Of a stretch of 64,000 nt of DNA, positions 1 through 64,000 are shown in pieces; position 1 is the first letter of the stretch, and every line of letters starts with the position of its first letter. The stretch lies in the NCBI GenBank assembly GCA_017463125.1, contig JAFTPV010000003.1, positions 29,190 through 93,189 on the forward strand, in the 5' to 3' direction. The notes under the pieces are model-generated. The model was not told the origin of the DNA and searched no databases. It saw nothing but the letters and a program-made list of their open reading frames with translations. A program made the position numbers and the translations under genes. The DNA is from Clostridia bacterium (GTDB lineage: Bacteria; Bacillota; Clostridia; Oscillospirales; CAG-272).

Positions 1-563
1 AAGCCCGTCTTATCAATATAGCGGACACTCTCGCCGCCCTCGTCGGTATCATCAAGCGGAACGCAACCGGCGTCGTTACACATCTGAAGCTTCGCGCCGA
101 CTACGGCGTCCCCGTTCTGGTCAACTACCTTAACGGTATAAGAGGGGTGCGAAGTAAGAGTGATGGTTACCGCATTGTTTGTAAAGGTGTAGACCTGCGA
201 TTTATCTACGGCGTATCTTGAGGGAGCGCTCTTTAACTTAACGTTAGTATACTGGGAGTCGCTCTTCATCTTAATAGAGGTCTTGCCTTCCGCGTCGGTC
301 ACGTCGAGAGTGTTGTAATACTCAAGACCTGCGCTGTTAGTAAGAGAGAGGCTTACGCCGGATATTGCGTTGCCGTCCTCGTCCTTAACCGTAATGGTAT
401 AGGTTACATCGGTGTTCGCACCTCCGCCGTTATCTCCACCGTCGCCGTTTCCTCCACCGTTGCCACCATCTCCGGTATTACCGTCACCGCCGCACGATGC
501 GAAAGCGAAGAGCGAAACAACGAGAAGCACCGACGAAAGAAGAATGCTTATTATTTTTTTCAT
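1..563 (-). CDS. Secreted lipoprotein with Ig-like/regulatory beta domains (C-terminus beyond window)
   Basis: The gene reads leftward off the window edge, so only the N-terminal 187 residues are visible. The start at 563 is preceded by GGAGG seven bases upstream. Residues 1-24 form a lipoprotein signal peptide ending in the lipobox FASC, so the protein should be anchored on the outer face of the membrane. A Gly/Asp/Asn-rich linker follows (about residues 25-50). Two beta-sandwich-like repeats come next, each starting with the pattern YT(I/V)(T/K)V(K/V)D.(D/N)G(N/D)A, typical of CarboxypepD-regulatory or Big-type surface domains. The substrate cannot be read from the visible part. Confidence in a surface lipoprotein is high; the domain family is inferred. 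Confidence 0.85.
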   Translation of the reverse strand, partial: MKKIISILLSSVLLVVSLFAFASCGGDGNTGDGGNGGGNGDGGDNGGGANTDVTYTITVKDEDGNAISGVSLSLTNSAGLEYYNTLDVTDAEGKTSIKMKSDSQYTNVKLKSAPSRYAVDKSQVYTFTNNAVTITLTSHPSYTVKVVDQNGDAVVGAKLQMCNDAGCVPLDDTDEGGESVRYIDKTG

Positions 564-594
564 CGTTTTTCCTCCAAAATTTTATTACCTTATT

Positions 595-623
595 ATTATA
601 TCATCTTTTTTTGCGCTTTGCAA
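595..623 (-). promoter_or_regulatory. Sigma-A promoter of the edge lipoprotein
   Basis: Reading leftward, TTGCAA (618-623) and TATAAT (595-600) are separated by 17 bases, about 32 bases before the start codon at 563. Confidence 0.7.
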
Positions 624-669
624 TAGTATTGAAAAATATTTTCATATTTCCGATTTTTTTATAAAACGC

Positions 670-698
670 TTTACAAAATATCTATTTAATGGTATAAT
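670..698 (+). promoter_or_regulatory. Sigma-A promoter of the phosphatase-manA pair
   Basis: TTTACA (670-675), a 17-base spacer and TATAAT (693-698) lie 37 bases before the start at 736. Confidence 0.7.
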
Positions 699-735
699 GA
701 TAATCGTTAAAAACACATTCACCGGAGGCTTTTTT

Positions 736-1464
736 ATGAAGCTTGTAATAATAAGACACGGAGATCCCGATTACGAGAAGGATTCCTTAACCGAGGTGGG
801 ATTTGCAGAAGCCGAGATACTGTCCGACAGAGTTTCTAAAATGGACGTTGCCGCCTTTTACGTTTCGCCCCTTGGCAGAGCGAGAGATACGGCACGACCC
901 ACTCTTAAAAAAATGGGACGCACGGCAGAGGTGCTCGACTGGCTTAGAGAATTTCCCGCAGAGATGATAAGAGCTGACGGAAGCGGGCCTGACTGTATCT
1001 GGGACTGGCTGCCTGCCGAGTGGACGAGTGAGGAAAAGTATTTTGACAAGGATATGTGGATGCATACCGAGGTTTTCGAGAAAGCTAACGTTCCCGCTCT
1101 ATATAAGCAAGTAATCTGTGGGCTTGACGCACTGCTTGCAAAGCACGGCTACGAGCGCTCGGGAAAGCTGTACCGCGCAGTGAAGCCAAACGAGGATACC
1201 ATAGTTCTCTTCTGTCACTTTGGGCTTGAGTGCGTACTGCTCTCGCACCTGCTCAACGTTTCACCAATGATACTCTGGCACGGAATGTGTGCGGCACCTA
1301 CCTCCGTCACGACTCTGGTAACTGAAGAAAGACGCGAGGGAGTTGCATATTTCAGAGCGAGCGCCTTTGGTGACACCTCTCACCTCTACGCCGCAGGCAG
1401 AGAGCCCTCGTTTGCCGCAAGATTTTGCGAAACGTATTCAAATAAAGAGCAAAGACACGATTAA
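736..1464 (+). CDS. Histidine phosphatase (phosphoglycerate mutase-like) family protein
   Basis: A 242-residue cytoplasmic protein. Its N-terminus VIIRHGDPDY carries the RHG motif whose histidine is the phosphate acceptor in this superfamily. The second catalytic histidine is probably in VLFCHFG (about residue 161). The start was set at 736 because ACCGGAGG lies upstream at normal spacing and the RHG motif must be near the N-terminus; the longer reading frame upstream is low-complexity and unsupported. It lies 28 bases before manA and probably shares its promoter. The substrate is unknown; members act on sugar phosphates, nucleotides or phosphoproteins. The central insert (DWLPAEWTSEEKYFD region) is unlike canonical mutases. 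Confidence 0.85.
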   Translation: MKLVIIRHGDPDYEKDSLTEVGFAEAEILSDRVSKMDVAAFYVSPLGRARDTARPTLKKMGRTAEVLDWLREFPAEMIRADGSGPDCIWDWLPAEWTSEEKYFDKDMWMHTEVFEKANVPALYKQVICGLDALLAKHGYERSGKLYRAVKPNEDTIVLFCHFGLECVLLSHLLNVSPMILWHGMCAAPTSVTTLVTEERREGVAYFRASAFGDTSHLYAAGREPSFAARFCETYSNKEQRHD

Positions 1465-1492
1465 TGTTTTAAGTTTTAAGGTGAAGAATAAA

Positions 1493-2554
1493 ATGAAGAT
1501 AGAAAAATTATTCGGTGACGTAAAGGACAATCTTTGGGGCGGAGATAGGCTTATAAAGTTCTATAACAAAGCCGCGAATGGTGAAATCTGTGCTGAAAGC
1601 TGGGAGCTATCCTTCCATAGCGACGGTCCAACAAAGCTTTCGGACGGCAAGACGCTAATGGAGAGCGCAAGTGATAAGGACCTTGGTAAAAACACTTTAG
1701 AGTTTGCGGATTTTCCTATGATGATAAAGCTTATTGACGCAAAGGAAAATCTCTCTGTACAGGTGCATCCCGACGACACCTACGCAAAGGCAAACGAAAA
1801 CAGCTACGGAAAAACAGAAATGTGGTACATAGTTGATGCCGACGAGGGTGCGGGTATATATCTCGGATTCAAACGCGAGCTTGAAAAGGAAGAGGTTATC
1901 TCGGCTATAAAAAGCAATACCCTTACGGAAATTATGAATTTCTTCCCTGTTTCGAAGGGGGATTGTTATTTTATACCGTCTGGTACTATACACGCTATAG
2001 GAGCAGGTTGTCTTATATACGAAATACAGCAAAGCAGTAATATCACCTACCGAGTTTACGACTACGACAGACGCGACAAATACGGCAATACGCGTGAGCT
2101 TCATATAGACAAGGCTATGGACGTTCTAAAATTTGAGCGATACGAAAGAAGAGTCATGCCATCAAATCTTCTCGGAATAAGCAAATATTTCACGGCACAT
2201 AAGATGGAGCTTAACGGAGAGAGCGAGAGCATTAAAACTGACGGTAAGTCATTTATGTGCGTCACAGTCTGCTCGGGTAACGGTACTCTCAACGCGGAGC
2301 CTGTAAGCGCGGGGGACAGTTATTTCATTCCCGCGACAGAGAACGAGATTACACTCGGCGGTAATATGACGCTTATCATAGCGTCATTACGCAAGTACGG
2401 TGTCGGCTACGAGGAGTGCGGGGGACGTATTTACGCTTATATATATAACGACCTTGGTGAGCGCGTGCTTAAAGCAGAGGGCGCTGACAAGGACGAGGCT
2501 CTCAAAAATGTTATGGTAGCGGCTAATATTACCGAAAATGATATCACTATATAA
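1493..2554 (+). CDS. manA: Mannose-6-phosphate isomerase, class I
   Basis: A 353-residue cupin enzyme that interconverts mannose 6-phosphate and fructose 6-phosphate, linking mannose use to glycolysis and to GDP-mannose supply. The class I zinc-site motifs are visible: SVQVHPDD (about residue 92), TEMWY (about 110) and the IPSGTIHAIG-GCLIYEIQQ block (about 160-185), followed by YRVYDYDR. The C-terminal half is a second, non-catalytic cupin. The start at 1493 was chosen because homology begins with IEKLFGDVKDNLWGG; the reading frame is open for 50 codons upstream but overlaps the phosphatase gene. The ribosome binding site is weak (AAGGTG), consistent with coupling to the gene before it. Confidence 0.95.
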   Translation: MKIEKLFGDVKDNLWGGDRLIKFYNKAANGEICAESWELSFHSDGPTKLSDGKTLMESASDKDLGKNTLEFADFPMMIKLIDAKENLSVQVHPDDTYAKANENSYGKTEMWYIVDADEGAGIYLGFKRELEKEEVISAIKSNTLTEIMNFFPVSKGDCYFIPSGTIHAIGAGCLIYEIQQSSNITYRVYDYDRRDKYGNTRELHIDKAMDVLKFERYERRVMPSNLLGISKYFTAHKMELNGESESIKTDGKSFMCVTVCSGNGTLNAEPVSAGDSYFIPATENEITLGGNMTLIIASLRKYGVGYEECGGRIYAYIYNDLGERVLKAEGADKDEALKNVMVAANITENDITI

Positions 2555-2559
2555 AAGAA

Positions 2560-2590
2560 AACGAGATGCAACCAAAAGGCGCATCTCGTT
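2560..2590. terminator. Bidirectional intrinsic terminator between manA and the uL15-domain gene
   Basis: Perfect 10-bp stem AACGAGATGC / GCATCTCGTT with an 11-base loop, A-rich on one side and T-rich on the other. It serves both convergent genes. Confidence 0.85.
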
Positions 2591-2595
2591 AATTT

Positions 2596-5151
2596 TTATT
2601 TAATTTGCTCGGCGTGGCCGCCCGCCAAAGTTATCATCTTAACCGCTTGGAGTGAGAACTTATCGGCTATTATTGTAAGCCGCTTGGTCATAACTCCTCT
2701 TGCAAGTATCTTAACTCTTTCTGCTGATTTTGGAGCAATCTTACGTTTCTTCAGCTCGTCGATTGACACGGTTTCGCCGTCGTCAAAGAGATTGCAAATC
2801 GTGTCAAGGTTTACCTCGCACACTTTTCCGGAAAATGACTTCCTTTCAATCTCTACAATTTCAATGCTCGCAACCGCCTCTTCGTCAGTAACAAGAGCAT
2901 CGGCCTCGATTGCATTTACGTGAAGAACGGGCTCTTCGATTACCTCTTCGACAGGTTCTTCGATTACCTCTACGACGGGCTCTTCGATTACCTCCTCGGC
3001 AGGCTCTTCGATTACCTCTTCGACGGGTTCTTCGACTACCTCTACGTCAGGCTCTTCGATTACCTCTTCGGCAATCGGCTGCTCGGGATCCTTATCAACG
3101 AATTCAAACACCGTTCCGCTTTCGGCAGATACGGGCTCTTGATTCTGCTGAGTATCACCCTCGACTATTTCGGCAACGTCAACCTTTACTACGTTAGCAT
3201 CATCGTCAAGCTTCATACCCGAAGGAAGAACGACCTTGACAAGCCCCTTGTCAATAAGCTTATCGACAGTTTCGTAAGGCAGACGGTAATCAATATCGGG
3301 CATTTCACCGTGAACAATACCAAGCTCGCCCATCATATCAACTATAAGCTCAAGTGCATATTTCAGCGCTCTGTCGCTTCTGATTTTAAGCTTCATAGGA
3401 GTTTTCTCGTACTTCGGCTTATCAGAAACATTAGTGAATCGATACTTCGTTCCCTCGTAAGCAGCGGGGTCAAGAGCTAGATAAAGAACGAGAGTTTTAC
3501 CCTTGACGTTAAGCTTCGCGATAGAGGTCTTACCGCTAGAGAAGGACTCGTGCGACCAGCTTATTCTGGATTTAACATCCTGATAGGAGAGAAGAATATT
3601 CTTGACAACCGAATAGTAGTCCTGGATACGCTCTTCTGCCTGAATAAATCTTGACATAAAGGAGGTGCGATAGTGGACGAGAACATACTCACCATTAATA
3701 AACATTCTCGCTTCACCGTCATCGTCCTCGGAAAGCTCGTCATCTGATTCAATAGTAACGGCATCGCTGCCGAGGAATACAAGCTCCTCCTCGTACACAG
3801 GATCCATAGCTGCCTCTATCTCGATAACAGGGCCGTCGTCAAGCTCCTCGATAACGTCCTCAAGCGTTCTCATAAGCTTTCCGTCAACGATATCGTCACC
3901 AAGACGGACAACCACCTTATCATTAACGCCGCGTCTTGGAGGAATTACCTCAACGGTAGCAATCTCATCGCTGTCAACTCTCTCTCTGGTAATAACCGCA
4001 TCAATCTCACCGTCAGCATTCTCTTCACCCGGCTCAAGCACGGGAGCAGAGGGAACGACAGGCTCCTCGACAGCAGGTGCTGGAGCGGTATTGACCTCGA
4101 GAGTGCAGGCAACGGGAGCTTCAGCCTCCTCGGGCGCGGTAGAATATCCGTCACTATACACAGGACGGGCATTCGGGAATATGCTCATGTGCCTGAAATT
4201 AGTATTCGGGATATAGATTCCCTCGTATTTATCCTCGGTAGGAATCTCAGGTACAATTTCAGGTGCGGTATCGGACGCTACGGAAGCTGCCGCAGCTCCT
4301 GTAATAAGGCTTGGTGCCTTGCCGCGACGTCTGTATGCTCTGACCTTGGGTGCAGAGGCGGCAGCAAGTGTTTCAGTTGCCTCATCTGTGCTGTATGTAA
4401 CGCTTATGGGAGTATCCGCCGTACTCTTTGCTAACGTGGGATCGTCACGCATAATGATTTCTACATCTGAGTCGGGTCTATAAACTCTCGGCTGCATATC
4501 GGCTGTCGGATATGCATAGGGGCCTTGAGCGTAAGGGGGCTGGCTCGGTGCAGAGGAATAGGGGGGCGCATACTGCGGCTGACTCTGCATTGTCGGTGAA
4601 GGTCTGCCGGCGGGTGCTGCGGTCTGCGTTGCGACAGGGGTATACCCAGAAGTCTGCGGCTGCGGCTCGTTTGTCGGCGGAACGTAACCCGGCATATCTC
4701 GCTCTGGAACAGGGCCGTGACGGTGCGGCTCGCTGTCAGCAGAGTCGGGAGATTTGGAAGCGGATACGGACGGGTCCTTGGATTTTGCAAAATCGTCCTC
4801 GAGAAGAACCTTCCTCGGTGTTTCACCGGCGGTTTCGTTCTCATCCCACTTTGCCTCGTTAAGCTCGTCGTAGAGCTGAACGGTTTCCTCTGTTTCAATC
4901 TTTGAAAGGCGCTTAACACGCGTTCTGGCACCGGATATTTTCTTATTTATAGAGATCAGGGCGGCTATAAGCAATACCGCTACAAGTATAAATCCGGCTA
5001 TAACCATAATCACGGCAAATGGGTCTATCGAAATTTTTATAAGAGGCTCGCCCTCCCCTGCCGCAAGGGTAGGTACGCCTGTAACGAGGAGCATGATAAC
5101 AGAAAGCAAGAAAACAAACAAAAGCTTTGAGCGCTTGCCGAAATTATTCAT
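2596..5151 (-). CDS. Large membrane-anchored protein with C-terminal ribosomal-protein-uL15-like domain
   Basis: An 851-residue protein. The start at 5151 has GGAGGGTAGT directly upstream. Residues 8-30 form a signal-like hydrophobic segment and 42-68 a second transmembrane helix. A long Pro/Gln/Ala/Glu-rich disordered region follows, then a folded domain (about 490-660) with the pattern RYTSFMSRFIQAEERIQDYY...LSYQDVKSRISW, which I recall as a conserved uncharacterised domain in Clostridia. An acidic EEPVEEVI octapeptide repeat comes next (about 695-745). Residues 775-851 match the C-terminal half of ribosomal protein uL15: VNLDTICNLFDDGETV, VKILARGVMTKRLTI, KFS..AV and AGGHAEQI. It has its own promoter and a terminator. 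The function is unknown; the fusion suggests a ribosome or rRNA contact at the membrane, which is inference. Confidence 0.8.
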   Translation of the reverse strand: MNNFGKRSKLLFVFLLSVIMLLVTGVPTLAAGEGEPLIKISIDPFAVIMVIAGFILVAVLLIAALISINKKISGARTRVKRLSKIETEETVQLYDELNEAKWDENETAGETPRKVLLEDDFAKSKDPSVSASKSPDSADSEPHRHGPVPERDMPGYVPPTNEPQPQTSGYTPVATQTAAPAGRPSPTMQSQPQYAPPYSSAPSQPPYAQGPYAYPTADMQPRVYRPDSDVEIIMRDDPTLAKSTADTPISVTYSTDEATETLAAASAPKVRAYRRRGKAPSLITGAAAASVASDTAPEIVPEIPTEDKYEGIYIPNTNFRHMSIFPNARPVYSDGYSTAPEEAEAPVACTLEVNTAPAPAVEEPVVPSAPVLEPGEENADGEIDAVITRERVDSDEIATVEVIPPRRGVNDKVVVRLGDDIVDGKLMRTLEDVIEELDDGPVIEIEAAMDPVYEEELVFLGSDAVTIESDDELSEDDDGEARMFINGEYVLVHYRTSFMSRFIQAEERIQDYYSVVKNILLSYQDVKSRISWSHESFSSGKTSIAKLNVKGKTLVLYLALDPAAYEGTKYRFTNVSDKPKYEKTPMKLKIRSDRALKYALELIVDMMGELGIVHGEMPDIDYRLPYETVDKLIDKGLVKVVLPSGMKLDDDANVVKVDVAEIVEGDTQQNQEPVSAESGTVFEFVDKDPEQPIAEEVIEEPDVEVVEEPVEEVIEEPAEEVIEEPVVEVIEEPVEEVIEEPVLHVNAIEADALVTDEEAVASIEIVEIERKSFSGKVCEVNLDTICNLFDDGETVSIDELKKRKIAPKSAERVKILARGVMTKRLTIIADKFSLQAVKMITLAGGHAEQIK
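2930..3073. repeat. 24-bp tandem repeat (6 units) inside the uL15-domain gene
   Basis: Six consecutive in-frame 24-base units of the type GGCTCTTCGATTACCTC... on the plus strand, each encoding EEP(V/A)(E/V)EVI on the minus strand. Copies differ by a few bases, so unit number could vary by slippage without a frameshift. Confidence 0.9.
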
Positions 5152-5233
5152 ACTACCCTCCATTCTGCCGCGCGTGCGACGTTTTTTTGTCATAATAGGC
5201 GTAAAAACACGCATAATAATACATCATTACATA

Positions 5234-5262
5234 ATTATAGCACCTTTTACAAATAAAATCAA
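5234..5262 (-). promoter_or_regulatory. Sigma-A promoter of the uL15-domain gene
   Basis: Leftward TTGATT (5257-5262), 17 bases, TATAAT (5234-5239); 83 bases before the start at 5151. Confidence 0.65.
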
Positions 5263-5305
5263 CAGTTTTTTAATTATTTTTTTATTTTGCGTATATAAAA
5301 GAGGA

Positions 5306-5333
5306 GGCAGACCGCTTTTTTATCCGATCTGCC
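5306..5333 (-). terminator. Terminator of the small membrane protein gene
   Basis: Stem GGCAGA(C/T)CG with a 10-base loop, followed leftward by CTCCTCTTTTATA just after the stop at 5342. Confidence 0.65.
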
Positions 5334-5341
5334 CAAGGCTG

Positions 5342-5770
5342 CTACTGCTTATAATAATTTTCTTCGTTTATACGGATAAGCTCCGTGCCGTTATAGCTAC
5401 CCGTAGCGTAAGAGTGAGTCGTGCTCTCCCCACTATCCTGCCAGGTGAACGTTATTTCCGAGGCGTCAGAGCTAATGCGATACGTGAAATCTTTTTTCAC
5501 TTCAGTGCCGTCCTCGACAACCGTGTAATTCAGAGCACCCGTTCCGTCCTCGCTAAAGGTGTAATATGACGAGCCGATGCCCGAAACCGAGAGAGAGTAT
5601 GTTCCCGAAATGGTGTCACTCCCCGATGGGTCAGATGGCGCAAAAATTAACACTGCCGCAAGAATCGCAAGCACTACCGCTAAGGTAACGGCTATGGCAA
5701 TCACGATTTTCTTATTTTCCGGTGTTATAAGACCGCAAATACCGGATTTCTTTTTTTCTGTATTTTGCAT
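5342..5770 (-). CDS. Small single-pass membrane protein with exported beta domain
   Basis: A 142-residue protein: about 19 polar N-terminal residues, one transmembrane helix (about 22-45, IVIAIAVTLAVVLAILAAVLIF), then an extracellular domain rich in alternating Tyr/Thr/Ser (YTFSEDGTGALNYT...FTYRISSDASEITFTW). That layout resembles small lipocalin-like or DUF5640-type beta domains of Clostridia; the family call is tentative. The start at 5770 has AAGGATA upstream. Monocistronic, with its own promoter and terminator. No function can be assigned. Confidence 0.75.
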   Translation of the reverse strand: MQNTEKKKSGICGLITPENKKIVIAIAVTLAVVLAILAAVLIFAPSDPSGSDTISGTYSLSVSGIGSSYYTFSEDGTGALNYTVVEDGTEVKKDFTYRISSDASEITFTWQDSGESTTHSYATGSYNGTELIRINEENYYKQ

Positions 5771-5800
5771 ATAGGTATCCTTTCATTTTTCATTTTCTTT

Positions 5801-5829
5801 ATTCTAACATATTTTTTTCGGTTTGTCAC
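5801..5829 (-). promoter_or_regulatory. Promoter of the small membrane protein gene
   Basis: Leftward GTGACA (5824-5829), 17 bases, TAGAAT (5801-5806), 30 bases before the start at 5770. Confidence 0.6.
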
Positions 5830-5868
5830 TAGTTTTTTTATTTTTTGTCCAAAAAATGCATTCTTTGA

Positions 5869-5897
5869 TTGACAAAAGCGGGCTTTGGCATTATAAT
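5869..5897 (+). promoter_or_regulatory. Consensus sigma-A promoter of the DUF5662 gene
   Basis: Perfect TTGACA (5869-5874), 17-base spacer, TATAAT (5892-5897). The -35 box contains a TTG that could be mistaken for a start codon. Transcription would begin near 5904, only about 10 bases before the GTG start at 5914, giving a very short leader. Confidence 0.85.
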
Positions 5898-5913
5898 ATT
5901 TAAGGAAAGTCGG

Positions 5914-6456
5914 GTGATTAAAATTTATATCAAGAAATTCTTTTGTCACATATTTTTAATTTTCCGCCACAAATGGCGTGTATTTATAAACTGCTGTAAG
6001 TGCGGACTCGTGTGGCAGGGTATCGTTCACGATATGTCAAAATTCTCGCCTAGCGAGCTTTTTGAAAGTGTGAAATATTATCAAGGAAACCGCTCACCAA
6101 TCGGTGTTTGCAGAAGAGCTAACGGTGTAAGCCTTGCGTGGCTTCATCACAAGGGACGAAACAAGCGCCATATCGAATACTGGCTTGACGGTGACTGCGA
6201 GGTTACGCCTCTTATGCCATACGAATACGCCGTTGAGTGCGTGTGCGATAAGCTTGCGGCAACGAGAACCTACGCGGGCAAGAATTATTCGCCCGATATG
6301 CCGCTTTCTCACTGGGAAAGGTATGGCTGTAAGGTGAACGGGAATCCAAAAACGATGAAATTTATTGAAGAGGTCTTTGCAGACGTGAAGCTCTACGGCG
6401 AGGACTACGTTCTGAACAAAAAATACATGAAAGCAACCTACAAAAAATGGTCATGA
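5914..6456 (+). CDS. DUF5662 family protein
   Basis: A 180-residue soluble protein. The conserved core HKWRVF...GLVWQGIVHDMSKFSPSEL, followed by AWLHHKGRNKRHIEYW and MPYEYAVE, matches what I recall as DUF5662. The family is rich in His and Asp, hinting at metal binding, but has no established function. The GTG at 5914 is preceded by AAGGA; an in-frame TTG at 5869 is rejected because it is the -35 element. The stop overlaps the start of the downstream permease, so the two are probably translationally coupled. Confidence in the gene is high, in the function nil. Confidence 0.8.
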   Translation: MIKIYIKKFFCHIFLIFRHKWRVFINCCKCGLVWQGIVHDMSKFSPSELFESVKYYQGNRSPIGVCRRANGVSLAWLHHKGRNKRHIEYWLDGDCEVTPLMPYEYAVECVCDKLAATRTYAGKNYSPDMPLSHWERYGCKVNGNPKTMKFIEEVFADVKLYGEDYVLNKKYMKATYKKWS

Positions 6457-7568
6457 CTATGGAAAAAGCAAAAGCATTTATAAAAGAAAACGTCGTTCTT
6501 ATAATCGCGTTCTTCGCGGCAACCTTAACTTCCTTTATCGTACCGCCCGATGCGGAATATTTCGGATATTTTGATTTCAAAACGCTTACCTGCCTTTTCT
6601 GCGTTCTGGCGGTGGTGTGCGCTCTTCGTAACATCAGATTTTTCTACACTATGGCGAAGGCTATAATAAGGAAATTCAGAAATACGAGAACTGCTATACT
6701 CGCGCTGGTGTACATCACGTTCATCGGCTCTATGCTGATAGCAAACGATATGGCGCTCTTGACCTTCCTTCCTCTTGGCTATTTTGTGCTTCACACGACG
6801 GGGAAGGAAAAGTATCTCGCCTTTACCTACATAATGCAAAACATAGCGGCAAATCTCGGCGGAATGTTGACACCCTTCGGAAATCCGCAGAACCTATATC
6901 TCTACTCAAAATTCAATATCCCAGACGCCGAATTTGTTTCGATAATGTTTCTGCCATTTATTATCTCTATAATTCTTATTACTGCCTGTTGTCTTATCTT
7001 TGTTAAATCAGAGCCGCTCGAGATAGAGGAGAAGGCAGCGGCGCTCCCAGTCTTTAGAACGGCGATATACCTCGTTCTCTTTGCGTTCTCTATACTGATA
7101 GTTTTCAAAAGCGTGCCGTACTGGCTCGGGCTGATAATTATTCCGATAGCTATTCTGATTATGGACAGAGAGGCACTAAAACAGGTTGACTACGGACTGC
7201 TATTTACCTTTGTTTTCTTCTTTATCTTTGCGGGGAATATGTCGAGGATAGATGTCGTGCGCGACTTCTTCTCCTACCTTCTTGAGCAGAACACTCTTAT
7301 TTTCTCTGCCCTGTCCTGCCAGGTTATAAGTAACGTTCCCTCGGCAATACTGCTCTCGCAGTTTACCGAAAATTACCGCGAGCTGCTCCTCGGTGTAAAC
7401 ATCGGAGGCGCGGGAACGCTTATCGCATCTCTTGCAAGCCTTATCACCTTTAAGGAATATACGAAGCAGGACCCGAAGCACACACTCGGTTACATAGTAA
7501 AGTTCTCGGCTTATAATTTTGCGTTCCTTATTATATTAATAATCGTTTGTTCTTTCTTAGGGGCTTGA
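6453..7568 (+). CDS. SLC13/ArsB-like anion permease (ion transporter superfamily)
   Basis: About 371 residues with 9-10 predicted transmembrane segments. The motif NIAANLGGMLTPFGNPQNLYLY and a second half SNVPSAILLSQF...GGAGTLIASLAS show the two-repeat inverted pattern of the ion transporter superfamily (SLC13, CitMHS, ArsB). The likely substrate is an organic or inorganic anion. The start at 6453 forms an ATGA overlap with the DUF5662 stop; ATGs at 6447 and 6459 are alternatives. It is slightly shorter than typical members (about 400-450 residues). Substrate cannot be told from sequence. Confidence 0.8.
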   Translation: MTMEKAKAFIKENVVLIIAFFAATLTSFIVPPDAEYFGYFDFKTLTCLFCVLAVVCALRNIRFFYTMAKAIIRKFRNTRTAILALVYITFIGSMLIANDMALLTFLPLGYFVLHTTGKEKYLAFTYIMQNIAANLGGMLTPFGNPQNLYLYSKFNIPDAEFVSIMFLPFIISIILITACCLIFVKSEPLEIEEKAAALPVFRTAIYLVLFAFSILIVFKSVPYWLGLIIIPIAILIMDREALKQVDYGLLFTFVFFFIFAGNMSRIDVVRDFFSYLLEQNTLIFSALSCQVISNVPSAILLSQFTENYRELLLGVNIGGAGTLIASLASLITFKEYTKQDPKHTLGYIVKFSAYNFAFLIILIIVCSFLGA

Positions 7569-7578
7569 TAATAATAAT

Positions 7579-7603
7579 AAACCGGACAGTCGCTGTCCGG
7601 TTT
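7579..7603. terminator. Bidirectional terminator
   Basis: Perfect 11-bp stem AAACCGGACAG / CTGTCCGGTTT with a 3-base loop, between the convergent permease and 121-residue membrane protein genes. Confidence 0.85.
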
Positions 7604-7606
7604 ATC

Positions 7607-7972
7607 TTATATATTTTTCAGTAGATACGATAAATGTATAAGCAGTATTTGAAGGATTATTATCACGATATAGAGTACAACCGTAGTCAAGAGAAGGTGG
7701 TTTTCGCTGTGATAATTTTTCGTTGACCACTCGTATATTTTGTCCTCGGAGTGATCCTTAAGAGCAAGGAGATATATGAGCGACGATCCTCCTATAAGCG
7801 TCACGGCAGACCAATAATAGCTATCTCTTAAGCATACTACGCCACCGAAGGTGAGGAAAAAGTTGGCTATCAGCGTCACTGCTTTCATCACCACTCTGTA
7901 AACCTCGACGATTATAGGGAAAAATCCGAATTTCTTAATTACCTCGCGTATTATTTCCCTCTTTGATTTCAT
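7607..7972 (-). CDS. Small three-helix membrane protein, unknown family
   Basis: A 121-residue protein with a basic N-terminus (MKSKREIIREVIKKFG) and three hydrophobic segments (about 28-46, 52-69, 92-117). The start at 7972 has AGGAGGG nine bases upstream. This Shine-Dalgarno directly abuts the U-tract of the terminator that ends the structured RNA at 7987-8200. Transcription of this gene therefore depends either on read-through of that terminator or on a promoter I cannot see. I do not recognise the family. Confidence 0.7.
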   Translation of the reverse strand: MKSKREIIREVIKKFGFFPIIVEVYRVVMKAVTLIANFFLTFGGVVCLRDSYYWSAVTLIGGSSLIYLLALKDHSEDKIYEWSTKNYHSENHLLLTTVVLYIVIIILQILLIHLSYLLKNI

Positions 7973-7986
7973 CAGTCTACCCTCCT

Positions 7987-8200
7987 AAAAAACAAAAAGT
8001 GCGACAACCGAAGTCGTCGCACCGAAAAACGCGGGATTCCAGTTGCTGCAACACAAACTGAAACCAAGGTTAGCAATACTGTCCCAAGTCGGAATCCGCG
8101 TTTTTGCCGAATTCATACTTGTAACAGTATTGCAAAAAAAGGGTACAATTATCCCTCTAGACCAAAATACCTCGAAAAAAATATTCAGTTTGTGTTGCAG
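7987..8200 (-). ncRNA. Structured RNA or attenuator leader (unclassified)
   Basis: About 213 nt transcribed leftward from a strong promoter and ended by an intrinsic terminator. Helices seen: B, perfect 17 bp, 8184-8200 with 8046-8062; C, perfect 10 bp, 8124-8133 with 8073-8082, capped by a 7-bp hairpin; A, 15 bp with one bulge, 8091-8105 with 8025-8040. Helix A crosses both B and C, so it is a pseudoknot, a mutually exclusive alternative fold, or an intermolecular contact. The outer-stem/bubble/inner-stem shape is loosely like 6S RNA but the bubble is lopsided. No T-box, SRP, RNase P or tmRNA signature was found. It lies immediately 5' of the membrane protein gene ending at 7607, so it may be that gene's regulatory leader. 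Confidence 0.65.
7999..8022 (-). terminator. UUCG-capped intrinsic terminator of the structured RNA
   Basis: Leftward stem GTGCGACGAC / GTTGTCGCAC closed by a C(UUCG)G tetraloop, followed by TTTTTGTTTTTT (7987-7998). Ten base pairs including one G-U. Confidence 0.9.
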
Positions 8201-8204
8201 GTTT

Positions 8205-8233
8205 ATTATAGCACAAATTTTAGCGCTTTACAA
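8205..8233 (-). promoter_or_regulatory. Sigma-A promoter of the structured RNA
   Basis: Leftward TTGTAA (8228-8233), 17 bases, TATAAT (8205-8210). The predicted start (about 8198-8200) falls at the 5' edge of the 17-bp closing helix. Confidence 0.75.
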
Positions 8234-8249
8234 GAGTTTTTACAATAAA

Positions 8250-8280
8250 AATCCGCAAAGAACCTAGTCCCTTGCGGATT
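8250..8280. terminator. Terminator after the nucleotidyltransferase gene
   Basis: Stem AATCCGCAAAG / CTTGCGGATT with one bulge; U-rich on both exits. Confidence 0.8.
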
Positions 8281-8293
8281 TTTTGATATTTTA

Positions 8294-9208
8294 TTAGAAA
8301 TTAGCAGGATATGTACCGTCGGCGATAAGGGTACGGAAGGCATCAACTACCTTTTCCTTATCTTCTTTATAGGTTACGCCGAACCACTTGTCCTCGTTCT
8401 CGATAACCTTAACGTCTGCCTTGCCCTCGTCGATGAGATTTGCAACAAGGGTGGGAAGAAGGTACTCGCATTTCATTGGGTTCTTCGGTACGTTCTCGTC
8501 AAGGAAGGCTGCAAGACGCGCGCAGCACTCGTCTATGTAAGAGGGAGTGAAGCCCCAAAGGTTCATAGAAATGAGAGTGTCGGGGTCAAGGTCAAACTTG
8601 TCGTCGCCCTCGATGAAGTAGATGTTGCCCTTATCAGTACCGATTTTAGTACGCTCGACAACGGAGGTGAGCATATTGGTTTCGTTATCATAGGTGCAGA
8701 CACCGCGCGATACGGTTCCCTGCTCGGTTACGGTATTCTTGATACGGTAGCCGACCATTGCGTAGTGAGCCTTGCCATCGTCATTTGTATTCTTGAGGAA
8801 ATTATAGATCTTCTCAAATGCGTGTACGCCGTAGTAGTCGTCAGCGTTGATAACCGCGAAGGGACCTTCAACTATGCCCTTACAGCAAGCGATAGCGTGC
8901 GCTGTTCCCCAAGGCTTTACTCTGCCCTCGGGAATCTCGTAGCCCTCGGGAATCTTATAAAGCTCCTGATAAACGTACTTAACGTTTACGTTCTTACCTG
9001 CAAGGTGAGCGTCCATAACCTCACGGAAGTCCTTCTCAATTTCCTTCTTTATAATAAAGGTGATGTCACGGAAGCCGGCTCTTATAGCATCATATATAGA
9101 ATAATCTATAATGATGTGGCCGTTGTCGTCGATCTTATCAATCTGCTTAAGTCCTCCGTAGCGGCTGCCCATTCCTGCCGCAAGTATCACAAGCTCGGGA
9201 TTTTTCAT
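8294..9208 (-). CDS. Sugar-phosphate nucleotidyltransferase-like protein
   Basis: A 304-residue cytosolic enzyme-like protein of the NTP_transferase (GT-A-type) fold. The signature VILAAGMGSRYGG-LKQID (residues 7-24) is the nucleotide-binding loop; INADDYYG (about 121) supplies the metal-binding Asp pair. Family members join NTP and a sugar 1-phosphate to make nucleotide sugars for polymer synthesis. It differs from classical RmlA/GalU in its C-terminal third, so the exact sugar is unclear; homologues in Clostridia sit as orphan genes, as here. GGAGAAC lies before the start. Has its own promoter and terminator. Confidence 0.85.
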   Translation of the reverse strand: MKNPELVILAAGMGSRYGGLKQIDKIDDNGHIIIDYSIYDAIRAGFRDITFIIKKEIEKDFREVMDAHLAGKNVNVKYVYQELYKIPEGYEIPEGRVKPWGTAHAIACCKGIVEGPFAVINADDYYGVHAFEKIYNFLKNTNDDGKAHYAMVGYRIKNTVTEQGTVSRGVCTYDNETNMLTSVVERTKIGTDKGNIYFIEGDDKFDLDPDTLISMNLWGFTPSYIDECCARLAAFLDENVPKNPMKCEYLLPTLVANLIDEGKADVKVIENEDKWFGVTYKEDKEKVVDAFRTLIADGTYPANF

Positions 9209-9244
9209 TATTGTTCTCCTTTTTCAAAAAAGTTTTTCAAATAT

Positions 9245-9273
9245 ATTATATAGTATTCTTACGTGCTTTTCAA
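9245..9273 (-). promoter_or_regulatory. Promoter of the nucleotidyltransferase gene
   Basis: Leftward TTGAAA (9268-9273), 17 bases, TATAAT (9245-9250), 37 bases from the start. Confidence 0.7.
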
Positions 9274-9365
9274 GGGAAAATGGTGCAATATTTTGTAAAA
9301 TAGTACAGTTTTTAAGACTTTTTTACAAGATGAATGTTATTATTTATATTTTTTTGATTTTTGGG

Positions 9366-9394
9366 TTGAACTTTCACGGGATTTAATGTATAAT
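9366..9394 (+). promoter_or_regulatory. Promoter of the pseudouridine synthase gene
   Basis: TTGAAC (9366-9371), 17 bases, TATAAT (9389-9394), 28 bases before the ATG at 9422. Confidence 0.7.
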
Positions 9395-9421
9395 TTAATA
9401 AAAAAGAAGGAGGGGGCGCTT

Positions 9422-10381
9422 ATGCGTGAGCTTAAGATAGGAAAAAACGAAGCGGGACAAAGGCTTGACAAATTTATTACCAAGACGCTTGACCTGCCTA
9501 TGAGCCTTCTCTACAAATCAATAAGGTTAAAGAAAATAAAGGTCAACAGAAAGAGAGCCGAGAACAGTCAGATACTCTGCGAGGGGGATGTGGTGCAGTG
9601 CTTTCTCTCTGACGAATTTTTTGAAAAAAAGGTGACGAAGCACTCTTACGAGAGTATAACGCCGCGCCTCGATATTATTTACGAGGACGAGAACATTATG
9701 CTCTTAAATAAGCGCCCGGGTGTTTCGGTACACGAGGACGAGGACGGCTCGACGAATACGCTTATTACTCACGTTCAGGCGTATCTTTACGGCAAGGGGG
9801 AGTATAGGCCCGAGGACGAGCTGTGCTTTGCTCCTGCCCTGTGCAACCGTATTGACAGAAACACGGGCGGTATAGTTATTGCGGCAAAAAATGCCGAGGC
9901 GCTTAGAGTTATGAACGAGAAGATTAAAAGACGTGAGATAGACAAGTTTTATCTTGCTGCAATACACGGCGTACCGAAGAAGGAGTCCGACACGCTGAAG
10001 GGCTATCTCTTGAAGGACGAAAAAACGAAAACTGTCAGAGTCTATGATAAAAACGCCCCCAGAGGCGCAAAGGAGATAATCACGAAATATAAGCTTCTTG
10101 CAAAGACTGGGGACACATCTCTTATCGAGGTTGAATTGCTTACGGGCAGAACGCACCAGATACGCGCACACATGGCGCATATCGGTCACCCGCTTGTCGG
10201 CGATGGCAAGTACGGAGTCAACCGCGAGGATAGACAAAGGGGCTACAAATACCAAGCGCTATACTCTTACAGACTGAAATTTTCCTTTGACACATTGGTG
10301 CCGACGTCTCTCGATTACCTGAATGGCAAAGAGTTCAAAATTCCAAAAAAAGATATATATTTCACAGCAGAGTTCTTTTGA
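9422..10381 (+). CDS. RluA-family pseudouridine synthase
   Basis: A 319-residue enzyme that isomerises uridine to pseudouridine in rRNA or tRNA. Residues about 1-60 form an S4 RNA-binding domain (GQRLDKFITKTL...VNRKR). The catalytic domain shows NRIDRNTGGIVI with catalytic Asp145, and the conserved LLTGRTHQIRAHMAHIGHPLVGD block. The consensus HRLDR is NRIDR here, a mild variant. The start at 9422 has AAGGAGGGGG upstream; an in-frame upstream ATG at 9386 overlaps the promoter and is rejected. The target nucleotide cannot be told without comparison to RluC/RluD. Confidence 0.92.
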   Translation: MRELKIGKNEAGQRLDKFITKTLDLPMSLLYKSIRLKKIKVNRKRAENSQILCEGDVVQCFLSDEFFEKKVTKHSYESITPRLDIIYEDENIMLLNKRPGVSVHEDEDGSTNTLITHVQAYLYGKGEYRPEDELCFAPALCNRIDRNTGGIVIAAKNAEALRVMNEKIKRREIDKFYLAAIHGVPKKESDTLKGYLLKDEKTKTVRVYDKNAPRGAKEIITKYKLLAKTGDTSLIEVELLTGRTHQIRAHMAHIGHPLVGDGKYGVNREDRQRGYKYQALYSYRLKFSFDTLVPTSLDYLNGKEFKIPKKDIYFTAEFF

Positions 10382-10387
10382 TATATG

Positions 10388-10420
10388 ACCGCCTCAAATA
10401 CATTTCGCATTTGAGGCGGT
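10388..10420. terminator. Bidirectional terminator
   Basis: Perfect 12-bp stem ACCGCCTCAAAT / ATTTGAGGCGGT followed by GGTTTTTATTT. Confidence 0.85.
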
Positions 10421-10432
10421 GGTTTTTATTTA

Positions 10433-12142
10433 TTATTGCAATTCAGCTGTTGTGAAGTTTTCTGTATAAACAATTGTTGAAGCACAAGCGGGATTTACAG
10501 TGAATTGAATAGCGGCAACAGGAACATCCGTAGGAGTAGCACTGCTGGTCAAAACGTTATTAGTTCCGTTTGTATAAAGATTAATCGCTCCGGTAGACCA
10601 TTCGTATTCAATCTTAAATTCAATCGGCTGACCGGGGATATTATTTATATTATTCGCTGACCTAAATGTAGTATCAAAAAGTCTGATAAAGCGACGTGTA
10701 TCATCGTATTTATAGCAATAAATTGACACGCTGTAAAGCACATTTCCGTCAGCATCAAGGAAGTTAATATAATTCATATGCTGTCCCAAAGCAATTTCGT
10801 CATACTTTATATTAAGAGTAGCAACAGCCTTGGTAGGATCTGCGTCACCGCTCTTGTCTTCGAGCTGAATAGTATAGCTTGCCGAGCTGATAACCGTGTG
10901 ACCGGTAACTGTGTGCTCTGCACCGTTGTTTACAAACGAGGTGCTTGCTGTTCCATCGTCGGCGTAAGTAGTAACCTTCCACAAGTCAATACCCTCTGCA
11001 TAAGGTGTTACGGTATTTGCTTCGGATGCGGTGTCTACTACGAGAGAAGTGCTTTCACCGTTGAGAGTGCCGCCGTCAATACAAACGTATGCAAGACTAG
11101 AGAGAAGATACTTATCGGTATTGTAAGAGAATACCTCTTGAGCAGCTATACCGTAGTTTAGAAGCGCATTATATAGCTTTGCCTTAGATTCGCTGGGTGA
11201 GGTGGTATAAAGCATTTCCCAGCAATATTCTGCGACGCTATACGTTACCATATTGTCATAAGTAACATCTGTTCCTACTATGTGAGGAACTGCATAGATC
11301 GTGTCACCTACCGCCTTTGCGGGTATGCCGAAGGTTTTGTATACGGGATACGCGGGGTTGGGAGTATATTCTCTCGTGTCCAGAGCTGCTTTGTATACAG
11401 TAGCGGAAGCATTTTTGGTAGGATCCTCATTATAAAGAAGAACCTCAAGCTCCTGACCTTCTTCGAGATATGTATTGTTTACCGCATAGTAAAGATATAC
11501 GTTATCCTCATAACTAACGCTCTTAGAAACGATTTTAGGAGATTTGTCAATATTGTTAAAAGCGGCATTTGTTGACACTACGTTATTTACAGTAAGGGTG
11601 TATTCGATGTCCTCAAGGAGAGGAGTTATTCTCACGTCGGTTACGGGCGTCGTTGTCGTCTCAAAGTTTGCAAGCGACTTAGATTCAAGTGTCGATGTTT
11701 TTGTATCTGTTTTGCAAGTATATACAAAGGTACCTGCTGCAAGGTCTACATCAAAAACTAAATTCATAGTGTATCCGGGTCTGTTATTCATACTACCGTT
11801 ATCAAATCTAGCTTTATCTGCTCCGCACGCTCTGATTCTGTATCTGTTACCGGCAACAGCCTGAGTGTTGTCATAATCTTGCCCTTCTAAATAGAACGTG
11901 GTTAAAGCATTGCCATCTGCATCAAGTAAATCTATTTGGTGCATAATTCCAACAGCAACCTTACTGTAGTTAATAGTAAAATCAACTGTTACGGTGTTTA
12001 CGGTTTGGTCATCGGTGTCTATGGCAGTTGCATGTCTGGTTACGGTCTCGTTATCCGCAGCTACAGCCGCAATGCCAAAAGCTGAGCCGATAATAAGTGC
12101 GAGAGATAGGATAAATACAAGAATTTTAGTTTGTTTTTTCAT
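10433..12142 (-). CDS. Secreted beta-rich repeat protein (cassette 1)
   Basis: A 569-residue exported protein with a Sec signal peptide (residues 1-29, cleavage after AVA). Two copies of a beta module (about 48-195 and 432-566) share the pattern (N/K)Y....G..(M)....(L/F)LDADGN....(Y/I)....YD...R..IR; the same module occurs three times in the neighbouring 1379-residue lipoprotein. Between them, residues 200-420 form a domain with YSV.EYC.E.L and LNYG...Q.. motifs, also found in the secreted protein at 59369-60811. No anchor or sortase signal is seen, so it is probably released or held by protein contacts. Last gene of a four-gene operon; AAAGGAAAC precedes the start. The modules look like carbohydrate- or protein-binding folds; no catalytic motif is seen. 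Confidence 0.85.
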   Translation of the reverse strand: MKKQTKILVFILSLALIIGSAFGIAAVAADNETVTRHATAIDTDDQTVNTVTVDFTINYSKVAVGIMHQIDLLDADGNALTTFYLEGQDYDNTQAVAGNRYRIRACGADKARFDNGSMNNRPGYTMNLVFDVDLAAGTFVYTCKTDTKTSTLESKSLANFETTTTPVTDVRITPLLEDIEYTLTVNNVVSTNAAFNNIDKSPKIVSKSVSYEDNVYLYYAVNNTYLEEGQELEVLLYNEDPTKNASATVYKAALDTREYTPNPAYPVYKTFGIPAKAVGDTIYAVPHIVGTDVTYDNMVTYSVAEYCWEMLYTTSPSESKAKLYNALLNYGIAAQEVFSYNTDKYLLSSLAYVCIDGGTLNGESTSLVVDTASEANTVTPYAEGIDLWKVTTYADDGTASTSFVNNGAEHTVTGHTVISSASYTIQLEDKSGDADPTKAVATLNIKYDEIALGQHMNYINFLDADGNVLYSVSIYCYKYDDTRRFIRLFDTTFRSANNINNIPGQPIEFKIEYEWSTGAINLYTNGTNNVLTSSATPTDVPVAAIQFTVNPACASTIVYTENFTTAELQ

Positions 12143-12167
12143 TTTGTTGTTTCCTTTCTTTCCTTTT

Positions 12168-12296
12168 TTAATTTTTTTCGGGGGTCCAATCGCCCCAGCT
12201 TCCCTCTCCACCGTAGGGTGATGACGTTGCGATAACGTCTGCGTCTTGGAGCAGGATTATCTCAAGCTCCGTTTTTTCGTAATTTTGCTTTTTCAT
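12168..12296 (-). CDS. 42-residue mini-peptide (cassette 1)
   Basis: A short gene with a strong GAGGAGG ribosome binding site ending five bases before the ATG. It lies between the lipoprotein stop (20 bases) and the start of the secreted protein (25 bases). The product begins MKKQNYEKTELEIILL, has DVIATSS in the middle and ends WGDWTPEKN. It shares YE...(L/I)EI(L/I).....D(V/I)I.(T/S)S...G.WTP with the 44-residue peptide at 60854-60988, which also lies directly before a secreted protein gene. There is no signal peptide, cysteine or catalytic motif. I recall similar small ORFs in gut Clostridia without known function. Conservation in two loci makes it a real gene; its role is unknown. Confidence 0.8.
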   Translation of the reverse strand: MKKQNYEKTELEIILLQDADVIATSSPYGGEGSWGDWTPEKN

Positions 12297-12315
12297 TTTT
12301 CCTCCTCATTATATA

Positions 12316-15300
12316 TTATTTTTTGTTTAGTTCAAGCTGTGTGAAATCCATCTCATAGACGGCATCAGCGCTTAAAGGAGTTACGCGCAGCTTTACGGGC
12401 GCCTTACCCGTCAGCGTGTTACCCTCGTAGCCTGAAATATCTATTGCCGAGCCAGCAGTACCGTTACACGTTACGGTGAGGGTCAGGTCTGTAAAGTTAA
12501 ATTCCAAGAGGAATACTACGTCTCTTTGCGGCTTGTTGCCAAGGCCACCGCCAATAAGCGCCATATATCCGTCGGAATTCTTACCGCTTATTCTTATTCG
12601 GTATTTATCCGAAAGAGCGCTTTGGGAGCCGTCATAAAGATTAGCAAAGAGATATACCGTATTTATAACGTTTCCATCCGCATCAAGAAGCTCTATACTG
12701 TGAAGAGCCTCTTGCCTCAAGAGAGACGAGTAATTTACGGTGAAGCCTATGAGCGCGGTATTCGCACTCTCGCCTTCGGGGGTGACGTCTGTAAGATCAA
12801 ACGTCAGAGTTTTATTCGAGGTATCGTCCTCCGAGGGATTTTCTTCCTCATCGGGAGGCTGCTCCGCATTTACATAGGTAGCATCGGCAGTCACAATATC
12901 AACGCTATACGCTACCTCATCGAGTAGTGCCTCAAAGGCAACAGAAGCTATCGGGGTATCCGTCGCATTTTTATCAAAGGTGTGCTCCGCGAGATTACCG
13001 TTTGTATAAACCTTCATAGCTCCGCTCGTCCAGTTATACTCGATGCGGAAGGTAATATCCATACCTAGCTTGTTACCGACATTCGCTCCCGTTAGGTAGC
13101 CGACTCCGTCAGCAAAGGCTCTTATTCGGTATCTCTCCGTTGCTGTTGACTGGGAGTCGTCATAATCATGACAGTAAATGAAAATACTGTTGATTACATT
13201 TCCGGCACTGTCGAGGAACGAGAGCTTATTCATATTCTGACCGCCCGCAACTTTACTGTAATTTACCTTAAATTCGGTGGTAAGAAGGTTTGCGCCCTCG
13301 TCTACGGTCGTAACCGCCTTTGTCACAGTTTCCTGACGGACGGGAATCTCAGGTGTCGTGCCTGCCCTGCCTGTCGCAATATTTTCCGCCTTAACATTGG
13401 AATATGTAAACTTTGAGTAAGCGTCAAGGTTAGTGAATACCACCTTTGCTACCGGAACTTTAGAAGCCTCTTCTACAAACGTTTTCGTAACTTCTTTTCC
13501 GTTGGTGATAACCTTTATCTCGCCGGTTGCAAAGCAATACTCAATCCTGATAGATATATCCTGCTCCATCTTATTACCGACGTTAGCACCTGACATATAG
13601 CCGTATCCGTCCTTGAAGATTCTTATACGGTATCTCGCGTTACCCACGAGTGCTTTATCGTAATCGTGACAGTATACGGTGTATTCGCTGAGGACGTTAT
13701 CCTCGGCATCAAAGAAGGATATCTTGGCAAGATGAGCACCGCCTGTTGCCTCGGTGAAATTAAGTGTTGCCTCAAACACGGAGGTGTCAAGCTCCTCGTC
13801 TGACGTATCAAGGGGAATGGCAGTATCCACCTTCGTACCCTCGGGAACAATGCCCCACGTGGAATTAGGGTCATCGACATTCATCCATTTAGGATCAGCG
13901 AGGATCATCGGCTTATATTCACCCATTGTCTGATAAGAACGAAGATTATCAAGAAGCAGAGTGAAGGACTTTCCGCCCATTACGTAGATTTCTGTCAAAG
14001 CAAATGAGTTTTCAGGCTCACCGACAGTTCCGTCTATTGGCTTATTGTAGTAATTATTACTTACAGCAACAGGCTTGCCGTTAAGATACAGGACTGTTCT
14101 TATAGTATCGTGATCCCCTGCGTACTGAACTATTCTCATTCTATACCAGGTATCTTTTTGCAGCGTTACGTCAAGGTCGCTTATAATGGACTTATCGTTT
14201 TCCTGGTTTGTAACCTCTATCAGCCTTATCTCACCAGATATATTCTGAATTGATAATATATACGCGGGGGACAGCATAATACGGGCAACGTAAGTGGTAT
14301 CTATCTCATCAATATAGAAATCACCCTCGAAAATAAACATATTAGCCATAGGCATAGCGCTAACGTTATTTATTTGGATAACGTCTCCGCCGTCGTTGTT
14401 TGAATCAAAGCGAAGAACATTCCTGCTGCCGTCAAGGCTTTCGTGCTCTATAACTGTAAGCCCATCACCGCTGGAGCCTAGGAAGTAAACGACGTCTGTG
14501 GGAGCGCTGCCCACGCTGTCATTCTCAAAGTCTAACGGAAGAGGCTCCTCGTAATCATCCTTAATTATCTCTCCCATTCCGGCTAAGATGTTCATAAGAC
14601 GGAAACGGTCGCTCGTCGTATATCTTGGAACCAGGTATTCTGAAATATCAAGAGATTTGAAAATATGCTCAACGAGAGCACAAATTATTGTTCCGGTTCC
14701 GTTAAGATCTCCTTCAACCTGATTACGTACGCAAACGTTGACACCCTCGGAAACCGGTGTTGAATATTTAGGAAGATAGGAGAACGATCCGTCGTCCTTA
14801 CGGAAGGTAATACTCTTATCAATAGTTCCTTGGATTGCCTTCGGCGCAAGAGCGCGAATCTTGGCTATTACCTCATCGGCACGAGCCTCTCTTTCGGAGG
14901 TTTCACCAGGAGAATACTCCCTGATATTTTTTATTATGTAGCCTACGCAGGACCAAACGTTATATATATCAACAGCCGCCGAACATTCCTCATTAGATGA
15001 TAGCGAAATAAGAGTGCTTTCGAGCATCTTATCAACGTTTGGAAGAGGAGCCTTTGCCTGATTATAGAAATAAGCTATCTTATGTAATCCGTTTGTACCA
15101 TAGTAATTTACAGCCGTGTGCCAAAGGCCGTTCTCTTTATTCTGAGCACCGTTTAGCTTCTCTATGGTTATACCGACAAAATCAATTCCCTGCGATTTGC
15201 CATAGGAGCGCATCTCACCTATCAAGGACTGAAGGATACTTCCATAATCATACGCTCCCGTTTTGAAATCCATTGAATCAAGATATTCTCTGAATTTCAA

Positions 15301-16455
15301 CTCGCTGCTGAATTTTTCCGGAACGGAGGACACCGCTATCACCTTGGAAACCGCCGATGGCGCGCTGCTACCGGAAAGTTTTGAAAGAAGGCTTGCGGCA
15401 GATGTCCCGGATCCGGGGTACGGGTACTTCGTTTTCACTCCAAAGGCGTTCAGCATAATCGTAGCGGAGCTTAAATCTCTGGCTCTTCTGGTATCGTTTA
15501 CACTATCGCCCCACTGAGGATGATAAAAATATCCGTCCTCCGCTTGCATATTATATACGAAATTCACTATTTGCTCCCGCATCCAATCAGGGATAACGTC
15601 AGCGAATCCACAGCCAAGATCGTCAAGCATTCCCGAAGTTTCTATAAAGCCAAGAGCGGAATAGGTGCTCTCGATATCCGCGCTGAAGCCCTGAGTATTT
15701 CGGGCGCTGTTTGAATGATAGAAGCCGCCTGATATGGGGTCGTAGAGATTGGCTATCCACGAAATAACGTCATCACTGTAAATTTTATAAAGATTTTTCA
15801 GTGCCCCCACTACCTCGCTACCAAGCTCGCCGCCGATCTCCTGCTCAATATTTGACCATTTTTCAGCGGCTATAGCATTATCGCGCTCATCCACGTATTC
15901 ATTCAGAGAAAATACACTGGTATACGTATGCTTTTCTTCAAGGGTCAGCGATGAGCCCTGCATATAATTTTCTATAAAATACTCTACCGCTATATCGCCT
16001 ACGTAATCGTTATTATAAACGATGGCAACTGAGTTGCCCTCAGAGTATATAGCGTATGCAGCAATATCGGAATCCATCTCGCTGATTCCCTCGGATTCGG
16101 CGTATTCTTCAATCCTGTTTTTCAGTATTTCATTTGCCGTTCCTGTCACCACCCTGTTAGTGTCACCGACTACAATCTCTCTATCGGCGATCTCCTTTTT
16201 ATCGGTAAACATCGACGGTGCCTTTGGGCATTTAGAAGCCAGCTCGTCGTAAATGGCCCAAATAGAAGTCCCTTTGGACGCATCCATTTGCGTTCCGAAG
16301 ATCACATTGGGAACGTAGACGGAGCTGTATATAACATCGGTGCTTGTAGTGTCATTATTACCGTCTTGATTTTCCCGATCATTTACGGTACAGGAAAACA
16401 GAAGAGCGCTCATAATTAATATCACAAGCAAAACGGCTGTTCTTTTTAATTTCAT
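12316..16455 (-). CDS. Surface lipoprotein: GH20b-like domain, alpha/alpha toroid, LamG-like and three beta modules (cassette 1)
   Basis: 1379 residues. The start at 16455 has GGAGATTGATATA upstream; the lipoprotein signal ends in LFSC with Cys22. Domains: (1) about 45-190, REIVVGDTNR ... YAIYSEGNSVAIVY...AVEYF, a pattern like the N-terminal beta/alpha domain of GH20 and GH67 enzymes; (2) about 195-630, an all-helical domain with GGFYHSNSAR, ADIEST, DGYFYHPQWG and NGLWH motifs, shared with three other proteins here; (3) about 640-845, a LamG-like sandwich (DTWYRMRIVQY, LYLNGKPV, LLLDNLRSY); (4-6) about 880-1025, 1040-1190 and 1215-1375, three copies of the beta module in the secreted protein. 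It should sit on the outer membrane face and probably binds or cleaves a glycan. No known catalytic family was recognised. Confidence 0.85.
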   Translation of the reverse strand: MKLKRTAVLLVILIMSALLFSCTVNDRENQDGNNDTTSTDVIYSSVYVPNVIFGTQMDASKGTSIWAIYDELASKCPKAPSMFTDKKEIADREIVVGDTNRVVTGTANEILKNRIEEYAESEGISEMDSDIAAYAIYSEGNSVAIVYNNDYVGDIAVEYFIENYMQGSSLTLEEKHTYTSVFSLNEYVDERDNAIAAEKWSNIEQEIGGELGSEVVGALKNLYKIYSDDVISWIANLYDPISGGFYHSNSARNTQGFSADIESTYSALGFIETSGMLDDLGCGFADVIPDWMREQIVNFVYNMQAEDGYFYHPQWGDSVNDTRRARDLSSATIMLNAFGVKTKYPYPGSGTSAASLLSKLSGSSAPSAVSKVIAVSSVPEKFSSELKFREYLDSMDFKTGAYDYGSILQSLIGEMRSYGKSQGIDFVGITIEKLNGAQNKENGLWHTAVNYYGTNGLHKIAYFYNQAKAPLPNVDKMLESTLISLSSNEECSAAVDIYNVWSCVGYIIKNIREYSPGETSEREARADEVIAKIRALAPKAIQGTIDKSITFRKDDGSFSYLPKYSTPVSEGVNVCVRNQVEGDLNGTGTIICALVEHIFKSLDISEYLVPRYTTSDRFRLMNILAGMGEIIKDDYEEPLPLDFENDSVGSAPTDVVYFLGSSGDGLTVIEHESLDGSRNVLRFDSNNDGGDVIQINNVSAMPMANMFIFEGDFYIDEIDTTYVARIMLSPAYILSIQNISGEIRLIEVTNQENDKSIISDLDVTLQKDTWYRMRIVQYAGDHDTIRTVLYLNGKPVAVSNNYYNKPIDGTVGEPENSFALTEIYVMGGKSFTLLLDNLRSYQTMGEYKPMILADPKWMNVDDPNSTWGIVPEGTKVDTAIPLDTSDEELDTSVFEATLNFTEATGGAHLAKISFFDAEDNVLSEYTVYCHDYDKALVGNARYRIRIFKDGYGYMSGANVGNKMEQDISIRIEYCFATGEIKVITNGKEVTKTFVEEASKVPVAKVVFTNLDAYSKFTYSNVKAENIATGRAGTTPEIPVRQETVTKAVTTVDEGANLLTTEFKVNYSKVAGGQNMNKLSFLDSAGNVINSIFIYCHDYDDSQSTATERYRIRAFADGVGYLTGANVGNKLGMDITFRIEYNWTSGAMKVYTNGNLAEHTFDKNATDTPIASVAFEALLDEVAYSVDIVTADATYVNAEQPPDEEENPSEDDTSNKTLTFDLTDVTPEGESANTALIGFTVNYSSLLRQEALHSIELLDADGNVINTVYLFANLYDGSQSALSDKYRIRISGKNSDGYMALIGGGLGNKPQRDVVFLLEFNFTDLTLTVTCNGTAGSAIDISGYEGNTLTGKAPVKLRVTPLSADAVYEMDFTQLELNKK

Positions 16456-16554
16456 TATATCAATCTCCTTTCTGTCACCTAACGGCGACCGTACAAAATT
16501 CAATACGTGAAAAGTGCGTCACTTAAAATCAGATGTTACCGCTATCTCCTCGTA

Positions 16555-17796
16555 TCATCGTTTTTTCTCAAGAGCCGAAAGATAAGCCTCAAGCTCCGCT
16601 GACGCAAAAAGCGGAACGGTGTATTCGGTAATTCCAAGAGCGGTATAAATACTGTTTATTACCGCAACGCTTCCGCAAAGCGCTCCGTTTATATCTCCCT
16701 CTGCGGTTCCGGGAACGGCTACCGGTGCCTCCTGGGCTGTGGGAGTTGAGGTTTCTCTCAAATAAGAAATACCACCGTCATTTTTCTTAAATGGAATTAT
16801 TTTTTCTTTAGTTCGATTTATACCGTCTGCCGCAAAGGCGTATATTTTATCGGTGAAATTCTTTTTATCCTCCTCAGTTGCATACCGCTCCTTGTTTTTT
16901 CTCAATTCGCCGATTGCATGCCAAGGATTGTATACGTCAACGGTAGCATTGGGTGCCTTGTCTGAAAGTATTATATCTATCGCGCTATCAAGCGCTTCGT
17001 CAAGATACGGTATTTTTCTTCCTTCTGAATTATATATCCAAGATATTTTATGGAGTCCGTTCAGCCCATAGTAGCTCACCTCTCTATGCCAGAGTCCATT
17101 ATCGGCTCTCTGGTGCTTATCGAGCCAGTCCATAGTGATTGTCATAAAATCAACACCGAGCATTCTGCCAAACGCACGTATTTCACCGCGCTGCGAAAGC
17201 ATTTCACTGCCCGCATTGTAGGAGCGGTTGCATATATCAAGACTCTCTATGTACTCAAGATAATTTTTCTCGCTTCTGAAGCGCTCGGGAGCGTTATTTA
17301 TATCATAATTTTTAGAATTTGCCGAAGAAGAGATGGGTATTACGTATTTAGGCTTTGCTCCAACCGAATCAAGCAGACGCATTGCCGTATCAACGTCACG
17401 GGATTTTCTGAGATTTGACACATCGGTGCCCCACTGGGGATGATAAAAATAGCCGTCGGGAGCCTGCAAGGAATTAACAAATGTGGCAACGCTCTTCTTA
17501 AGCCAATCGGGAATTATCTCGCTGTAAGGCACACCGCCGCTCATGCCGGACGAGGTAATAAAGTCAAGCGCCCCTATGGTGCTTTCAATATCGGGAAGAA
17601 AGCCGTCCGTTTTTTGCCCGCTTGCCGAGTGATACCAGCCTCCGACCTCGTGATCATATAAAGATGCCATCCATTCTATCATTTTTTGATCATATACATC
17701 GTAAAGAGCTTTTATCGAATCGCTAAGCTCTGAACCTACCTTTTCCTCAAGTCTTTTCCATAAAGGAAGTCTTTCCTTATCCTCGCATCTATACAT
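16555..17796 (-). CDS. Cytosolic alpha/alpha-toroid protein (cassette 1)
   Basis: 413 residues without a signal peptide, so cytosolic. Almost the whole length matches the toroid domain of the neighbouring lipoprotein: GGWYHSASG, PDIEST, DGYFYHPQWG, RKSRD, DNGLWHREVSYYGLNGLHKI and DGGISYL. The repeated Q/D-rich DG(Y/L)(F/W) motifs recall the alpha/alpha barrels of six-hairpin glycosidases, polysaccharide lyases or terpenoid cyclases, but no catalytic signature of a named family was found. AAAGGAGAAC precedes the start. It is first in a leftward operon; no consensus promoter is obvious before it, fitting activator control by the divergent AraC gene. The function is unknown. Confidence 0.8.
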   Translation of the reverse strand: MYRCEDKERLPLWKRLEEKVGSELSDSIKALYDVYDQKMIEWMASLYDHEVGGWYHSASGQKTDGFLPDIESTIGALDFITSSGMSGGVPYSEIIPDWLKKSVATFVNSLQAPDGYFYHPQWGTDVSNLRKSRDVDTAMRLLDSVGAKPKYVIPISSSANSKNYDINNAPERFRSEKNYLEYIESLDICNRSYNAGSEMLSQRGEIRAFGRMLGVDFMTITMDWLDKHQRADNGLWHREVSYYGLNGLHKISWIYNSEGRKIPYLDEALDSAIDIILSDKAPNATVDVYNPWHAIGELRKNKERYATEEDKKNFTDKIYAFAADGINRTKEKIIPFKKNDGGISYLRETSTPTAQEAPVAVPGTAEGDINGALCGSVAVINSIYTALGITEYTVPLFASAELEAYLSALEKKR

Positions 17797-17909
17797 TTAC
17801 AGGGTTCTCCTTTCGGACTTAATTAGGTCGCTGATAGCATAGCAATAGGAATATTACGGATATATAGGTTAATTTATCCAAAAAAGACATTATTTTCCTC
17901 GATATATCC

Positions 17910-17938
17910 TTGACTTTGCCTAAAACTACTGCTATAAT
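17910..17938 (+). promoter_or_regulatory. Promoter of the AraC-family regulator
   Basis: TTGACT (17910-17915), 17 bases, TATAAT (17933-17938); 5' leader of about 75 bases to the start at 18020. Confidence 0.75.
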
Positions 17939-18019
17939 TATTATACACGATTGCCCCGATGTTTTTCAATCAACCAAGAGGACAATGTTTATTTCAAATG
18001 TCCGAATAGGAAAGATATT

Positions 18020-18829
18020 ATGTATTCAAATTTTACCAAAAATGAAAAAATAGATTTTATAAATTATGAAATGACGGTAAATCTCTCCGGAAAACAAACA
18101 AAGGTCTTTCTTCAAAGAGGTTTTTTCAACCACAACGTTCCGCTAAAGGATTATCCCTCGCCTTATTCCGTTCCGACTCTTCATTTGCACAATTATCCGG
18201 AGATACATCTCTTTATGGGCGAAGGTATAAATCTCACCGTCGGAGGAGAGTCATTTGTTCCCGAGCCGGGACGTGTGCTTATAGTGCCGGGAGGTGTTTA
18301 TCACTCACTCGATATACCGTCAAGCGCCCTGCACTGTGCTTTTCAGATAGATATTCCGTCAACCAAAATGAAGTTCATCTCTCTCCCGATAGAGCTTCTG
18401 ACAAAATTCATCAAAGAGATACAGCGCGCAAAGGCTACATCCGATTACTCCGGGCTTGAAAAGTATATTTCATTTATAGGCGCTCATTTCATTGACACAT
18501 CGGCTGTTAAGGTAAAAAAGACGGATGACTATGCCTTTGTAATCTTGGAGTTTATGTCGCTCTACTATAACCTCGATATACACCTCTCTGACCTTGCCCA
18601 AAGGCTGCACGTTTCAGAAAAGCAAACGGCGCGCCTCGTTCTGAAATACACGGGTAAAACCTTCAACGAGGAGTTGACGAGATACCGCATTTCAGCAGCG
18701 GAGCAGCTTATGATGATGAACCCCGATATGCCGATAGGAAAAATCGCTTCTCTCGTCGGGTATCAATCTCACAGCGGATTCTGGAAGGCATATAAGAGAT
18801 ACAAGGGCGAGAAAAGCATATCGGAATAA
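18020..18829 (+). CDS. AraC-family transcriptional regulator
   Basis: 269 residues. The N-terminal half is a cupin sensor domain (HNYPEIHLFMGEG...PGRVLIVPGGVYHSLDI); the C-terminal 100 residues carry the two helix-turn-helix motifs, LSDLAQRLHVSEKQTARLVLKY and MPIGKIASLVGYQSHSGFWKAYKRY. The start at 18020 has AGGAAA upstream. Transcribed away from cassette 1, whose first gene starts 223 bases to the left, so it probably senses a sugar and controls that operon; the convergent catabolic operon at 18915-22939 may be a second target. The second HTH is slightly divergent from the AraC signature. Confidence 0.88.
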   Translation: MYSNFTKNEKIDFINYEMTVNLSGKQTKVFLQRGFFNHNVPLKDYPSPYSVPTLHLHNYPEIHLFMGEGINLTVGGESFVPEPGRVLIVPGGVYHSLDIPSSALHCAFQIDIPSTKMKFISLPIELLTKFIKEIQRAKATSDYSGLEKYISFIGAHFIDTSAVKVKKTDDYAFVILEFMSLYYNLDIHLSDLAQRLHVSEKQTARLVLKYTGKTFNEELTRYRISAAEQLMMMNPDMPIGKIASLVGYQSHSGFWKAYKRYKGEKSISE

Positions 18830-18847
18830 AAATTCTTATACAAAGTA

Positions 18848-18891
18848 AAAAGAGATATGACACGGAGGTAAGCTCGTTTCATATCTCTTTT
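18848..18891. terminator. Bidirectional terminator
   Basis: Perfect 13-bp stem AAAAGAGATATGA / TCATATCTCTTTT between convergent genes. Confidence 0.8.
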
Positions 18892-18914
18892 GGTTTTTCA
18901 ATTTTAAGTAAAAT

Positions 18915-20258
18915 TCAATTCTTGACAAGCTTGCAAAGCTCGACGGTATTTTTTACTATAATGTCGTCTCCGCCTTTTTTAAGTCTTGAGGTTCGAGATT
19001 CATATCCGCCCTCGTCATACGCACGCGAGGTTGGGAAATATGTCTCGCCTCCGTTGGTAAGGCAGCACACAAAAACGCTATCAAAAGACAATTCTGCCTC
19101 GATTCTTCTACCGATTTCAGTAAAACACTCACCGGGCATACCGAGAAATGCAACGTCGCCTATCGAAAGGGCTGAGAGGGTGAAGAAGAAGCTCTTCGGT
19201 CCTTCGGAAAGCTCGACAATTCTGTATGCCTCGGCAACGGCGGTGGTAAGCTCCATTTTCTCAAACGGAAGCTCGTGTGCTCTGCCCGCCATGTGAAGCG
19301 CCTTGATTTTTCTTGCTTGGTCGAGCTTATCGTTTTCGGCATTGGCGGGGATTTCAATTTCTTTTGTAGCGAAGCCGATTTTTTCGGAATTAACAAAGCG
19401 AGCCTTGCCGTAGTCTGCAAGAACTGCCGAGGCAACCACTCTTCCCATATGCGCTGTGTGGTCGTAACCGCGAGGAACATTATCAAAGCTATCGTATTCA
19501 AGTCCTCTGCGGTCTGCATCGGTGGGATTCGGGTTTATATGGTTTACATCCCCCTGTGATGCGGTAAGGAAGAGGCATTTTGTGTTAGGTAATGCGCTTT
19601 CAAGAGTGCTTCTTACAAAGCCGGGCCAATCGGCGCTGATGAGCTCACCGCCAACGGTATCTGCATGAGTACCGAAGCTTACGATAACCATATCGTCACC
19701 GCCCTCGCGGTCGATTCTTAAAAATTTTACGGTTTCGTTTACATCGCCTAAAACGTGATCTATATCGGGATTTCCTACACCGGGGTTTGTCGCGGTAGAA
19801 CCGTCCTTCATCTTATATCTTCTGACAAAGGAGATGTTTTCAGCCTTGCCGGAGCCTACCGAGAGCTTTGACTCCTTCATATCGAGGAAGGCATTTGCTG
19901 CCGTGTCCTCAAGAGCTTTGGCAAAGTGGGCACAGTATTTCTCATCAACCACCTCGTCACCGAAGCGCTCACCGTTAAGGAAAGGACCTGTGTGAGTGTG
20001 GGAGCAGTTGATAAATATAGCCTCTGGCGCAATACCTGTGCGGCGGCTTATTTCCGCCTTATGAATATTACACTGCTCCTTTGAAAGCATAAGAACGTCG
20101 GCGGTAACAATAACCGCCTTTTTTTCACCGTCATCAAAGGCAACGGCGCTCACATAAAGGTCGTCTAGGACCCCTTTTACAGTTCTTGTTTCGTAATAAC
20201 CCGAAATATTAATACCGTTCCAAGGGGTGACCTTTGCTCTTGCAAATCCTGTTTTCAT
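18915..20258 (-). CDS. Neutral/alkaline ceramidase-like hydrolase (N-terminal domain family)
   Basis: 447 residues. It matches the N-terminal zinc-dependent domain of neutral ceramidases: TPWNGINISGYY, VIVTADVL, CSHTHTGP (residues 85-92, zinc-binding histidines) and SFGTHADTVGG. There is no signal peptide and the C-terminal Ig-like domain of true ceramidases is missing, so it is probably a cytosolic amidohydrolase acting on another substrate, perhaps a carbohydrate or an N-acyl compound. The start at 20258 has GAGGGAAGAT upstream, 11 bases after the upstream gene's stop, so it is the last gene of the leftward catabolic operon. Confidence 0.8.
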   Translation of the reverse strand: MKTGFARAKVTPWNGINISGYYETRTVKGVLDDLYVSAVAFDDGEKKAVIVTADVLMLSKEQCNIHKAEISRRTGIAPEAIFINCSHTHTGPFLNGERFGDEVVDEKYCAHFAKALEDTAANAFLDMKESKLSVGSGKAENISFVRRYKMKDGSTATNPGVGNPDIDHVLGDVNETVKFLRIDREGGDDMVIVSFGTHADTVGGELISADWPGFVRSTLESALPNTKCLFLTASQGDVNHINPNPTDADRRGLEYDSFDNVPRGYDHTAHMGRVVASAVLADYGKARFVNSEKIGFATKEIEIPANAENDKLDQARKIKALHMAGRAHELPFEKMELTTAVAEAYRIVELSEGPKSFFFTLSALSIGDVAFLGMPGECFTEIGRRIEAELSFDSVFVCCLTNGGETYFPTSRAYDEGGYESRTSRLKKGGDDIIVKNTVELCKLVKN

Positions 20259-20269
20259 TATCTTCCCTC

Positions 20270-21214
20270 TCAAATTCCAAGCTCTCTTCTGATCTCGGAG
20301 AGCATAACCTTGCGTCCGCCCTCCTCGCGAGATCTGATACCTGCGATAATTATTGTCATAAGCTCGATAGTCTCATCGAAGGGATAAGGACGCACGCCCG
20401 TTTCAAGATATTCAACGAAAACGTCAAGCTGCTTGTGGAAAGAATAGTAGCTGTCCTGCGAGGAAACGGTTGCTGATCCTGCCGTACCTACAATCTTGAG
20501 AGGCGAGCCTGCCATATCGTAGATATTCGCAATTGTAACATCAATTCCGCGCTCGTGAGTGAGATGAACGATATTATTCTTGACTCCGCCGGTGTTCTGT
20601 ACCGAAATATAACCCGGACCTGTAATTGGGTATACTGCCTCCATAGCGTGAATACCATACTTTTCCCAGGACTTCGGCATTGTCATATTTATGTATCGAA
20701 GGTCGCCAAGCTCATAGGTGGAGGTGTAATAGGGCATAAATTCCTTTGTGTAACGAAGAGATGAAGAGGACATTATCATCTTGCCATCGTTTACCCAAGA
20801 TATAAACTTTTTAAGATCCTTTACGTTATCCGCAAGGGGCTTGTCAATAAATACGGGTATTCCCGCCTCGATAAACTTCTCGGTGCGCTCAACGTGATCC
20901 CAGCCTTGATCGGTAGCTATGATAACCGCGTCAACCTGTCCTATACAGTCCTCGGGCTTATCGAGAATATTGGGAATAAGAGCTGCTGCCGCAACCTTTT
21001 TCGCATTTTCGGGGTCATCACACCAAACGTGAGTTACCTTTGCTCCCCTTACACCGAAGGTTTCGGGAGGCTGCTTTTCGAGATATCTGGGAATTACGGG
21101 AAATCCGCAATCCTCCATTGCTTCTTTATTATAACCGTTAAACATAGCGCTCCAGGAATAAGGGTGGCCGTTTCCCTCTGTCATACCGAGCATTGCAATC
21201 TTAAATTCTTTCAT
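20270..21214 (-). CDS. Gfo/Idh/MocA-family oxidoreductase
   Basis: 314 residues, NAD(P)-dependent sugar or inositol dehydrogenase type. The first strand is KIAMLGMTEGNGH instead of the usual GxGxxG, an atypical nucleotide loop. DAVIIATDQGWDHVERTEKFIEAGIPVFIDKPLA carries the family's EKP position as DKP with the lysine kept. A substrate domain follows. AAGGAGAG precedes the start at 21214. It overlaps the 3' end of the aldo/keto reductase gene (stop at 21235 on the same strand), so the two are translationally coupled. Substrate unknown; the context suggests sugar or sugar-acid oxidation. Confidence 0.85.
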   Translation of the reverse strand: MKEFKIAMLGMTEGNGHPYSWSAMFNGYNKEAMEDCGFPVIPRYLEKQPPETFGVRGAKVTHVWCDDPENAKKVAAAALIPNILDKPEDCIGQVDAVIIATDQGWDHVERTEKFIEAGIPVFIDKPLADNVKDLKKFISWVNDGKMIMSSSSLRYTKEFMPYYTSTYELGDLRYINMTMPKSWEKYGIHAMEAVYPITGPGYISVQNTGGVKNNIVHLTHERGIDVTIANIYDMAGSPLKIVGTAGSATVSSQDSYYSFHKQLDVFVEYLETGVRPYPFDETIELMTIIIAGIRSREEGGRKVMLSEIRRELGI

Positions 21215-21234
21215 TTTTTCTCTCCTTATTATAT

Positions 21235-22149
21235 TTACCAAGTCCAAGGCTGAATAAGCCTTGGATTTATGTTTTCTGACAGCTTTATTATCTCTTTCAT
21301 AAGCTCCTCGGGAAGCGCCCTGCCACTAAGGAGATTTACACTCTCGCGAAGCTGTTCGGGGGTGTCAGCACCCATAACTAGTGAGTCAATACCCTCTGTA
21401 TCCCTAATAAAGCCGAGTGCCATTTCTGCCATTGTAAAGTCAAAGTCTGCCGCTAAAGAATGAAGCTTATCAAGCAGGGGCTTTTCACCTTTCAAGCTTT
21501 CGGGGAGACTGCCGGTATCCTTAAAGAAAAGTCCTTGAAGATAAACGCTTCTGACAAAAACGACCGTTCCATTATCCGAAACGTTTTTCAGCGCACCGCT
21601 TCTTATTTCGGCATTATCGAGCATATTTGCAGGAATCTGAATGCAGTCAAAGGGCATAGAGGAGCAATATTCCATAAATCTTGATTTATCGGAAAACGAA
21701 ACTCCAACTCCTGAGGCAATCCCCTCCTCCTTTAATTCCCGCATAGCCTTTATCAAGCTGTCACCGTACTGTTCAATATAGCCCTCGCGGTGAAGCATAA
21801 GGAACGGCAGTTTTTCAAGTCCAAGCCTTTTTGCCGACTCGGTTGCCTGGCGAAAAAGCTCGTCTTTTATTTTTTCTTTCGGTTCACCGTTAAAAATAAC
21901 CTTTGTTATAAGAGTTTTTTCTCTCGTTTCAGCCTTAAAATATCTGCCGAGAACGGCTTCGCTCTCGCCGTAAGCTCTTGCGGTATCAAAGGAAGTTATA
22001 CCAAGGTCGAGGGCAGTAGATAAAAGCTCGCTTGACTCCTCGTAAGTGGGCATTCCCTTATCGTTATTTACACCGTATGCAAGTCCGAGCTGGGCTGTGC
22101 CGAGGGTGAGGGCTGAAATTTTATATCCGTTTTTTTCTGTAATCTTCAT
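21235..22149 (-). CDS. Aldo/keto reductase
   Basis: 304-residue TIM-barrel NAD(P)H oxidoreductase. The catalytic tetrad is visible: Asp55 and Tyr60 in FDTARAYGESE, Lys83 in LITKVIF and His120 in LMLHREG. The start follows the SDR stop by one base with only a weak ribosome binding site, so it is coupled. In this family the enzymes reduce or oxidise sugar carbonyls. It forms an operon with the SDR upstream and the Gfo/Idh gene downstream. Confidence 0.9.
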   Translation of the reverse strand: MKITEKNGYKISALTLGTAQLGLAYGVNNDKGMPTYEESSELLSTALDLGITSFDTARAYGESEAVLGRYFKAETREKTLITKVIFNGEPKEKIKDELFRQATESAKRLGLEKLPFLMLHREGYIEQYGDSLIKAMRELKEEGIASGVGVSFSDKSRFMEYCSSMPFDCIQIPANMLDNAEIRSGALKNVSDNGTVVFVRSVYLQGLFFKDTGSLPESLKGEKPLLDKLHSLAADFDFTMAEMALGFIRDTEGIDSLVMGADTPEQLRESVNLLSGRALPEELMKEIIKLSENINPRLIQPWTW

Positions 22150-22150
22150 A

Positions 22151-22939
22151 TTATTTTACACTGTATCCGCCGTCAAGGGGGATTATTGCACCTGTCATAT
22201 AGAGTGATGCATCACTTGCAAGATAGACGATAAGTCCCTTAAGGTCGGTATCGTTTGCCATTCTGCCAAGGGGGCATTTTGCGTTATATCTTTCAACAAA
22301 GAGGGGGTTCTGGTTGTTGAAGAGTCCGCCAAGCTCAATGCAGTTTGAGCGAATGCCCGCTCTGCCGTAGTGGGATGCAAGAAATCTTGTGTAGTTTGTA
22401 ATTCCGCCCTTGTGGAAGAAATAGTCACCCGCAGCTCCGTTCGGACACATATCGGTGCCCTCGTAGAGAGAGTAATCGGGACCAAGAATACCCATATACG
22501 AGCCTATATTAATGATAGAGCCGCCGTTTCCCGACTTTGCCATTCTGTCACCGAAAGCACGCGATATAACGAAAAGCCCGGTAGCATTTGCGCGCATACT
22601 TCTATCGAAATTTTCAGCCGTGTCCGTATATCCGTTCATTGAGCGCATAACCGCATTGTTTACCAGAATATCAACTCTTCCCTCTCTTTCATAAACCGTA
22701 TCGCAAAGAGAAAGAATACTTTCTTCATTCTCTAAATCAAGCTCCAGCACGTTTACTTTGTATCCTGCATTTACAAGCCCCTCAACGCGCTTTACGTTGT
22801 TTTCGCGGTTTCTGGATGCCATATAGACGGTAGCTCCAGCCTCTGCCAGCGCCTCGACTATCTGGTAACCGTATTTACCTGCACCGCCCGTTACAACGGC
22901 GACCTTTTCGGAAAGATTAAAGCTATCAAGCACCTTCAT
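22151..22939 (-). CDS. Short-chain dehydrogenase/reductase
   Basis: 262 residues with a Rossmann fold. TGGAGKYGYQI (17-27) is the cofactor loop and NNA is present at about 94-96. The catalytic residues are Ser147 (NIGSYMG), Tyr173 and Lys177 (YFFHK), then IRSNCIELGGL and a C-terminal LDGGYSVK. It is first in the leftward operon with GGAGGT before the start. It probably oxidises a sugar, sugar acid or lactone precursor feeding the aldolase encoded divergently. Gluconate 5-dehydrogenase-like enzymes are the closest type I can name; substrate unproven. Confidence 0.9.
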   Translation of the reverse strand: MKVLDSFNLSEKVAVVTGGAGKYGYQIVEALAEAGATVYMASRNRENNVKRVEGLVNAGYKVNVLELDLENEESILSLCDTVYEREGRVDILVNNAVMRSMNGYTDTAENFDRSMRANATGLFVISRAFGDRMAKSGNGGSIINIGSYMGILGPDYSLYEGTDMCPNGAAGDYFFHKGGITNYTRFLASHYGRAGIRSNCIELGGLFNNQNPLFVERYNAKCPLGRMANDTDLKGLIVYLASDASLYMTGAIIPLDGGYSVK

Positions 22940-22971
22940 CTTTTGTACCTCCTAGTTGATAATGTATTCTA

Positions 22972-23000
22972 ATTATACACTAGCAAAAATGCAATAACAA
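22972..23000 (-). promoter_or_regulatory. Promoter of the SDR operon
   Basis: Leftward TTGTTA (22995-23000), 17 bases, TATAAT (22972-22977), 33 bases before the start. Confidence 0.7.
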
Positions 23001-23010
23001 TAATCCATAA

Positions 23011-23105
23011 AGACAAAGAGATATTAATATAGTCCGTTTTGGAAACGGAATTTTTTATATCTTTATAAGCGACACGTCAAATTTCTTTCCTAAACAGACA
23101 AAGAG
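23011..23105. promoter_or_regulatory. Candidate operator region with direct AGACAAAGAG repeats
   Basis: The decamer AGACAAAGAG occurs at 23011-23020 and 23096-23105, between the divergent promoters of the two catabolic operons, 76 bases apart. Direct repeats of this kind fit an AraC-type regulator, but the sites are short and could be chance. The rest of 22940-23228 is AT-rich with no gene. Confidence 0.35.
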
Positions 23106-23130
23106 CTGTGTATTTAGTCATTTTGCGATA

Positions 23131-23158
23131 TTGACACCAAAAAAAGCGGTGATATAAT
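23131..23158 (+). promoter_or_regulatory. Promoter of the aldolase operon
   Basis: TTGACA (23131-23136), 16 bases, TATAAT (23153-23158). Confidence 0.75.
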
Positions 23159-23228
23159 TAAATTAGAAAATTTATAAATGTATCGATGATATAAAGAAAC
23201 TGCTTCGGTACGGGATTGGAGAACAAAA

Positions 23229-23996
23229 ATGCACTTAAGAAAAAGCAGAGTTTTAAGAAAAATAAGAGAGGGCGGATGCGCCTATTCTGTCAAGCTTAAC
23301 GTTATGGACCCGAGAGTTGCCGAAATTGCGGCTATGTCGGGCATTGACTGTATATGGATAGATATGGAACACGTGCCGTCCGAATATATGCAGGTGGAAA
23401 ATATCGTCAGAGCAGCAAAGCTCTACGACTGTGACGTGCTTACCAGAGTAGCAAAGGGCAGCTATAACGATTTTATCAAGCCCTTGGAGGCAGACAGCAC
23501 GGGCATAATGATACCCCACCTTATGAGCTATGAGGAAGCAAAGCAGATAGTTTATTACACCAAGTTTCATCCAATAGGACGCCGACCGATAGACGGCGGA
23601 AACGCTGACGGAAAGTTTTGCGCTGTCAGCACCCTTGACTATATAAAGGAAGGAAACGAGGAGCGCTTTAACATAGTGCAGATAGAGGACCCCGAGCCTA
23701 TGGCAGAGCTTGAAGAGATATGTGCGCTGCCGGGAATTGATATGATATTCTTCGGACCTGCCGACTTCAGCCACGCTATCGGTATGCCTCACGATATAAT
23801 GAACGAAACTACCCGCGCAGCGCGCAAAAAGGTTGCGGAATGTGCAAGGCGCAATGGAAAGATGGCAGGTACTGTTGGCGGTATCGGAAACCGCAAGGAG
23901 CTTGAGGCGGAGGGCTTTAACTTCATCAATCTCGGCTCTGACGTCGTTGGTCTGATGCAGTATTTTAACAATATAGTTAGTTCGCTGGATAATTAA
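23229..23996 (+). CDS. HpaI/HpcH-family aldolase (2-keto-3-deoxy sugar acid aldolase type)
   Basis: 255-residue class II aldolase that splits 2-keto-3-deoxy acids into pyruvate and an aldehyde. Family motifs: CIWIDMEHVPSEY, IMIPHLMSYEEAKQIV, GRRPI, IVQIEDPEPMAELEEI (metal-binding Glu), IFFGPADFSHAIG and FINLGSDVVGL. TTGGAGAAC precedes the start. It heads a rightward operon, with the next ATG two bases after its stop. With the divergent SDR it points to a non-phosphorylative sugar-acid pathway (L-rhamnonate, L-fuconate or similar); the dehydratase and lactonase are not in the window. Confidence 0.9.
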   Translation: MHLRKSRVLRKIREGGCAYSVKLNVMDPRVAEIAAMSGIDCIWIDMEHVPSEYMQVENIVRAAKLYDCDVLTRVAKGSYNDFIKPLEADSTGIMIPHLMSYEEAKQIVYYTKFHPIGRRPIDGGNADGKFCAVSTLDYIKEGNEERFNIVQIEDPEPMAELEEICALPGIDMIFFGPADFSHAIGMPHDIMNETTRAARKKVAECARRNGKMAGTVGGIGNRKELEAEGFNFINLGSDVVGLMQYFNNIVSSLDN

Positions 23997-23998
23997 CC

Positions 23999-24451
23999 AT
24001 GATAGTTGACAACATAAATTTAGCGCACAGATACTTCGGCATTGATCCGAGACTTGAAAAAATCTTCTCTGCCCTAGAGGATCTTAACGAGGACAGCCCT
24101 ATCGGCTCTAGGGAATACGACGGTTTCAGAATAGGCGTTTCGGAATGTGAGACCTTCGATAAAGATAAGGAAGGTTGCGCCCGTCCATTCGAGGCGCACA
24201 GAGAATACGCAGATATTCACTACGTTATTTCGGGCGACGAGGGCATGGGATATGCAAATGTCGATGACCTCACCTCTGTTTGCGACTACAACTCGGAGCA
24301 GGATTATCAGCTGCTTTCGGGCGAGGCAAGTCTCGTTCACTTAAGAAGGGGCGATTTTTGCCTTGTTTTTCCCGAGGATGCGCACATCCCGCAAATGACG
24401 GCGGGCGAAAACAGACATCTAAAAAAAGCGGTGGTTAAATTCAAGATATAA
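23999..24451 (+). CDS. YhcH/YjgK/YiaL family protein
   Basis: 150-residue cupin-like protein of the YhcH/EbgC family (DUF386). Conserved features: FEAHREYADIHYVISG (residues 61-76, a His-x(n)-Asp-x-His metal site), an EGxx-type second block and FPEDAHIP (about 121-128). Family members lie with sialate, rhamnose or galactoside genes and are thought to be sugar mutarotases or lyases. It starts two bases after the aldolase stop, so it is coupled. The exact reaction is unknown. Confidence 0.88.
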   Translation: MIVDNINLAHRYFGIDPRLEKIFSALEDLNEDSPIGSREYDGFRIGVSECETFDKDKEGCARPFEAHREYADIHYVISGDEGMGYANVDDLTSVCDYNSEQDYQLLSGEASLVHLRRGDFCLVFPEDAHIPQMTAGENRHLKKAVVKFKI

Positions 24452-24470
24452 AATTTTGGTGAAAAGACAT

Positions 24471-25655
24471 ATGAATAATGAGACAAAGCTACATATTCAA
24501 TGGATACTTTATGCTTTAATTGTATTTATTCTTAACGGTACGCTGCTGCAAACATTTCTTCTTGAAAACGGACTTGACGAGCAAGCTGTCACATTTTCGC
24601 TTTCTGTTTTACAAATTGTGCAAATGCTGACGATTTTCCTGTTTTCAGGAATGGTTGACAAAATGAAGAGAATAAAAAAGCTTACGGCTTTTTCATTCTT
24701 GATATGCGTTCCTATGAACGTATATTTTCTATGTCTGTCTTTCAATCCCGGTACCGAAACACCGATTCCGTTTCTTGCATTAGGAACTGCTTTTAACGTA
24801 TTTTTAGGTCTTTATAACGTTATTTCATACAAGCTTCCCTACTGTGTTATCGAGATAGAACGGTACGGAATCTTTACTGCCTATTCGGGTCTGTTTTCCG
24901 GTGTGATAAGCTTTCTTGCATCCGTTGGTATTGTAGCATTACAGAGCTTTTTCTCATATTTCGCAGTTATGAGAGCCATGTATATACTCTCACTGATTTT
25001 CACGGCTCTGGCTTTAATCATTACTCTCTCGATGAAGGAAAATCAACCTGCTGTAATCGAAGAAGAGTCTAAACACCGGGTAAACATCTTAAAATACAAG
25101 CCCTTTACGGCATTGATAATACCTAATATTCTGCGTGGCTTTTGCTTTGGAATCTTAGGTATGGCATCTACTATTGGATACTTCACGGGAGATATAAACA
25201 GCAATTCTGCCGCAGTTTTAGTCACGGTTACTACGATTTCTTCAATTGTGGGTTCTTTGGTTTATACGGTACTTGCCACAAGAGTAAGAGAAAAACACAT
25301 CATTGCTTTTTCAAGCATTTTGATTTTTATCTCTGTGGCTTTGATGGTTGTATTTAAGAACACTGCGGCATTTATAACTCTATTCGGACTTGCATACTTT
25401 TTCCTACATCTGATAAACACGGCTGTTCCCATCGTTGTTGTAAAAATCGTAGATTATAACATTATCGGGCAGTATTCAGGCTGGAGAATGTTATTGCATA
25501 CTCTCGGAGTTTCTATTTCAGGCTTTGTGTGTATTCCTCTGTTTAATCTTATAGGAGTTTTTCCAACTATGGTGTTATCGGGCGCCACACAGCTTGTATC
25601 GGGAATTGCATACTATTTATATCTCACTAAAAACGAAAGAGAAAAATCGGCATGA
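24471..25655 (+). CDS. MFS transporter
   Basis: 394 residues with about 12 hydrophobic helices and a short cytoplasmic loop MKRIKK between helices 2 and 3, as in major facilitator permeases. The ATG at 24471 is preceded by GGTGA; TTG 24456 and GTG 24459 are weaker alternatives. The stop overlaps the next start (ATGA). Its position between the YhcH-like gene and the alpha-galactosidase gene implies uptake of a galactoside or sugar acid. Base composition is slightly more AT-rich than its neighbours. Confidence 0.85.
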   Translation: MNNETKLHIQWILYALIVFILNGTLLQTFLLENGLDEQAVTFSLSVLQIVQMLTIFLFSGMVDKMKRIKKLTAFSFLICVPMNVYFLCLSFNPGTETPIPFLALGTAFNVFLGLYNVISYKLPYCVIEIERYGIFTAYSGLFSGVISFLASVGIVALQSFFSYFAVMRAMYILSLIFTALALIITLSMKENQPAVIEEESKHRVNILKYKPFTALIIPNILRGFCFGILGMASTIGYFTGDINSNSAAVLVTVTTISSIVGSLVYTVLATRVREKHIIAFSSILIFISVALMVVFKNTAAFITLFGLAYFFLHLINTAVPIVVVKIVDYNIIGQYSGWRMLLHTLGVSISGFVCIPLFNLIGVFPTMVLSGATQLVSGIAYYLYLTKNEREKSA

Positions 25656-27835
25656 TCTTTTTTGACAAGGAAACAAAAACCTTCTATCTCGAAGGAAAAA
25701 GCACAACCTATGCTTTCTTTATAAATAAATTCGGATATGCGGAGCATCTTTACTATGGCTCTCGCATAGGCAGAGATCCGCTCTTTTACACCAGAGGTAA
25801 AGGCGGAAGAACCTGTGCGGCAACAGTACCGGGTGAGAAGATAGACGGCTTCGACGAGGGCTCGTCATATCACTACTTCCCCTCCGAGCTTGCGTTCTAC
25901 GGCAACGGTGATTACCGCGAGCCGTGCGTACAGGTTGAAAACGAGGCGGGTGACAGGATATGTGATTTGCTCTATGACTCTCACGAGATTCTTCCCGAAA
26001 AACCTGCTATGAAGGGTATGCCATCAATGCGTGGCGGCGAAACTCTCGTTTTACACCTTTATGACAGTGTTACAGGCTTTGGAGCTGACCTATATTACAC
26101 TGTTTATCCCGATACTAACGTAATAGCAAGGCGTGTTGTTTACAAAAACTGCTCTGACAGAGTGGTTAAGCTCCGCCGCGCCTACTCCTTCACTATGTCG
26201 CTGCCAACGCAGGATTATGACTTCTTAAGCCTTCACGGAGCGTGGGGAATGGAGCACAGGATACAAAAAACAGCCCTGCATAATGGAGTTATTTCCATTG
26301 ACTCAAAGCGTACAACCTCCTCCGCATCCCTAAACCCATTTATCGCTCTATGCTCTAAAGGGGCTACCGAGGAGTCAGGCGAGGTGTACGGTGTCAGCCT
26401 TATTTATTCGTCCTCATACGTCCTTAAGGCAGAGGGTGTAAATGACGGTCAGACTCTCATTACCGGCGGTATAAATGACTTTGACTTCTCTTGGAAGCTT
26501 GAGGGCGGCGAGGAATTTGAGACTCCCGAGGTTGCAATTTGCTATTCAAGCGAGGGAGTTGGCGGTATGAGCCGCGAATACCACGACGCGTACAGAAGCT
26601 ATCTTATAAACCCTAACTTTGCAAAAAAGAGCCGTCCCATTGTTATCAACAGCTGGGAAGGCACGTATATGGACTTTGACAACGAAAAGCTTATGGCTAT
26701 TGCAAGTGCTGTAAAGGGTACGGGTATTGACACCTTCGTACTTGATGATGGCTGGTTCGGCACAAGAAATACCGATGAAGCAGGTCTTGGCGACTGGTAT
26801 GTCAACGAAGATAAGCTTGTTGGCGGACTTAATACGGTTATTAACCACGTTAATTCTCTTGGTATGAGGTTTGGTCTTTGGTTTGAGCCGGAGATGGTCA
26901 ACGAGGACTCGGATCTTTACAGAAATCATCCCGATTGGGCGATCCACGCGCCCGGAAGAGCGCATTGCTACACAAGAAATCAGTTTGTTTTAGACTTGAC
27001 AAGAGCCGATGTTAGAGATTACATTGTAGACTCTGTAAACTCTGTGCTTAAAAATCACAACATCGGATACGTTAAATGGGATTACAACCGCAACGTAACC
27101 GAGTCCTATTCCGAGCTTTTACCTGCTGACAGGCAGGCGGAGTTTGCCCACAGATATGCTCTCGGTCTTTACAACATCTTTGACAGGATTATTCTTGCAA
27201 ATCCCGACGTGCTCTTTGAGGGATGTGCGGGCGGTGGCGCAAGATTTGACCCGGCGCAGCTTTACTACTTCCCGCAGATTTGGACCTCCGACGACTCGGA
27301 TGCCGAGGAGCGCACGCTGATACAGTACGGCACGTCAATCGTGTATCCGCTATCCTCTATGACCTGTCACTTCTCTGTTGTCCCCAATCACCAGACAAGC
27401 AGAATAATCGACACAAAAACCAGGGCAGACATCGCCCACCTTGGTACAACCGGCTACGAGCTTGACACCTCGGTGTTTACCGACGAGGACAGAGAGCTTA
27501 CCAAACAACAGATTGCCGAATACAAGGGAATGGAGCCTCTAATCATTGAGGGTGACCTTTACAGAACGGATAATCCTATGGAGTCAAACTTCTTCGGCTT
27601 TACCCTTGTTTCAAAGGACAAGAGCCGCGCTGAGCTTACCTGTTACCAGAGAATGGGCAGACCCAACGCACAGCTCAAGAGATTTATCCCGAAGGGACTC
27701 GCTCCCGAGAAAAACTACTACGTTCCCGAGCTTGATATAATTCTTTCAGGCTCAACGCTAATGAACGTAGGACTTTTACCCGTATTTGAGCGAGGCGACT
27801 TTAAGACTGTGAAGTATCATTTTGAGGAAAAGTGA
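25652..27835 (+). CDS. Alpha-galactosidase, GH36
   Basis: 727-residue cytosolic glycosidase that removes terminal alpha-1,6-galactose from raffinose-family oligosaccharides or galactomannan fragments. The N-terminal beta-supersandwich (about 1-320) is followed by the TIM barrel: LDDGWFGTRN (364-373), GLWFEPEMVN, VKWDYNRN with nucleophile Asp477, EGCAGGGARFD and WTSDDSDA with acid/base Asp547. The length fits bacterial GH36 homotetramers. No signal peptide, so its substrates must be imported, probably by the MFS protein whose gene it overlaps by four bases. A strong terminator follows. Confidence 0.95.
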   Translation: MIFFDKETKTFYLEGKSTTYAFFINKFGYAEHLYYGSRIGRDPLFYTRGKGGRTCAATVPGEKIDGFDEGSSYHYFPSELAFYGNGDYREPCVQVENEAGDRICDLLYDSHEILPEKPAMKGMPSMRGGETLVLHLYDSVTGFGADLYYTVYPDTNVIARRVVYKNCSDRVVKLRRAYSFTMSLPTQDYDFLSLHGAWGMEHRIQKTALHNGVISIDSKRTTSSASLNPFIALCSKGATEESGEVYGVSLIYSSSYVLKAEGVNDGQTLITGGINDFDFSWKLEGGEEFETPEVAICYSSEGVGGMSREYHDAYRSYLINPNFAKKSRPIVINSWEGTYMDFDNEKLMAIASAVKGTGIDTFVLDDGWFGTRNTDEAGLGDWYVNEDKLVGGLNTVINHVNSLGMRFGLWFEPEMVNEDSDLYRNHPDWAIHAPGRAHCYTRNQFVLDLTRADVRDYIVDSVNSVLKNHNIGYVKWDYNRNVTESYSELLPADRQAEFAHRYALGLYNIFDRIILANPDVLFEGCAGGGARFDPAQLYYFPQIWTSDDSDAEERTLIQYGTSIVYPLSSMTCHFSVVPNHQTSRIIDTKTRADIAHLGTTGYELDTSVFTDEDRELTKQQIAEYKGMEPLIIEGDLYRTDNPMESNFFGFTLVSKDKSRAELTCYQRMGRPNAQLKRFIPKGLAPEKNYYVPELDIILSGSTLMNVGLLPVFERGDFKTVKYHFEEK

Positions 27836-27843
27836 TTATAAGC

Positions 27844-27873
27844 AAAACACGACGGCAAAAACCGTCGTGTTTT
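27844..27873. terminator. Bidirectional terminator
   Basis: Perfect 12-bp stem AAAACACGACGG / CCGTCGTGTTTT with a CAAAAA loop. Confidence 0.9.
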
Positions 27874-27882
27874 CTTTATTCT

Positions 27883-28320
27883 TTATTTAGTTCCTGTTGA
27901 GCCGAAGCCACCCGCGCCGCGTACGGTGTCGGAAAGCTCGTCGGTAAGATTAAAATCCGCCTGCATACAGGGAATTATGCACATCTGCGCTACACGCTCG
28001 CCCCCCTCCACCGTTACGGGTGAGTCTGTGTGGTTATGGAGAGCTACCATCCACTCTCCGCGATAGTCCGAATCAACGACGCCAACCTTGTTTGCGGGAG
28101 CAACGCCGCGCTTTGTAGCAAGGCCGCTTCTTGCAAAAATAAGACCGCAGTATCCTTCCGGAATTTCAACGGCAAGACCCGTATGTACCATAACGGTTGA
28201 GTGCGGAGCTATCGTTATATCATCTCCCATCATGCTGTAAAGATCCGCTCCTGCGGAAAACGGAGTTGCATAGGTGGGTATAGTAGCCCTCTCGTCAAGC
28301 TTTTTAATATTAACCTTCAT
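27883..28320 (-). CDS. dut: dUTP diphosphatase
   Basis: 145-residue trimeric dUTPase that hydrolyses dUTP to dUMP, keeping uracil out of DNA and feeding dTMP synthesis. All five motifs are visible: SAGADLYS, ARSGLATKRG, GVVDSDYRGEW, RVAQMCIIP and the C-terminal RGAGGFGSTG arm. It starts two bases after the nrdG stop and ends the uvrB-uvrA-nrdG-dut gene string. Confidence 0.97.
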   Translation of the reverse strand: MKVNIKKLDERATIPTYATPFSAGADLYSMMGDDITIAPHSTVMVHTGLAVEIPEGYCGLIFARSGLATKRGVAPANKVGVVDSDYRGEWMVALHNHTDSPVTVEGGERVAQMCIIPCMQADFNLTDELSDTVRGAGGFGSTGTK

Positions 28321-28322
28321 AT

Positions 28323-28880
28323 TTATTTCCTTTCATAGCATTTATCAAGAGCGCAGCCGTCCCAGATGACGATCTCGCCTGACTCTCTTGTTTTTTTCAT
28401 ATCGATTATTCGCTGATTTGACGAGCCGCGAAACCTGAGTCCCAGGCTCTTTTTTTCTTCTATAAATCTTCCGTCAACGAGGATATCGACATAGGAGAGA
28501 AGCTCAGCGGTTATGTCAAGCGCTTTTTCGTGGCTTCCCGCATCCCCCGTCAGCTCCTCGTATAGATTTCCAGTATAGAGCCAGACTGTTTTATCGGGGA
28601 AACGACGCTTAAACTCACGAAGAAACGGCAGAAGCCCCACTTGGTTTTCAGGCTCCATAGGCTCACCGCCAAGGATAGTAAGACCTCTTAACACCGGATT
28701 TTCAAAGGTTTTGAAAATTTCCTCTGCGACCGTGTCGGTGAATGGGGCGCCGTAGTCAAAAGCCCACGTTTCGGGCTGAAAGCAACCATTGCATCTGTTG
28801 CGGCAACCGCTGACGAAGAGGGTTGTACGGATTCCCTCTCCGTTAGCAATATCACTCTTTTTTATTGCTCCGTAAAACAT
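28323..28880 (-). CDS. nrdG: Anaerobic ribonucleotide reductase activating protein
   Basis: 185-residue radical SAM enzyme. The cluster motif C26-x3-C30-x2-C33 (GCRNRCNGC) binds the [4Fe-4S] cluster that, with SAM, generates the glycyl radical on NrdD. LTILGGEPMEPENQ is the family's SAM-binding GGEP block. NrdD itself is not in the window, so activator and reductase are uncoupled here. It sits 21 bases after uvrA and 2 before dut, grouping DNA repair with deoxynucleotide supply. Confidence 0.95.
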   Translation of the reverse strand: MFYGAIKKSDIANGEGIRTTLFVSGCRNRCNGCFQPETWAFDYGAPFTDTVAEEIFKTFENPVLRGLTILGGEPMEPENQVGLLPFLREFKRRFPDKTVWLYTGNLYEELTGDAGSHEKALDITAELLSYVDILVDGRFIEEKKSLGLRFRGSSNQRIIDMKKTRESGEIVIWDGCALDKCYERK

Positions 28881-28901
28881 TATAATTTCTAATTTCTCAT
28901 T

Positions 28902-31730
28902 TCACATTTCTAATTTGGCTCGTAAAAATTCTCCTGTATGAGAATTTTTACATCCGGCAACCTCTTCGGGCGTTCCTGTGACAACGACAGTTCCTCCTCC
29001 GTCACCGCCCTCGGGACCGAGGTCTATGATATAATCCGCTGTCTTGATAAGGTCAAGATTGTGCTCAATTACGACAACGGTGTTTCCGCCGTCGGCTAAA
29101 CGCTGGAGTATCCCGATAAGCTTGGATACGTCCTCGGTGTGCAGGCCCGTCGTAGGCTCGTCGAGGATATATATGGTTTTGCCCGTTGAGCGCTTGGCAA
29201 GCTCGGTTGCGAGCTTTACTCTCTGCGCTTCACCTCCCGAGAGGGTTGTCGAGGACTGTCCGATTTTTATATATCCGAGTCCTACGTCAAAGAGTGTTTG
29301 GAGCTTACGCTGGAGTGCGGGGAGTCCGTCAAAGAAGGTTATTCCCTCCTCTACCGACATCTCAAGCACATCGTAGATACTCTTGCCCTTATATTTAACG
29401 TCGAGAGTGTCGCGGTTATAGCGCTTTCCCTGACAGACGTCGCACTTAACGTACACGTCGGGCAAGAAGTTCATCTCGATGCACTTAACGCCGTCACCCT
29501 CGCATGCCTCGCATCTTCCGCCGCGAATATTAAAGGAAAATCTGCCTGCGTCGTATCCCTTTGCCTTCGCATCTCTTGTTGATGCGAAGAGATTTCGTAT
29601 ATCGGTAAAGAGGCCTGTATAGGTTGCGGGGTTTGAGCGCGGTGTTCTTCCTATGGGGCTTTGGTCTATTGCTATAACCTTATCAAGATGCTCAAGGCCT
29701 GTGATTTTCTCAACCTTGCCGGGATAGGTTACGGCGCGGTTGAGGTCACGCGCCAGAGTTCTATAAAGAATCGAATTTATAAGTGAGGATTTTCCGCTTC
29801 CCGAAACACCTGTTACGGCAGTAAACGTGCCCAATGGGATATCAACGTTTATCTTTTTTAGGTTATTTTCTTCAGCTCCGATTATATGAAGGAAGTTGCC
29901 ATTACCTGCTCTTCTGGTTTTCGGAACTTCTATATTCCGTCTGCCCGAAAGGTATGCGCCTGTTATAGATTTTTCGCATCTAGCAACCTCCTCGGGTGTT
30001 CCGAAGGCTACTATCTCACCGCCGTGAATACCTGCGCCAGGGCCTACGTCAACGATAAAGTCCGCCTCTCGCATCGTGTCCTCATCGTGTTCAACAACGA
30101 TAACGCTGTTACCGAGGTCGCGAAGATTTTTCAGCGTTGCTATAAGCTTACCGTTATCACGCTGGTGCAGTCCTATGCTTGGCTCGTCGAGAATATAAAG
30201 GACACCTGTAAGAGAGGAGCCTATCTGAGTTGCGAGGCGGATTCGCTGTGCTTCTCCGCCCGAAAGCGTTCCTGCGGTTCTTGCAAGATTGAGATAATCA
30301 AGTCCGACACGCACAAGGAAGTTAAGACGCGCCTTTATTTCCTTCAGTACCTCTGTTGCTATCTTCATTTCGCTCTCGCTAAAGGTGAGGCTATCCACGA
30401 ATTTCAACATTTTATCTATCGAAAGACGGCAGATTTCATCAATATTAAGGCCTCCGACTGTAACTCCGAGAACCATATCCGAAAGACGTCTTCCCTTGCA
30501 TCTCGGGCAATTTACCTCCTCAACGAACTGCTGATAATAGTCGCCGCCCATCATTTTCATCCGCTTTTCAATTATGTGAACGATGCCGTCGTAGGTTGTG
30601 GTCTGTTCTCTGCCCTCACCGCCGAAATAGCGGGTCACGGTATATTTTTTACTTCCCGCACCGTACATCAAAACGTTCATTGCCTCGTCTGAAAACTCGG
30701 AAATCGGAGTGTCGAGCGTGAAGCCGTAATCCTTACCGACTGCTGCGACGAGAGGACCTGTCCAAGAGTCCTCAGTAAGTGTTTTGAAGCCGTTTGCGGC
30801 AATTCCGCCGTCACGCAACGTAAGCTCGGGGTGAGGCAGGAGCTTCTTTACCGATATTCTCTGCATATTTCCGATTCCCGCGCACTCGGGACACGCACCT
30901 ATCGGATTGTTGAAGGAGAACATTCTCGGCTCAAGCTCGGGGAAGCTTATGCCGTGCTCCTCGCAGGCATATTTCTGCGAAAATTCCATCTCCTCTCCGT
31001 CTGTACCGTCACGGTTTACTACAAGGATATTTACCCTGCCGTCAGAGGTCTTTAAGGCACTCTCAACAGAGTCGGAAAGACGGGAGCGAATGTCACCGCG
31101 TATTACAAGGCGATCTACGACGATATCTATGGTGTGCTTCAGGTTTTTGTCAAGTCTTATTTCTTCCGAAAGGTCATACATATTTCCGTCAACACGTACT
31201 CTTGCGTATCCCGACTTGCGCGCATCGGCAAAGACCTTTTCGTGCATACCCTTTTGCGCTCTTACAACAGGAGAAAGCACCATAAAGCGCACCCCCTCCT
31301 CAAGCGAGAGAATACGGTCTACTATCTGATCAAGCGACTGCTGCTTAATTTCCTTACCGCAGACGGGACAGTGCGGAACACCTACCCTCGCGTAAAGAAG
31401 GCGGAGATAGTCGTATATCTCGGTAACCGTTCCGACGGTTGATCTGGGGTTCTTTGAGGTTGTTTTCTGATCTATGGAGATAGATGGCGAAAGGCCTTCG
31501 ATAAGGTCTACCTCGGGCTTGTCCATTTGACCGAGGAACATTCTCGCGTAGGACGAGAGGCTCTCTACAAAGCGGCGGTGTCCCTCGGCATACAGAGTGT
31601 CAAAGGCGAGAGAGGATTTTCCGCTGCCCGACAGACCTGTAAGCACGACCAGCTTATCACGCGGTATAGTTACGTCTATATTTTTTAAGTTATTGACTTT
31701 TGCGCCCTTTATAATTATATTTCTGGACAT
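28902..31730 (-). CDS. uvrA: Excinuclease ABC subunit A
   Basis: 942-residue DNA-damage recognition ATPase of nucleotide excision repair. Two ABC ATPase halves: [21 protein letters not shown] (N-terminal Walker A) and [18 protein letters not shown] (C-terminal), each with an LSGGEAQR(I/V) signature. Zinc-finger motifs [16 protein letters not shown] and [16 protein letters not shown] are all present. The length is normal. It lies 47 bases after uvrB in the same direction, with no terminator seen between. Confidence 0.98.
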
Positions 31731-31783
31731 TTTTTAATTCCTTAACATCTTTATTTCGGGACGTCGAGATACCGTCCCATACG

Positions 31784-33736
31784 TTATCTTAATTCTTTTA
31801 TGCGGTCACGAAGATATGCGGCTTTTTCAAATTCGAGAGCTCGGGCTGCCTCACGCATCTCAGAGGTGAGCTTCTCGATAAGCTTCTCGCGCTCGGGGCG
31901 GGAAAGCTTTTTCTTTTTCTCGGGCTCGACCTTCTTACCGATCTCGATGATTTCGCCGACCTTTTTCTTAACGCTCTCGGGTACGATACCATGCTCGGCA
32001 TTATATCTCATCTGTATCTCACGGCGGCGGTTGGTTTCCTCTATCGCTCCGCGCATTGAGCCTGTTACCGTATCTGCATACATAATAACGTGACCGTTCA
32101 CGTTTCTTGCGGCACGTCCTACTGTCTGTATAAGTGAAGTTTCACTTCGGAGGAAGCCCTCTTTATCAGCGTCGAGTATTGCGACAAGGGATACCTCGGG
32201 AATATCAAGTCCCTCACGGAGAAGGTTTATTCCCACAAGCACATCAAACTCGCCAAGTCTTAGGTCGCGTATTATCTCCATACGCTCCATCGTTTCGACC
32301 TGATGGTGTATATATTTCACCTTGATGCCATGAGTTTGAAGATATTCGGTAAGATCCTCTGCCATATTCTTCGTCATAGTTGTGACGAGAACCTTCTCAC
32401 CGCGTGCGGTCGTTGCTCTTATTTCGCCTATAAGGTCGTCAACCTGCCCTTCAATCGGGCGGACGGATATCTCTGGGTCGATAAGTCCTGTCGGACGTAT
32501 AAGTTGCTCAACCGTTGATGAGCTTTCCGCAGCTTCGTATGGCCCAGGAGTTGCACTCACAAAAACAATCTGCCCGAGTTTTTCTTCAAATTCCTCAAAA
32601 AACAGAGGTCTGTTGTCAAATGCGGAAGGCAAACGGAAGCCGTATTCAACAAGGTTCTTCTTTCTCGCGTAGTCGCCGCCCGACATTCCTCGCACCTGCG
32701 GCAGCGTTACGTGCGACTCGTCAACAAAGAGTATAAAATCATCCGGCATATAGTCAAGAAGGGTATAGGGAGTTGAGCCCTTGGGTCTGCCGGAAAGTAT
32801 ACGGGAATAATTCTCAACGCCCGAGCAGAAGCCTACCTCGCGGAGCATCTCGAGGTCGTATTTTGTACGCTCCTCTATCCTCTGCGCCTCAATCAGCTTG
32901 TTCTGACTCTTGAAGAACTCTACCCTCTCGCGCATTTCCTCCTCTATCTCAAGAAGCGCCGCCTCGCGCTTCTCGTCGGACACGGCGTAGTGAGTAGCGG
33001 GGAAGATTACAACATAAGAAAGATGCTCGGTTATCTCGCCTGTAAGAGGATTTACTCTTGATATACGGTCAACCTCGTCACCAAAGAACTCCACTCTGAA
33101 GGCGGTATCCCTTCTCGACGAGGGGAAAATCTCAACCACGTCGCCTCGGACGCGGAATTTATTACGGACGAAATTTACGTCATTTCTCTCATAGCTTATG
33201 GCTACGAGGCGGCGTATAAGCTCGTCGCGGGACATCTCTTGCCCCTCTCTGATGTCAACGAGAAGATTATGGTATTCGTTAGGGTCACCGAGGGAGTATA
33301 TACAGGAAACCGAGGCTACTATTATAACATCGCGTCGCTCGAAGAGCGAGCTTGTGGCGCTGTGACGGAGCATATCTATCTCGTCGTTTATCATAGCGTC
33401 CTTCTCGATGTAAACGTCCTTACCGGGAATATATGCCTCGGGCTGATAGTAATCGTAGTAGGATACGAAATACTCTACCGCATTGTCAGGGAAAAACGAG
33501 CGAAACTCGGTGCATAGCTGCGCCGCGAGAGTCTTGTTATGCGCTAAAACGAGGGTTGGGCGGTTAAGGTTAGCAATAACGTTTGCCATTGTGAAGGTCT
33601 TGCCCGAGCCCGTAACGCCGAGAAGCGTCTGCGCCCTCTCTCCAGCAAGGATTCCCTCGGTAAGAGCGGCTATTGCCTCGGGCTGATCGCCCGTCGGCTT
33701 ATATTCACTTTTCAGTATGAATTTACGCTCTTCCAT
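31784..33736 (-). CDS. uvrB: Excinuclease ABC subunit B
   Basis: 650-residue helicase-like subunit of the UvrABC complex. Visible: Walker [17 protein letters not shown], beta-hairpin [23 protein letters not shown] (Walker B), the [17 protein letters not shown] motif VI, and a C-terminal UVR domain ending [16 protein letters not shown] for UvrA/UvrC contact. The start at 33736 has GGAGGAAATAG upstream; the frame stays open for 17 codons beyond but lacks a binding site. Confidence 0.98.
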
Positions 33737-33770
33737 CAAGCTATTTCCTCCGACACTATTTTCACTGTAT

Positions 33771-33799
33771 ATTTTACCACAAAACATTTATAATGTAAA
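33771..33799 (-). promoter_or_regulatory. Promoter of uvrB
   Basis: Leftward TTTACA (33794-33799), 17 bases, TAAAAT (33771-33776), 35 bases before the start. I did not find a clear LexA box (GAAC-N4-GTTC) here. Confidence 0.6.
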
Positions 33800-33850
33800 C
33801 GGGTTTTCAAAATATTTCGGGAATAATAATTAAAAAGGTACGGTGGATTT

Positions 33851-34525
33851 ATGGATATATTAAAGATAACGCTGACATCCTTATTATCTGTCGGAGCGTT
33901 GTTTATTATAGCAAAATTTATGGGACACAAGCAGATGGCACAGCTAGACTTTTTTGACTACATCAGCGGCATTACGATAGGCTCTATAGCCTCGGAGATG
34001 GCGATAGACCTCGAAACTCCTTGGAAGCCATTTGTCGCTATGGTGATTTACGGGGGCGCGTCGATAGCTTTAAGCTATATTACGACGAAGCTGCCGCGCT
34101 CACGAAAATTTATCAACGGCACACCCACGATAATAATGGACAACGGCAAGCTCTACCGGGAGAATATGAAAAAGGCAAAGCTTGACCTCAGTGAATTTAT
34201 GGTGCTTTGCCGTCAAGAAGGATATTTTAACATTAATGAAATTCAGACTGCGGTATTCGAGCATAATGGGCGGATAACCATACTGCCGAAGAGCGATTAC
34301 CGCCCATTATGCGCCGATGATTTCAAGATAGAGCTAAAGTCCGAATTTATCTTCACAGAGATAATAATGGATGGACGGATACTTGAAGATAACCTAAAGC
34401 GACTGGGACTTGACAGAGTGTGGCTGAAAAGACAGCTTGAAGGTCAAGGGTACAAATCCGAAAAAGAAATATATCTCGGAATATGCGACAAGGAGAACGC
34501 TCTTTCACTCTTCCCTGTTGATTAG
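33851..34525 (+). CDS. YetF/DUF421 family membrane protein
   Basis: 224 residues: three N-terminal transmembrane helices (about 5-23, 33-50, 58-76) then a soluble domain. Family motifs: KFMGHKQMAQLDFFDYISGITIGSIASEMA, GTPTIIMDNGKL, and LMVLCRQ-like 'LSEFMVLCRQEGYFNINEIQTAVFEHNG'-region residues 115-140. Members are linked to spore or envelope physiology in Bacillus, without a known activity. The stop codon overlaps, tail to tail, that of the superoxide dismutase gene, with no room for a terminator. Confidence 0.9.
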   Translation: MDILKITLTSLLSVGALFIIAKFMGHKQMAQLDFFDYISGITIGSIASEMAIDLETPWKPFVAMVIYGGASIALSYITTKLPRSRKFINGTPTIIMDNGKLYRENMKKAKLDLSEFMVLCRQEGYFNINEIQTAVFEHNGRITILPKSDYRPLCADDFKIELKSEFIFTEIIMDGRILEDNLKRLGLDRVWLKRQLEGQGYKSEKEIYLGICDKENALSLFPVD

Positions 34526-35019
34526 CGCACTATTTCTCCGCAGGCGATTTTTTCGCCGGGGTTGCCGGAGGGCTGGGTAGTAAAATCGTCGGGAGCGGAA
34601 TGGATTATTACGGTTTTACCCACTATTTCGGAAATTGTAAATCGGTCGGTAAGAAAGGCAGAATAAGCGAGTCCTCCCGCGCTGAAAAGCGGCGGCATAT
34701 CACCTGCGTGATAGGGGTGAGGGCAGCCATAGGGGTTATAATGCATTCCCGCGCCTGGGAACGGGGACTCCCCTTCACCTCCGCAGCTATCACCATCGTG
34801 GATATGGAAGGCGAATATTGGCTCTCTGCATTCAATGTTTGGCTCGGGTAGACCGCGCACCTCTGTAATAACAAAGACTCCGTAATCGGTTTCATAAAAG
34901 CGCGCGCTTCCCGTAATCTCGGGATAGTTGGCACTGCCGAGAATATTCGCCCACACGCTAGGACGGTGGCGTGTGCGTAAAAGATACGAAAAGTCCGGAA
35001 AATAATTTCTTCTGTTCAT
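34522..35019 (-). CDS. sodC: Cu/Zn superoxide dismutase family protein
   Basis: 165 residues. All metal ligands of the family are present: FHIH (His72, His74), GMHYNP (His93), CPHPYHAGDMPP (His101, His104, Asp107) and VIIHS (His140), plus the disulfide cysteines Cys79 and Cys160 and GNPGEKIACGEI at the end. It would dismutate superoxide to peroxide and oxygen. No signal peptide is visible with the start at 35019 (GAGGTACAG upstream), so it would be cytosolic, unusual for bacterial SodC. Cu/Zn enzymes are also not typical of strict anaerobes, though similar genes occur in Clostridia. Confidence 0.88.
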   Translation of the reverse strand: MNRRNYFPDFSYLLRTRHRPSVWANILGSANYPEITGSARFYETDYGVFVITEVRGLPEPNIECREPIFAFHIHDGDSCGGEGESPFPGAGMHYNPYGCPHPYHAGDMPPLFSAGGLAYSAFLTDRFTISEIVGKTVIIHSAPDDFTTQPSGNPGEKIACGEIVR

Positions 35020-35062
35020 CTGTACCTCAAAAAGCTTTTTTATCAGTATATGCAAACAGAGA

Positions 35063-35095
35063 AAAAAGAGAGGCGATTTTTTCGTCTCTCTTTTT
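35063..35095 (-). terminator. Terminator of the polysaccharide deacetylase gene
   Basis: 14-bp stem with one G-U, AAAAAGAGA(G/C)GCGA type, closed by TTTTT; just after the stop at 35098. Confidence 0.75.
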
Positions 35096-35097
35096 GA

Positions 35098-36042
35098 TTA
35101 AACAGTATAGGTAGATTTCGGGGAAATTATCACGGGGTTACCGTCGATTTTGACGTAAAGGGGTAGGCTCGAATCGTTTTTAAGCTCAGTGTCGGTGACG
35201 GTAAGGGCGGCCATCGCGTCCTCGTAGTCGAAGATGTCACCCACTGTGGAGTAATAGAATTCCTCGGGTCTTGCGCCGTATTTTTCGCAAAAGGCGGTGA
35301 GATTTCCCCACGTGTTGTTACGCTCATAGTCTATGGAATGCACGCCAAAGGAGAAGAACTTAAGCTCTCCGTCATCAGCGAGTGCTTCATATTTCTCCAT
35401 AACCTCAAGAAGATCGTGGTCCATTGCACAGTACTTCCAACGAAGTCTGTCAGCGGGAAGCGAAAAGCTCTTTACCGGGCTGCCCGCATCTCTTGCGCCG
35501 TAGTAGCCTGCCTCGTGAACGTGCCTAAGGACCCCCTTATAATCCACCTGCTGACCGAAGGGCCAAACGAAGCCGCGAACAGAGCCTTCGCCGAATACTT
35601 CCTCAAGCTCGATGCGAGTTTCGTCAATCAGTCGGTTATAAACCTCGGTATCGGCAATTTTGAACCAGCGTAAGTGGCTGACATCGTAATAGCAGCCGTT
35701 TACCAACCAAACGCCCTCTGCCCCGGGATAGCGGTAAAGAGTCCTTATATCCGCTGTTTCGGGATCAAAGGGCTCCTCGGAAAAGATATAGCCCGAATTT
35801 GGAACCATAAGCTCGGGGTGAAGCTTTACGTGATTGTTTATCTCATAACCGTGATACATCTCGCAGTATTCCTCGGGCGAGAGCTTATCCGGAGAGCAAA
35901 GATTGAAGGTTCCGATAATGCCCGCAGGGCGCACTATCGAGAGGAACTTTTTATCCATTTCGATGTTTCCGTCGTCAATGGTAAAGGTTACTGCCTTACG
36001 GGTGAAGCCGGGAAAGTAGTTTGGGTCAATTTGGTGTTTCAT
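35098..36042 (-). CDS. Polysaccharide deacetylase-like (NodB-fold) protein
   Basis: 314 residues, no signal peptide. The NodB motifs are partly clear: TIDDG (Asp23, Asp24) as motif 1 and NNHVKLH (His71, His75) as the metal-binding motif 2; GFVWPFGQ may be motif 3. It would remove acetyl groups from a carbohydrate, but cytosolic location and the divergent later motifs make the substrate unclear. In gut Clostridia such cytosolic proteins occur near glycan genes. It stands alone between a repeat-rich intergenic stretch and sodC. Confidence 0.85.
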   Translation of the reverse strand: MKHQIDPNYFPGFTRKAVTFTIDDGNIEMDKKFLSIVRPAGIIGTFNLCSPDKLSPEEYCEMYHGYEINNHVKLHPELMVPNSGYIFSEEPFDPETADIRTLYRYPGAEGVWLVNGCYYDVSHLRWFKIADTEVYNRLIDETRIELEEVFGEGSVRGFVWPFGQQVDYKGVLRHVHEAGYYGARDAGSPVKSFSLPADRLRWKYCAMDHDLLEVMEKYEALADDGELKFFSFGVHSIDYERNNTWGNLTAFCEKYGARPEEFYYSTVGDIFDYEDAMAALTVTDTELKNDSSLPLYVKIDGNPVIISPKSTYTV

Positions 36043-36052
36043 AATGTTTTTA

Positions 36053-36110
36053 CCTCATCCGTCATACAGTTGCTTTCAACTGTATGACAACTTCCCCTTG
36101 GGGAAGGCTT
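36053..36110. repeat. Intergenic palindromic repeat element
   Basis: Two adjacent hairpins: a perfect 12-bp stem GTCATACAGTTG / CAACTGTATGAC (36061-36088) and CTTCCCC-TT-GGGGAAG (36091-36106), flanked by CCTCATCC and GCTT. I recall this layout (CCTCATCCGTCA, variable hairpin, CTTCCCC..GGGGAAG) as a very common dispersed repeat in gut Clostridia. A second copy of the CTTCCCC hairpin is at 39757-39772. Confidence 0.7.
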
Positions 36111-36130
36111 ACATATACTTAAGCGAGGGA

Positions 36131-36250
36131 ATTTTGATGAAGCGCAAAGATTTTCGTGTCGCCAGCGGTAGTTACTTATATCTCTAAGCTGTGGTAAAAA
36201 TTGATGAAATGCAAAGATTTTTTCGTTGCAAGCCGTAGTTACCTACGACA
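36131..36250. repeat. Two imperfect 50-bp direct repeats in the intergenic region
   Basis: About 36131-36182 and 36199-36250 share TTGATGAA.(C/T)GCAAAGATTTT..GT..C.AGC.GTAGTTAC. Together with the palindromic element they fill most of the 238-base gap between yebC and the deacetylase gene; no ORF or promoter is seen. Confidence 0.65.
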
Positions 36251-36280
36251 AAACAAAAAATCTGCAGCAGTTCGCAATTT

Positions 36281-37006
36281 TTACACGTCCCAGTTGTGAT
36301 AGACGGCGTTTACATCATCATCCTCGTTAAACTTGTCAAGCATCTTCTGCATATTTTCCGCATCCTCGTCGCTTGTAAGCTCGACGTAGGTTGAGGGAAC
36401 CTTTGCAAGATCGGCGGTATCAATCTTATAGCCGAGGGCTATAATTGCATCGCGTACTGCGTCAAGGTCGGCGGGGTCGGTGTAGATAGAATACTCGCCC
36501 TCGTCGTTCTTGATGTCCTCTGCGCCTGCCTCAAGAGCGTCCTCCATAATCTTATCCTCGTCGATCTCATTATCCTCGTCAACTATGGTGATAACGCCCT
36601 TCTCTTCAAAGAGATAGCCTACACAGCCGTTCTGACCAAGGTTTCCGCCATACTTTGAGAAGGCGGCTCTGACGTTGCCTGCAGTACGGTTACGGTTATC
36701 GGTCTGGGTTTCAACTATGATAGCAACACCCGAAGGACCGTAGCCCTCGTATACGATTTCTTCAAAGTTGATGTCCGAGTTATCGGAAAATTTCTTGATA
36801 GTACGCTGGATATTATCGTTAGGCACGTTGTTAGCCTTTGCCTTCGCGATAAGGTCGCGGAGCTTTGAGTTGTTGTTAGGGTCGGGACCGCCTGCCTTAA
36901 TAGCGACAGCCATTTCCTTACCTATCTTGGTGAAGATTTTTGCCTTTGCGGCATCTGCCTTCTCCTTCTTGTGCTTGATATTATTCCATTTTGAATGTCC
37001 TGACAT
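36281..37006 (-). CDS. yebC: YebC/PmpR-family (TACO1) regulatory protein
   Basis: 241 residues, normal length. The N-terminus MSGHSKWNNIKHKK is diagnostic and begins directly after AGGAGAAAATAT, fixing the start at 37006. Also visible: DPNNNSKLRDLIAKAKANNVPNDNI region (residues 47-70), YEGYGPSGVAI and NLGQNGCVGYLFE. Family members act as DNA-binding regulators or, as shown for some, relieve ribosome stalling. It lies 43 bases after argS, so it is probably co-transcribed with the translation gene. Confidence 0.96.
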   Translation of the reverse strand: MSGHSKWNNIKHKKEKADAAKAKIFTKIGKEMAVAIKAGGPDPNNNSKLRDLIAKAKANNVPNDNIQRTIKKFSDNSDINFEEIVYEGYGPSGVAIIVETQTDNRNRTAGNVRAAFSKYGGNLGQNGCVGYLFEEKGVITIVDEDNEIDEDKIMEDALEAGAEDIKNDEGEYSIYTDPADLDAVRDAIIALGYKIDTADLAKVPSTYVELTSDEDAENMQKMLDKFNEDDDVNAVYHNWDV

Positions 37007-37049
37007 ATATTTTCTCCTAAAAATTAAATTTGAAATTAGATGAGAAATT

Positions 37050-38783
37050 TTAGATTTTCTCCGGGCTTTGTAAGCAAATGAGATTAAGAGCCGTACGAAG
37101 CACCTGATTTGTTGCTCTTGTGAGAGCAATTCTCGAGCTGCGAAGCTTCTCATCCTCGCAGTTTGCGATACTGCACTCGTGGTAGAAGCGGTTGAACGCT
37201 GCGCAAAGATCAAGTATATATCTCGTAACGACGGACGGCTCGTAGTCGTCTATTGCAGAGATTACACGCTCGGGGAATACCGAAAGTGTCTTTGCAAGCT
37301 CAACCTCAAGCTCCGAGAGAGATGCCCCCGTCATCTTACCTGCTTCGCCTACCTTCTCAAGCACCGAGCAGGTACGTGCATAGGTATACTGTGCGTAAGG
37401 ACCTGTATTTCCGTCAAAGGAAAGGGCGTCCTCCATCATAAAGTTGATGTCGCGCATACGGTTGTTTGAAAGATAGTAGAACACTATCGCACCTACACCG
37501 ACCTTCTCTGCAATGGCCTGAAGCTCTTCTTCATCGGTGTACTTATCCTTCGCAATCTCGCGAACACGTGCTATCGCCTCGGCAAAGAGGTCACGAAGAA
37601 GAATTACGTTACCCGTTCTTGTCGCGAGCTTTGCTCCGTTTATACTAACTGTGCCGTAGGGAACGTGAACGAGCTTGTCATACCAATCATAGCCCATAAG
37701 CTCAACGACCTTAAACCACTGGGCAAAGTGGAGTGACTGTGCGGCACTCGTTACGTAGATAGCCTTATCGAAATTATACTCGCCCTTACGGTAAACGGCA
37801 GCGGCGATATCACGCGTGGGATAGAGGGTTGAGCCATCACGCTTTAAGATAAGGCAGACGGGCATATTCCACTTATCAAGATTTACAATAGACGCGCCAT
37901 CGTCAATCTCAAGCAGTCCCATATCGCGGAGCTTTTGCACCTGGGCAGGCATTTTATCAGTATAGAACGACTCGCCCTTGTAGGAATCGAACTCTATATT
38001 AAGGAGCTTATAGGTCTTTTGATACTCGGCAAGGCTTACGTCAACAAACCAGCGCCAGAGAGCGAGGTTTTCTTCATTTCCGTCCTCGAGTGCTCTGAAC
38101 TCGGCACGCGACTCGTCTGCGAGGGGAGATTTCTTTTCTTCATTAGACTCCTCCTCTGCCTTAATTTCGTTATTTATTCTGACGTAGAGCTTAACGAGCT
38201 CGTCGACTCCGCCTTCTTCTATCGTAGCTCTGTCGCCCCACTTCTTGTAGGCAACGATGAGCTTACCGAACTGAGTTCCCCAGTCACCGAGATAGTTGAT
38301 GCCGACACACTTATAGCCTGCAAACTCGTGAAGTAGCTTTAACGAATGACCGATAACGGTCGTACCAAGGTGACCGATGTGGAAGGGCTTTGCTACGTTT
38401 GGAGAGGAGTAGTCAAGGACTACGGTCTTACCCGCACCAAAGGTCGGTGCGCCGTACTTATCGCCCTGCTCTATTACCTCACCGACAACGCGGCGAGAGA
38501 AGGCAGTGCCGTCTATCTTAAAGTTAAGGTAGCCGTTTACCGCAGTTATAGAGGAGAACTCCTCGCACTTAATAGATGCGGCTAGAGCTTCGGCAATCTG
38601 TACGGGAGAGCGCCTGAGTCTCTTTGAAAGTCTGAAGCAAGGAAGAGCGATATCGCCCATAGATTTATCCGGCGGATACTCTAGCATTGCTAATATTTCT
38701 TCTGCACTGAGAAGCCCCTCACCGAAGTTCTGTGCTACGGCGGCCGCTATGAGAGATGCAGTTTTATTTTTTAAGGTAAGCAT
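37050..38783 (-). CDS. argS: Arginyl-tRNA synthetase
   Basis: 577-residue class I synthetase charging tRNA-Arg. VVLDYSSPNVAKPFHIGHLGTT holds the HIGH motif (about residues 122-143); GAKLATRTGNVI is the KMSKS-equivalent loop, degenerate as is common in ArgRS. The N-terminal add-1 domain (residues 1-110) and the C-terminal anticodon-binding DALR domain (SLSELEVELAKTLSVFP...) are intact. It starts 25 bases after the kinase-like gene and is followed by yebC, forming a three-gene string. Confidence 0.97.
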   Translation of the reverse strand: MLTLKNKTASLIAAAVAQNFGEGLLSAEEILAMLEYPPDKSMGDIALPCFRLSKRLRRSPVQIAEALAASIKCEEFSSITAVNGYLNFKIDGTAFSRRVVGEVIEQGDKYGAPTFGAGKTVVLDYSSPNVAKPFHIGHLGTTVIGHSLKLLHEFAGYKCVGINYLGDWGTQFGKLIVAYKKWGDRATIEEGGVDELVKLYVRINNEIKAEEESNEEKKSPLADESRAEFRALEDGNEENLALWRWFVDVSLAEYQKTYKLLNIEFDSYKGESFYTDKMPAQVQKLRDMGLLEIDDGASIVNLDKWNMPVCLILKRDGSTLYPTRDIAAAVYRKGEYNFDKAIYVTSAAQSLHFAQWFKVVELMGYDWYDKLVHVPYGTVSINGAKLATRTGNVILLRDLFAEAIARVREIAKDKYTDEEELQAIAEKVGVGAIVFYYLSNNRMRDINFMMEDALSFDGNTGPYAQYTYARTCSVLEKVGEAGKMTGASLSELEVELAKTLSVFPERVISAIDDYEPSVVTRYILDLCAAFNRFYHECSIANCEDEKLRSSRIALTRATNQVLRTALNLICLQSPEKI

Positions 38784-38808
38784 TTATTCTGCCTTTCTTT
38801 TTTCTTTG

Positions 38809-39630
38809 TTAAAGAGAATTTTTCATTTTTACGTACTCGCATTTCGTTTCGGGTACGGGTACTAGACGTGCCGGGATATATCTATCCATATTGAAAGCGT
38901 GAGCAAGGGCTGTTTCGTGGCCGGAAGCAAGATAGAACTCGCCGTCACGCTCAAAAACGGTAACCTCAGGAGCACCAAGGCCGCACTCGAGATTCATTGC
39001 AAGGGTAGCGACAAGCTCGTTATCCACCTCGCCGTCAGGGTAATTTAACCGCTCGGGGCTGATAAGCGCGCACTCAAAGTCGGGATTTAACTTCCATTCC
39101 TCAAAGGCGGCGATTATAGAATCGGCAACCTCGCGGGGTGTGGCAACCGTCGTATCTATTACAAGAGAATAGTTTGAAAGATTCTTTATATCAACTCCGT
39201 ACTGCTCCTTATAGCGCTTTTTCTCACTCTCGCGTCTTTGGCGGGTTTGTGCTACGGTTTCCTCAAGGGTAGCTGCGTGCTCGCCCTGTCTGTTTGCGTT
39301 CATAATACGCAGAGCGCTGGTTTCAATATCGGTTGAGAGGTAGACCTTGAAGGTCCCCTTCGTGAAATGCCAAGCCATACGGGAATCAATTATAAGGAGC
39401 TTGTCCACGTCAGCAAGGGCGACAAGCCCGTCGTCTATCTCGTGATCGATCTCGGGATGGGTTTCCATATAGACGTTAAGCTCGGTGACTGTCATACCGC
39501 GCGCCTCTGCTATGGAGCGGACAATCGAGCCTGTGGAATAGTATTCTGCGCCGAGGTCGGCTATGAGAAGGTCGGAAACGGTGGACTTACCGCTGCCGAG
39601 GTCGCCTGCAAGTGAAATCTTTGGCTTCAT
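38809..39630 (-). CDS. Cytidylate kinase-like P-loop protein with C-terminal extension
   Basis: 273 residues. Residues 1-175 are a cytidylate-kinase-like NMP kinase: Walker A GDLGSGKST (9-17), GAEYYSTGSIVRSIAEARGMT substrate loop, LLIIDSRMAWHF and DIETSALRI, SNYSLVIDTT. Residues about 180-273 are an extra domain with FYLASGHETALAHAFNMDRYIPARLV, recalling the ParB/Srx-type GHHR-like pattern; this is only a resemblance. It is upstream of argS in the same direction. The substrate may be CMP/dCMP or another small phosphorylated compound. Confidence 0.8.
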   Translation of the reverse strand: MKPKISLAGDLGSGKSTVSDLLIADLGAEYYSTGSIVRSIAEARGMTVTELNVYMETHPEIDHEIDDGLVALADVDKLLIIDSRMAWHFTKGTFKVYLSTDIETSALRIMNANRQGEHAATLEETVAQTRQRRESEKKRYKEQYGVDIKNLSNYSLVIDTTVATPREVADSIIAAFEEWKLNPDFECALISPERLNYPDGEVDNELVATLAMNLECGLGAPEVTVFERDGEFYLASGHETALAHAFNMDRYIPARLVPVPETKCEYVKMKNSL

Positions 39631-39756
39631 TTTTCTCTCCCTTACGTTTGTAAAAGCAATTTAACTAAATTATTATAATATATTTTGTAGAAAATGTCAA
39701 GATGTCTTGGTGAATTTTGATTAATAATAGAAAAACGAGGTGACAGATACACAAGG

Positions 39757-39772
39757 CTTCCCCTTGGGGAAG
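39757..39772. repeat. CTTCCCC hairpin (second copy of dispersed repeat)
   Basis: CTTCCCC-TT-GGGGAAG within AGG...GGTAAGG context, matching the 3' half of the element at 36053-36110. The rest of 39631-39903 shows no gene. Confidence 0.6.
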
Positions 39773-39903
39773 GGTAAGGATACAAAAGTTCTAATACGCT
39801 GGAAAACGTTAGTGCAAATAACACTTGTCAAATTGAGTGCAAATACAAGGTGTATAAAATTAAAAAAAATTCGTGTAAAATATAAGCGTAAGGAGATACG
39901 CTT

Positions 39904-40098
39904 ATGTTTAAGGTGAAAAAGACTGAATATATAAATAAAACTTTTAGACTCCCGACAGATTTAGTTGAAAAAATGGAGTCAATTGCACAAAACAAGGGTG
40001 TATCATTAAACAATCTTGTTTTTCAATGTTGCGAATACGCACTGGAAAACATAGAGCAATCAGAAGATTACCGTATTACTGCGCAGAACATTATCTAA
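39904..40098 (+). CDS. Ribbon-helix-helix (Arc/CopG-like) protein
   Basis: 64 residues. KTEYINKTFRLPTDLVEKMESIAQNKGVSLNNLVFQCCEYALENI fits an RHH fold: one beta strand (YINKTFRLP) then two helices, as in Arc/MetJ DNA-binding proteins. TAAGGAGAT lies upstream at good spacing. No toxin gene follows, so it is not an obvious antitoxin of a pair; it may be a free transcription regulator. It starts the small accessory patch up to 41.4 kb. Confidence 0.75.
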   Translation: MFKVKKTEYINKTFRLPTDLVEKMESIAQNKGVSLNNLVFQCCEYALENIEQSEDYRITAQNII

Positions 40099-40107
40099 AA
40101 CAAAAAA

Positions 40108-40128
40108 GCCGCCTGTTTTCAAGGCGAC
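40108..40128. terminator. Weak shared terminator
   Basis: Stem GCCGCCT / AGGCGAC with one mismatch and U-rich exits on both strands, between convergent small genes. Confidence 0.45.
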
Positions 40129-40131
40129 CTT

Positions 40132-40377
40132 TTACTTCTCAAGCTCTAACTCTTCGGAACGGAAAATTTCATCATCTAAAAATTCATTAAGAGTCATATC
40201 GAAGCCTTTGGAAAGCATAATAACGGTGCTTAACGTTACCGTTTTGTTTCTTCCGTTCATTATACATTGCATACTTCCGTGTTGTATACCTGATTTCTGC
40301 TCTAAACGGTATTGAGACATACCTTTTTCCTTTAGCAACGCGAAAATACGCTTTGCAACAGCGTTATTTACAGTCAA
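40132..40377 (-). CDS. XRE-family helix-turn-helix regulator
   Basis: 81 residues from TTG 40377, which has GGGGG seven bases upstream; ATGs at 40398 and 40410 are in frame but have no better site. The HTH is KGMSQYRLEQKSGIQHGSMQCIMNGRNKTVTLSTVIMLSKGF, followed by LNEFLDDEIF. It is divergent from the SLOG gene 167 bases away, whose promoter overlaps a perfect palindrome, so it is the best candidate for that operator's repressor. Confidence 0.85.
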   Translation of the reverse strand: MTVNNAVAKRIFALLKEKGMSQYRLEQKSGIQHGSMQCIMNGRNKTVTLSTVIMLSKGFDMTLNEFLDDEIFRSEELELEK

Positions 40378-40480
40378 GTTTATACCCCCGATAAGCATAT
40401 TTCGATGCACATTTCTTCCACTTAAACTATTCTATCAAGAAAAGCATAAAAATATAAGAAGGTATACCTACATATTTTGC

Positions 40481-40509
40481 TTGATTCGCCCGGCGAGTCG
40501 TGCTATAAT
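40481..40509 (+). promoter_or_regulatory. Promoter of the SLOG-family gene
   Basis: TTGATT (40481-40486), 17 bases, TATAAT (40504-40509); overlapped at the -10 by the operator palindrome. Confidence 0.75.
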
Positions 40510-40529
40510 ATGTAGGTAAAACTACATAT
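40508..40529. promoter_or_regulatory. Palindromic operator ATATGTAG-N6-CTACATAT
   Basis: Perfect 8-bp inverted repeat with a 6-base spacer, covering the end of the -10 box and the transcription start. A third half-site ACCTACATAT lies upstream of the -35 at 40466-40475. Three half-sites around one promoter indicate repression, likely by the adjacent XRE protein. Confidence 0.7.
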
Positions 40530-40544
40530 AGGCGGTATTTCAAT

Positions 40545-40997
40545 ATGATTATTACATTTTGCGGGCACGGAAGCTTTGTCGGAAGCGAGGAATATGAGAA
40601 GAAAATTCTCGCCCTTTTGGAAAAGACTGCCGGGAATAATCCTGCTGATATGTTCCTTGGCGGATATGGGGGATTTGACTCCTTTGCTTATAACGTTTGC
40701 AAAAAATATAAGGCTTCGCACCCGTCCGTATCGCTAATTTTTATCACACCGTACATAACCGAGCAATATCAGAAAAATCATTTGGAATTTATAAAAAATA
40801 TGTACGATGCCGTAATATATCCCGAAATTGAAAACAAGCCGAAAAGATTTGCTATATCATACAGAAACAGATACATGGTGGACAGGGCAGATTTTGTAAT
40901 AGCTTACGTAAACAGAAGATATGGCGGTGCTTATGACACCTATAAATATGCTAAAGGAAAAGGTAAGATTGTTTATAATCTCGGCTATATAAAATAA
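40545..40997 (+). CDS. SLOG-fold protein
   Basis: 150 residues with a Rossmann-like SLOG core: ITFCGHGSF at the start, FLGGYGGFDSFAYNVCKKYK (residues 38-57) and LIFITPY, then ADFVIAYVNRRYGGAYDTYKYAKGKGKIVYNL, the ligand-pocket end. This resembles DUF1273/YspA-like SLOG proteins that bind nucleotide-derived ligands. Such small proteins occur in Clostridia as lone genes and in conflict systems. An operator palindrome covers its promoter. The ligand is unknown. Confidence 0.8.
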   Translation: MIITFCGHGSFVGSEEYEKKILALLEKTAGNNPADMFLGGYGGFDSFAYNVCKKYKASHPSVSLIFITPYITEQYQKNHLEFIKNMYDAVIYPEIENKPKRFAISYRNRYMVDRADFVIAYVNRRYGGAYDTYKYAKGKGKIVYNLGYIK

Positions 40998-41011
40998 AGG
41001 TTACTAATATC

Positions 41012-41410
41012 ATGAATGAACTTAAAGACATAAAAAATGAATGGGAAAAGGTACAGCTTGAAATACGGCTTCATACCAAGGGGAAGTTTCGCGCTTATTA
41101 TTTTTTGCGGCATATTCTTTTTTACCTACGGCAGCACGCAGAGCTTTGCGAGTGCGGAGATTACAGGGAGCTATATGATGAAACCGTTACCCTGCTGATT
41201 CTTCACGCAACCGTGAGGAGTGACTGGACGAGGGAGGACCCACAAAATAATCAGGAGTGGGTCGAGCTGCTCTGCGACCTTGAGGGTAAGCACGCCTCCG
41301 AATACGAGCTTTTTACTGCCGAGGAGGTTGACGATTACCTCACCTTACGCAAGGGAGCGTGGGAACGGGGAAACAGATATACGAAGGAAGGACTTGGGCT
41401 GGATTTTTAG
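41012..41410 (+). CDS. Hypothetical protein
   Basis: 132 residues, soluble and rich in Glu, Leu and Tyr, helical in appearance (LKDIKNEWEKVQLEIRLHTKGKFRAYYFLRHILFYLRQ region 4-41). I do not recognise the family. It follows the SLOG gene by 14 bases and probably shares its promoter. The Shine-Dalgarno TAAAGG is 12 bases from the ATG, a long spacing. Confidence 0.65.
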   Translation: MNELKDIKNEWEKVQLEIRLHTKGKFRAYYFLRHILFYLRQHAELCECGDYRELYDETVTLLILHATVRSDWTREDPQNNQEWVELLCDLEGKHASEYELFTAEEVDDYLTLRKGAWERGNRYTKEGLGLDF

Positions 41411-41491
41411 AATTTTTTGTTTTCACTGAATAATTTTGCCTACACGGGTAAAGAATACTTTCAGCAATGCAAATGCGGAAAGGAAAATAAA

Positions 41492-42169
41492 ATGGACAAA
41501 AAATTCAATTTCTCCGATCAACCCACAAAGGTTAAGATCATTTACGGCGCTGTTATCGCGATTCTTTGCATCAGCGCTATCGTGGTTGGTATAGTTTCAG
41601 TAGCTTCCACAAAGAAAAGCGACCCTGATACCGAGCCTCCTATCACGGACAACGTACCGAAGGACGAGGTTCCTAACGAAGCACCCGATACAAACGAGGA
41701 CGAGAACAAGGCTCCCGAAAAGACAAGCCTCACCTCACCCGTAATCGGCGAGGTTGTAAAAAATCACAGCCTTGATACCCCTGTTTTTTCAACTACGCTT
41801 AACGAGTGGCGAGTTCATACTGGAATTGACATCTCGGCAGAGCTTGGGGACAAGGTATACGCGGGCGCTGACGGCGAGGTTACAAACGTATACTACAACA
41901 ACTATTACGGCAGAACTGTAGAGATAACGCACCCTGACGGTGTTGTTAGTGTATATTCTAACCTTGACGGTGATAACATTGCCGTAAGCGTTGGACAGAG
42001 CGTTAAGCGCGGCGACGTTATCGGCCTCGTTGGCGACACCTCACTTACCGAGCTTGCAGACGAAGCGCACCTGCACTTTGAGGTAAGAGTTTCTGGCAAG
42101 AGCGTAAATCCTCTCGATTATATCAGCGAGGAGTCAAAGGAAGCCTCTTTAGGCATTAACGGCGTTTGA
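41492..42169 (+). CDS. M23-family peptidase, SpoIIQ-like
   Basis: 225 residues: short cytosolic N-terminus, one transmembrane helix (16-38), an acidic Pro/Glu/Asp-rich linker (42-78) and a C-terminal LytM domain (95-212). The zinc-site residues His109 and Asp113 (HTGID) and His193-x-His195 (HLHFE) are all present, so it could cleave peptidoglycan cross-bridges. Single-helix plus LytM is the layout of SpoIIQ, the engulfment protein of endospore formers, but generic cell-wall peptidases look alike. AAAGGAAAAT precedes the start at 41492. Confidence 0.88.
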   Translation: MDKKFNFSDQPTKVKIIYGAVIAILCISAIVVGIVSVASTKKSDPDTEPPITDNVPKDEVPNEAPDTNEDENKAPEKTSLTSPVIGEVVKNHSLDTPVFSTTLNEWRVHTGIDISAELGDKVYAGADGEVTNVYYNNYYGRTVEITHPDGVVSVYSNLDGDNIAVSVGQSVKRGDVIGLVGDTSLTELADEAHLHFEVRVSGKSVNPLDYISEESKEASLGINGV

Positions 42170-42201
42170 TTTATAAAATCATTGCCTAATGGCAAAAACG
42201 C

Positions 42202-42230
42202 TTGACAACTCTCACAAGTTGTGCTATAAT
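42202..42230 (+). promoter_or_regulatory. Consensus promoter of hom
   Basis: TTGACA (42202-42207), 17 bases, TATAAT (42225-42230). Confidence 0.85.
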
Positions 42231-42243
42231 TAGACAAGTTCGG

Positions 42244-42270
42244 CGGAGCTTCGCAGAATGTGAAGCTCCG
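42244..42270 (+). promoter_or_regulatory. Leader hairpin before hom
   Basis: Perfect 9-bp stem CGGAGCTTC / GAAGCTCCG starting about seven bases after the predicted transcription start and followed by TAATTGTTTTTTCGTTTT. It resembles an attenuator or an RNA-stabilising 5' stem. No leader peptide or T-box sequence is seen. Confidence 0.55.
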
Positions 42271-42306
42271 TAATTGTTTTTTCGTTTTAGATTGGAGAAC
42301 TATAAT

Positions 42307-43506
42307 ATGACAAATGTAGCAATTCTCGGCTTCGGCGTCGTTGGCGGCGGTGTTGCCAGACTTATCACCGAGAATATGAAAGAGGTAACAAGACTCGGCG
42401 GTGACGGCATAAATATCAAGTACATACTTGATTTGCGTGATTTTCCCAATTCGCCCTTTGCCGACAGAGTGGTACACGATTTTGATATTATCGCGTCCGA
42501 CCCCGAGATTGATACTGTTATTGAGGTTATGGGCGGCTCACACCCCGCTTACGAATATACGGTTAAGGCTCTGCGCGCCGGCAAGAACGTTATCACATCT
42601 AACAAAGAGGTCGTTGCCAATTTCGGTGACGAATTTATGGCTATTGCAGAAGAGATGGGCGTTTGCTACCGTTTTGAAGCAAGCGTTGGCGGCGGTATTC
42701 CCGTTCTTTCTCCTATCATTAACTGCGTTGGGCAGAACAAGATAACCGAGGTGCGCGGTATTCTCAACGGTACTACTAACTACATTCTTACTAAAATGTT
42801 CTCCTTCGGTGACGGATTTGAGGAATCGCTCCGCGACGCGCAGGAGAGAGGATATGCAGAAAGAAATCCCGACGCTGACATACTCGGCACCGACGCATGC
42901 AGAAAAATCGCTATCCTCGGTGCTCTTGTTACAGGTAAGCTCGTACCTACGGAGAATATTCACACCGAGGGTATTACGGGAATCCGCAAGCAAGACGTTG
43001 AGGCATCAGCAAGGGTTGGACTTAAGATAAAGCTGCTCGGCAGATGCATTATCGGTGAGAGCGGAGTGTTTATTATGGTTGCTCCGTTTATGCTACCCGA
43101 CTCTACGCCTCTGTCAACGGTTTCCGGCGTTTACAATGCGGTTGAGGTTGTCGGTGAGCCGATCGGCAACGTTATGTTCTACGGTCAGGGTGCGGGTGCA
43201 GGTGCTACGGCGTCTGCCGTTGTCGGTGACCTTATGCAGATAATGCGCTCCGGCAGAAACTGCGCACAGCCTATTATGGTTAAGAGCCTTGACGGCGTAT
43301 GCGATTTTGACGATTTTAAGGCACAGCAGTATATCGCTCTTGGAGGTGTCGGTGCAGAGCAGGTACGCGAGGTGTTCGGTAACGTGCAGATAATTTCCGA
43401 GGGCGAGGAAATTGCCTTTATTACCCAGGCGATGCGCGAGGGTGACGTTAAAAAGAAGCTCGGTGCACTCGGTGCAGAGTTGAAATCGAGAATAAGACTT
43501 ATTTAA
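42307..43506 (+). CDS. hom: Homoserine dehydrogenase
   Basis: 399 residues. It reduces aspartate semialdehyde to homoserine for threonine and methionine synthesis. The nucleotide loop is ILGFGVVGGGV; the catalytic block includes VITSNKEVVANF, EASVGGGIPVLSP, GILNGTTNYILTKM and DILGTDACRKIAILG. A C-terminal ACT-like segment (about 340-399) is short compared with feedback-regulated enzymes, so threonine control may be reduced. The start at 42307 has TTGGAGAAC upstream. No thrB or thrC follows; the next gene is a hydrolase. Confidence 0.96.
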   Translation: MTNVAILGFGVVGGGVARLITENMKEVTRLGGDGINIKYILDLRDFPNSPFADRVVHDFDIIASDPEIDTVIEVMGGSHPAYEYTVKALRAGKNVITSNKEVVANFGDEFMAIAEEMGVCYRFEASVGGGIPVLSPIINCVGQNKITEVRGILNGTTNYILTKMFSFGDGFEESLRDAQERGYAERNPDADILGTDACRKIAILGALVTGKLVPTENIHTEGITGIRKQDVEASARVGLKIKLLGRCIIGESGVFIMVAPFMLPDSTPLSTVSGVYNAVEVVGEPIGNVMFYGQGAGAGATASAVVGDLMQIMRSGRNCAQPIMVKSLDGVCDFDDFKAQQYIALGGVGAEQVREVFGNVQIISEGEEIAFITQAMREGDVKKKLGALGAELKSRIRLI

Positions 43507-43522
43507 GGAGAAAGCTATCATT

Positions 43523-44539
43523 ATGAAGGTTTTGCCTTGGATGTATAACCACAAAATAATAGAAGAAATCTCTCCCGAGATGAGATACGACGGCAAGGAG
43601 TCCTTTGACGCTTGGCAAAAAAGGGCTAAAGTGAAACTAGGGGAGCTTCTTGGTATGAAAAACATCAAGAAGACTGACGACACCCATTTCACTATTGAGT
43701 ACGTTAAGGATGCCGAGGATTACACAGAGTACCGCTTTACTCTCGAGAGCGAGGTAGGATACGTTTTTCCGTCCGTTATGCGTGTTCCCAAGGGGATAGA
43801 GGGCAAGATGCCCGTTATGATTTGCCTTCAGGGTCACTCGACGGGTATGCATATCTCTCTCGGTAAGCCGATTTTCCCGAATGACACAGCTACCATTTCG
43901 GGCGGCGACCGTGATTTCGTTGTACGCGGAGTAAAAGAGGGCTTCGTTTCCGTCGCGGTCGAGCAGAGAAACTTCGGCGAGTGCGGCGGAAATGCCGAAA
44001 ACGGAAAGCCTATGTGCCACGTTTCCTCGATGAGCGCTATTATAAACGGCAGAACGACTATCGGAGAGAGAGTTCACGACGTTTCCTGCGTAATTGATGC
44101 GCTTATAGATAACTTTGATTTCATTGACGCGGATAATATCAACCTCATGGGTAACTCGGGCGGCGGAACTGCTACATATTACGCTGCCTGCCTCGAGGAA
44201 AGGATCAAGCTGGCTATGCCCTCCTGCGCCGTATGCACGTATAAGCACTCAATTGCCGCTATGGAGCACTGCGTTTGCAACTTTATTCCGAATATTGCAA
44301 ATTATTTTGATATGGGCGACCTTGCGGGAATGATTGCACCGAGAAGGCTCGTTGTGGTAAACGGAAAGTGCGACCCGATATTCCCGGACGAGGGCGTGCG
44401 CGAGAGCTACGAGATAATCAAGAGAATGTACGAGGCGGCGGGTGTTCCCGACAGATGCGCGCTCGTTACAGGCGAGGAAGGTCACAGATTCTATGCAGAC
44501 GCTGCATGGCCTGTTGCCAAGGAATTAATGAGTAAATAA
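43523..44539 (+). CDS. Alpha/beta hydrolase (acetyl-xylan-esterase/dienelactone hydrolase-like)
   Basis: 338 residues, cytosolic. The catalytic triad is readable: Ser212 in MGNSGGG, Asp284 in NGKCDPIFP and His321 in EEGHRFY. CLQGHSTGMH is the oxyanion loop region. The N-terminal 80 residues form a cap-like segment seen in Clostridia esterases of carbohydrate type. It begins 17 bases after hom with AAGGAGAAAG, so it may be co-transcribed. The natural ester is unknown. Confidence 0.85.
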   Translation: MKVLPWMYNHKIIEEISPEMRYDGKESFDAWQKRAKVKLGELLGMKNIKKTDDTHFTIEYVKDAEDYTEYRFTLESEVGYVFPSVMRVPKGIEGKMPVMICLQGHSTGMHISLGKPIFPNDTATISGGDRDFVVRGVKEGFVSVAVEQRNFGECGGNAENGKPMCHVSSMSAIINGRTTIGERVHDVSCVIDALIDNFDFIDADNINLMGNSGGGTATYYAACLEERIKLAMPSCAVCTYKHSIAAMEHCVCNFIPNIANYFDMGDLAGMIAPRRLVVVNGKCDPIFPDEGVRESYEIIKRMYEAAGVPDRCALVTGEEGHRFYADAAWPVAKELMSK

Positions 44540-44543
44540 CTAG

Positions 44544-44571
44544 AAAGAAGCGGAAATACATCCGCTTCTTT
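44544..44571. terminator. Bidirectional terminator
   Basis: Perfect 11-bp stem AAAGAAGCGGA / TCCGCTTCTTT followed by TTTATTTT. Confidence 0.9.
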
Positions 44572-44572
44572 T

Positions 44573-45823
44573 TTATTTTCTTGATAGCTCGGCAATTCTA
44601 TTTGATTTTTTCAGTATTGCAGAGAGGGTTATCATCGACATACACAGTAAGATAACGTCCGTTGCCGAGAGAAGAAACACCGAGGATATATAGCCCGAAA
44701 TAAGAACGAATACAAAAAAGCACGGAGTAAAAAGGGGCTTTAGGGCAGGAAAATAAAGACGGGTACATTCACTGCCGTAGCAGTACCAGCAAATTATCGT
44801 GGAATAAGCAAAGGAAAATATCAAAACAAGCAGCACGTAGCCCGAAAAATCTCCGAGAGTGTTCGTAAACGCGGCAGTAACGAGGGACATCGGGGTGGAG
44901 TAATCGCTGATATTTTCTGCCGAGAGTAAAATCACGAGCGCGGTAAGAGTGCAAAGCAGAGTCGTATCAAAAAACACCTCGCACATTCCGAAAAGTCCCG
45001 CAACCTGCGGTGCACGCCCACGCGAGCGGGAATGTCCGAGAGCCGACGTTCCCGCGCCTGCTTCATTTGAGAGAATACCTCTGGCAAACCCCTCCTTTAT
45101 GGCGAGAAAAGATACAGACGACACAGCACCTCCCGTAGCGGAGCGTGTAGAAAATGCGGAAGAAAAAATCAGAGAAATCACCGACGGAATTTTAGAAAAA
45201 TTCAAAAAAATTACGCAAAAACACATAAATATGTAAATTATTGTTGTCAAAGGTATGATAATTTCCGTGATGTTTTCTATTTTTTTACCGTTTCCGACGA
45301 CGGACGGTAAAAGCAATATCAGAAGAAGCAGGGCGGCAAAGCCGGGACTTAACGAAAGAGTTTCACTCGCTACAGAGGCGGCGGCGCTGCTCTGCATAGC
45401 CGAGCCCATAAGAAGTGATAATATAGCTGTCAGTAGCGCGTATATCGGTGAGAGCAAACCGCCGACGCGACTGAAAATACTTTTAACGGCGCTTGCCATG
45501 CCCCCCTTCTCTGTCGGGCTGTCAAAAACCAGAAGAGTTTCGGAATACTTTATAATCATTGAAAATATTGACGATATAAAAAGCCAAAGTACACTCCCCG
45601 CACCGCCAACCATAATACCTGCCGCAACGCCGAATATATTCCCTACCCCAAGCGTTCCCGCAAGGGCGAGAGTCAGGGAGCGTCTCGAATCTCTATCCTT
45701 AACGGCGGCTATAAATTTCTTCACGGTTTTTATCGGGTGAAGAAGAAAGAAAAATTTCAGCTTAAAAAGCAAAAACGTTCCCACCGCCGTCACCAGCACG
45801 GGAATTAAAAACGATATCAACAT
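44573..45823 (-). CDS. AGCS-family sodium:alanine/glycine symporter
   Basis: 416 residues with about 10 transmembrane helices. Family motif LALAGTLGVGNIFGVAAGIMVGGAGSVLWLF (residues 53-83) marks the Na+/amino-acid site; GFARGILSNEAGAGTSALGHS (about 253-273) is the second signature. It imports alanine or glycine with sodium. Length is slightly short of the usual 440-480. The Shine-Dalgarno GGAGGA lies within the terminator stem of the gene upstream (45824-45864), so translation may be hairpin-controlled. Confidence 0.92.
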   Translation of the reverse strand: MLISFLIPVLVTAVGTFLLFKLKFFFLLHPIKTVKKFIAAVKDRDSRRSLTLALAGTLGVGNIFGVAAGIMVGGAGSVLWLFISSIFSMIIKYSETLLVFDSPTEKGGMASAVKSIFSRVGGLLSPIYALLTAILSLLMGSAMQSSAAASVASETLSLSPGFAALLLLILLLPSVVGNGKKIENITEIIIPLTTIIYIFMCFCVIFLNFSKIPSVISLIFSSAFSTRSATGGAVSSVSFLAIKEGFARGILSNEAGAGTSALGHSRSRGRAPQVAGLFGMCEVFFDTTLLCTLTALVILLSAENISDYSTPMSLVTAAFTNTLGDFSGYVLLVLIFSFAYSTIICWYCYGSECTRLYFPALKPLFTPCFFVFVLISGYISSVFLLSATDVILLCMSMITLSAILKKSNRIAELSRK

Positions 45824-45864
45824 AAAAAATCCTCCGCAATAAATATTTATGCGAAGGATTTTTT
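45824..45864 (-). terminator. Terminator hairpin that also contains the symporter ribosome binding site
   Basis: Leftward hairpin AAAAAATCCTTCGCA-TAAATATTTAT-TGCGGAGGATTTTTT (long stem with one G-U and one bulge). Its U-tract abuts the ATG at 45823, and the GGAGG of the 3' arm is the only Shine-Dalgarno for the symporter. Confidence 0.75.
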
Positions 45865-45874
45865 CAAAATTACG

Positions 45875-46366
45875 TTATTTCAGTATAAATATATCAACCA
45901 GCTTCCATACAACGAAGATAACTATGCCCACTATTACGCCGAGGGATACGTAATCAAGAAAACGGTTTACCTTTTCTGCCTTTTCTTCTTCTGCCTTATC
46001 AAGAGCGATATCCTCCTCGCTCTCGCGAAGCTCCTCGGGGATTTCTTCAAAGTCCTCGGGGTTATTCTCTTCATCAAGTGAAAAATCATACTCGCCTGCC
46101 TTGATAGCCTTGGCGCGCTCCATAGCACTCTGTAAAATTCCGTCAACGGTCTCAAAAGTGTGGGGGTCGGCGTCGGTTGCAGTCATCTTTTTGCCTATGG
46201 AGTCCATAGCCTCGGCAATTTTTTCGGCATCGGTGCCAAGAGTTGCCGTATCAAGCTCGGCAGAACATTCGTCACAGAGGACGCGGGTGTAGCCGTAGCC
46301 GCTCATCTCAAGTATCGGAGCGCTCTCCCCGTCTACCTCTCTTCTGCATATTGCACATTTTGCCAT
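45875..46366 (-). CDS. Zinc-ribbon protein with C-terminal membrane anchor
   Basis: 163 residues. CAICRREV and VLCDECSAEL give two CxxC knuckles of a zinc ribbon (residues 4-38). A helical acidic middle follows (DEENNPEDFEEIPEELRESEED), and a single tail transmembrane helix (about 140-160, SLGVIVGIVIFVVWKLVDIF). A tail-anchored zinc-ribbon protein of unknown role. Only three bases separate the UPF0291 stop and this start region, so these small genes form one operon with L-serine dehydratase. Confidence 0.8.
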   Translation of the reverse strand: MAKCAICRREVDGESAPILEMSGYGYTRVLCDECSAELDTATLGTDAEKIAEAMDSIGKKMTATDADPHTFETVDGILQSAMERAKAIKAGEYDFSLDEENNPEDFEEIPEELRESEEDIALDKAEEEKAEKVNRFLDYVSLGVIVGIVIFVVWKLVDIFILK

Positions 46367-46369
46367 ATA

Positions 46370-46537
46370 TTATGCCTGCCCTTCCGTTTTTATTTTCACT
46401 CCGCGAAGCTCTGAGCGCACGTATGCAATATACTCCTCACGAAGCGCCTTCTGCTCCTGTTTTTCTGCCTCGGTAAGCTCTCTTTGCTTTGAGAGTCTGC
46501 CAAGCTCGTTTATTCTGTCTATCTTTGCTTTTTCCAT
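46370..46537 (-). CDS. UPF0291 (DUF896, YnzC-like) protein
   Basis: 55 residues. IDRINELGRLSKQRELTEAEKQEQ and ALREEYIAYVRSELRG are typical of the helical YnzC family of Bacillota, function not established. The start at 46537 has AAGGAAAAGT, which overlaps the 3' end of the dehydratase gene (stop 46539). Confidence 0.92.
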   Translation of the reverse strand: MEKAKIDRINELGRLSKQRELTEAEKQEQKALREEYIAYVRSELRGVKIKTEGQA

Positions 46538-46538
46538 T

Positions 46539-47744
46539 TTACTTTTCCTTCGTGTAAAGCTTTGCAAGTCCGCCCGTTGACGTCTCGCGGTAGTGGTGGG
46601 AGAGGTCTTTACCTGTTTCGTACATTGTTTTTATAACCAAGTCGAGCGATATCTTACGCGAGCCGGAGAGGAAGTTCGCAAGACTCATTGCGTTTATCGC
46701 ACGCATAGCCGCAACGGCGTTACGCTCGATGCAGGGAATCTGCACAAGACCGCAAATCGGGTCGCAGGTAAGTCCGAGATGATGCTCGAAGGCTATCTCT
46801 GCCGCGTATTCTATCTGGTCAATTCCCATTTCAAATATCTCACCGAGGGCTGCCGCTGCCATCGAGCAGGCTGTGCCTATCTCTGCCTGGCAGCCGCACT
46901 CCGCACCGCTGATAGAAGCGTTTGTTTTTACAAGATTGCCTATAAGTCCTGCTACGGCAAGGGCGCGAAGCACCTGCTTGTCGGTGAAGCCGTGCTTTTC
47001 CTGCATATACTTTAGCACTGACGGAAGCACCGCACACGCACCGCAGGTGGGTGCTGTTACTATCGTGCCGTTATCCGCGTTCTGCTCGCTGACGGCATAG
47101 GCGTAGGAGCAGACTATTCTGTTCTCTCGCGTTACGGGGCTTTCGTCAATGTGACGGCGGTTGTAGAGATACTGCGCCTTTCTCTCAACCTCAAGTCCTC
47201 CGGGCAAGATACCCGACGTTGTGAGTCCCTCGTGTATCGCGCTCTTCATAGTTTCCCAAACTGTGTAGAGAAAATCATATATACCCTCGCCCTCACGCAT
47301 TATAACGTAATCGGAAAGCCTGATTCCCTCGTGCTTGCAAATCTCGGCTATCTCGCCGAAGGTGGACTCGGGATATATTTCGTCAAGAGCAGAAGTATCC
47401 CTGCCTTCAATTTTGATATCGCCGCCGCCGACGCTCATAACGCGCATTTTTCTCTGCTTTTTGCCGTCTGTCACAGCGTATATATCCATAGTATTTTCGT
47501 GAGGGAGTTCCTCGCGGTCTGTCGTATTAAATACTATTTCAACGTCCTTTTCGGTAAGGGAGCTTATCGCCTTGTCAGTTCCGTGTCCCTTACCCGTGTC
47601 GGCAAGAGAGCCAAAGAGGGTTACGGAATATGAGTCTGCATCGGGATTTTCCGCAAGGAATATCGACATCGCCTTCGCAGGTCCCATAGTATGCGAGCTT
47701 GAGGGGCCTTTACCTATTTTATATATATCCTTGATAGATTTCAT
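46539..47744 (-). CDS. sdaA: L-serine ammonia-lyase, single-chain iron-sulfur type
   Basis: 401 residues. It deaminates L-serine to pyruvate and ammonia. The beta domain GPSSSHTMGPAKAM lies at the N-terminus, the alpha domain after about 170. Iron-sulfur cysteines are visible in CGACAVLPS, ECGCQAEIG and CDPICGLVQIPC. Bacillus and Clostridium often split this enzyme into two chains; here alpha and beta are fused as in E. coli SdaA. It heads the leftward string ending at 45875. Confidence 0.95.
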   Translation of the reverse strand: MKSIKDIYKIGKGPSSSHTMGPAKAMSIFLAENPDADSYSVTLFGSLADTGKGHGTDKAISSLTEKDVEIVFNTTDREELPHENTMDIYAVTDGKKQRKMRVMSVGGGDIKIEGRDTSALDEIYPESTFGEIAEICKHEGIRLSDYVIMREGEGIYDFLYTVWETMKSAIHEGLTTSGILPGGLEVERKAQYLYNRRHIDESPVTRENRIVCSYAYAVSEQNADNGTIVTAPTCGACAVLPSVLKYMQEKHGFTDKQVLRALAVAGLIGNLVKTNASISGAECGCQAEIGTACSMAAAALGEIFEMGIDQIEYAAEIAFEHHLGLTCDPICGLVQIPCIERNAVAAMRAINAMSLANFLSGSRKISLDLVIKTMYETGKDLSHHYRETSTGGLAKLYTKEK

Positions 47745-47797
47745 AAATCAAGTTCCTTACTTTATTATTATATCTTATTTTAACACATATCGAAAAA

Positions 47798-48664
47798 TTA
47801 TGCAAGTGCGTTTTCGCTTTCTTTACTGAATACTTCAAATATTATCTCCGATAGCCTCATAACTGCGGGGCTTATCGTGCGGAGTCTGGGGGTGTAGAGT
47901 ACGGTTTTTCGCTCGTGGTCACCGATGTCGATAAGCTGAATGTTGTCAGAAAACTGGCCTCGCCACGAGATTGAAGGAACTATGGCGACTCCAAGCCCCA
48001 TCTCGACGTATCTTCTGACGTAATAGGGGTCGTCTGCCTGTATAACTATGTTTGGCGCAAAGCCCTCTTCCCTGCACATAAGCATAGTTTGCTCATAGAG
48101 CTGAAAGCTATCGGACATCGTGATAAACCTCTCGCCTCTAAAATCGGAGAGCCTGAATTTTTCACCGGGATATGCCCCCTTAAGACAGGCAAGCATCATT
48201 TTTTCCTTAAGAAGAGGGGTAGTATTATACTCTCCCTTGATATGCGCGCCTGCGGAAACTATCATATCGTATTCTACACCGCTGACTGCGCTGTGGTTTA
48301 TAATTATGGAAACGCTTGGAAACATTGCTCGGAATTTTTCTATCGCCTCGGTGACAAGGCGGCGATTTGTGTTTATAAGTATCACAATCTCGCCAAAAAG
48401 CTCGCCACACTTTCCGGTGAGTTTGTTTTTTGCCTCGGATATTTCCAAAAGTCCTTTTGATACACCTTCATAAAATATGCGCCCCTGCTCCGAGAGAGTT
48501 ATCCTGTTTGACGTACGGTTAAAGAGCTTTACCCCAAGCTCTGCCTCAAGTCTTTTTACCGTCTGGGAAATATTAGAGGTGGGGACGTTATATTTCTTTG
48601 CCGTATGTGAAAAATTTTCGCTAACGGCTGCATCGCAAAAGTATTCAAGCTGTAAAAATTCCAT
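47798..48664 (-). CDS. LysR-family transcriptional regulator
   Basis: 288 residues. N-terminal winged HTH MEFLQLEYFCDAAVSENFSHTAKKYNVPTSNISQTVKRLEAELG (1-45) followed by an effector domain with FRLSDFRGERFITMSDSFQLYE and GLGVAIVPSISW. It lies upstream of the dehydratase gene on the same strand and opposite the SemiSWEET-like gene; either could be its target. The start at 48664 is set by homology; the upstream site is weak. Confidence 0.9.
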   Translation of the reverse strand: MEFLQLEYFCDAAVSENFSHTAKKYNVPTSNISQTVKRLEAELGVKLFNRTSNRITLSEQGRIFYEGVSKGLLEISEAKNKLTGKCGELFGEIVILINTNRRLVTEAIEKFRAMFPSVSIIINHSAVSGVEYDMIVSAGAHIKGEYNTTPLLKEKMMLACLKGAYPGEKFRLSDFRGERFITMSDSFQLYEQTMLMCREEGFAPNIVIQADDPYYVRRYVEMGLGVAIVPSISWRGQFSDNIQLIDIGDHERKTVLYTPRLRTISPAVMRLSEIIFEVFSKESENALA

Positions 48665-48766
48665 AGCCTTAAGGCACCTACCTTTCACATTTATTATATA
48701 CCAAAGGGGCGAAGATGTCAATATACTATATGATAAAAGTTATACTTGATATATACGATTTAGTTA

Positions 48767-48795
48767 TTTACAACACGGGAGATAGATGCTATAAT
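48767..48795 (+). promoter_or_regulatory. Promoter of the SemiSWEET-like/esterase operon
   Basis: TTTACA (48767-48772), 17 bases, TATAAT (48790-48795), 28 bases before the start at 48824. Confidence 0.75.
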
Positions 48796-48823
48796 TTAAG
48801 AAAAAATAAAAAGGAGAAAAACA

Positions 48824-49126
48824 ATGTCTGAAATACTTGAAATCATTATGATTGTCAGCTTTGGCGTTTCATGGCCTATGAACGTTATGAAATCGTATAA
48901 GGCAAGAACCACAAAGGGAAAATCCCTCTCGTTCCTTTGCCTTATCTTCTTCGGATATATTGCGGGAATTGCTTCAAAGTTCATGAACACTGCTTATATG
49001 GCAGACTTTTCGTCAAAGTGGTACGTTGTATGCTTCTACATACTTAATCTGGTGATGGTTGGTGCAGACCTCTGCCTCTATTACAGAAACTGTCTTCTTG
49101 ACAAAAAGGCAGCAAAAGGAGAATAA
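48824..49126 (+). CDS. SemiSWEET-like PQ-loop membrane protein
   Basis: 100 residues with three hydrophobic segments (about 5-20, 36-54, 66-84) in the 3-helix layout of SemiSWEET. The segment FGVSWPMNVMKSYKARTTKGKSLSF matches the PQ-loop motif with Pro-Met in place of Pro-Gln. Such proteins dimerise to move sugars or other small solutes. It is two bases before the esterase start, so the two are coupled; a role in importing the product or substrate of that enzyme is inference. Confidence 0.75.
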   Translation: MSEILEIIMIVSFGVSWPMNVMKSYKARTTKGKSLSFLCLIFFGYIAGIASKFMNTAYMADFSSKWYVVCFYILNLVMVGADLCLYYRNCLLDKKAAKGE

Positions 49127-49128
49127 AA

Positions 49129-50637
49129 ATGAAAATTCTTTCAATCGGAAACAGCTTTTCCGAGGATGCGCAGAGATATCTGCACGCTACCGCAGAGTAT
49201 GAGGGTATTGACCTTATGTGCGCAAATCTTTTCATCGGCGGCTGCTCACTTGAGACTCATTATGACAATCTTATAAATGAGACAAGACCCTACGAATATT
49301 CCGAAAATGCGGAGTATTTAAGAAAATCAACACTTAAAGACGGCATTGCCGCTCATGAATGGGACATAATAACTCTTCAGCAAGCGTCACACCTCTCTTA
49401 TAAAGAGGAGAGCTATTTTCCTTACATAAACGAGCTTGTAGCATATTTGCGTAAGAGCTGCCCTAATGCGAAGATATATATCCACCAAACCTGGAGCTAT
49501 AATACTAATGAAAGACTTGCCTCCCATAAGTTTGGTACACATGCGGATATGTTCTCTTACGTTGAAAGAGCCTATCGTAAGGCAGAAAAGGAAATAGACG
49601 CTGACGGATTTATCCCTGCGGGAGAAACGCTCGAGAGACTTAAAAACAGGGGCTTTAATCCTCACCGTGACGGAAGCCATGCGAGCCTTGGGCTTGGAAG
49701 ATTTGCGGTGGCTCTTACATGGCTCGGTGCGATTTGCGGCTACGATATAACCAAGGTAAGCTACAAGGACTTTGATAGATTTGTAAGTGAAGATGAGTAC
49801 CAGGCGGCTATCGAGTGCGCCAAGGAATCCTTAGAAAACGGAAAGCTTCTTTACGAAATAAGAACCAAGCACAACGTTCCTTATGCTGTAAGCCACAGCG
49901 GCACACCCGACACAAATCCCGAAAGAGCGCTTGACATCTATCTGCCAAATACCGATAACTTTGACACCTTCGTTTATTTTCACGGCGGCGGATTCGTTAA
50001 CGGTGATAAGTGCGGTGAGTTTTCTCCTACCGTTGCAAAATACTTTACCGATAACGGCTTTGCATACGTGAGTGCAAATTACAGAATGTATCCTAATGCA
50101 CAGTATCCAGACTTTATAAGAGATGCGGCTCTGGCTGTTGCTTACGTCAAGAAGAATATAGAGTCGTTTGGCGGAAACGGAAGGGTCTTTGTCGGCGGTA
50201 CGTCAGCGGGCGGATATCTTTCGCAGATGCTCTGCTTTGATAAAAAGTGGCTTGCATTTAATAATATTAAGGTTTCTGACATTGCGGGCTTTGTTCACGA
50301 TGCGGGACAGCCTACAACGCACTTTAACGTACTGAGAGAGCGCGGATTTGACAGACGAAAGCTCGTGGTTGACGAGGCGGCACCGCTCTATTACGTCGGT
50401 GATGCGGAAAATTATCCGCCCATGCTCTTTATCCTCGCTGATAACGATATGAAAAACAGACCCGAGCAGACCGAGCTTTTGCTTTCAACAATGCGTCACT
50501 TCGGCTACGATATGTCAAGGGTTGAAAAGGTGGTCATTCCCGACTCTACCCACTCGTCGTATTGCAAGAAGCTTGACGAAAAGGGCGAGCCTGTCTTTGC
50601 GAAGGTTATCGTAGAATATCTCAAAAAAGTTAAGTAA
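49129..50637 (+). CDS. Two-domain hydrolase: DUF4886/SGNH esterase fused to an alpha/beta hydrolase
   Basis: 502 residues. The N-terminal half (1-230) is SGNH-like: GNSFSED with nucleophile Ser9 and the DGSHAS block with Asp181 and His184. The C-terminal half (260-502) is an HSL/esterase-type alpha/beta hydrolase with HGGGF (285-289), nucleophile Ser359 in GGTSAGG, an acid in LADND (Asp438/440) and His475 in DSTHSSY. Both active sites look complete, so it may remove two ester groups from one glycan. No signal peptide: cytosolic. A tight two-gene operon with the SemiSWEET-like gene. Confidence 0.88.
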   Translation: MKILSIGNSFSEDAQRYLHATAEYEGIDLMCANLFIGGCSLETHYDNLINETRPYEYSENAEYLRKSTLKDGIAAHEWDIITLQQASHLSYKEESYFPYINELVAYLRKSCPNAKIYIHQTWSYNTNERLASHKFGTHADMFSYVERAYRKAEKEIDADGFIPAGETLERLKNRGFNPHRDGSHASLGLGRFAVALTWLGAICGYDITKVSYKDFDRFVSEDEYQAAIECAKESLENGKLLYEIRTKHNVPYAVSHSGTPDTNPERALDIYLPNTDNFDTFVYFHGGGFVNGDKCGEFSPTVAKYFTDNGFAYVSANYRMYPNAQYPDFIRDAALAVAYVKKNIESFGGNGRVFVGGTSAGGYLSQMLCFDKKWLAFNNIKVSDIAGFVHDAGQPTTHFNVLRERGFDRRKLVVDEAAPLYYVGDAENYPPMLFILADNDMKNRPEQTELLLSTMRHFGYDMSRVEKVVIPDSTHSSYCKKLDEKGEPVFAKVIVEYLKKVK

Positions 50638-50649
50638 TATAAAGTTTAA

Positions 50650-50673
50650 GGGCAACCGAAAATTCGGTTGCCC
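50650..50673. terminator. Bidirectional terminator
   Basis: Perfect 11-bp stem GGGCAACCGAA / TTCGGTTGCCC followed by TCTTTTTG. Confidence 0.9.
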
Positions 50674-50694
50674 TCTTTTTGTTGTTATGAAGGA

Positions 50695-53600
50695 TTACTG
50701 TTCAGTGTTTGCGTTAGGGTCGCCTGCGACGTAGGCCTTATCGTGATGTCCTACAAAAACATTATCCACGTATAGGTCCGCGTTTGAACCTGTACAGCGT
50801 TCGTTATTCGTAAGATAAATCATAGGAGTACCCTGGTCTTGCGTTCCGCTACTTGCTTTACAGTCAAGCACAAACTCGTTGTTAACGTATACCTTGGCAA
50901 TATTTTCATTATAATAGTGCTCAAATCTAATAGTAGACCACGCATTTATGGAAGTACCGAGCGGCGTTACTGCCGTAGAGGTTGTTCCGTCTTCGTTAGT
51001 CACAGTAGCCGTCATACAAAGCTTGAATCCTGTTCCGTAAGAGCTGTCATACGCTTTGCTGTAAGAAATGGTGTACGTACGGTTCGCGATTTTTATTTGT
51101 ATAGGCGATGTACCGAAGGACTCAGCTAATTTGAAATCAAATTCAAATATATCACAACGATTTTCATAGTTAGCAAAATCACTAGGATATGCCAACCAAT
51201 ACTTCGCGGTCATTGCCGCGCCCCATTCCTGAGCTCCGTCCTCAAACATAAGCGCTCCGTCAACGATTGCAAACGAACCTGTTTTTGTTGCGGTGGTTTC
51301 GTCCTGCACGTCTTTGCTTGAGTAACCGCCTGAATAACTGATACTATCTGCTGCAATAGACGTGATTACATCGTAGTCCCACGTTTTTCCGGTTACTTCG
51401 CCATTCTCATACGCAATGTAATAATTGCCGGTTGCGTCCGATACGATTTCCTCGGGCGTGTCAGGCTCTGTGGTACCGCTGTCATCTGAACCCGTGTTGT
51501 CATCGGGCTCGCCTGCGACGAAATCAAGAGCGAGATGTCCTACGTATACGTTGTCTATCCAAAGGTTTGCATCAGAAAGTCTCGAGCGCTCATATGCGGT
51601 AAGATATATCATAGGTGTTATTTTTCCTTTTGATGCCTCACCGGCAAAAGGAGCGTCCAAAACATATTCATTACCTACGTAAACCTTAATGGTAGCATCT
51701 GCATAGTATGCTTCAAATCTGATCGTAGACCATTTACCGACAGTCGTACCGAGCGCAACGTATTCCTTGTTTGCATTCTGTATGCAAAGATTGCCGTTTT
51801 GATACCAAATAGTTAGGTTGTTATTTGAACCAAGCTTTATCTGAATGGGATAAGAGCCGTATACCTGATCAATCTTAAAGTCAAACTCGAATACCGTACA
51901 GGTATAAGAATCGGCATCGTTTGGATAAGACAAACCAAACTTTGCTATCATATCGCCGTTGAACTCTACATCCCCATCCTCGAACTTTAATGCTCCGCTG
52001 GCGATTGCAAACGAGCCCGTTTTAGTTGCTACTCTGGTATCATCAGTAGCCGCCTTATCGTATCCGCCGCTATACGATGTGTTGCCTTCGGGGATAGTTG
52101 TAATCGTATCGTAATCCCACGTTTTTCCGGTTACTTTTCCATTCTCATACGCAATGTAATAATCGCCGGTTGCGTCCGATACGATTTCCTCAGGCGTGTC
52201 AGGCTCTGTGGGAGTGTCAGGATCGATAGGAGTTTCGGGGTCGGTAGGTTCTTCGTTATCGTCGCCCGTGTTATCCTTCTCAAACGTGCCTTCCTCAAGC
52301 ACACCGTAGTAGAGATTATCGAGGTAGATAGCTCCCGTAGTTTCCGCAGAGCAGAGATATACGAGTATCTTCCTAGAGCCGCCGCGATCTGTCGCAGTAG
52401 CGTTAGCGAACGTGCCTGCAAGCTCGCCGCCTACGTAGATATAAACGGAATTTGTCGCGTAATCAATTTCAAACCTGATATTATGCCACTCTCCCTCGGT
52501 GAGTGTTACAGAGCCTGTCGCACCGAGAACGGTCAGCACCATATTATCGCCGTCGTGCTTTATATATACGCTGTATTCCTTTGAATTTGAATACAGACGT
52601 ATCCAGCCGGCGTTAGCGTCAGGTGCGGCGGAGAAGCCCACAAACTTAATATCGGTCTCAAATATCATTACGGGTGTTTCTATTCCCGTGAAGGATTTTA
52701 CGTTATACTGAATATACGAGTCAGCGTAGGTTTCCCTCTCGCCTCTTGCAAACTCGAGCGAGCCTGCCTTAACGTAAGGAATATCCGAACCGCTTACTGT
52801 GGGTGTCGCATCACTCGTGTCATAGTCAATTCTCGTGCCGTCGGTTATTTCGGCGTTGGTGTAGTAGTCGCCCGTAGCGTCGTCGGTAACAGCCGTCTCG
52901 GGATCAAAGACCTCGGGAGTTTCTGCCGTGTACGCTGCGTCGTATCTGCCAAAGAAGAGATTATCCATACGCACGTACGCGCTCTCGCTCTTCTCTGCTG
53001 ACATAAGGTACAGGCACATCTTTTCGGGAGTGTCGGCAGTCGCGCACTTGGCGTCATATCTCAAAACGTCGTTTACGAATATCTTAAGATAGGTAGCGTC
53101 TGCCGCAGCATAGCTCTCAAGGCGCACGTTGTTCCATACGTTAGGAGCAAGTCCGAGGCTGATAGAGCCGATGCTGAGATATCCCTTAACCATAGTTAAG
53201 GCATAATCGTTTCCACCAACACGGAGCTTGAAGGGAGTTGTAGCGCTTACGTTACCGAACTTGAAATCAAATTCCATAACGGTCTGCTTTGTCGTATAGC
53301 CCTTATGCGCGTCGGTCAGTGCGTAATTAAACCTTATAGAATCCTCGTTAGTATCCGACTTATTCTTGAAGTAGAGCGAGCCGCCCTTAATGTTAAGGTA
53401 CGCGCCACCGTTTGTCTCATGCTTTGGCAATTCGGTAGCGGTACTGTCGTAGTCGTATCTGTCGCCCGCGTAGCTTGGGTCTATATAATATTTACCGACT
53501 CCGTCGCCTACGGTAAACTCAACGTCAATAAGCTCCTCGTTAGGAAGAGTAGCCTTTACGACAGGAACGTCTGCCTTAAGAACAGGAACTATAGTAGCCT

Positions 53601-56600
53601 CACCCGCATCGGGAACTATTTCGGCATCAAATACCCAGCTATTACCGTCGGCATAGGTATAAGCATAGCTTACCCTGTCGCCCTGGGTTATCATAACGGC
53701 GTTCCAAGAAGCAGGAGCGCTGACTCTGACAGTAAGAGGATAATTATAGATTTCGTTATCCAGCTTGTCGGTGAGAGTAACGGTTACGGATTTTGCATCT
53801 CCGGTAACGCTTACCACAGCCCCCTCTGCCTCGCGCAGATAAAGTATCGCTTCCTCAAGGAATGCGTTCCATACCTTGCCTGACTCAACGTTCTCGGCGA
53901 TTGCGGCACAGATTTCGTCCATTTTAGCAAGAGTTGTTGCCTGGGTGTCGGCTGATGCCTCAGCACTCGTTTCAACTACTCTGTGAGCGAAGATTACCGC
54001 AAGCTTACCGCCTGCCGCCTCTGCAATGTCGTTAAGCGCAGAGCCGGTCCAGCCCTCTCCGATAGAACAGGAGCTTACATCAACCCAGTCTATCTCTCCG
54101 AAGGTGTTGGTTCTTCCATCGGAATCTCCCTCGTAATCTCTTGCGCCGATGTAATACTGCTCGACAAGATCGTACGCGAGCTTAAAGACCTCGTCCTTTC
54201 CGTACTGTGAAACACTAGATGAGAAGCCGGGATACGCATAAGTAAGAACTCTTTGTGTTGGGAAGAGATTGCGGAGTATAGTCTGCGAATCAACTATCTC
54301 CTTCTCCAGCGTTCCGTTTGCGTTATCAACGCCCCACCAGGTGTGAGTGTAGGAGTGGTTTGTAATATTCCATCTTCCTGTGTTTATGAGCTTTTTCCAA
54401 GAGTTTACATTTGAAGCCTTGGGTGCGCCTGTGCTGCTCACAACGTTGTTTACAACAAGCGCGACGTCCCCCTTAAGGCTGTATTTCTTGTAAAGGTAAT
54501 CAAGAAGGTTTGCGGAATCGATATCTCCGTCGTCGTGCATTATAACGACTATACCGTCAGCACCGCCCTTAACGTCTAAAATCTCTGCCTCGGGCTTATA
54601 CTCCTCGTCGGATGCGCCGGGATTGACTACGGGTGCGTCGGGGTCGCCCTCAACGTACGCCTTATCAACGTGAGTGTAAATGAGGTTATCAAAGTCGAGC
54701 TGTGCCTTGGTTTCTGCCTTAAAGAGATAAAGCATAAACTTATCCGTAGTAGAGGAATTATCGGTTCTCATCTCACCCTTGTAGGCACCGTTTACGTATA
54801 CCTTTACAATAGAGTAAGTAATACCCGCAGCGTTAGTCTTATACCAATACTGCTCAAGGCGGATATTGTTCCAAGTTCCCGAGGAAATATCGAGAGGAAC
54901 TACGGTGTTTTTACCGTTATAGGAATACGAGAGGTTAAGAGAGTCGCCGTTCTTTGAAACAACGATATCCTTACCGAAACGCCACTTCATAGGAGTTGCG
55001 GCAGAAAATCCGGAATATCTGAAATCAAACTCAACGACACTGGTTTTTCCATTCTTAAACTGATAGAATGCGTCGGTGAGTGCGTTTGTAAAGGTGATGT
55101 AATCCTCTGCTGCTGTGGGATTTTCCGTAACCTTACCGAAGCGGTAGTATTTATCCGTAACTGTTCCGTCCTCGCTTTGCTCGGTGATAAGCTCAGTATA
55201 AGCCGAGCCGTTATTATAGCCCATTGCGGGAAGCTTTACTTCCTCGGAGTCAAAGTCATAACGGGTTGTATTCTTCTTAAGTGTTGCATCGGTGTAATAT
55301 TTACCCGTTGCGTCGCCAAAGTCGGGAGGCGGAGGCGCGATGTATGCCACCTCATCGGTCGTCGTGCATACGTCGTCAAGTGACCAAGAAAGATTTTCTG
55401 ACTCACAACGGTACTCCATCATACATCTTGCAAGTGCGGTGTCCTTACCCGCAGAGCCGGACGTTCCGCCGTCACCTACATACTTGCCGTCGAGGTATAC
55501 CATACATATCTTATCGGTAGCAGCTACTGCGGAGTCGGTATAATACTCAAATCTCAGAGTGTACCACTTGCCTGCATCAAGCACTGCCAAAGGGTCACTG
55601 ACACCGTCAAGGCAGAGCTGACCCTTGCTGTTAGTATAAGCGAGCATATACCAGAATCTGCCGCTATTGTTATACATCGAGAACTTGGTGTGCCAGCTTC
55701 CTGCCGGAACGGTATCACCGCCGTTGAAGCGGACGCGCATCTCGTAGATATATCTCGAGCCGCCGCCCTCGAGAGTACGGAAGCTAAGCTTTGACTCTGC
55801 TTTGCTGCCGCTCTCAAGAATACTCTGTGTCGTCTTACCGAAGGTTACGAATTGATTTTCCTCTCCGTTCACTTCCTCTTTGTCAATATAAGCGTAAGCA
55901 TAACCCTTGTAAACCACGCCGTCCGGCTCGGTGTCAAGCTCTGTATAGTCTGTACTGTGGAACAAACCTTCAAGAGTGTCGCCGTTGAACTTTATCGATC
56001 CGCCGTATTCGGTGTTTGTCTTAATGTTAGGCTCCATTTTGTCAAGCTCGTCGAGGAACCTCTCAAAGTCGTAAGGAGTGCAGATGTCAACCTCGGCTTC
56101 GGTATAGCCAAGGGCTGAAAAAATTCTGGCCGGAACGGAAATTATAGAAATATAGGTCGCGTTTACGTCGCCCTCTCTCATACGGGAAACACAAACGGGC
56201 ATATTCTGTGACATTTCAGAAGAGAAATCAGGGGTAAATGAGAACGAGCCGTCACCCTTTAAGAAAGGAGCGTATTTCTCTGCCGCTATCAAAATGTACT
56301 TTGCGGCATTTTCGCGAAGATCTGCACGAATATCATCAGCAAGAGCACGTGTTTCATCGGTTGCGCCTGCCTTCTCGGATTTTAAGAGTCCGATAATGTT
56401 GCCGAGAGAGTACCATACGTTATAAACCCAGCAAACAGTGTGCGGGTCTTCCTTTGATTCAAGCACTGCTATACAAGTGTCTGCCGCTTCTTCAGAATGC
56501 TTAATTATTCTTCCCGCATCAGCATAGCAGGCGGAAATCTTAAGGAAGCCGTTTACCGCGTCGTCGTCACGCTTATCCGACCACATACCCGTTTCCTTGT

Positions 56601-57843
56601 TCTGAATATTATCAAAGAAATCAAGGCAAACGTCGGCAAGTCCCGCCTCTTTTATAAGAGTGAACTGCGCGGCAACTCTGTTACCGGAGGTGTAGGAGTC
56701 ATTCCAGTTTTGTTGATTAAGATAAGCGATAAACGCCTGCTCGTTTGCAAGATGTCCCGATGCGGTAGGCACAACCTTGGATACCGCAAAGACTCTCGAC
56801 TGACCGAGGCTTGACGTAAGAAGAGATGCCGCCGTAGCACCCGAGCTTACCGACGCATACATAGGCTTTGCACCGAAGATGCTTAAGATTCTTCTTGCGT
56901 TAGTAACGTCACGTCCAAGACGCTCGTCGGAGTATTCGTAATTTTCCCACTGGGGATGATAATACTTCTTATCCGTCGGGCTCTGCAAAGACTGAACCCA
57001 AGCGACTATATTTTCTCTCATTTCCTGAGGCAATTTCTCGCGAAGCTCGCTGTCGGCCGAAACCATTCCCGAGTACGCGAGGAAATCAAGCGCCTGGCGC
57101 GTGCTCTCAAGGTCGGGCGCAAAGGATATGGTATCTCTTGCCGAAACGGAATAGTAAAATCCGCCTGTTACGGGGTCGTAGAGGTTAGCGAGCCAGATAT
57201 ACGCCTTGTCGGAATAGAGCAAATATAGCTTTTTGAAGGCGTCGACGGTAGCCTTACCGTCGTAGCCCTTATCGTTTACGTATTTTTCGAGCGTCTGCCA
57301 CTGCTGCTCTCTGTATGCGGCGTCCTTGTCTTCATAATAATCAGCTAAAATGAAATTATTATTTACCAGAACGCCCTTTTCAAGCTCGATCTTACCGTCC
57401 TTAACGTTAAGGCAACGCTCTGCAAAATCAGCAATCGCCTCCTCTAAAAGACTGTCACGGCTATAAGCTATGGCAACGGAGGTTCCGTCCGTATAGATTA
57501 TATATCCGTCCTTATTCTGATCCATATAATAATCGAGATAACGGTATGCTGTCTCGGAAACTGCTCTGTCCGTTCTTCCGATAACCACCTCGTGCTCGGT
57601 GGCGCTATCCTTCACGGAGCGCATCTTGGGGCTGGTGCCGATAGCGTCGTACATCGTTGAGCGAAGCGTGCTTGAGAGCTTAATATCATCATTCTCGTAC
57701 ACTATGTATATGTCACTTCCCTTTGCCCAGAAAATGCCGTCTGCCGAAATGGGGTCGTCGTCATTTCCCCCGCCCGCCGTGCAGGCGCAAAGTGTCATAA
57801 TGCTCATCAAAATGACTAGTAATAAGGTATAAAGCTTTTTCAT
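50695..57843 (-). CDS. Giant surface lipoprotein: toroid, NodB deacetylase and six LamG-like modules (cassette 2)
   Basis: 2382 residues. Lipoprotein signal with Cys21 (TLCAC). In order: a GH20b-like domain (about 80-165, VVIGRTDRAV...YIIYTDGTSVAIAY); the toroid (180-600, GGFYYSVSARD, PDLEST, YYHPQW, GMWSDK, NGFLKI); LamG-like modules at 615-840 and 845-1065; a NodB-like deacetylase (1095-1345) with MHDDGD and NHSYTHTW (His1163, His1167) as metal ligands; then LamG-like modules at 1446-1640, 1655-1850, 1890-2110 and 2136-2375, with Pro/Asp-rich linkers before the last two. AAAGGAAAG precedes the start. It would sit on the cell surface and bind a polysaccharide through the LamG modules while deacetylating it. 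The last two modules are near copies of each other. Confidence 0.88.
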   Translation of the reverse strand: MKKLYTLLLVILMSIMTLCACTAGGGNDDDPISADGIFWAKGSDIYIVYENDDIKLSSTLRSTMYDAIGTSPKMRSVKDSATEHEVVIGRTDRAVSETAYRYLDYYMDQNKDGYIIYTDGTSVAIAYSRDSLLEEAIADFAERCLNVKDGKIELEKGVLVNNNFILADYYEDKDAAYREQQWQTLEKYVNDKGYDGKATVDAFKKLYLLYSDKAYIWLANLYDPVTGGFYYSVSARDTISFAPDLESTRQALDFLAYSGMVSADSELREKLPQEMRENIVAWVQSLQSPTDKKYYHPQWENYEYSDERLGRDVTNARRILSIFGAKPMYASVSSGATAASLLTSSLGQSRVFAVSKVVPTASGHLANEQAFIAYLNQQNWNDSYTSGNRVAAQFTLIKEAGLADVCLDFFDNIQNKETGMWSDKRDDDAVNGFLKISACYADAGRIIKHSEEAADTCIAVLESKEDPHTVCWVYNVWYSLGNIIGLLKSEKAGATDETRALADDIRADLRENAAKYILIAAEKYAPFLKGDGSFSFTPDFSSEMSQNMPVCVSRMREGDVNATYISIISVPARIFSALGYTEAEVDICTPYDFERFLDELDKMEPNIKTNTEYGGSIKFNGDTLEGLFHSTDYTELDTEPDGVVYKGYAYAYIDKEEVNGEENQFVTFGKTTQSILESGSKAESKLSFRTLEGGGSRYIYEMRVRFNGGDTVPAGSWHTKFSMYNNSGRFWYMLAYTNSKGQLCLDGVSDPLAVLDAGKWYTLRFEYYTDSAVAATDKICMVYLDGKYVGDGGTSGSAGKDTALARCMMEYRCESENLSWSLDDVCTTTDEVAYIAPPPPDFGDATGKYYTDATLKKNTTRYDFDSEEVKLPAMGYNNGSAYTELITEQSEDGTVTDKYYRFGKVTENPTAAEDYITFTNALTDAFYQFKNGKTSVVEFDFRYSGFSAATPMKWRFGKDIVVSKNGDSLNLSYSYNGKNTVVPLDISSGTWNNIRLEQYWYKTNAAGITYSIVKVYVNGAYKGEMRTDNSSTTDKFMLYLFKAETKAQLDFDNLIYTHVDKAYVEGDPDAPVVNPGASDEEYKPEAEILDVKGGADGIVVIMHDDGDIDSANLLDYLYKKYSLKGDVALVVNNVVSSTGAPKASNVNSWKKLINTGRWNITNHSYTHTWWGVDNANGTLEKEIVDSQTILRNLFPTQRVLTYAYPGFSSSVSQYGKDEVFKLAYDLVEQYYIGARDYEGDSDGRTNTFGEIDWVDVSSCSIGEGWTGSALNDIAEAAGGKLAVIFAHRVVETSAEASADTQATTLAKMDEICAAIAENVESGKVWNAFLEEAILYLREAEGAVVSVTGDAKSVTVTLTDKLDNEIYNYPLTVRVSAPASWNAVMITQGDRVSYAYTYADGNSWVFDAEIVPDAGEATIVPVLKADVPVVKATLPNEELIDVEFTVGDGVGKYYIDPSYAGDRYDYDSTATELPKHETNGGAYLNIKGGSLYFKNKSDTNEDSIRFNYALTDAHKGYTTKQTVMEFDFKFGNVSATTPFKLRVGGNDYALTMVKGYLSIGSISLGLAPNVWNNVRLESYAAADATYLKIFVNDVLRYDAKCATADTPEKMCLYLMSAEKSESAYVRMDNLFFGRYDAAYTAETPEVFDPETAVTDDATGDYYTNAEITDGTRIDYDTSDATPTVSGSDIPYVKAGSLEFARGERETYADSYIQYNVKSFTGIETPVMIFETDIKFVGFSAAPDANAGWIRLYSNSKEYSVYIKHDGDNMVLTVLGATGSVTLTEGEWHNIRFEIDYATNSVYIYVGGELAGTFANATATDRGGSRKILVYLCSAETTGAIYLDNLYYGVLEEGTFEKDNTGDDNEEPTDPETPIDPDTPTEPDTPEEIVSDATGDYYIAYENGKVTGKTWDYDTITTIPEGNTSYSGGYDKAATDDTRVATKTGSFAIASGALKFEDGDVEFNGDMIAKFGLSYPNDADSYTCTVFEFDFKIDQVYGSYPIQIKLGSNNNLTIWYQNGNLCIQNANKEYVALGTTVGKWSTIRFEAYYADATIKVYVGNEYVLDAPFAGEASKGKITPMIYLTAYERSRLSDANLWIDNVYVGHLALDFVAGEPDDNTGSDDSGTTEPDTPEEIVSDATGNYYIAYENGEVTGKTWDYDVITSIAADSISYSGGYSSKDVQDETTATKTGSFAIVDGALMFEDGAQEWGAAMTAKYWLAYPSDFANYENRCDIFEFDFKLAESFGTSPIQIKIANRTYTISYSKAYDSSYGTGFKLCMTATVTNEDGTTSTAVTPLGTSINAWSTIRFEHYYNENIAKVYVNNEFVLDCKASSGTQDQGTPMIYLTNNERCTGSNADLYVDNVFVGHHDKAYVAGDPNANTEQ
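51370..52211. repeat. Internal duplication of the terminal LamG-like module
   Basis: The 104-base stretches 51370-51473 and 52108-52211 differ at only 5 positions and lie 738 bases apart, at the boundary of successive modules of the giant lipoprotein. The modules between are more diverged, suggesting a recent duplication or gene conversion of the linker. Confidence 0.85.
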
Positions 57844-57887
57844 AAACTTTCTTTCCTTTCTTGATAGAATTTGCGAGTGGGTCCGTA

Positions 57888-59165
57888 TTATTTTTCGGAC
57901 TCGGGAATATTCAGCGCATCTATAAAGCGCTCAAGGTCGTGGTAGGTGTATATCGGCACGTAATATTCGGAAGCTCCGAGCGCCTGATAAATGTTGCGAG
58001 TAAGGCCCGAGGTACAGAGAACTGACGCGTTTACGTCGCTCTCGGGCATATCCTTAAGGCATACCCAAGCCTCCTGCGACTTGGAGGACGAGCAGGCTCT
58101 GTGATAGGAGAATGCGCCGTCTGCCTTTCTGAACACCTCTGTCTTTTTTCTCGCTGCGCCAACAGATGCGGGAGCGTTCTCTAGCATGAGCTTCATTATT
58201 TTGTCTGCGGTCTCATTATCGCCCGTACGGCGAAGAGATACTATTATATTCTGAAGAGCGTACCAGCAGTTGTAGAGGTGGCAGACGGTGGTTCCTACCT
58301 CGTCGGACTTCGTACACTCTATCGTGGTGAGTGCGGCGCGCTCTGCCATATTTATCGGGAGCTTGGCATCAATGTAGAAGGCGGTAATTTTAAGGAATCC
58401 GTTTACACCCGTGTGCATATCGGGCTTATCGCTCCAGTATCCTGTCGTCTCATTCTGATATTTATTGAGATATTCGGCGCAGACCTCGGCAAGACCTGCC
58501 GCGATTATCTGCCTGCCCTGCGCGGCTATCATATTGCCCGCGTAGTAGGAGTTGTTTACCCAGTCGAAGCTCTCAAGGTACTTTATAAAGTTTTCCTTTG
58601 AGGTAAGGTGCTCGGGCATGAGAGCCGCCTGCTCCTTTTTTTCATTTTTATCAGCCTTTGCAAGTGCGGCAAGGCGCTGGCTTGCGGTGGGGTATGGGAG
58701 AGTGAAATTAAGCTTTCTCGCCATATCGTCTGCCCACATAGCATCTCTGCCTCTGCGGGAGTTGACGATGTCCTTTCCCCACTGGGGATGGTATATGTAT
58801 CCGTCGTCCTTATCCTGAAGACTGCAAACAAAGGCGGAGAGCTTCTTTCTCATAGACTCGGGAAGCTCGTCACAGCTCTTCATCATACCCGAATTGAGCA
58901 TAAGGTTAAGCGCCTGGTTCGTGCTCTCTATATCGGGGAGGAACGGCTCGTTATCCCTTGCAGAATTGGAGTAATAAAATCCGCCCGTCTTGTGGTCATA
59001 AAGCTTTGCAAGCCATATAGGAAGCTCGTCTGAATAGAGCTTATATAGCTCGCGGAAGCCTGCGACAACGGCAGCTCCGTCGGTGCCTCTGGAGTTAAAA
59101 TGCTCTTCAAGAGCACGCCACTTGGGTGCAAGGTATTCTTCCTTCGTTAATTTTGCAGTGTTCAT
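57888..59165 (-). CDS. Cytosolic alpha/alpha-toroid protein (cassette 2)
   Basis: 425 residues, no signal peptide. It matches the toroid of the giant lipoprotein next to it and the cassette 1 toroids: GGFYYSNSARD, LPDIEST, DGYIYHPQWG, RRGRD, TGYWSDKPD, NGFLKITAFY and DGAFSY. The start at 59165 has GAGGAAAAAAC upstream. It begins 132 bases after the terminator that ends the secreted protein gene, so it may have its own weak promoter. A cytosolic copy beside a surface copy occurs in both cassettes, suggesting the same chemistry inside and outside the cell. Confidence 0.8.
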   Translation of the reverse strand: MNTAKLTKEEYLAPKWRALEEHFNSRGTDGAAVVAGFRELYKLYSDELPIWLAKLYDHKTGGFYYSNSARDNEPFLPDIESTNQALNLMLNSGMMKSCDELPESMRKKLSAFVCSLQDKDDGYIYHPQWGKDIVNSRRGRDAMWADDMARKLNFTLPYPTASQRLAALAKADKNEKKEQAALMPEHLTSKENFIKYLESFDWVNNSYYAGNMIAAQGRQIIAAGLAEVCAEYLNKYQNETTGYWSDKPDMHTGVNGFLKITAFYIDAKLPINMAERAALTTIECTKSDEVGTTVCHLYNCWYALQNIIVSLRRTGDNETADKIMKLMLENAPASVGAARKKTEVFRKADGAFSYHRACSSSKSQEAWVCLKDMPESDVNASVLCTSGLTRNIYQALGASEYYVPIYTYHDLERFIDALNIPESEK

Positions 59166-59296
59166 GGTTTTTTCCTCGTGTTTTATAGTTTTTTGCTTGT
59201 TTTTATTTATGTAATCCGCCGGGGCGGTTGATTTCAAATTTAAGTATGTTTATGTAAATAATTGTTATGAAAAGTGTGTTTTTGAGATTAAAATAT

Positions 59297-59323
59297 GCGC
59301 GGGCCTCGGGTAAAGACCCGCGC
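59297..59323 (-). terminator. GC-rich terminator of the secreted protein gene
   Basis: Stem GCGCGGG / CCCGCGC with a 13-base loop, followed leftward by ATATTTTAAT. The weak U-tract may permit read-through to the toroid gene. Confidence 0.6.
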
Positions 59324-59368
59324 AAACAAAATTTGCTGGATTTTATTGAAAAATTAAGTTTTTAAGAA

Positions 59369-60811
59369 TTATTCTGCGGGGGTTGCGTTAGGGTCGCCAG
59401 CAACGTAAGGGATTTCCTCGGCGGTGAAATGTCCTGTATAGACATTATCTACCCAAAGATTTGCGTCAGAAGCAGTCTTGCGCTCATTTGCAGAAAGTGT
59501 AATTCTAAATGAACCCGTTGTTTTGTATGCCCAATTTGTATCTAGCACAAATTCATTATTAATGTAAACTTTTGCTTTTCCTTCGTTCTTATACTGCTCA
59601 ATTCTTATATTTGCCCACGAACCGGGTTTAGCACCAAGAATTACCGCCGTACCTGACTCGTCAGGCATCGTAAGGTAGTACACACCGTCTATCTTTGTAT
59701 AGGAGATTGCTTTGTTTGTTTCGTGTATAAATATTTCTATAGGCGAAGAGCCATATACTTGGTCAATCTTAAAGTCAAATTCGATTATGGAGCAATTGTA
59801 AGTATCAGGATACGATTGCCAGAACTTAACATACATAGCACTAGAACTTACATCGCCATCATCATAGAGAAGAGAACCGTCGGTAATAGAAAGCGTACCG
59901 TCAGATGCATCTTTAGCACTAAGCTTGTCGGTACTTGTAATAACATCAAAGTCCCAATTAGTTCCTTTGGTAATAGTACCATTCTCTCTTGCAAGGAAAT
60001 ACTCACCTGTTGCATCGGTAAGCTCGGGGCCTGCGATGCAGCTTGCGGTTGCGGTGAACTTATCATCGGTTACGGTGATTTCTGTGCCTGCAAGGTCTGC
60101 AACCTCCCAGCCAAGACGGGTTTCGGTTCCTGCATAGGTGAGTTCAACCTCGCTGCCCTTGATAACGCATACTGCGTCAGCGCCGTTTACCTTAACGCCG
60201 TCAGCACCCTTTACGTAAACGTAGTTTTCGGGATAATCGTTTACATTTGCTTCGGGATAGCAGTCGAGGAACGCCTGAATCTTTGTTCCGTATGCGAGGG
60301 TTGCCTCACATGCGTCCTTGACTTTAAGCTCGTATTCGGAGGGCTCTGCCTTGGTTGCTATGTAGGTGAGCCACTCGAGGCAATATTCGGTTACACTATA
60401 GGTCTTTTCTGCGCTCTCGGTACCTGCTTCAGTAACAGCCTGTGCTACGAACTTGTGGGTAAAGCTCTTTGCATCAACGCCGGGAGTCATGAAGGCGCGG
60501 CAAACAACGTCGTTTCCTGCGCTATCCTGGAGAGTAACTTCTTCGCTCTCGGTGATAGTTACCTCTTTTGCATTACCTTCGCTATCTACGTATGAAACGT
60601 TAAGAGCTATCTTTTCGGGATTTGCTACGTTCTCATATTTTACTGCAAAATAGAGATGAGTCGTTCCTGCGTATTCGACTTTTTGAGAAACGATGGCAAC
60701 AGATTCTGCTGCCGTCTCACCCTCTGCGGACGCGGTAAAGCCTACTGCCATACCGATAACCATAGCAAGAGTGAGAGTTAGGAGGAAGATCTTAGTAAAT
60801 TTGGTTTTCAT
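59369..60811 (-). CDS. Secreted protein with LamG-like C-terminal module (cassette 2)
   Basis: 480 residues with a Sec signal (1-29, cleavage after ASA). Residues 35-260 match the central domain of the cassette 1 secreted protein (VSQKVEYAG..HLYFAV, YSVTEYCLEWL, LAYGTKIQAFL). Residues 266-475 are a LamG-like module nearly the same as the last two of the giant lipoprotein: TGEYFLARENGTI, EFDFKIDQVYGSSPI, LWVDNVYTGH. Both proteins end in YVAGDPNA plus a few residues. The start at 60811 has AAAGGTG upstream; a GTG nine bases earlier overlaps that site and is rejected. Preceded by the 44-residue peptide gene. Confidence 0.85.
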   Translation of the reverse strand: MKTKFTKIFLLTLTLAMVIGMAVGFTASAEGETAAESVAIVSQKVEYAGTTHLYFAVKYENVANPEKIALNVSYVDSEGNAKEVTITESEEVTLQDSAGNDVVCRAFMTPGVDAKSFTHKFVAQAVTEAGTESAEKTYSVTEYCLEWLTYIATKAEPSEYELKVKDACEATLAYGTKIQAFLDCYPEANVNDYPENYVYVKGADGVKVNGADAVCVIKGSEVELTYAGTETRLGWEVADLAGTEITVTDDKFTATASCIAGPELTDATGEYFLARENGTITKGTNWDFDVITSTDKLSAKDASDGTLSITDGSLLYDDGDVSSSAMYVKFWQSYPDTYNCSIIEFDFKIDQVYGSSPIEIFIHETNKAISYTKIDGVYYLTMPDESGTAVILGAKPGSWANIRIEQYKNEGKAKVYINNEFVLDTNWAYKTTGSFRITLSANERKTASDANLWVDNVYTGHFTAEEIPYVAGDPNATPAE

Positions 60812-60853
60812 TTTTTTCACCTTTCTTTAGTTTAGATTGATTGGACTTTTGTT

Positions 60854-60988
60854 TCACCAACCCATTGGTGTCCAAGCGCCGCCATTATCACCGCCGGTGT
60901 CAAAGTCGCCGGAGGAAGTAATAATGTCGGGACACTCGAACGATAGAATTTCGATTTTTGCTTCTTCGTAAGTGTCTTTCAACCTCAT
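60854..60988 (-). CDS. 44-residue mini-peptide (cassette 2)
   Basis: A short gene with AAAGGATTT before the ATG at 60988, ending 43 bases before the secreted protein start. The product begins MRLKDTYEEAKIEILSF, contains DIITSSGDFDTGG and ends GGAWTPMGW. It is the counterpart of the 42-residue peptide at 12168-12296, with shared YE....EI(L/I).....D(I/V)I.(T/S)S....WTP. There is one cysteine (ECPD) and no signal peptide. The function is unknown; position and pattern are conserved between the cassettes. Confidence 0.78.
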   Translation of the reverse strand: MRLKDTYEEAKIEILSFECPDIITSSGDFDTGGDNGGAWTPMGW

Positions 60989-61128
60989 ACGTAAATCCTT
61001 TCCGAATTTCTTTTTCAGAAACTCTAATTTTGTTTTTTATATCCAAAAGCGCAGGTGCTTATAGATAACTAAAATAAATTTTTCTCTGACAGGAGAGAAT
61101 TGTATTGTATACTGTTGTTCTGTCTTTT

Positions 61129-61158
61129 GGCAACTTCTTTCTCCTGAAAGAAGTTGCC
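61129..61158. repeat. 13-bp hairpin in the cassette 2 leader
   Basis: GGCAACTTCTTTC / GAAAGAAGTTGCC with a 4-base loop, then CCCGGGGGCG and TTTTTTT on the plus strand. It looks like an intrinsic terminator for plus-strand transcription although no plus-strand gene ends here; on the minus strand it is a stable stem in the peptide leader. Confidence 0.65.
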
Positions 61159-61223
61159 CCCGGGGGCGTTTTTTTGTTTTATTTTTGTACGCGTTTTTTT
61201 CTCTGTTTTTTCCTTGCACCTTA

Positions 61224-61253
61224 ATTATAGCACCAAGCACCCTTAAAAGTAAA
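61224..61253 (-). promoter_or_regulatory. Promoter of cassette 2
   Basis: Leftward TTTACT (61248-61253), 18 bases, TATAAT (61224-61229). Confidence 0.6.
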
Positions 61254-61300
61254 TGGATTTTTTAACTGACTTGCAGAAAAATGGTGGACTTTTTAACTGT
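61254..61300. promoter_or_regulatory. Paired TGGAYTTTTTAACTG elements upstream of the cassette 2 promoter
   Basis: TGGATTTTTTAACTGA (61254-61269) abuts the -35 box, and GTGGACTTTTTAACTGT (61284-61300) lies 30 bases further. They are direct repeats three helical turns apart, as expected for an activator site. Confidence 0.55.
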
Positions 61301-61474
61301 TTTTTGGATTTTTCAAGAATTTTTTCATCAAAAATAAGAAAAAACAAGTTTTTTAATAATAAAATTAAGCGTTGTGCGATGATTTTCATCAAAACAAAAA
61401 AAACGTTCATTTTTTGTGCAAGATATACAAAATATGATAACGTTTTTCTTTTTTGAAAGCTTCAAGGGCTAAGC

Positions 61475-61505
61475 AAAAGCCGAGTCAAAATCCGACTCGG
61501 CTTTT
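61475..61505 (-). terminator. Terminator of the Gfo/Idh gene
   Basis: Perfect 12-bp stem AAAAGCCGAGTC / GACTCGGCTTTT, 22 bases after the stop at 61528. Confidence 0.9.
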
Positions 61506-61527
61506 CCGTTTTTAGGTTAATTTTTCT

Positions 61528-62559
61528 TTACGCCTTTACGTAGGGAGGCTCTACGGGATCACCGCCCTTTGCGGCAGACATAACTGCGGCAAGAGCTACC
61601 GCAACGGTGTTCGAGCCCTCGATAGAGTTACACTCGACTACCTTATCGTTAAGGATAGCGTCACACATATCTGCTACCTCTGCTGCAAGGTTATGGTTGT
61701 TTATGTCAACGGGTATCTTCTTATCGGGATAGAGATGAAGTCCGTTGTCGGTTACGGCATGACGGAAGAGGGTTATCTCGGGAGAGGTGTTGTCACAGAT
61801 GATAGTACCCTTGGTTCCGTAGATGCAGGTACGCATAGTGTAATTACGCTTTACCGCTATACCGCAGAATATCTTACCTATAACGCCATTCGGGAACTGG
61901 AGAACGGCGATAGTGTTCTCGTCAACGGGCCACTCGGGGTTAGCCTTCTTGTTTGCAAGAGCCATAACTCTCGTGGGGTTACCTGCTATCCAGCGGAGAA
62001 GGTCGATAGCGTGACAGCCTCCGCCGATGACTCCGTGACGGAGATTTACAGGGTCAAGACGCCACGCCGCCTTGAAGAAGGAGTAGTCGTGTGCATACTC
62101 GGACTCAACGAAGGTAATCTCACCAATCTCGCCTGCGTCAACAAGCTCCTTTGCCTTAATGAAGCCGGGCGCCTTACGGCAGACCTGACCTGTCATAAAT
62201 TTCTTACCGCATTTCTGCTCTGCTCTGACTATCGCCTCGCAGTCCTCCATATTAAGCGCGAGCGGCTTCTCGCACAAAACGTGATAGCCTGCCTCAAGGC
62301 CCGCAACCGCGTGCTCTCTATGTACCTGGTCGGGTGTTGCAAGAATTATGCAATCAAAGCCTCCGTCCTTTATCATCTCGTAAAAATCGGTATAATACTT
62401 ATCAAGACCGTACTCGCCCGCTCTCTTCTTGGCAATCTCCTCGTTATTATCGCAGATTGCTACAAGCTCTGCCTCCGGAGTCTTTTTGATAGCAAGAACG
62501 TGTGAATTTCCAAGTCCTCTTACACCGACTACGGCAAATTTTACCTTTTTTTCGCTCAT
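61528..62559 (-). CDS. Gfo/Idh/MocA-family oxidoreductase
   Basis: 343 residues, NAD(P)-dependent dehydrogenase of the sugar/inositol type. FAVVGVRGLGNSHVLAIK holds the cofactor loop; CIILATPDQVHREHAVAGLEAGYHVLCEKPLALN carries the EKP motif with catalytic Lys; GGGCHAIDLLRWIAG (about 185-199) supplies the second conserved D/H pair. AGAGGAC precedes the start. Its promoter region carries the same 17-base element as cassette 2. A sugar dehydrogenase acting on products of that system is possible. Confidence 0.92.
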   Translation of the reverse strand: MSEKKVKFAVVGVRGLGNSHVLAIKKTPEAELVAICDNNEEIAKKRAGEYGLDKYYTDFYEMIKDGGFDCIILATPDQVHREHAVAGLEAGYHVLCEKPLALNMEDCEAIVRAEQKCGKKFMTGQVCRKAPGFIKAKELVDAGEIGEITFVESEYAHDYSFFKAAWRLDPVNLRHGVIGGGCHAIDLLRWIAGNPTRVMALANKKANPEWPVDENTIAVLQFPNGVIGKIFCGIAVKRNYTMRTCIYGTKGTIICDNTSPEITLFRHAVTDNGLHLYPDKKIPVDINNHNLAAEVADMCDAILNDKVVECNSIEGSNTVAVALAAVMSAAKGGDPVEPPYVKA

Positions 62560-62620
62560 CTTCTTGTCCTCTTTATTTCTTTTTTAGGCTCTTTTAAGTG
62601 CGTCGAGCCATTTCGGTTTT

Positions 62621-62649
62621 ATAATACTATAAATCCTCCGTATTGTCAA
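62621..62649 (-). promoter_or_regulatory. Promoter of the Gfo/Idh gene
   Basis: Leftward TTGACA (62644-62649), 17 bases, TATTAT (62621-62626). Confidence 0.75.
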
Positions 62650-62664
62650 TAAAATTTTACAAAT

Positions 62665-62702
62665 ACAGTTAAAAAGTCCACGAAATCAGTGCAAAAATCC
62701 AC
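62665..62702. promoter_or_regulatory. GTGGAYTTTT direct repeats upstream of the Gfo/Idh promoter
   Basis: Leftward GTGGATTTTT (62693-62702) and GTGGACTTTTTAACTGT (62665-62681), 22 bases apart. The second is the exact reverse complement of the element at 61284-61300. Confidence 0.55.
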
Positions 62703-62738
62703 CTTTTTGGTATAAGCGTAAAAAACTCGGAAAGCAAA

Positions 62739-62773
62739 AAAAGAGAGCCCTGCGAGTTGCAAGGTTCTCTTTT
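62739..62773 (-). terminator. Terminator of the glutamate-synthase-like gene
   Basis: 11-bp stem AAAAGAGAACC / GGCTCTCTTTT with one G-U, followed leftward by TTTGC, after the stop at 62789. Confidence 0.75.
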
Positions 62774-62788
62774 CTACAATTAATTATA

Positions 62789-64000
62789 TCAGCATTTTGA
62801 TTTGATGTACGAGTCCATAGCCTTAGCCGCTATCTTACCTGCACCCATAGCAGAAATTACGGTTGCGGCACCCGTTACGGCGTCACCGCCGGCAAAAACA
62901 CCAGCTCTCGTGGTTGCGCCGTCGTCGGTAACGATTATACCGCCTCTCGAGTTTACGTCAAGCCCCTCGGTTGTGGACTTGATAAGCGGGTTAGGAGAGG
63001 TGCCGATAGACATTATGACAGCGTCAACGTCAAGGACGAACTCGCTGTCAGGGATTGCTACAGGACGGCGTCTGCCGCGCTCGTCAGGCTCGCCAAGCTC
63101 CATTCTGATACACTTGATTCCCGTTACGAAGCCGTTTCTTTCATCTCTCGGGTTATTGTGGTTTGTATAGCCTAAAATCTCGGTGGGATTAGTAAGCAGG
63201 CAGAACTCTATTCCCTCCTCCTCTGCGTGCTCAACCTCCTCGCGCCTTGCGGGAAGCTCGTCCATTGAACGACGGTATACGATATATACCTTTTCAGCAC
63301 CAAGGCGGAGTGCGGTTCTCGCAGCGTCCATAGCAACGTTACCGCCACCGACTACTGCTACCCTGCCGCCCTTCATAATAGGCGTATCGCTATCATTCTT
63401 ATACGCCTTCATAAGATTTGAGCGCGTGAGGAACTCGTTTGCCGAATAAACTCCCTTAAGAGCCTCTCCGGGTATGCCCATAAAGTTAGGAAGACCTGCT
63501 CCCGAGCCGATGAATACTGCCTCATATCCCATATCAAAAAGCTCGTCAACGGTAAGGGTTTTTCCGATAACGACGTTAGGCCTCATCTCAACACCCATAG
63601 CGACAAGATTGTCCACCTCTTTTTTCACAATGCTCTTGGGCAGACGGAACTCCGGAATACCGTAAACGAGAACGCCGCCGGCTGTGTGAAGAGCCTCAAA
63701 AACGGTTACGTCGTATCCGAGCTTTGCAAGATCACCAGCACAGGTAAGCCCCGAGGGACCGGAGCCGACTACCGCAGCCTTATGTCCGTTCTTTTCCGCT
63801 GTTTTAGGAGCCTCATCGCTGTGTGCGTTATGCCAGTCGGCAACGAAGCGCTCAAGCCTGCCGATACCGACGCTCTCGCCCTTAATACCTCTGACACACT
63901 TTGACTCGCACTGTGTTTCCTGCGGGCAAACTCTGCCGCAAACTGCGGGAAGACTCGAGGTTTTTGAAATAATTCTATATGCGCCCTCAAAATCCCCTTC
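62789..64000 (-). CDS. NADPH-dependent glutamate synthase small-subunit-like flavoprotein (N-terminus beyond window)
   Basis: The C-terminal 403 residues; the 5' end lies past the right edge. Iron-sulfur ligands CGRVCPQETQCESKC are followed by the FAD loop AAVVGSGPSGLTCAGDLAKLGYDVTVFEA, GGVLVYGIPEFRLPK, and the NADPH loop VAVVGGGNVAMDAARTALRLGAEKV, ending in AGVFAGGDAVTGAATVISAMGAGKIAA. This is the GltD/GltA/NfnB-type dehydrogenase. Without the large subunit in view it could be glutamate synthase, a sulfide dehydrogenase or NfnB; the flanking gene beyond the edge would decide. A start near 63628 is an internal Met and is not the true start. Confidence 0.95.
   Translation of the reverse strand, partial: EGDFEGAYRIISKTSSLPAVCGRVCPQETQCESKCVRGIKGESVGIGRLERFVADWHNAHSDEAPKTAEKNGHKAAVVGSGPSGLTCAGDLAKLGYDVTVFEALHTAGGVLVYGIPEFRLPKSIVKKEVDNLVAMGVEMRPNVVIGKTLTVDELFDMGYEAVFIGSGAGLPNFMGIPGEALKGVYSANEFLTRSNLMKAYKNDSDTPIMKGGRVAVVGGGNVAMDAARTALRLGAEKVYIVYRRSMDELPARREEVEHAEEEGIEFCLLTNPTEILGYTNHNNPRDERNGFVTGIKCIRMELGEPDERGRRRPVAIPDSEFVLDVDAVIMSIGTSPNPLIKSTTEGLDVNSRGGIIVTDDGATTRAGVFAGGDAVTGAATVISAMGAGKIAAKAMDSYIKSKC

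What the first reader, a model, noticed from the sequence alone, without database searches (positions are those of the whole stretch)
10433..61300. Two paralogous four-gene surface cassettes: cytosolic toroid, toroid lipoprotein, mini-peptide, secreted beta-rich protein
At 10433-17796 the order is toroid, lipoprotein, peptide, secreted protein. At 50695-60988 it is peptide, secreted protein, toroid, lipoprotein. The four types are kept and the order permuted, so two linked pairs (toroid+lipoprotein and peptide+secreted) move as units. The shared motifs GGFY.S.SAR, (D/L)EST, YHPQW and NG(L/F).KI are seen in all four toroids. I know no described system of this composition; a surface glycan-processing role is inferred from the GH20b-like, LamG-like and NodB domains.
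Basis: partly seen in the sequence, partly recalled or inferred. Interest (0 to 1): 0.85.

Follow-up and report, generated by a model that had tools for sequence, protein, structure and literature searches.

The report
Glycan cassettes carrying modified-peptide precursors
Uncultured gut Clostridia carry many copies of a surface gene cassette, probably for handling complex sugars, and most copies include a tiny peptide that looks like the raw material for a recently described phosphate-decorated peptide, with one set of enzymes to finish it elsewhere in the genome.

Summary
The peptide is the surprise: its leader resembles precursors of "linear polyphosphorylated peptide" (LPP) RiPPs, published 2026. 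The genome holds one unlinked operon of HprK-like kinase, RRE, SipW-like peptidase and nucleotidyltransferase. Over 391 Clostridia genomes, 39 of 40 with the peptide have the kinase (71 of 351 without); lasso B2 is over cut-off in 0 of 40. Against: the leader Pro of LPPs is Thr and Ala in the two window peptides.
Best reading: multi-copy glycan-handling cassettes that feed LPP-like precursors to one shared maturase. Substrate, modification and role are inferred.

The parts
16555..17796 (-). T1, cytosolic toroid protein, 413 aa, no signal peptide
12316..16455 (-). L1, lipoprotein: lipobox, N-terminal domain, toroid (14572-15903), beta-rich tail matched to S1
12168..12296 (-). P1, 42-aa LPP-like precursor peptide; Y6, D20, S25 invariant in the family of 35, Trp near the C-terminus; YxxT instead of YxxP
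10433..12142 (-). S1, secreted protein with the conserved S domain and beta modules
60854..60988 (-). P2, 44-aa LPP-like precursor peptide; YxxA instead of YxxP
59369..60811 (-). S2, secreted protein; C-terminal module matched to the L2 tail (second-best match of that tail among 33 cassettes)
57888..59165 (-). T2, cytosolic toroid protein
50695..57843 (-). L2, 2382-aa lipoprotein: toroid (56032-57339), NodB-like domain (within 53809-54591), LamG-like modules
18020..18829 (+). AraC-type regulator divergent from cassette 1; probable regulator (inferred)
   Evidence: Pfam HTH_18 4.7e-15; HTH_18 is the commonest family among scanned flanking genes of relatives, 10 of 114
49129..50637 (+). DUF4886 + BD-FAE-type esterase next to cassette 2; neighbour, membership inferred

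Best explanation
A multi-copy, Gram-positive glycan-handling cassette that also encodes an LPP-like RiPP precursor. The surface lipoprotein carries a toroid enzyme and carbohydrate-binding-like modules; the cytosolic toroid acts on the same kind of substrate after import; the secreted protein carries a beta module often matched to the lipoprotein of its cassette and so probably binds the same ligand. The peptide is bound through its leader by the genome's single RRE, phosphorylated on its invariant Ser by the HprK-like kinase, cut by the SipW-like peptidase, and exported as a short acidic core that works with the neighbouring secreted protein. Shown by sequence or model: the cassettes, their copy number and linkage, the toroid fold, the shared conserved residues of both toroid forms, the module matching, the precursor-like peptide family, the maturation operon and its co-occurrence with the peptide. 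Inferred: glycan substrate, enzymatic activity, RRE binding, phosphorylation, cleavage, export and partnership with S.
Against: No substrate, activity or product is shown. No glycoside hydrolase or lyase family matches the toroid by sequence; the best fold match is a prenyltransferase. Most of 114 flanking genes in relatives are not sugar genes (GH43 in 4, GH1 and GH20C in 2 each). Tail-S matching is not top in 20 of 33. The Pro of YxxP, important for LPP binding to its RRE, is Pro in 12 of 35 toroid-family peptides, Ala in 21, Thr in 2; P1 has Thr and P2 Ala. The rest of the motif differs from the LPP consensus, and P is not in the maturation operon here. G260 and the 1.2 Mb toroid genome G395 have P without the kinase; toroid genome G401 has the kinase but no P, G397 neither. 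71 of 351 genomes without P have a kinase hit, so the kinase alone is not specific.
Confidence: 0.6

Rival explanations
1. The toroids are peptide-modifying enzymes: the cytosolic toroid, with a prenyltransferase-like fold, acts on the core of the neighbouring peptide (whose C-terminal Trp is nearly invariant), and the cassette makes a peptide product rather than handling a glycan.
For: Best fold match is protein farnesyltransferase beta. P occurs with toroid pairs in 32 of 34 loci and with unpaired ones in 2 of 35. A Trp in the last 14 residues is in 34 of 35 toroid-family peptides but, by subtraction, 5 of 19 other class peptides (15 of 29, ten of the 29 being toroid-family rows).
Against: No Cys is among the invariant or nearly invariant columns, so the Asp-Cys-His zinc site of FTase (recalled) is absent. 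The lipoprotein form, outside the cell, keeps the same polar set. None of 15 loci with T alone carries P. Sugar genes are neighbours.
Confidence: 0.1
2. The cassettes are surface-adhesin or biofilm-matrix modules: toroids and beta modules bind host or diet glycans without chemistry, and the modified peptide helps assemble the matrix.
For: LamG-like modules; LPP clusters often lie near capsule loci and their peptidase is a SipW homologue; S family proteins also occur without toroids.
Against: A large charged set is conserved in both toroid forms, and a cytosolic toroid has no obvious place in an adhesin.
Confidence: 0.2
3. The peptide is unrelated to RiPP maturation: a short regulatory ORF upstream of S whose resemblance to LPP leaders is coincidental.
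For: P lies 24-199 nt before S, is not linked to the operon in the own genome, and often lacks the leader Pro.
Against: Y, D and S invariant in 35 of 35; presence tracks the kinase 39 of 40; P lies next to the kinase-RRE-peptidase genes in several genomes; outside the toroid lineage it follows, not precedes, a secreted gene.
Confidence: 0.08

Closest known systems
Linear polyphosphorylated peptide (LPP) RiPPs, Paenibacillus alginolyticus lpp cluster (PMC13381572; outline, abstract, passages and sections 6, 7, 8, 11, 12 seen)
   Same: Short precursor with conserved N-terminal leader and variable core; HprK-like kinase, discrete RRE, SipW-like peptidase and nucleotidyltransferase in one operon; conserved Ser 18-19 residues after the leader Tyr.
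   Different: Precursors are dispersed (12 in this genome, 21 matches in G391) and lie beside secreted-protein genes; the operon here holds none; leader Pro often replaced by Ala; no MsbA-like exporter seen in the own operon, though one ABC exporter was confirmed in L212. The listing counts no 'Clostridia' in that paper.
Paeninodin-type lasso peptides
   Same: RRE type, HprK-like kinase, nucleotidyltransferase, [Y/W]xxP-like leader (PMC7533575 passages; PMC13381572).
   Different: No B2 peptidase over cut-off in 40 P-positive genomes; no acid at a fixed ring position in P (read off).
Protein farnesyltransferase / RabGGTase beta subunits (Prenyltrans, PF00432)
   Different: About 7-11% identity; no conserved Cys; paired cytosolic and lipoprotein forms.
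Polysaccharide utilization loci of Gram-positive gut bacteria (recalled)
   Same: Surface lipoprotein, cytosolic partner, AraC regulator and glycosidases nearby.
   Different: No transporter in the cassette; toroid family not in Pfam or NCBIfam; contains a RiPP-like precursor.

Membership tests
LPP RiPP system | Discrete RRE of the lasso/LPP type | tested here: met
   PF05402 about 48 bits, one copy in the genome; profile of 26 RREs hits LppB 9x8z 2.4e-6, PbaB1 9x90 1.3e-6, TbiB1 5v1u 8.9e-12. Which RRE clade it falls in was not tested
LPP RiPP system | HprK-like kinase beside the RRE | tested here: met
   L161 9603-10349; P-loop and DDKP-type columns invariant or nearly so in 23 kinases. No Pfam match and only PEP carboxykinase at 0.014 in the PDB, so the name rests on motif and context
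LPP RiPP system | SipW-like Ser/His/Asp leader peptidase | tested here: met
   Ser of SM.P, His of LHR and an Asp of GD in 33 of 33; Ser-His spacing 39 as in LppS S29/H68. Whether the GD Asp equals LppS D93 was not tested. A relative matches PF00717 at 23.0 bits, just under its 23.3 cut-off; the own protein has no Pfam match
LPP RiPP system | NTP transferase in the operon | tested here: met
   PF14907 132.6 bits
LPP RiPP system | MsbA-like exporter in the operon | tested here: inconclusive
   Not seen in the own operon L161; ABC exporter confirmed in L212, similar-sized membrane genes in L213, L215 and L217
LPP RiPP system | Precursor with YxxPxV..., 1-3 per cluster, inside the cluster | tested here: inconclusive
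   Tyr and the spaced Ser are kept, but the Pro is Pro in 12 of 35 toroid-family and 18 of 29 broad-set rows, and precursors are dispersed; in several genomes P is beside the kinase
LPP RiPP system | Polyphosphorylated product | not testable with these tools
   needs mass spectrometry
Lasso peptide | B2 transglutaminase-like peptidase | tested here: not met
   PF13471 over cut-off in 0 of 40 P-positive genomes; one sub-threshold hit, G128
Lasso peptide | Macrolactam cyclase | not tested
   none noticed in the operon region read; no family search was run for it
Protein prenyltransferase beta | Alpha/alpha toroid fold | tested here: met
Protein prenyltransferase beta | Zinc site with conserved Cys (recalled) | tested here: not met
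   no Cys among invariant or nearly invariant columns of 86 sequences
Known GH/PL family | Sequence match of the toroid to a catalytic family | tested here: not met
   Pfam on all 86 and NCBIfam on T1, L1, L2: no GH/PL match of the toroid
GH20b domain (lipoprotein N-terminus) | Sequence match | tested here: not met
   no GH20 family among Pfam matches of 42 N-termini; hhalign probability 0.2% and 0.5% to two comparison proteins

The most novel reading that the evidence does not exclude
Clostridia use an LPP-type maturase as a genome-wide service: many dispersed precursors, encoded beside secreted proteins, are modified in trans, and the finished peptides act as partners, tags or assembly factors of that protein. 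In the toroid lineage this is fused to a new class of paired inside/outside toroid enzymes, and the cytosolic toroid may itself modify the Trp-bearing peptide core.
Probability: 0.3. Interest if true: 0.9.

Novelty: new variant of a known kind. Interest (0 to 1): 0.76.

Why it matters
The biological role of LPP peptides is stated to be unknown (PMC13381572, section 12). Here a related peptide tracks the maturation kinase across 27 Clostridia genera and, in the loci examined, sits beside a secreted-protein gene. That turns an open question into a testable one: does the peptide act on its neighbouring secreted protein? The cassette also defines a rare toroid family, 31 domains in a 1.9 Mb genome, whose inside and outside forms keep the same putative active site.

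Tried and rejected
GH20b N-terminus: no support. P as a lasso precursor: rejected as a label because B2 is missing and no acid sits at a fixed ring position (read off). Toroid as a named GH/PL: no match. Phage families (PHROGs): nothing. PDB sequence searches of the single RRE, peptidase and kinase, of the NodB-like piece and of the peptide profile: nothing useful; toroid profile: only weak complement/TEP1 hits (0.065 and up); a profile worked for the RRE only. Internal repeats of the toroid: only segments 1 and 2 alike (hhalign 63%), 14 other pairs not. S proteins: no useful Pfam match in 13. Own T is the best match of its own TL in only 7 of 35 cassettes (5 of 12 own), though the summed score beat all 10000 permutations. 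Paper searches with no hit.

My first count of unpaired loci with P was 0 of 31. One search showed that my simple gene caller had missed toroid frames in five loci (L018, L051, L052, L055, L058); L052 and L055 are lipoprotein-type toroid loci with P, so the figure is 2 of 35, with L058 (fragment) left out. In one search a thirteenth, weak peptide match (E 0.005, C16:132012) was not counted.

Full report
Observation. The two cassettes are real. All eight genes lie on the minus strand. The toroids are one family; T1 and L1 share 38.6% and T2 and L2 41%, other pairs 31-33%.

Scale. The window is G000:C25:29190-93189 of a 1.9 Mb genome. Thirty-one toroid domains went into a tree. They fall in 15 loci: 12 with a cytosolic (T) and a lipoprotein (TL) toroid, 1 with T only, 2 with TL only; P and S are in 11 of the 12. 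A search of one genome per species gave 58 loci, from MAGs labelled Clostridia, Oscillospiraceae or Ruminococcus; titles that name a source say roe deer, water deer, goat or yak gut. Of 22 paired loci there, 21 have P and S. With the correction, unpaired toroid loci have P in 2 of 35 against 32 of 34 for paired ones (p = 6e-15). In a sample of 391 Clostridia-class genomes the toroid is in 5, from 3 genera.

Tree. In the own genome T and TL mostly group apart. The T proteins of four TL-T-P-S cassettes (L089, L090, L091, L095) fall in one well-supported group with T2 (100/99); their TL proteins fall in one weaker group with a lone TL (89/87). That fits duplication of whole cassettes. T1 and L1 of the window group together instead (96/91). 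Only 7 of 28 inner branches are well supported, so this is a sketch.

Binding modules. Lipoprotein tails include LamG-like (8 of 43) and polysaccharide-lyase-like (3 of 43) jelly rolls. A tail matches the S protein of its own cassette best in 13 of 33 cassettes, within the own genome in 8 of 11 (permutation 0 of 10000); in 20 of 33 it does not. L2 holds a NodB-like domain when that piece is scanned alone. S proteins share a conserved domain that Pfam does not know.

Neighbours. Of 20 own-genome neighbours that I chose for a scan, several are sugar genes: GH20, GH20C, GH39, GH2, GH43, DUF4838, GFO/IDH, a sub-threshold GH106, an esterase. In relatives AraC regulators (10 of 114) and GH43 (4) lead, amid many unrelated genes. 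A distant locus (G216, L223) has two TL toroids, LamG proteins, P, GH88 and GH3.

Peptide. The 35 toroid-family peptides share invariant Tyr, Asp and Ser, a Trp in the last 14 residues in 34, and net-acidic cores in 35. The own genome has 12: 11 in toroid cassettes and one beside S-like genes without a toroid. I noticed a likeness to lasso leaders (recalled) and looked for an RRE: there is one, in an operon kinase - RRE - S24/S26-like peptidase - NTP transferase, and no lasso B2 in the genome. A paper of May 2026 describes this enzyme set as the LPP family (PMC13381572). There the kinase puts several phosphates on a core Ser and the SipW-like peptidase, with the RRE, cuts the leader. The published motif has Ser 18 residues after the Tyr; here it is 19 in 32 and 18 in 3 of 35. 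Against the likeness: the leader Pro is Pro in only 12 of 35, and the rest of the consensus differs.

Test over genomes. With a broad peptide profile, 40 of 391 Clostridia-class genomes have P at E 1e-5; 110 of 391 have the kinase; 39 of the 40 are shared (p = 3e-23), and by genus 27 of 27 against 42 of 196 (p = 2e-16). With the narrow profile it is 14 of 14 (p = 1e-8). The exception is G260, whose genus-mate G329 has the kinase. Among 19 toroid genomes, 17 have P and 17 the kinase, 16 both; G395 has P alone, G401 the kinase alone, G397 neither. In 16 of 17 fetched kinase loci RRE and peptidase are beside it. In eight class genomes P lies within about 1.3 kb of the kinase (L194, L207; L212-L217), for example secreted protein - P - kinase - RRE - peptidase - ABC-type gene - NTP transferase in L212 and L213; three toroid genomes (G403, G404, G406) show the same closeness. 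No P-positive genome has lasso B2 over cut-off (0 of 40). Outside the toroid lineage, 33 of 36 peptides have a same-strand gene just upstream, and of the 21 whose start could be read 19 have a signal peptide, against 29 of 123 control genes. The signal-peptide call is a simple rule of mine.

Reading. The cassettes look like glycan-handling units that feed precursors to one shared maturase. That the peptide works with its neighbouring secreted protein is inference from linkage. What it does is open.

Novelty. In the listings and passages seen, searches showed no description of dispersed or secreted-protein-linked LPP precursors; only PMC13381572 was found to describe LPPs. Most subscription papers are not held, and I read none of the other listed papers beyond passages of PMC7533575. 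I rate it a new variant of a known kind: the enzymes and peptide type are known, the dispersed, secreted-protein-linked arrangement and the paired toroid family are, as far as these searches go, not.

Noticed in passing
own genome C25:117202-118798 (L156): A P peptide followed by two S-family genes with no toroid: the P-S unit can stand alone.
   Followed up: partly
own genome C23:36930-38423 (L157) and C1:12895-13497 (L158): S-family secreted proteins without a toroid or a peptide match, one of them 1503 aa.
   Followed up: partly
window 49129-50637: A fused DUF4886 and BD-FAE-type esterase, convergent with L2.
   Followed up: partly
window 18915-20258: Weak match to neutral ceramidase (25.1 bits, cut-off 32.1), next to a GFO/IDH/MocA protein.
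   Followed up: no
L223 (genome G216): Two toroid proteins with F5/8 C and LamG modules, a P peptide, GH88 and GH3 in one run of genes.
   Followed up: partly
toroid genomes G391, G392: 21 and 15 P matches per genome of about 2 Mb.
   Followed up: no
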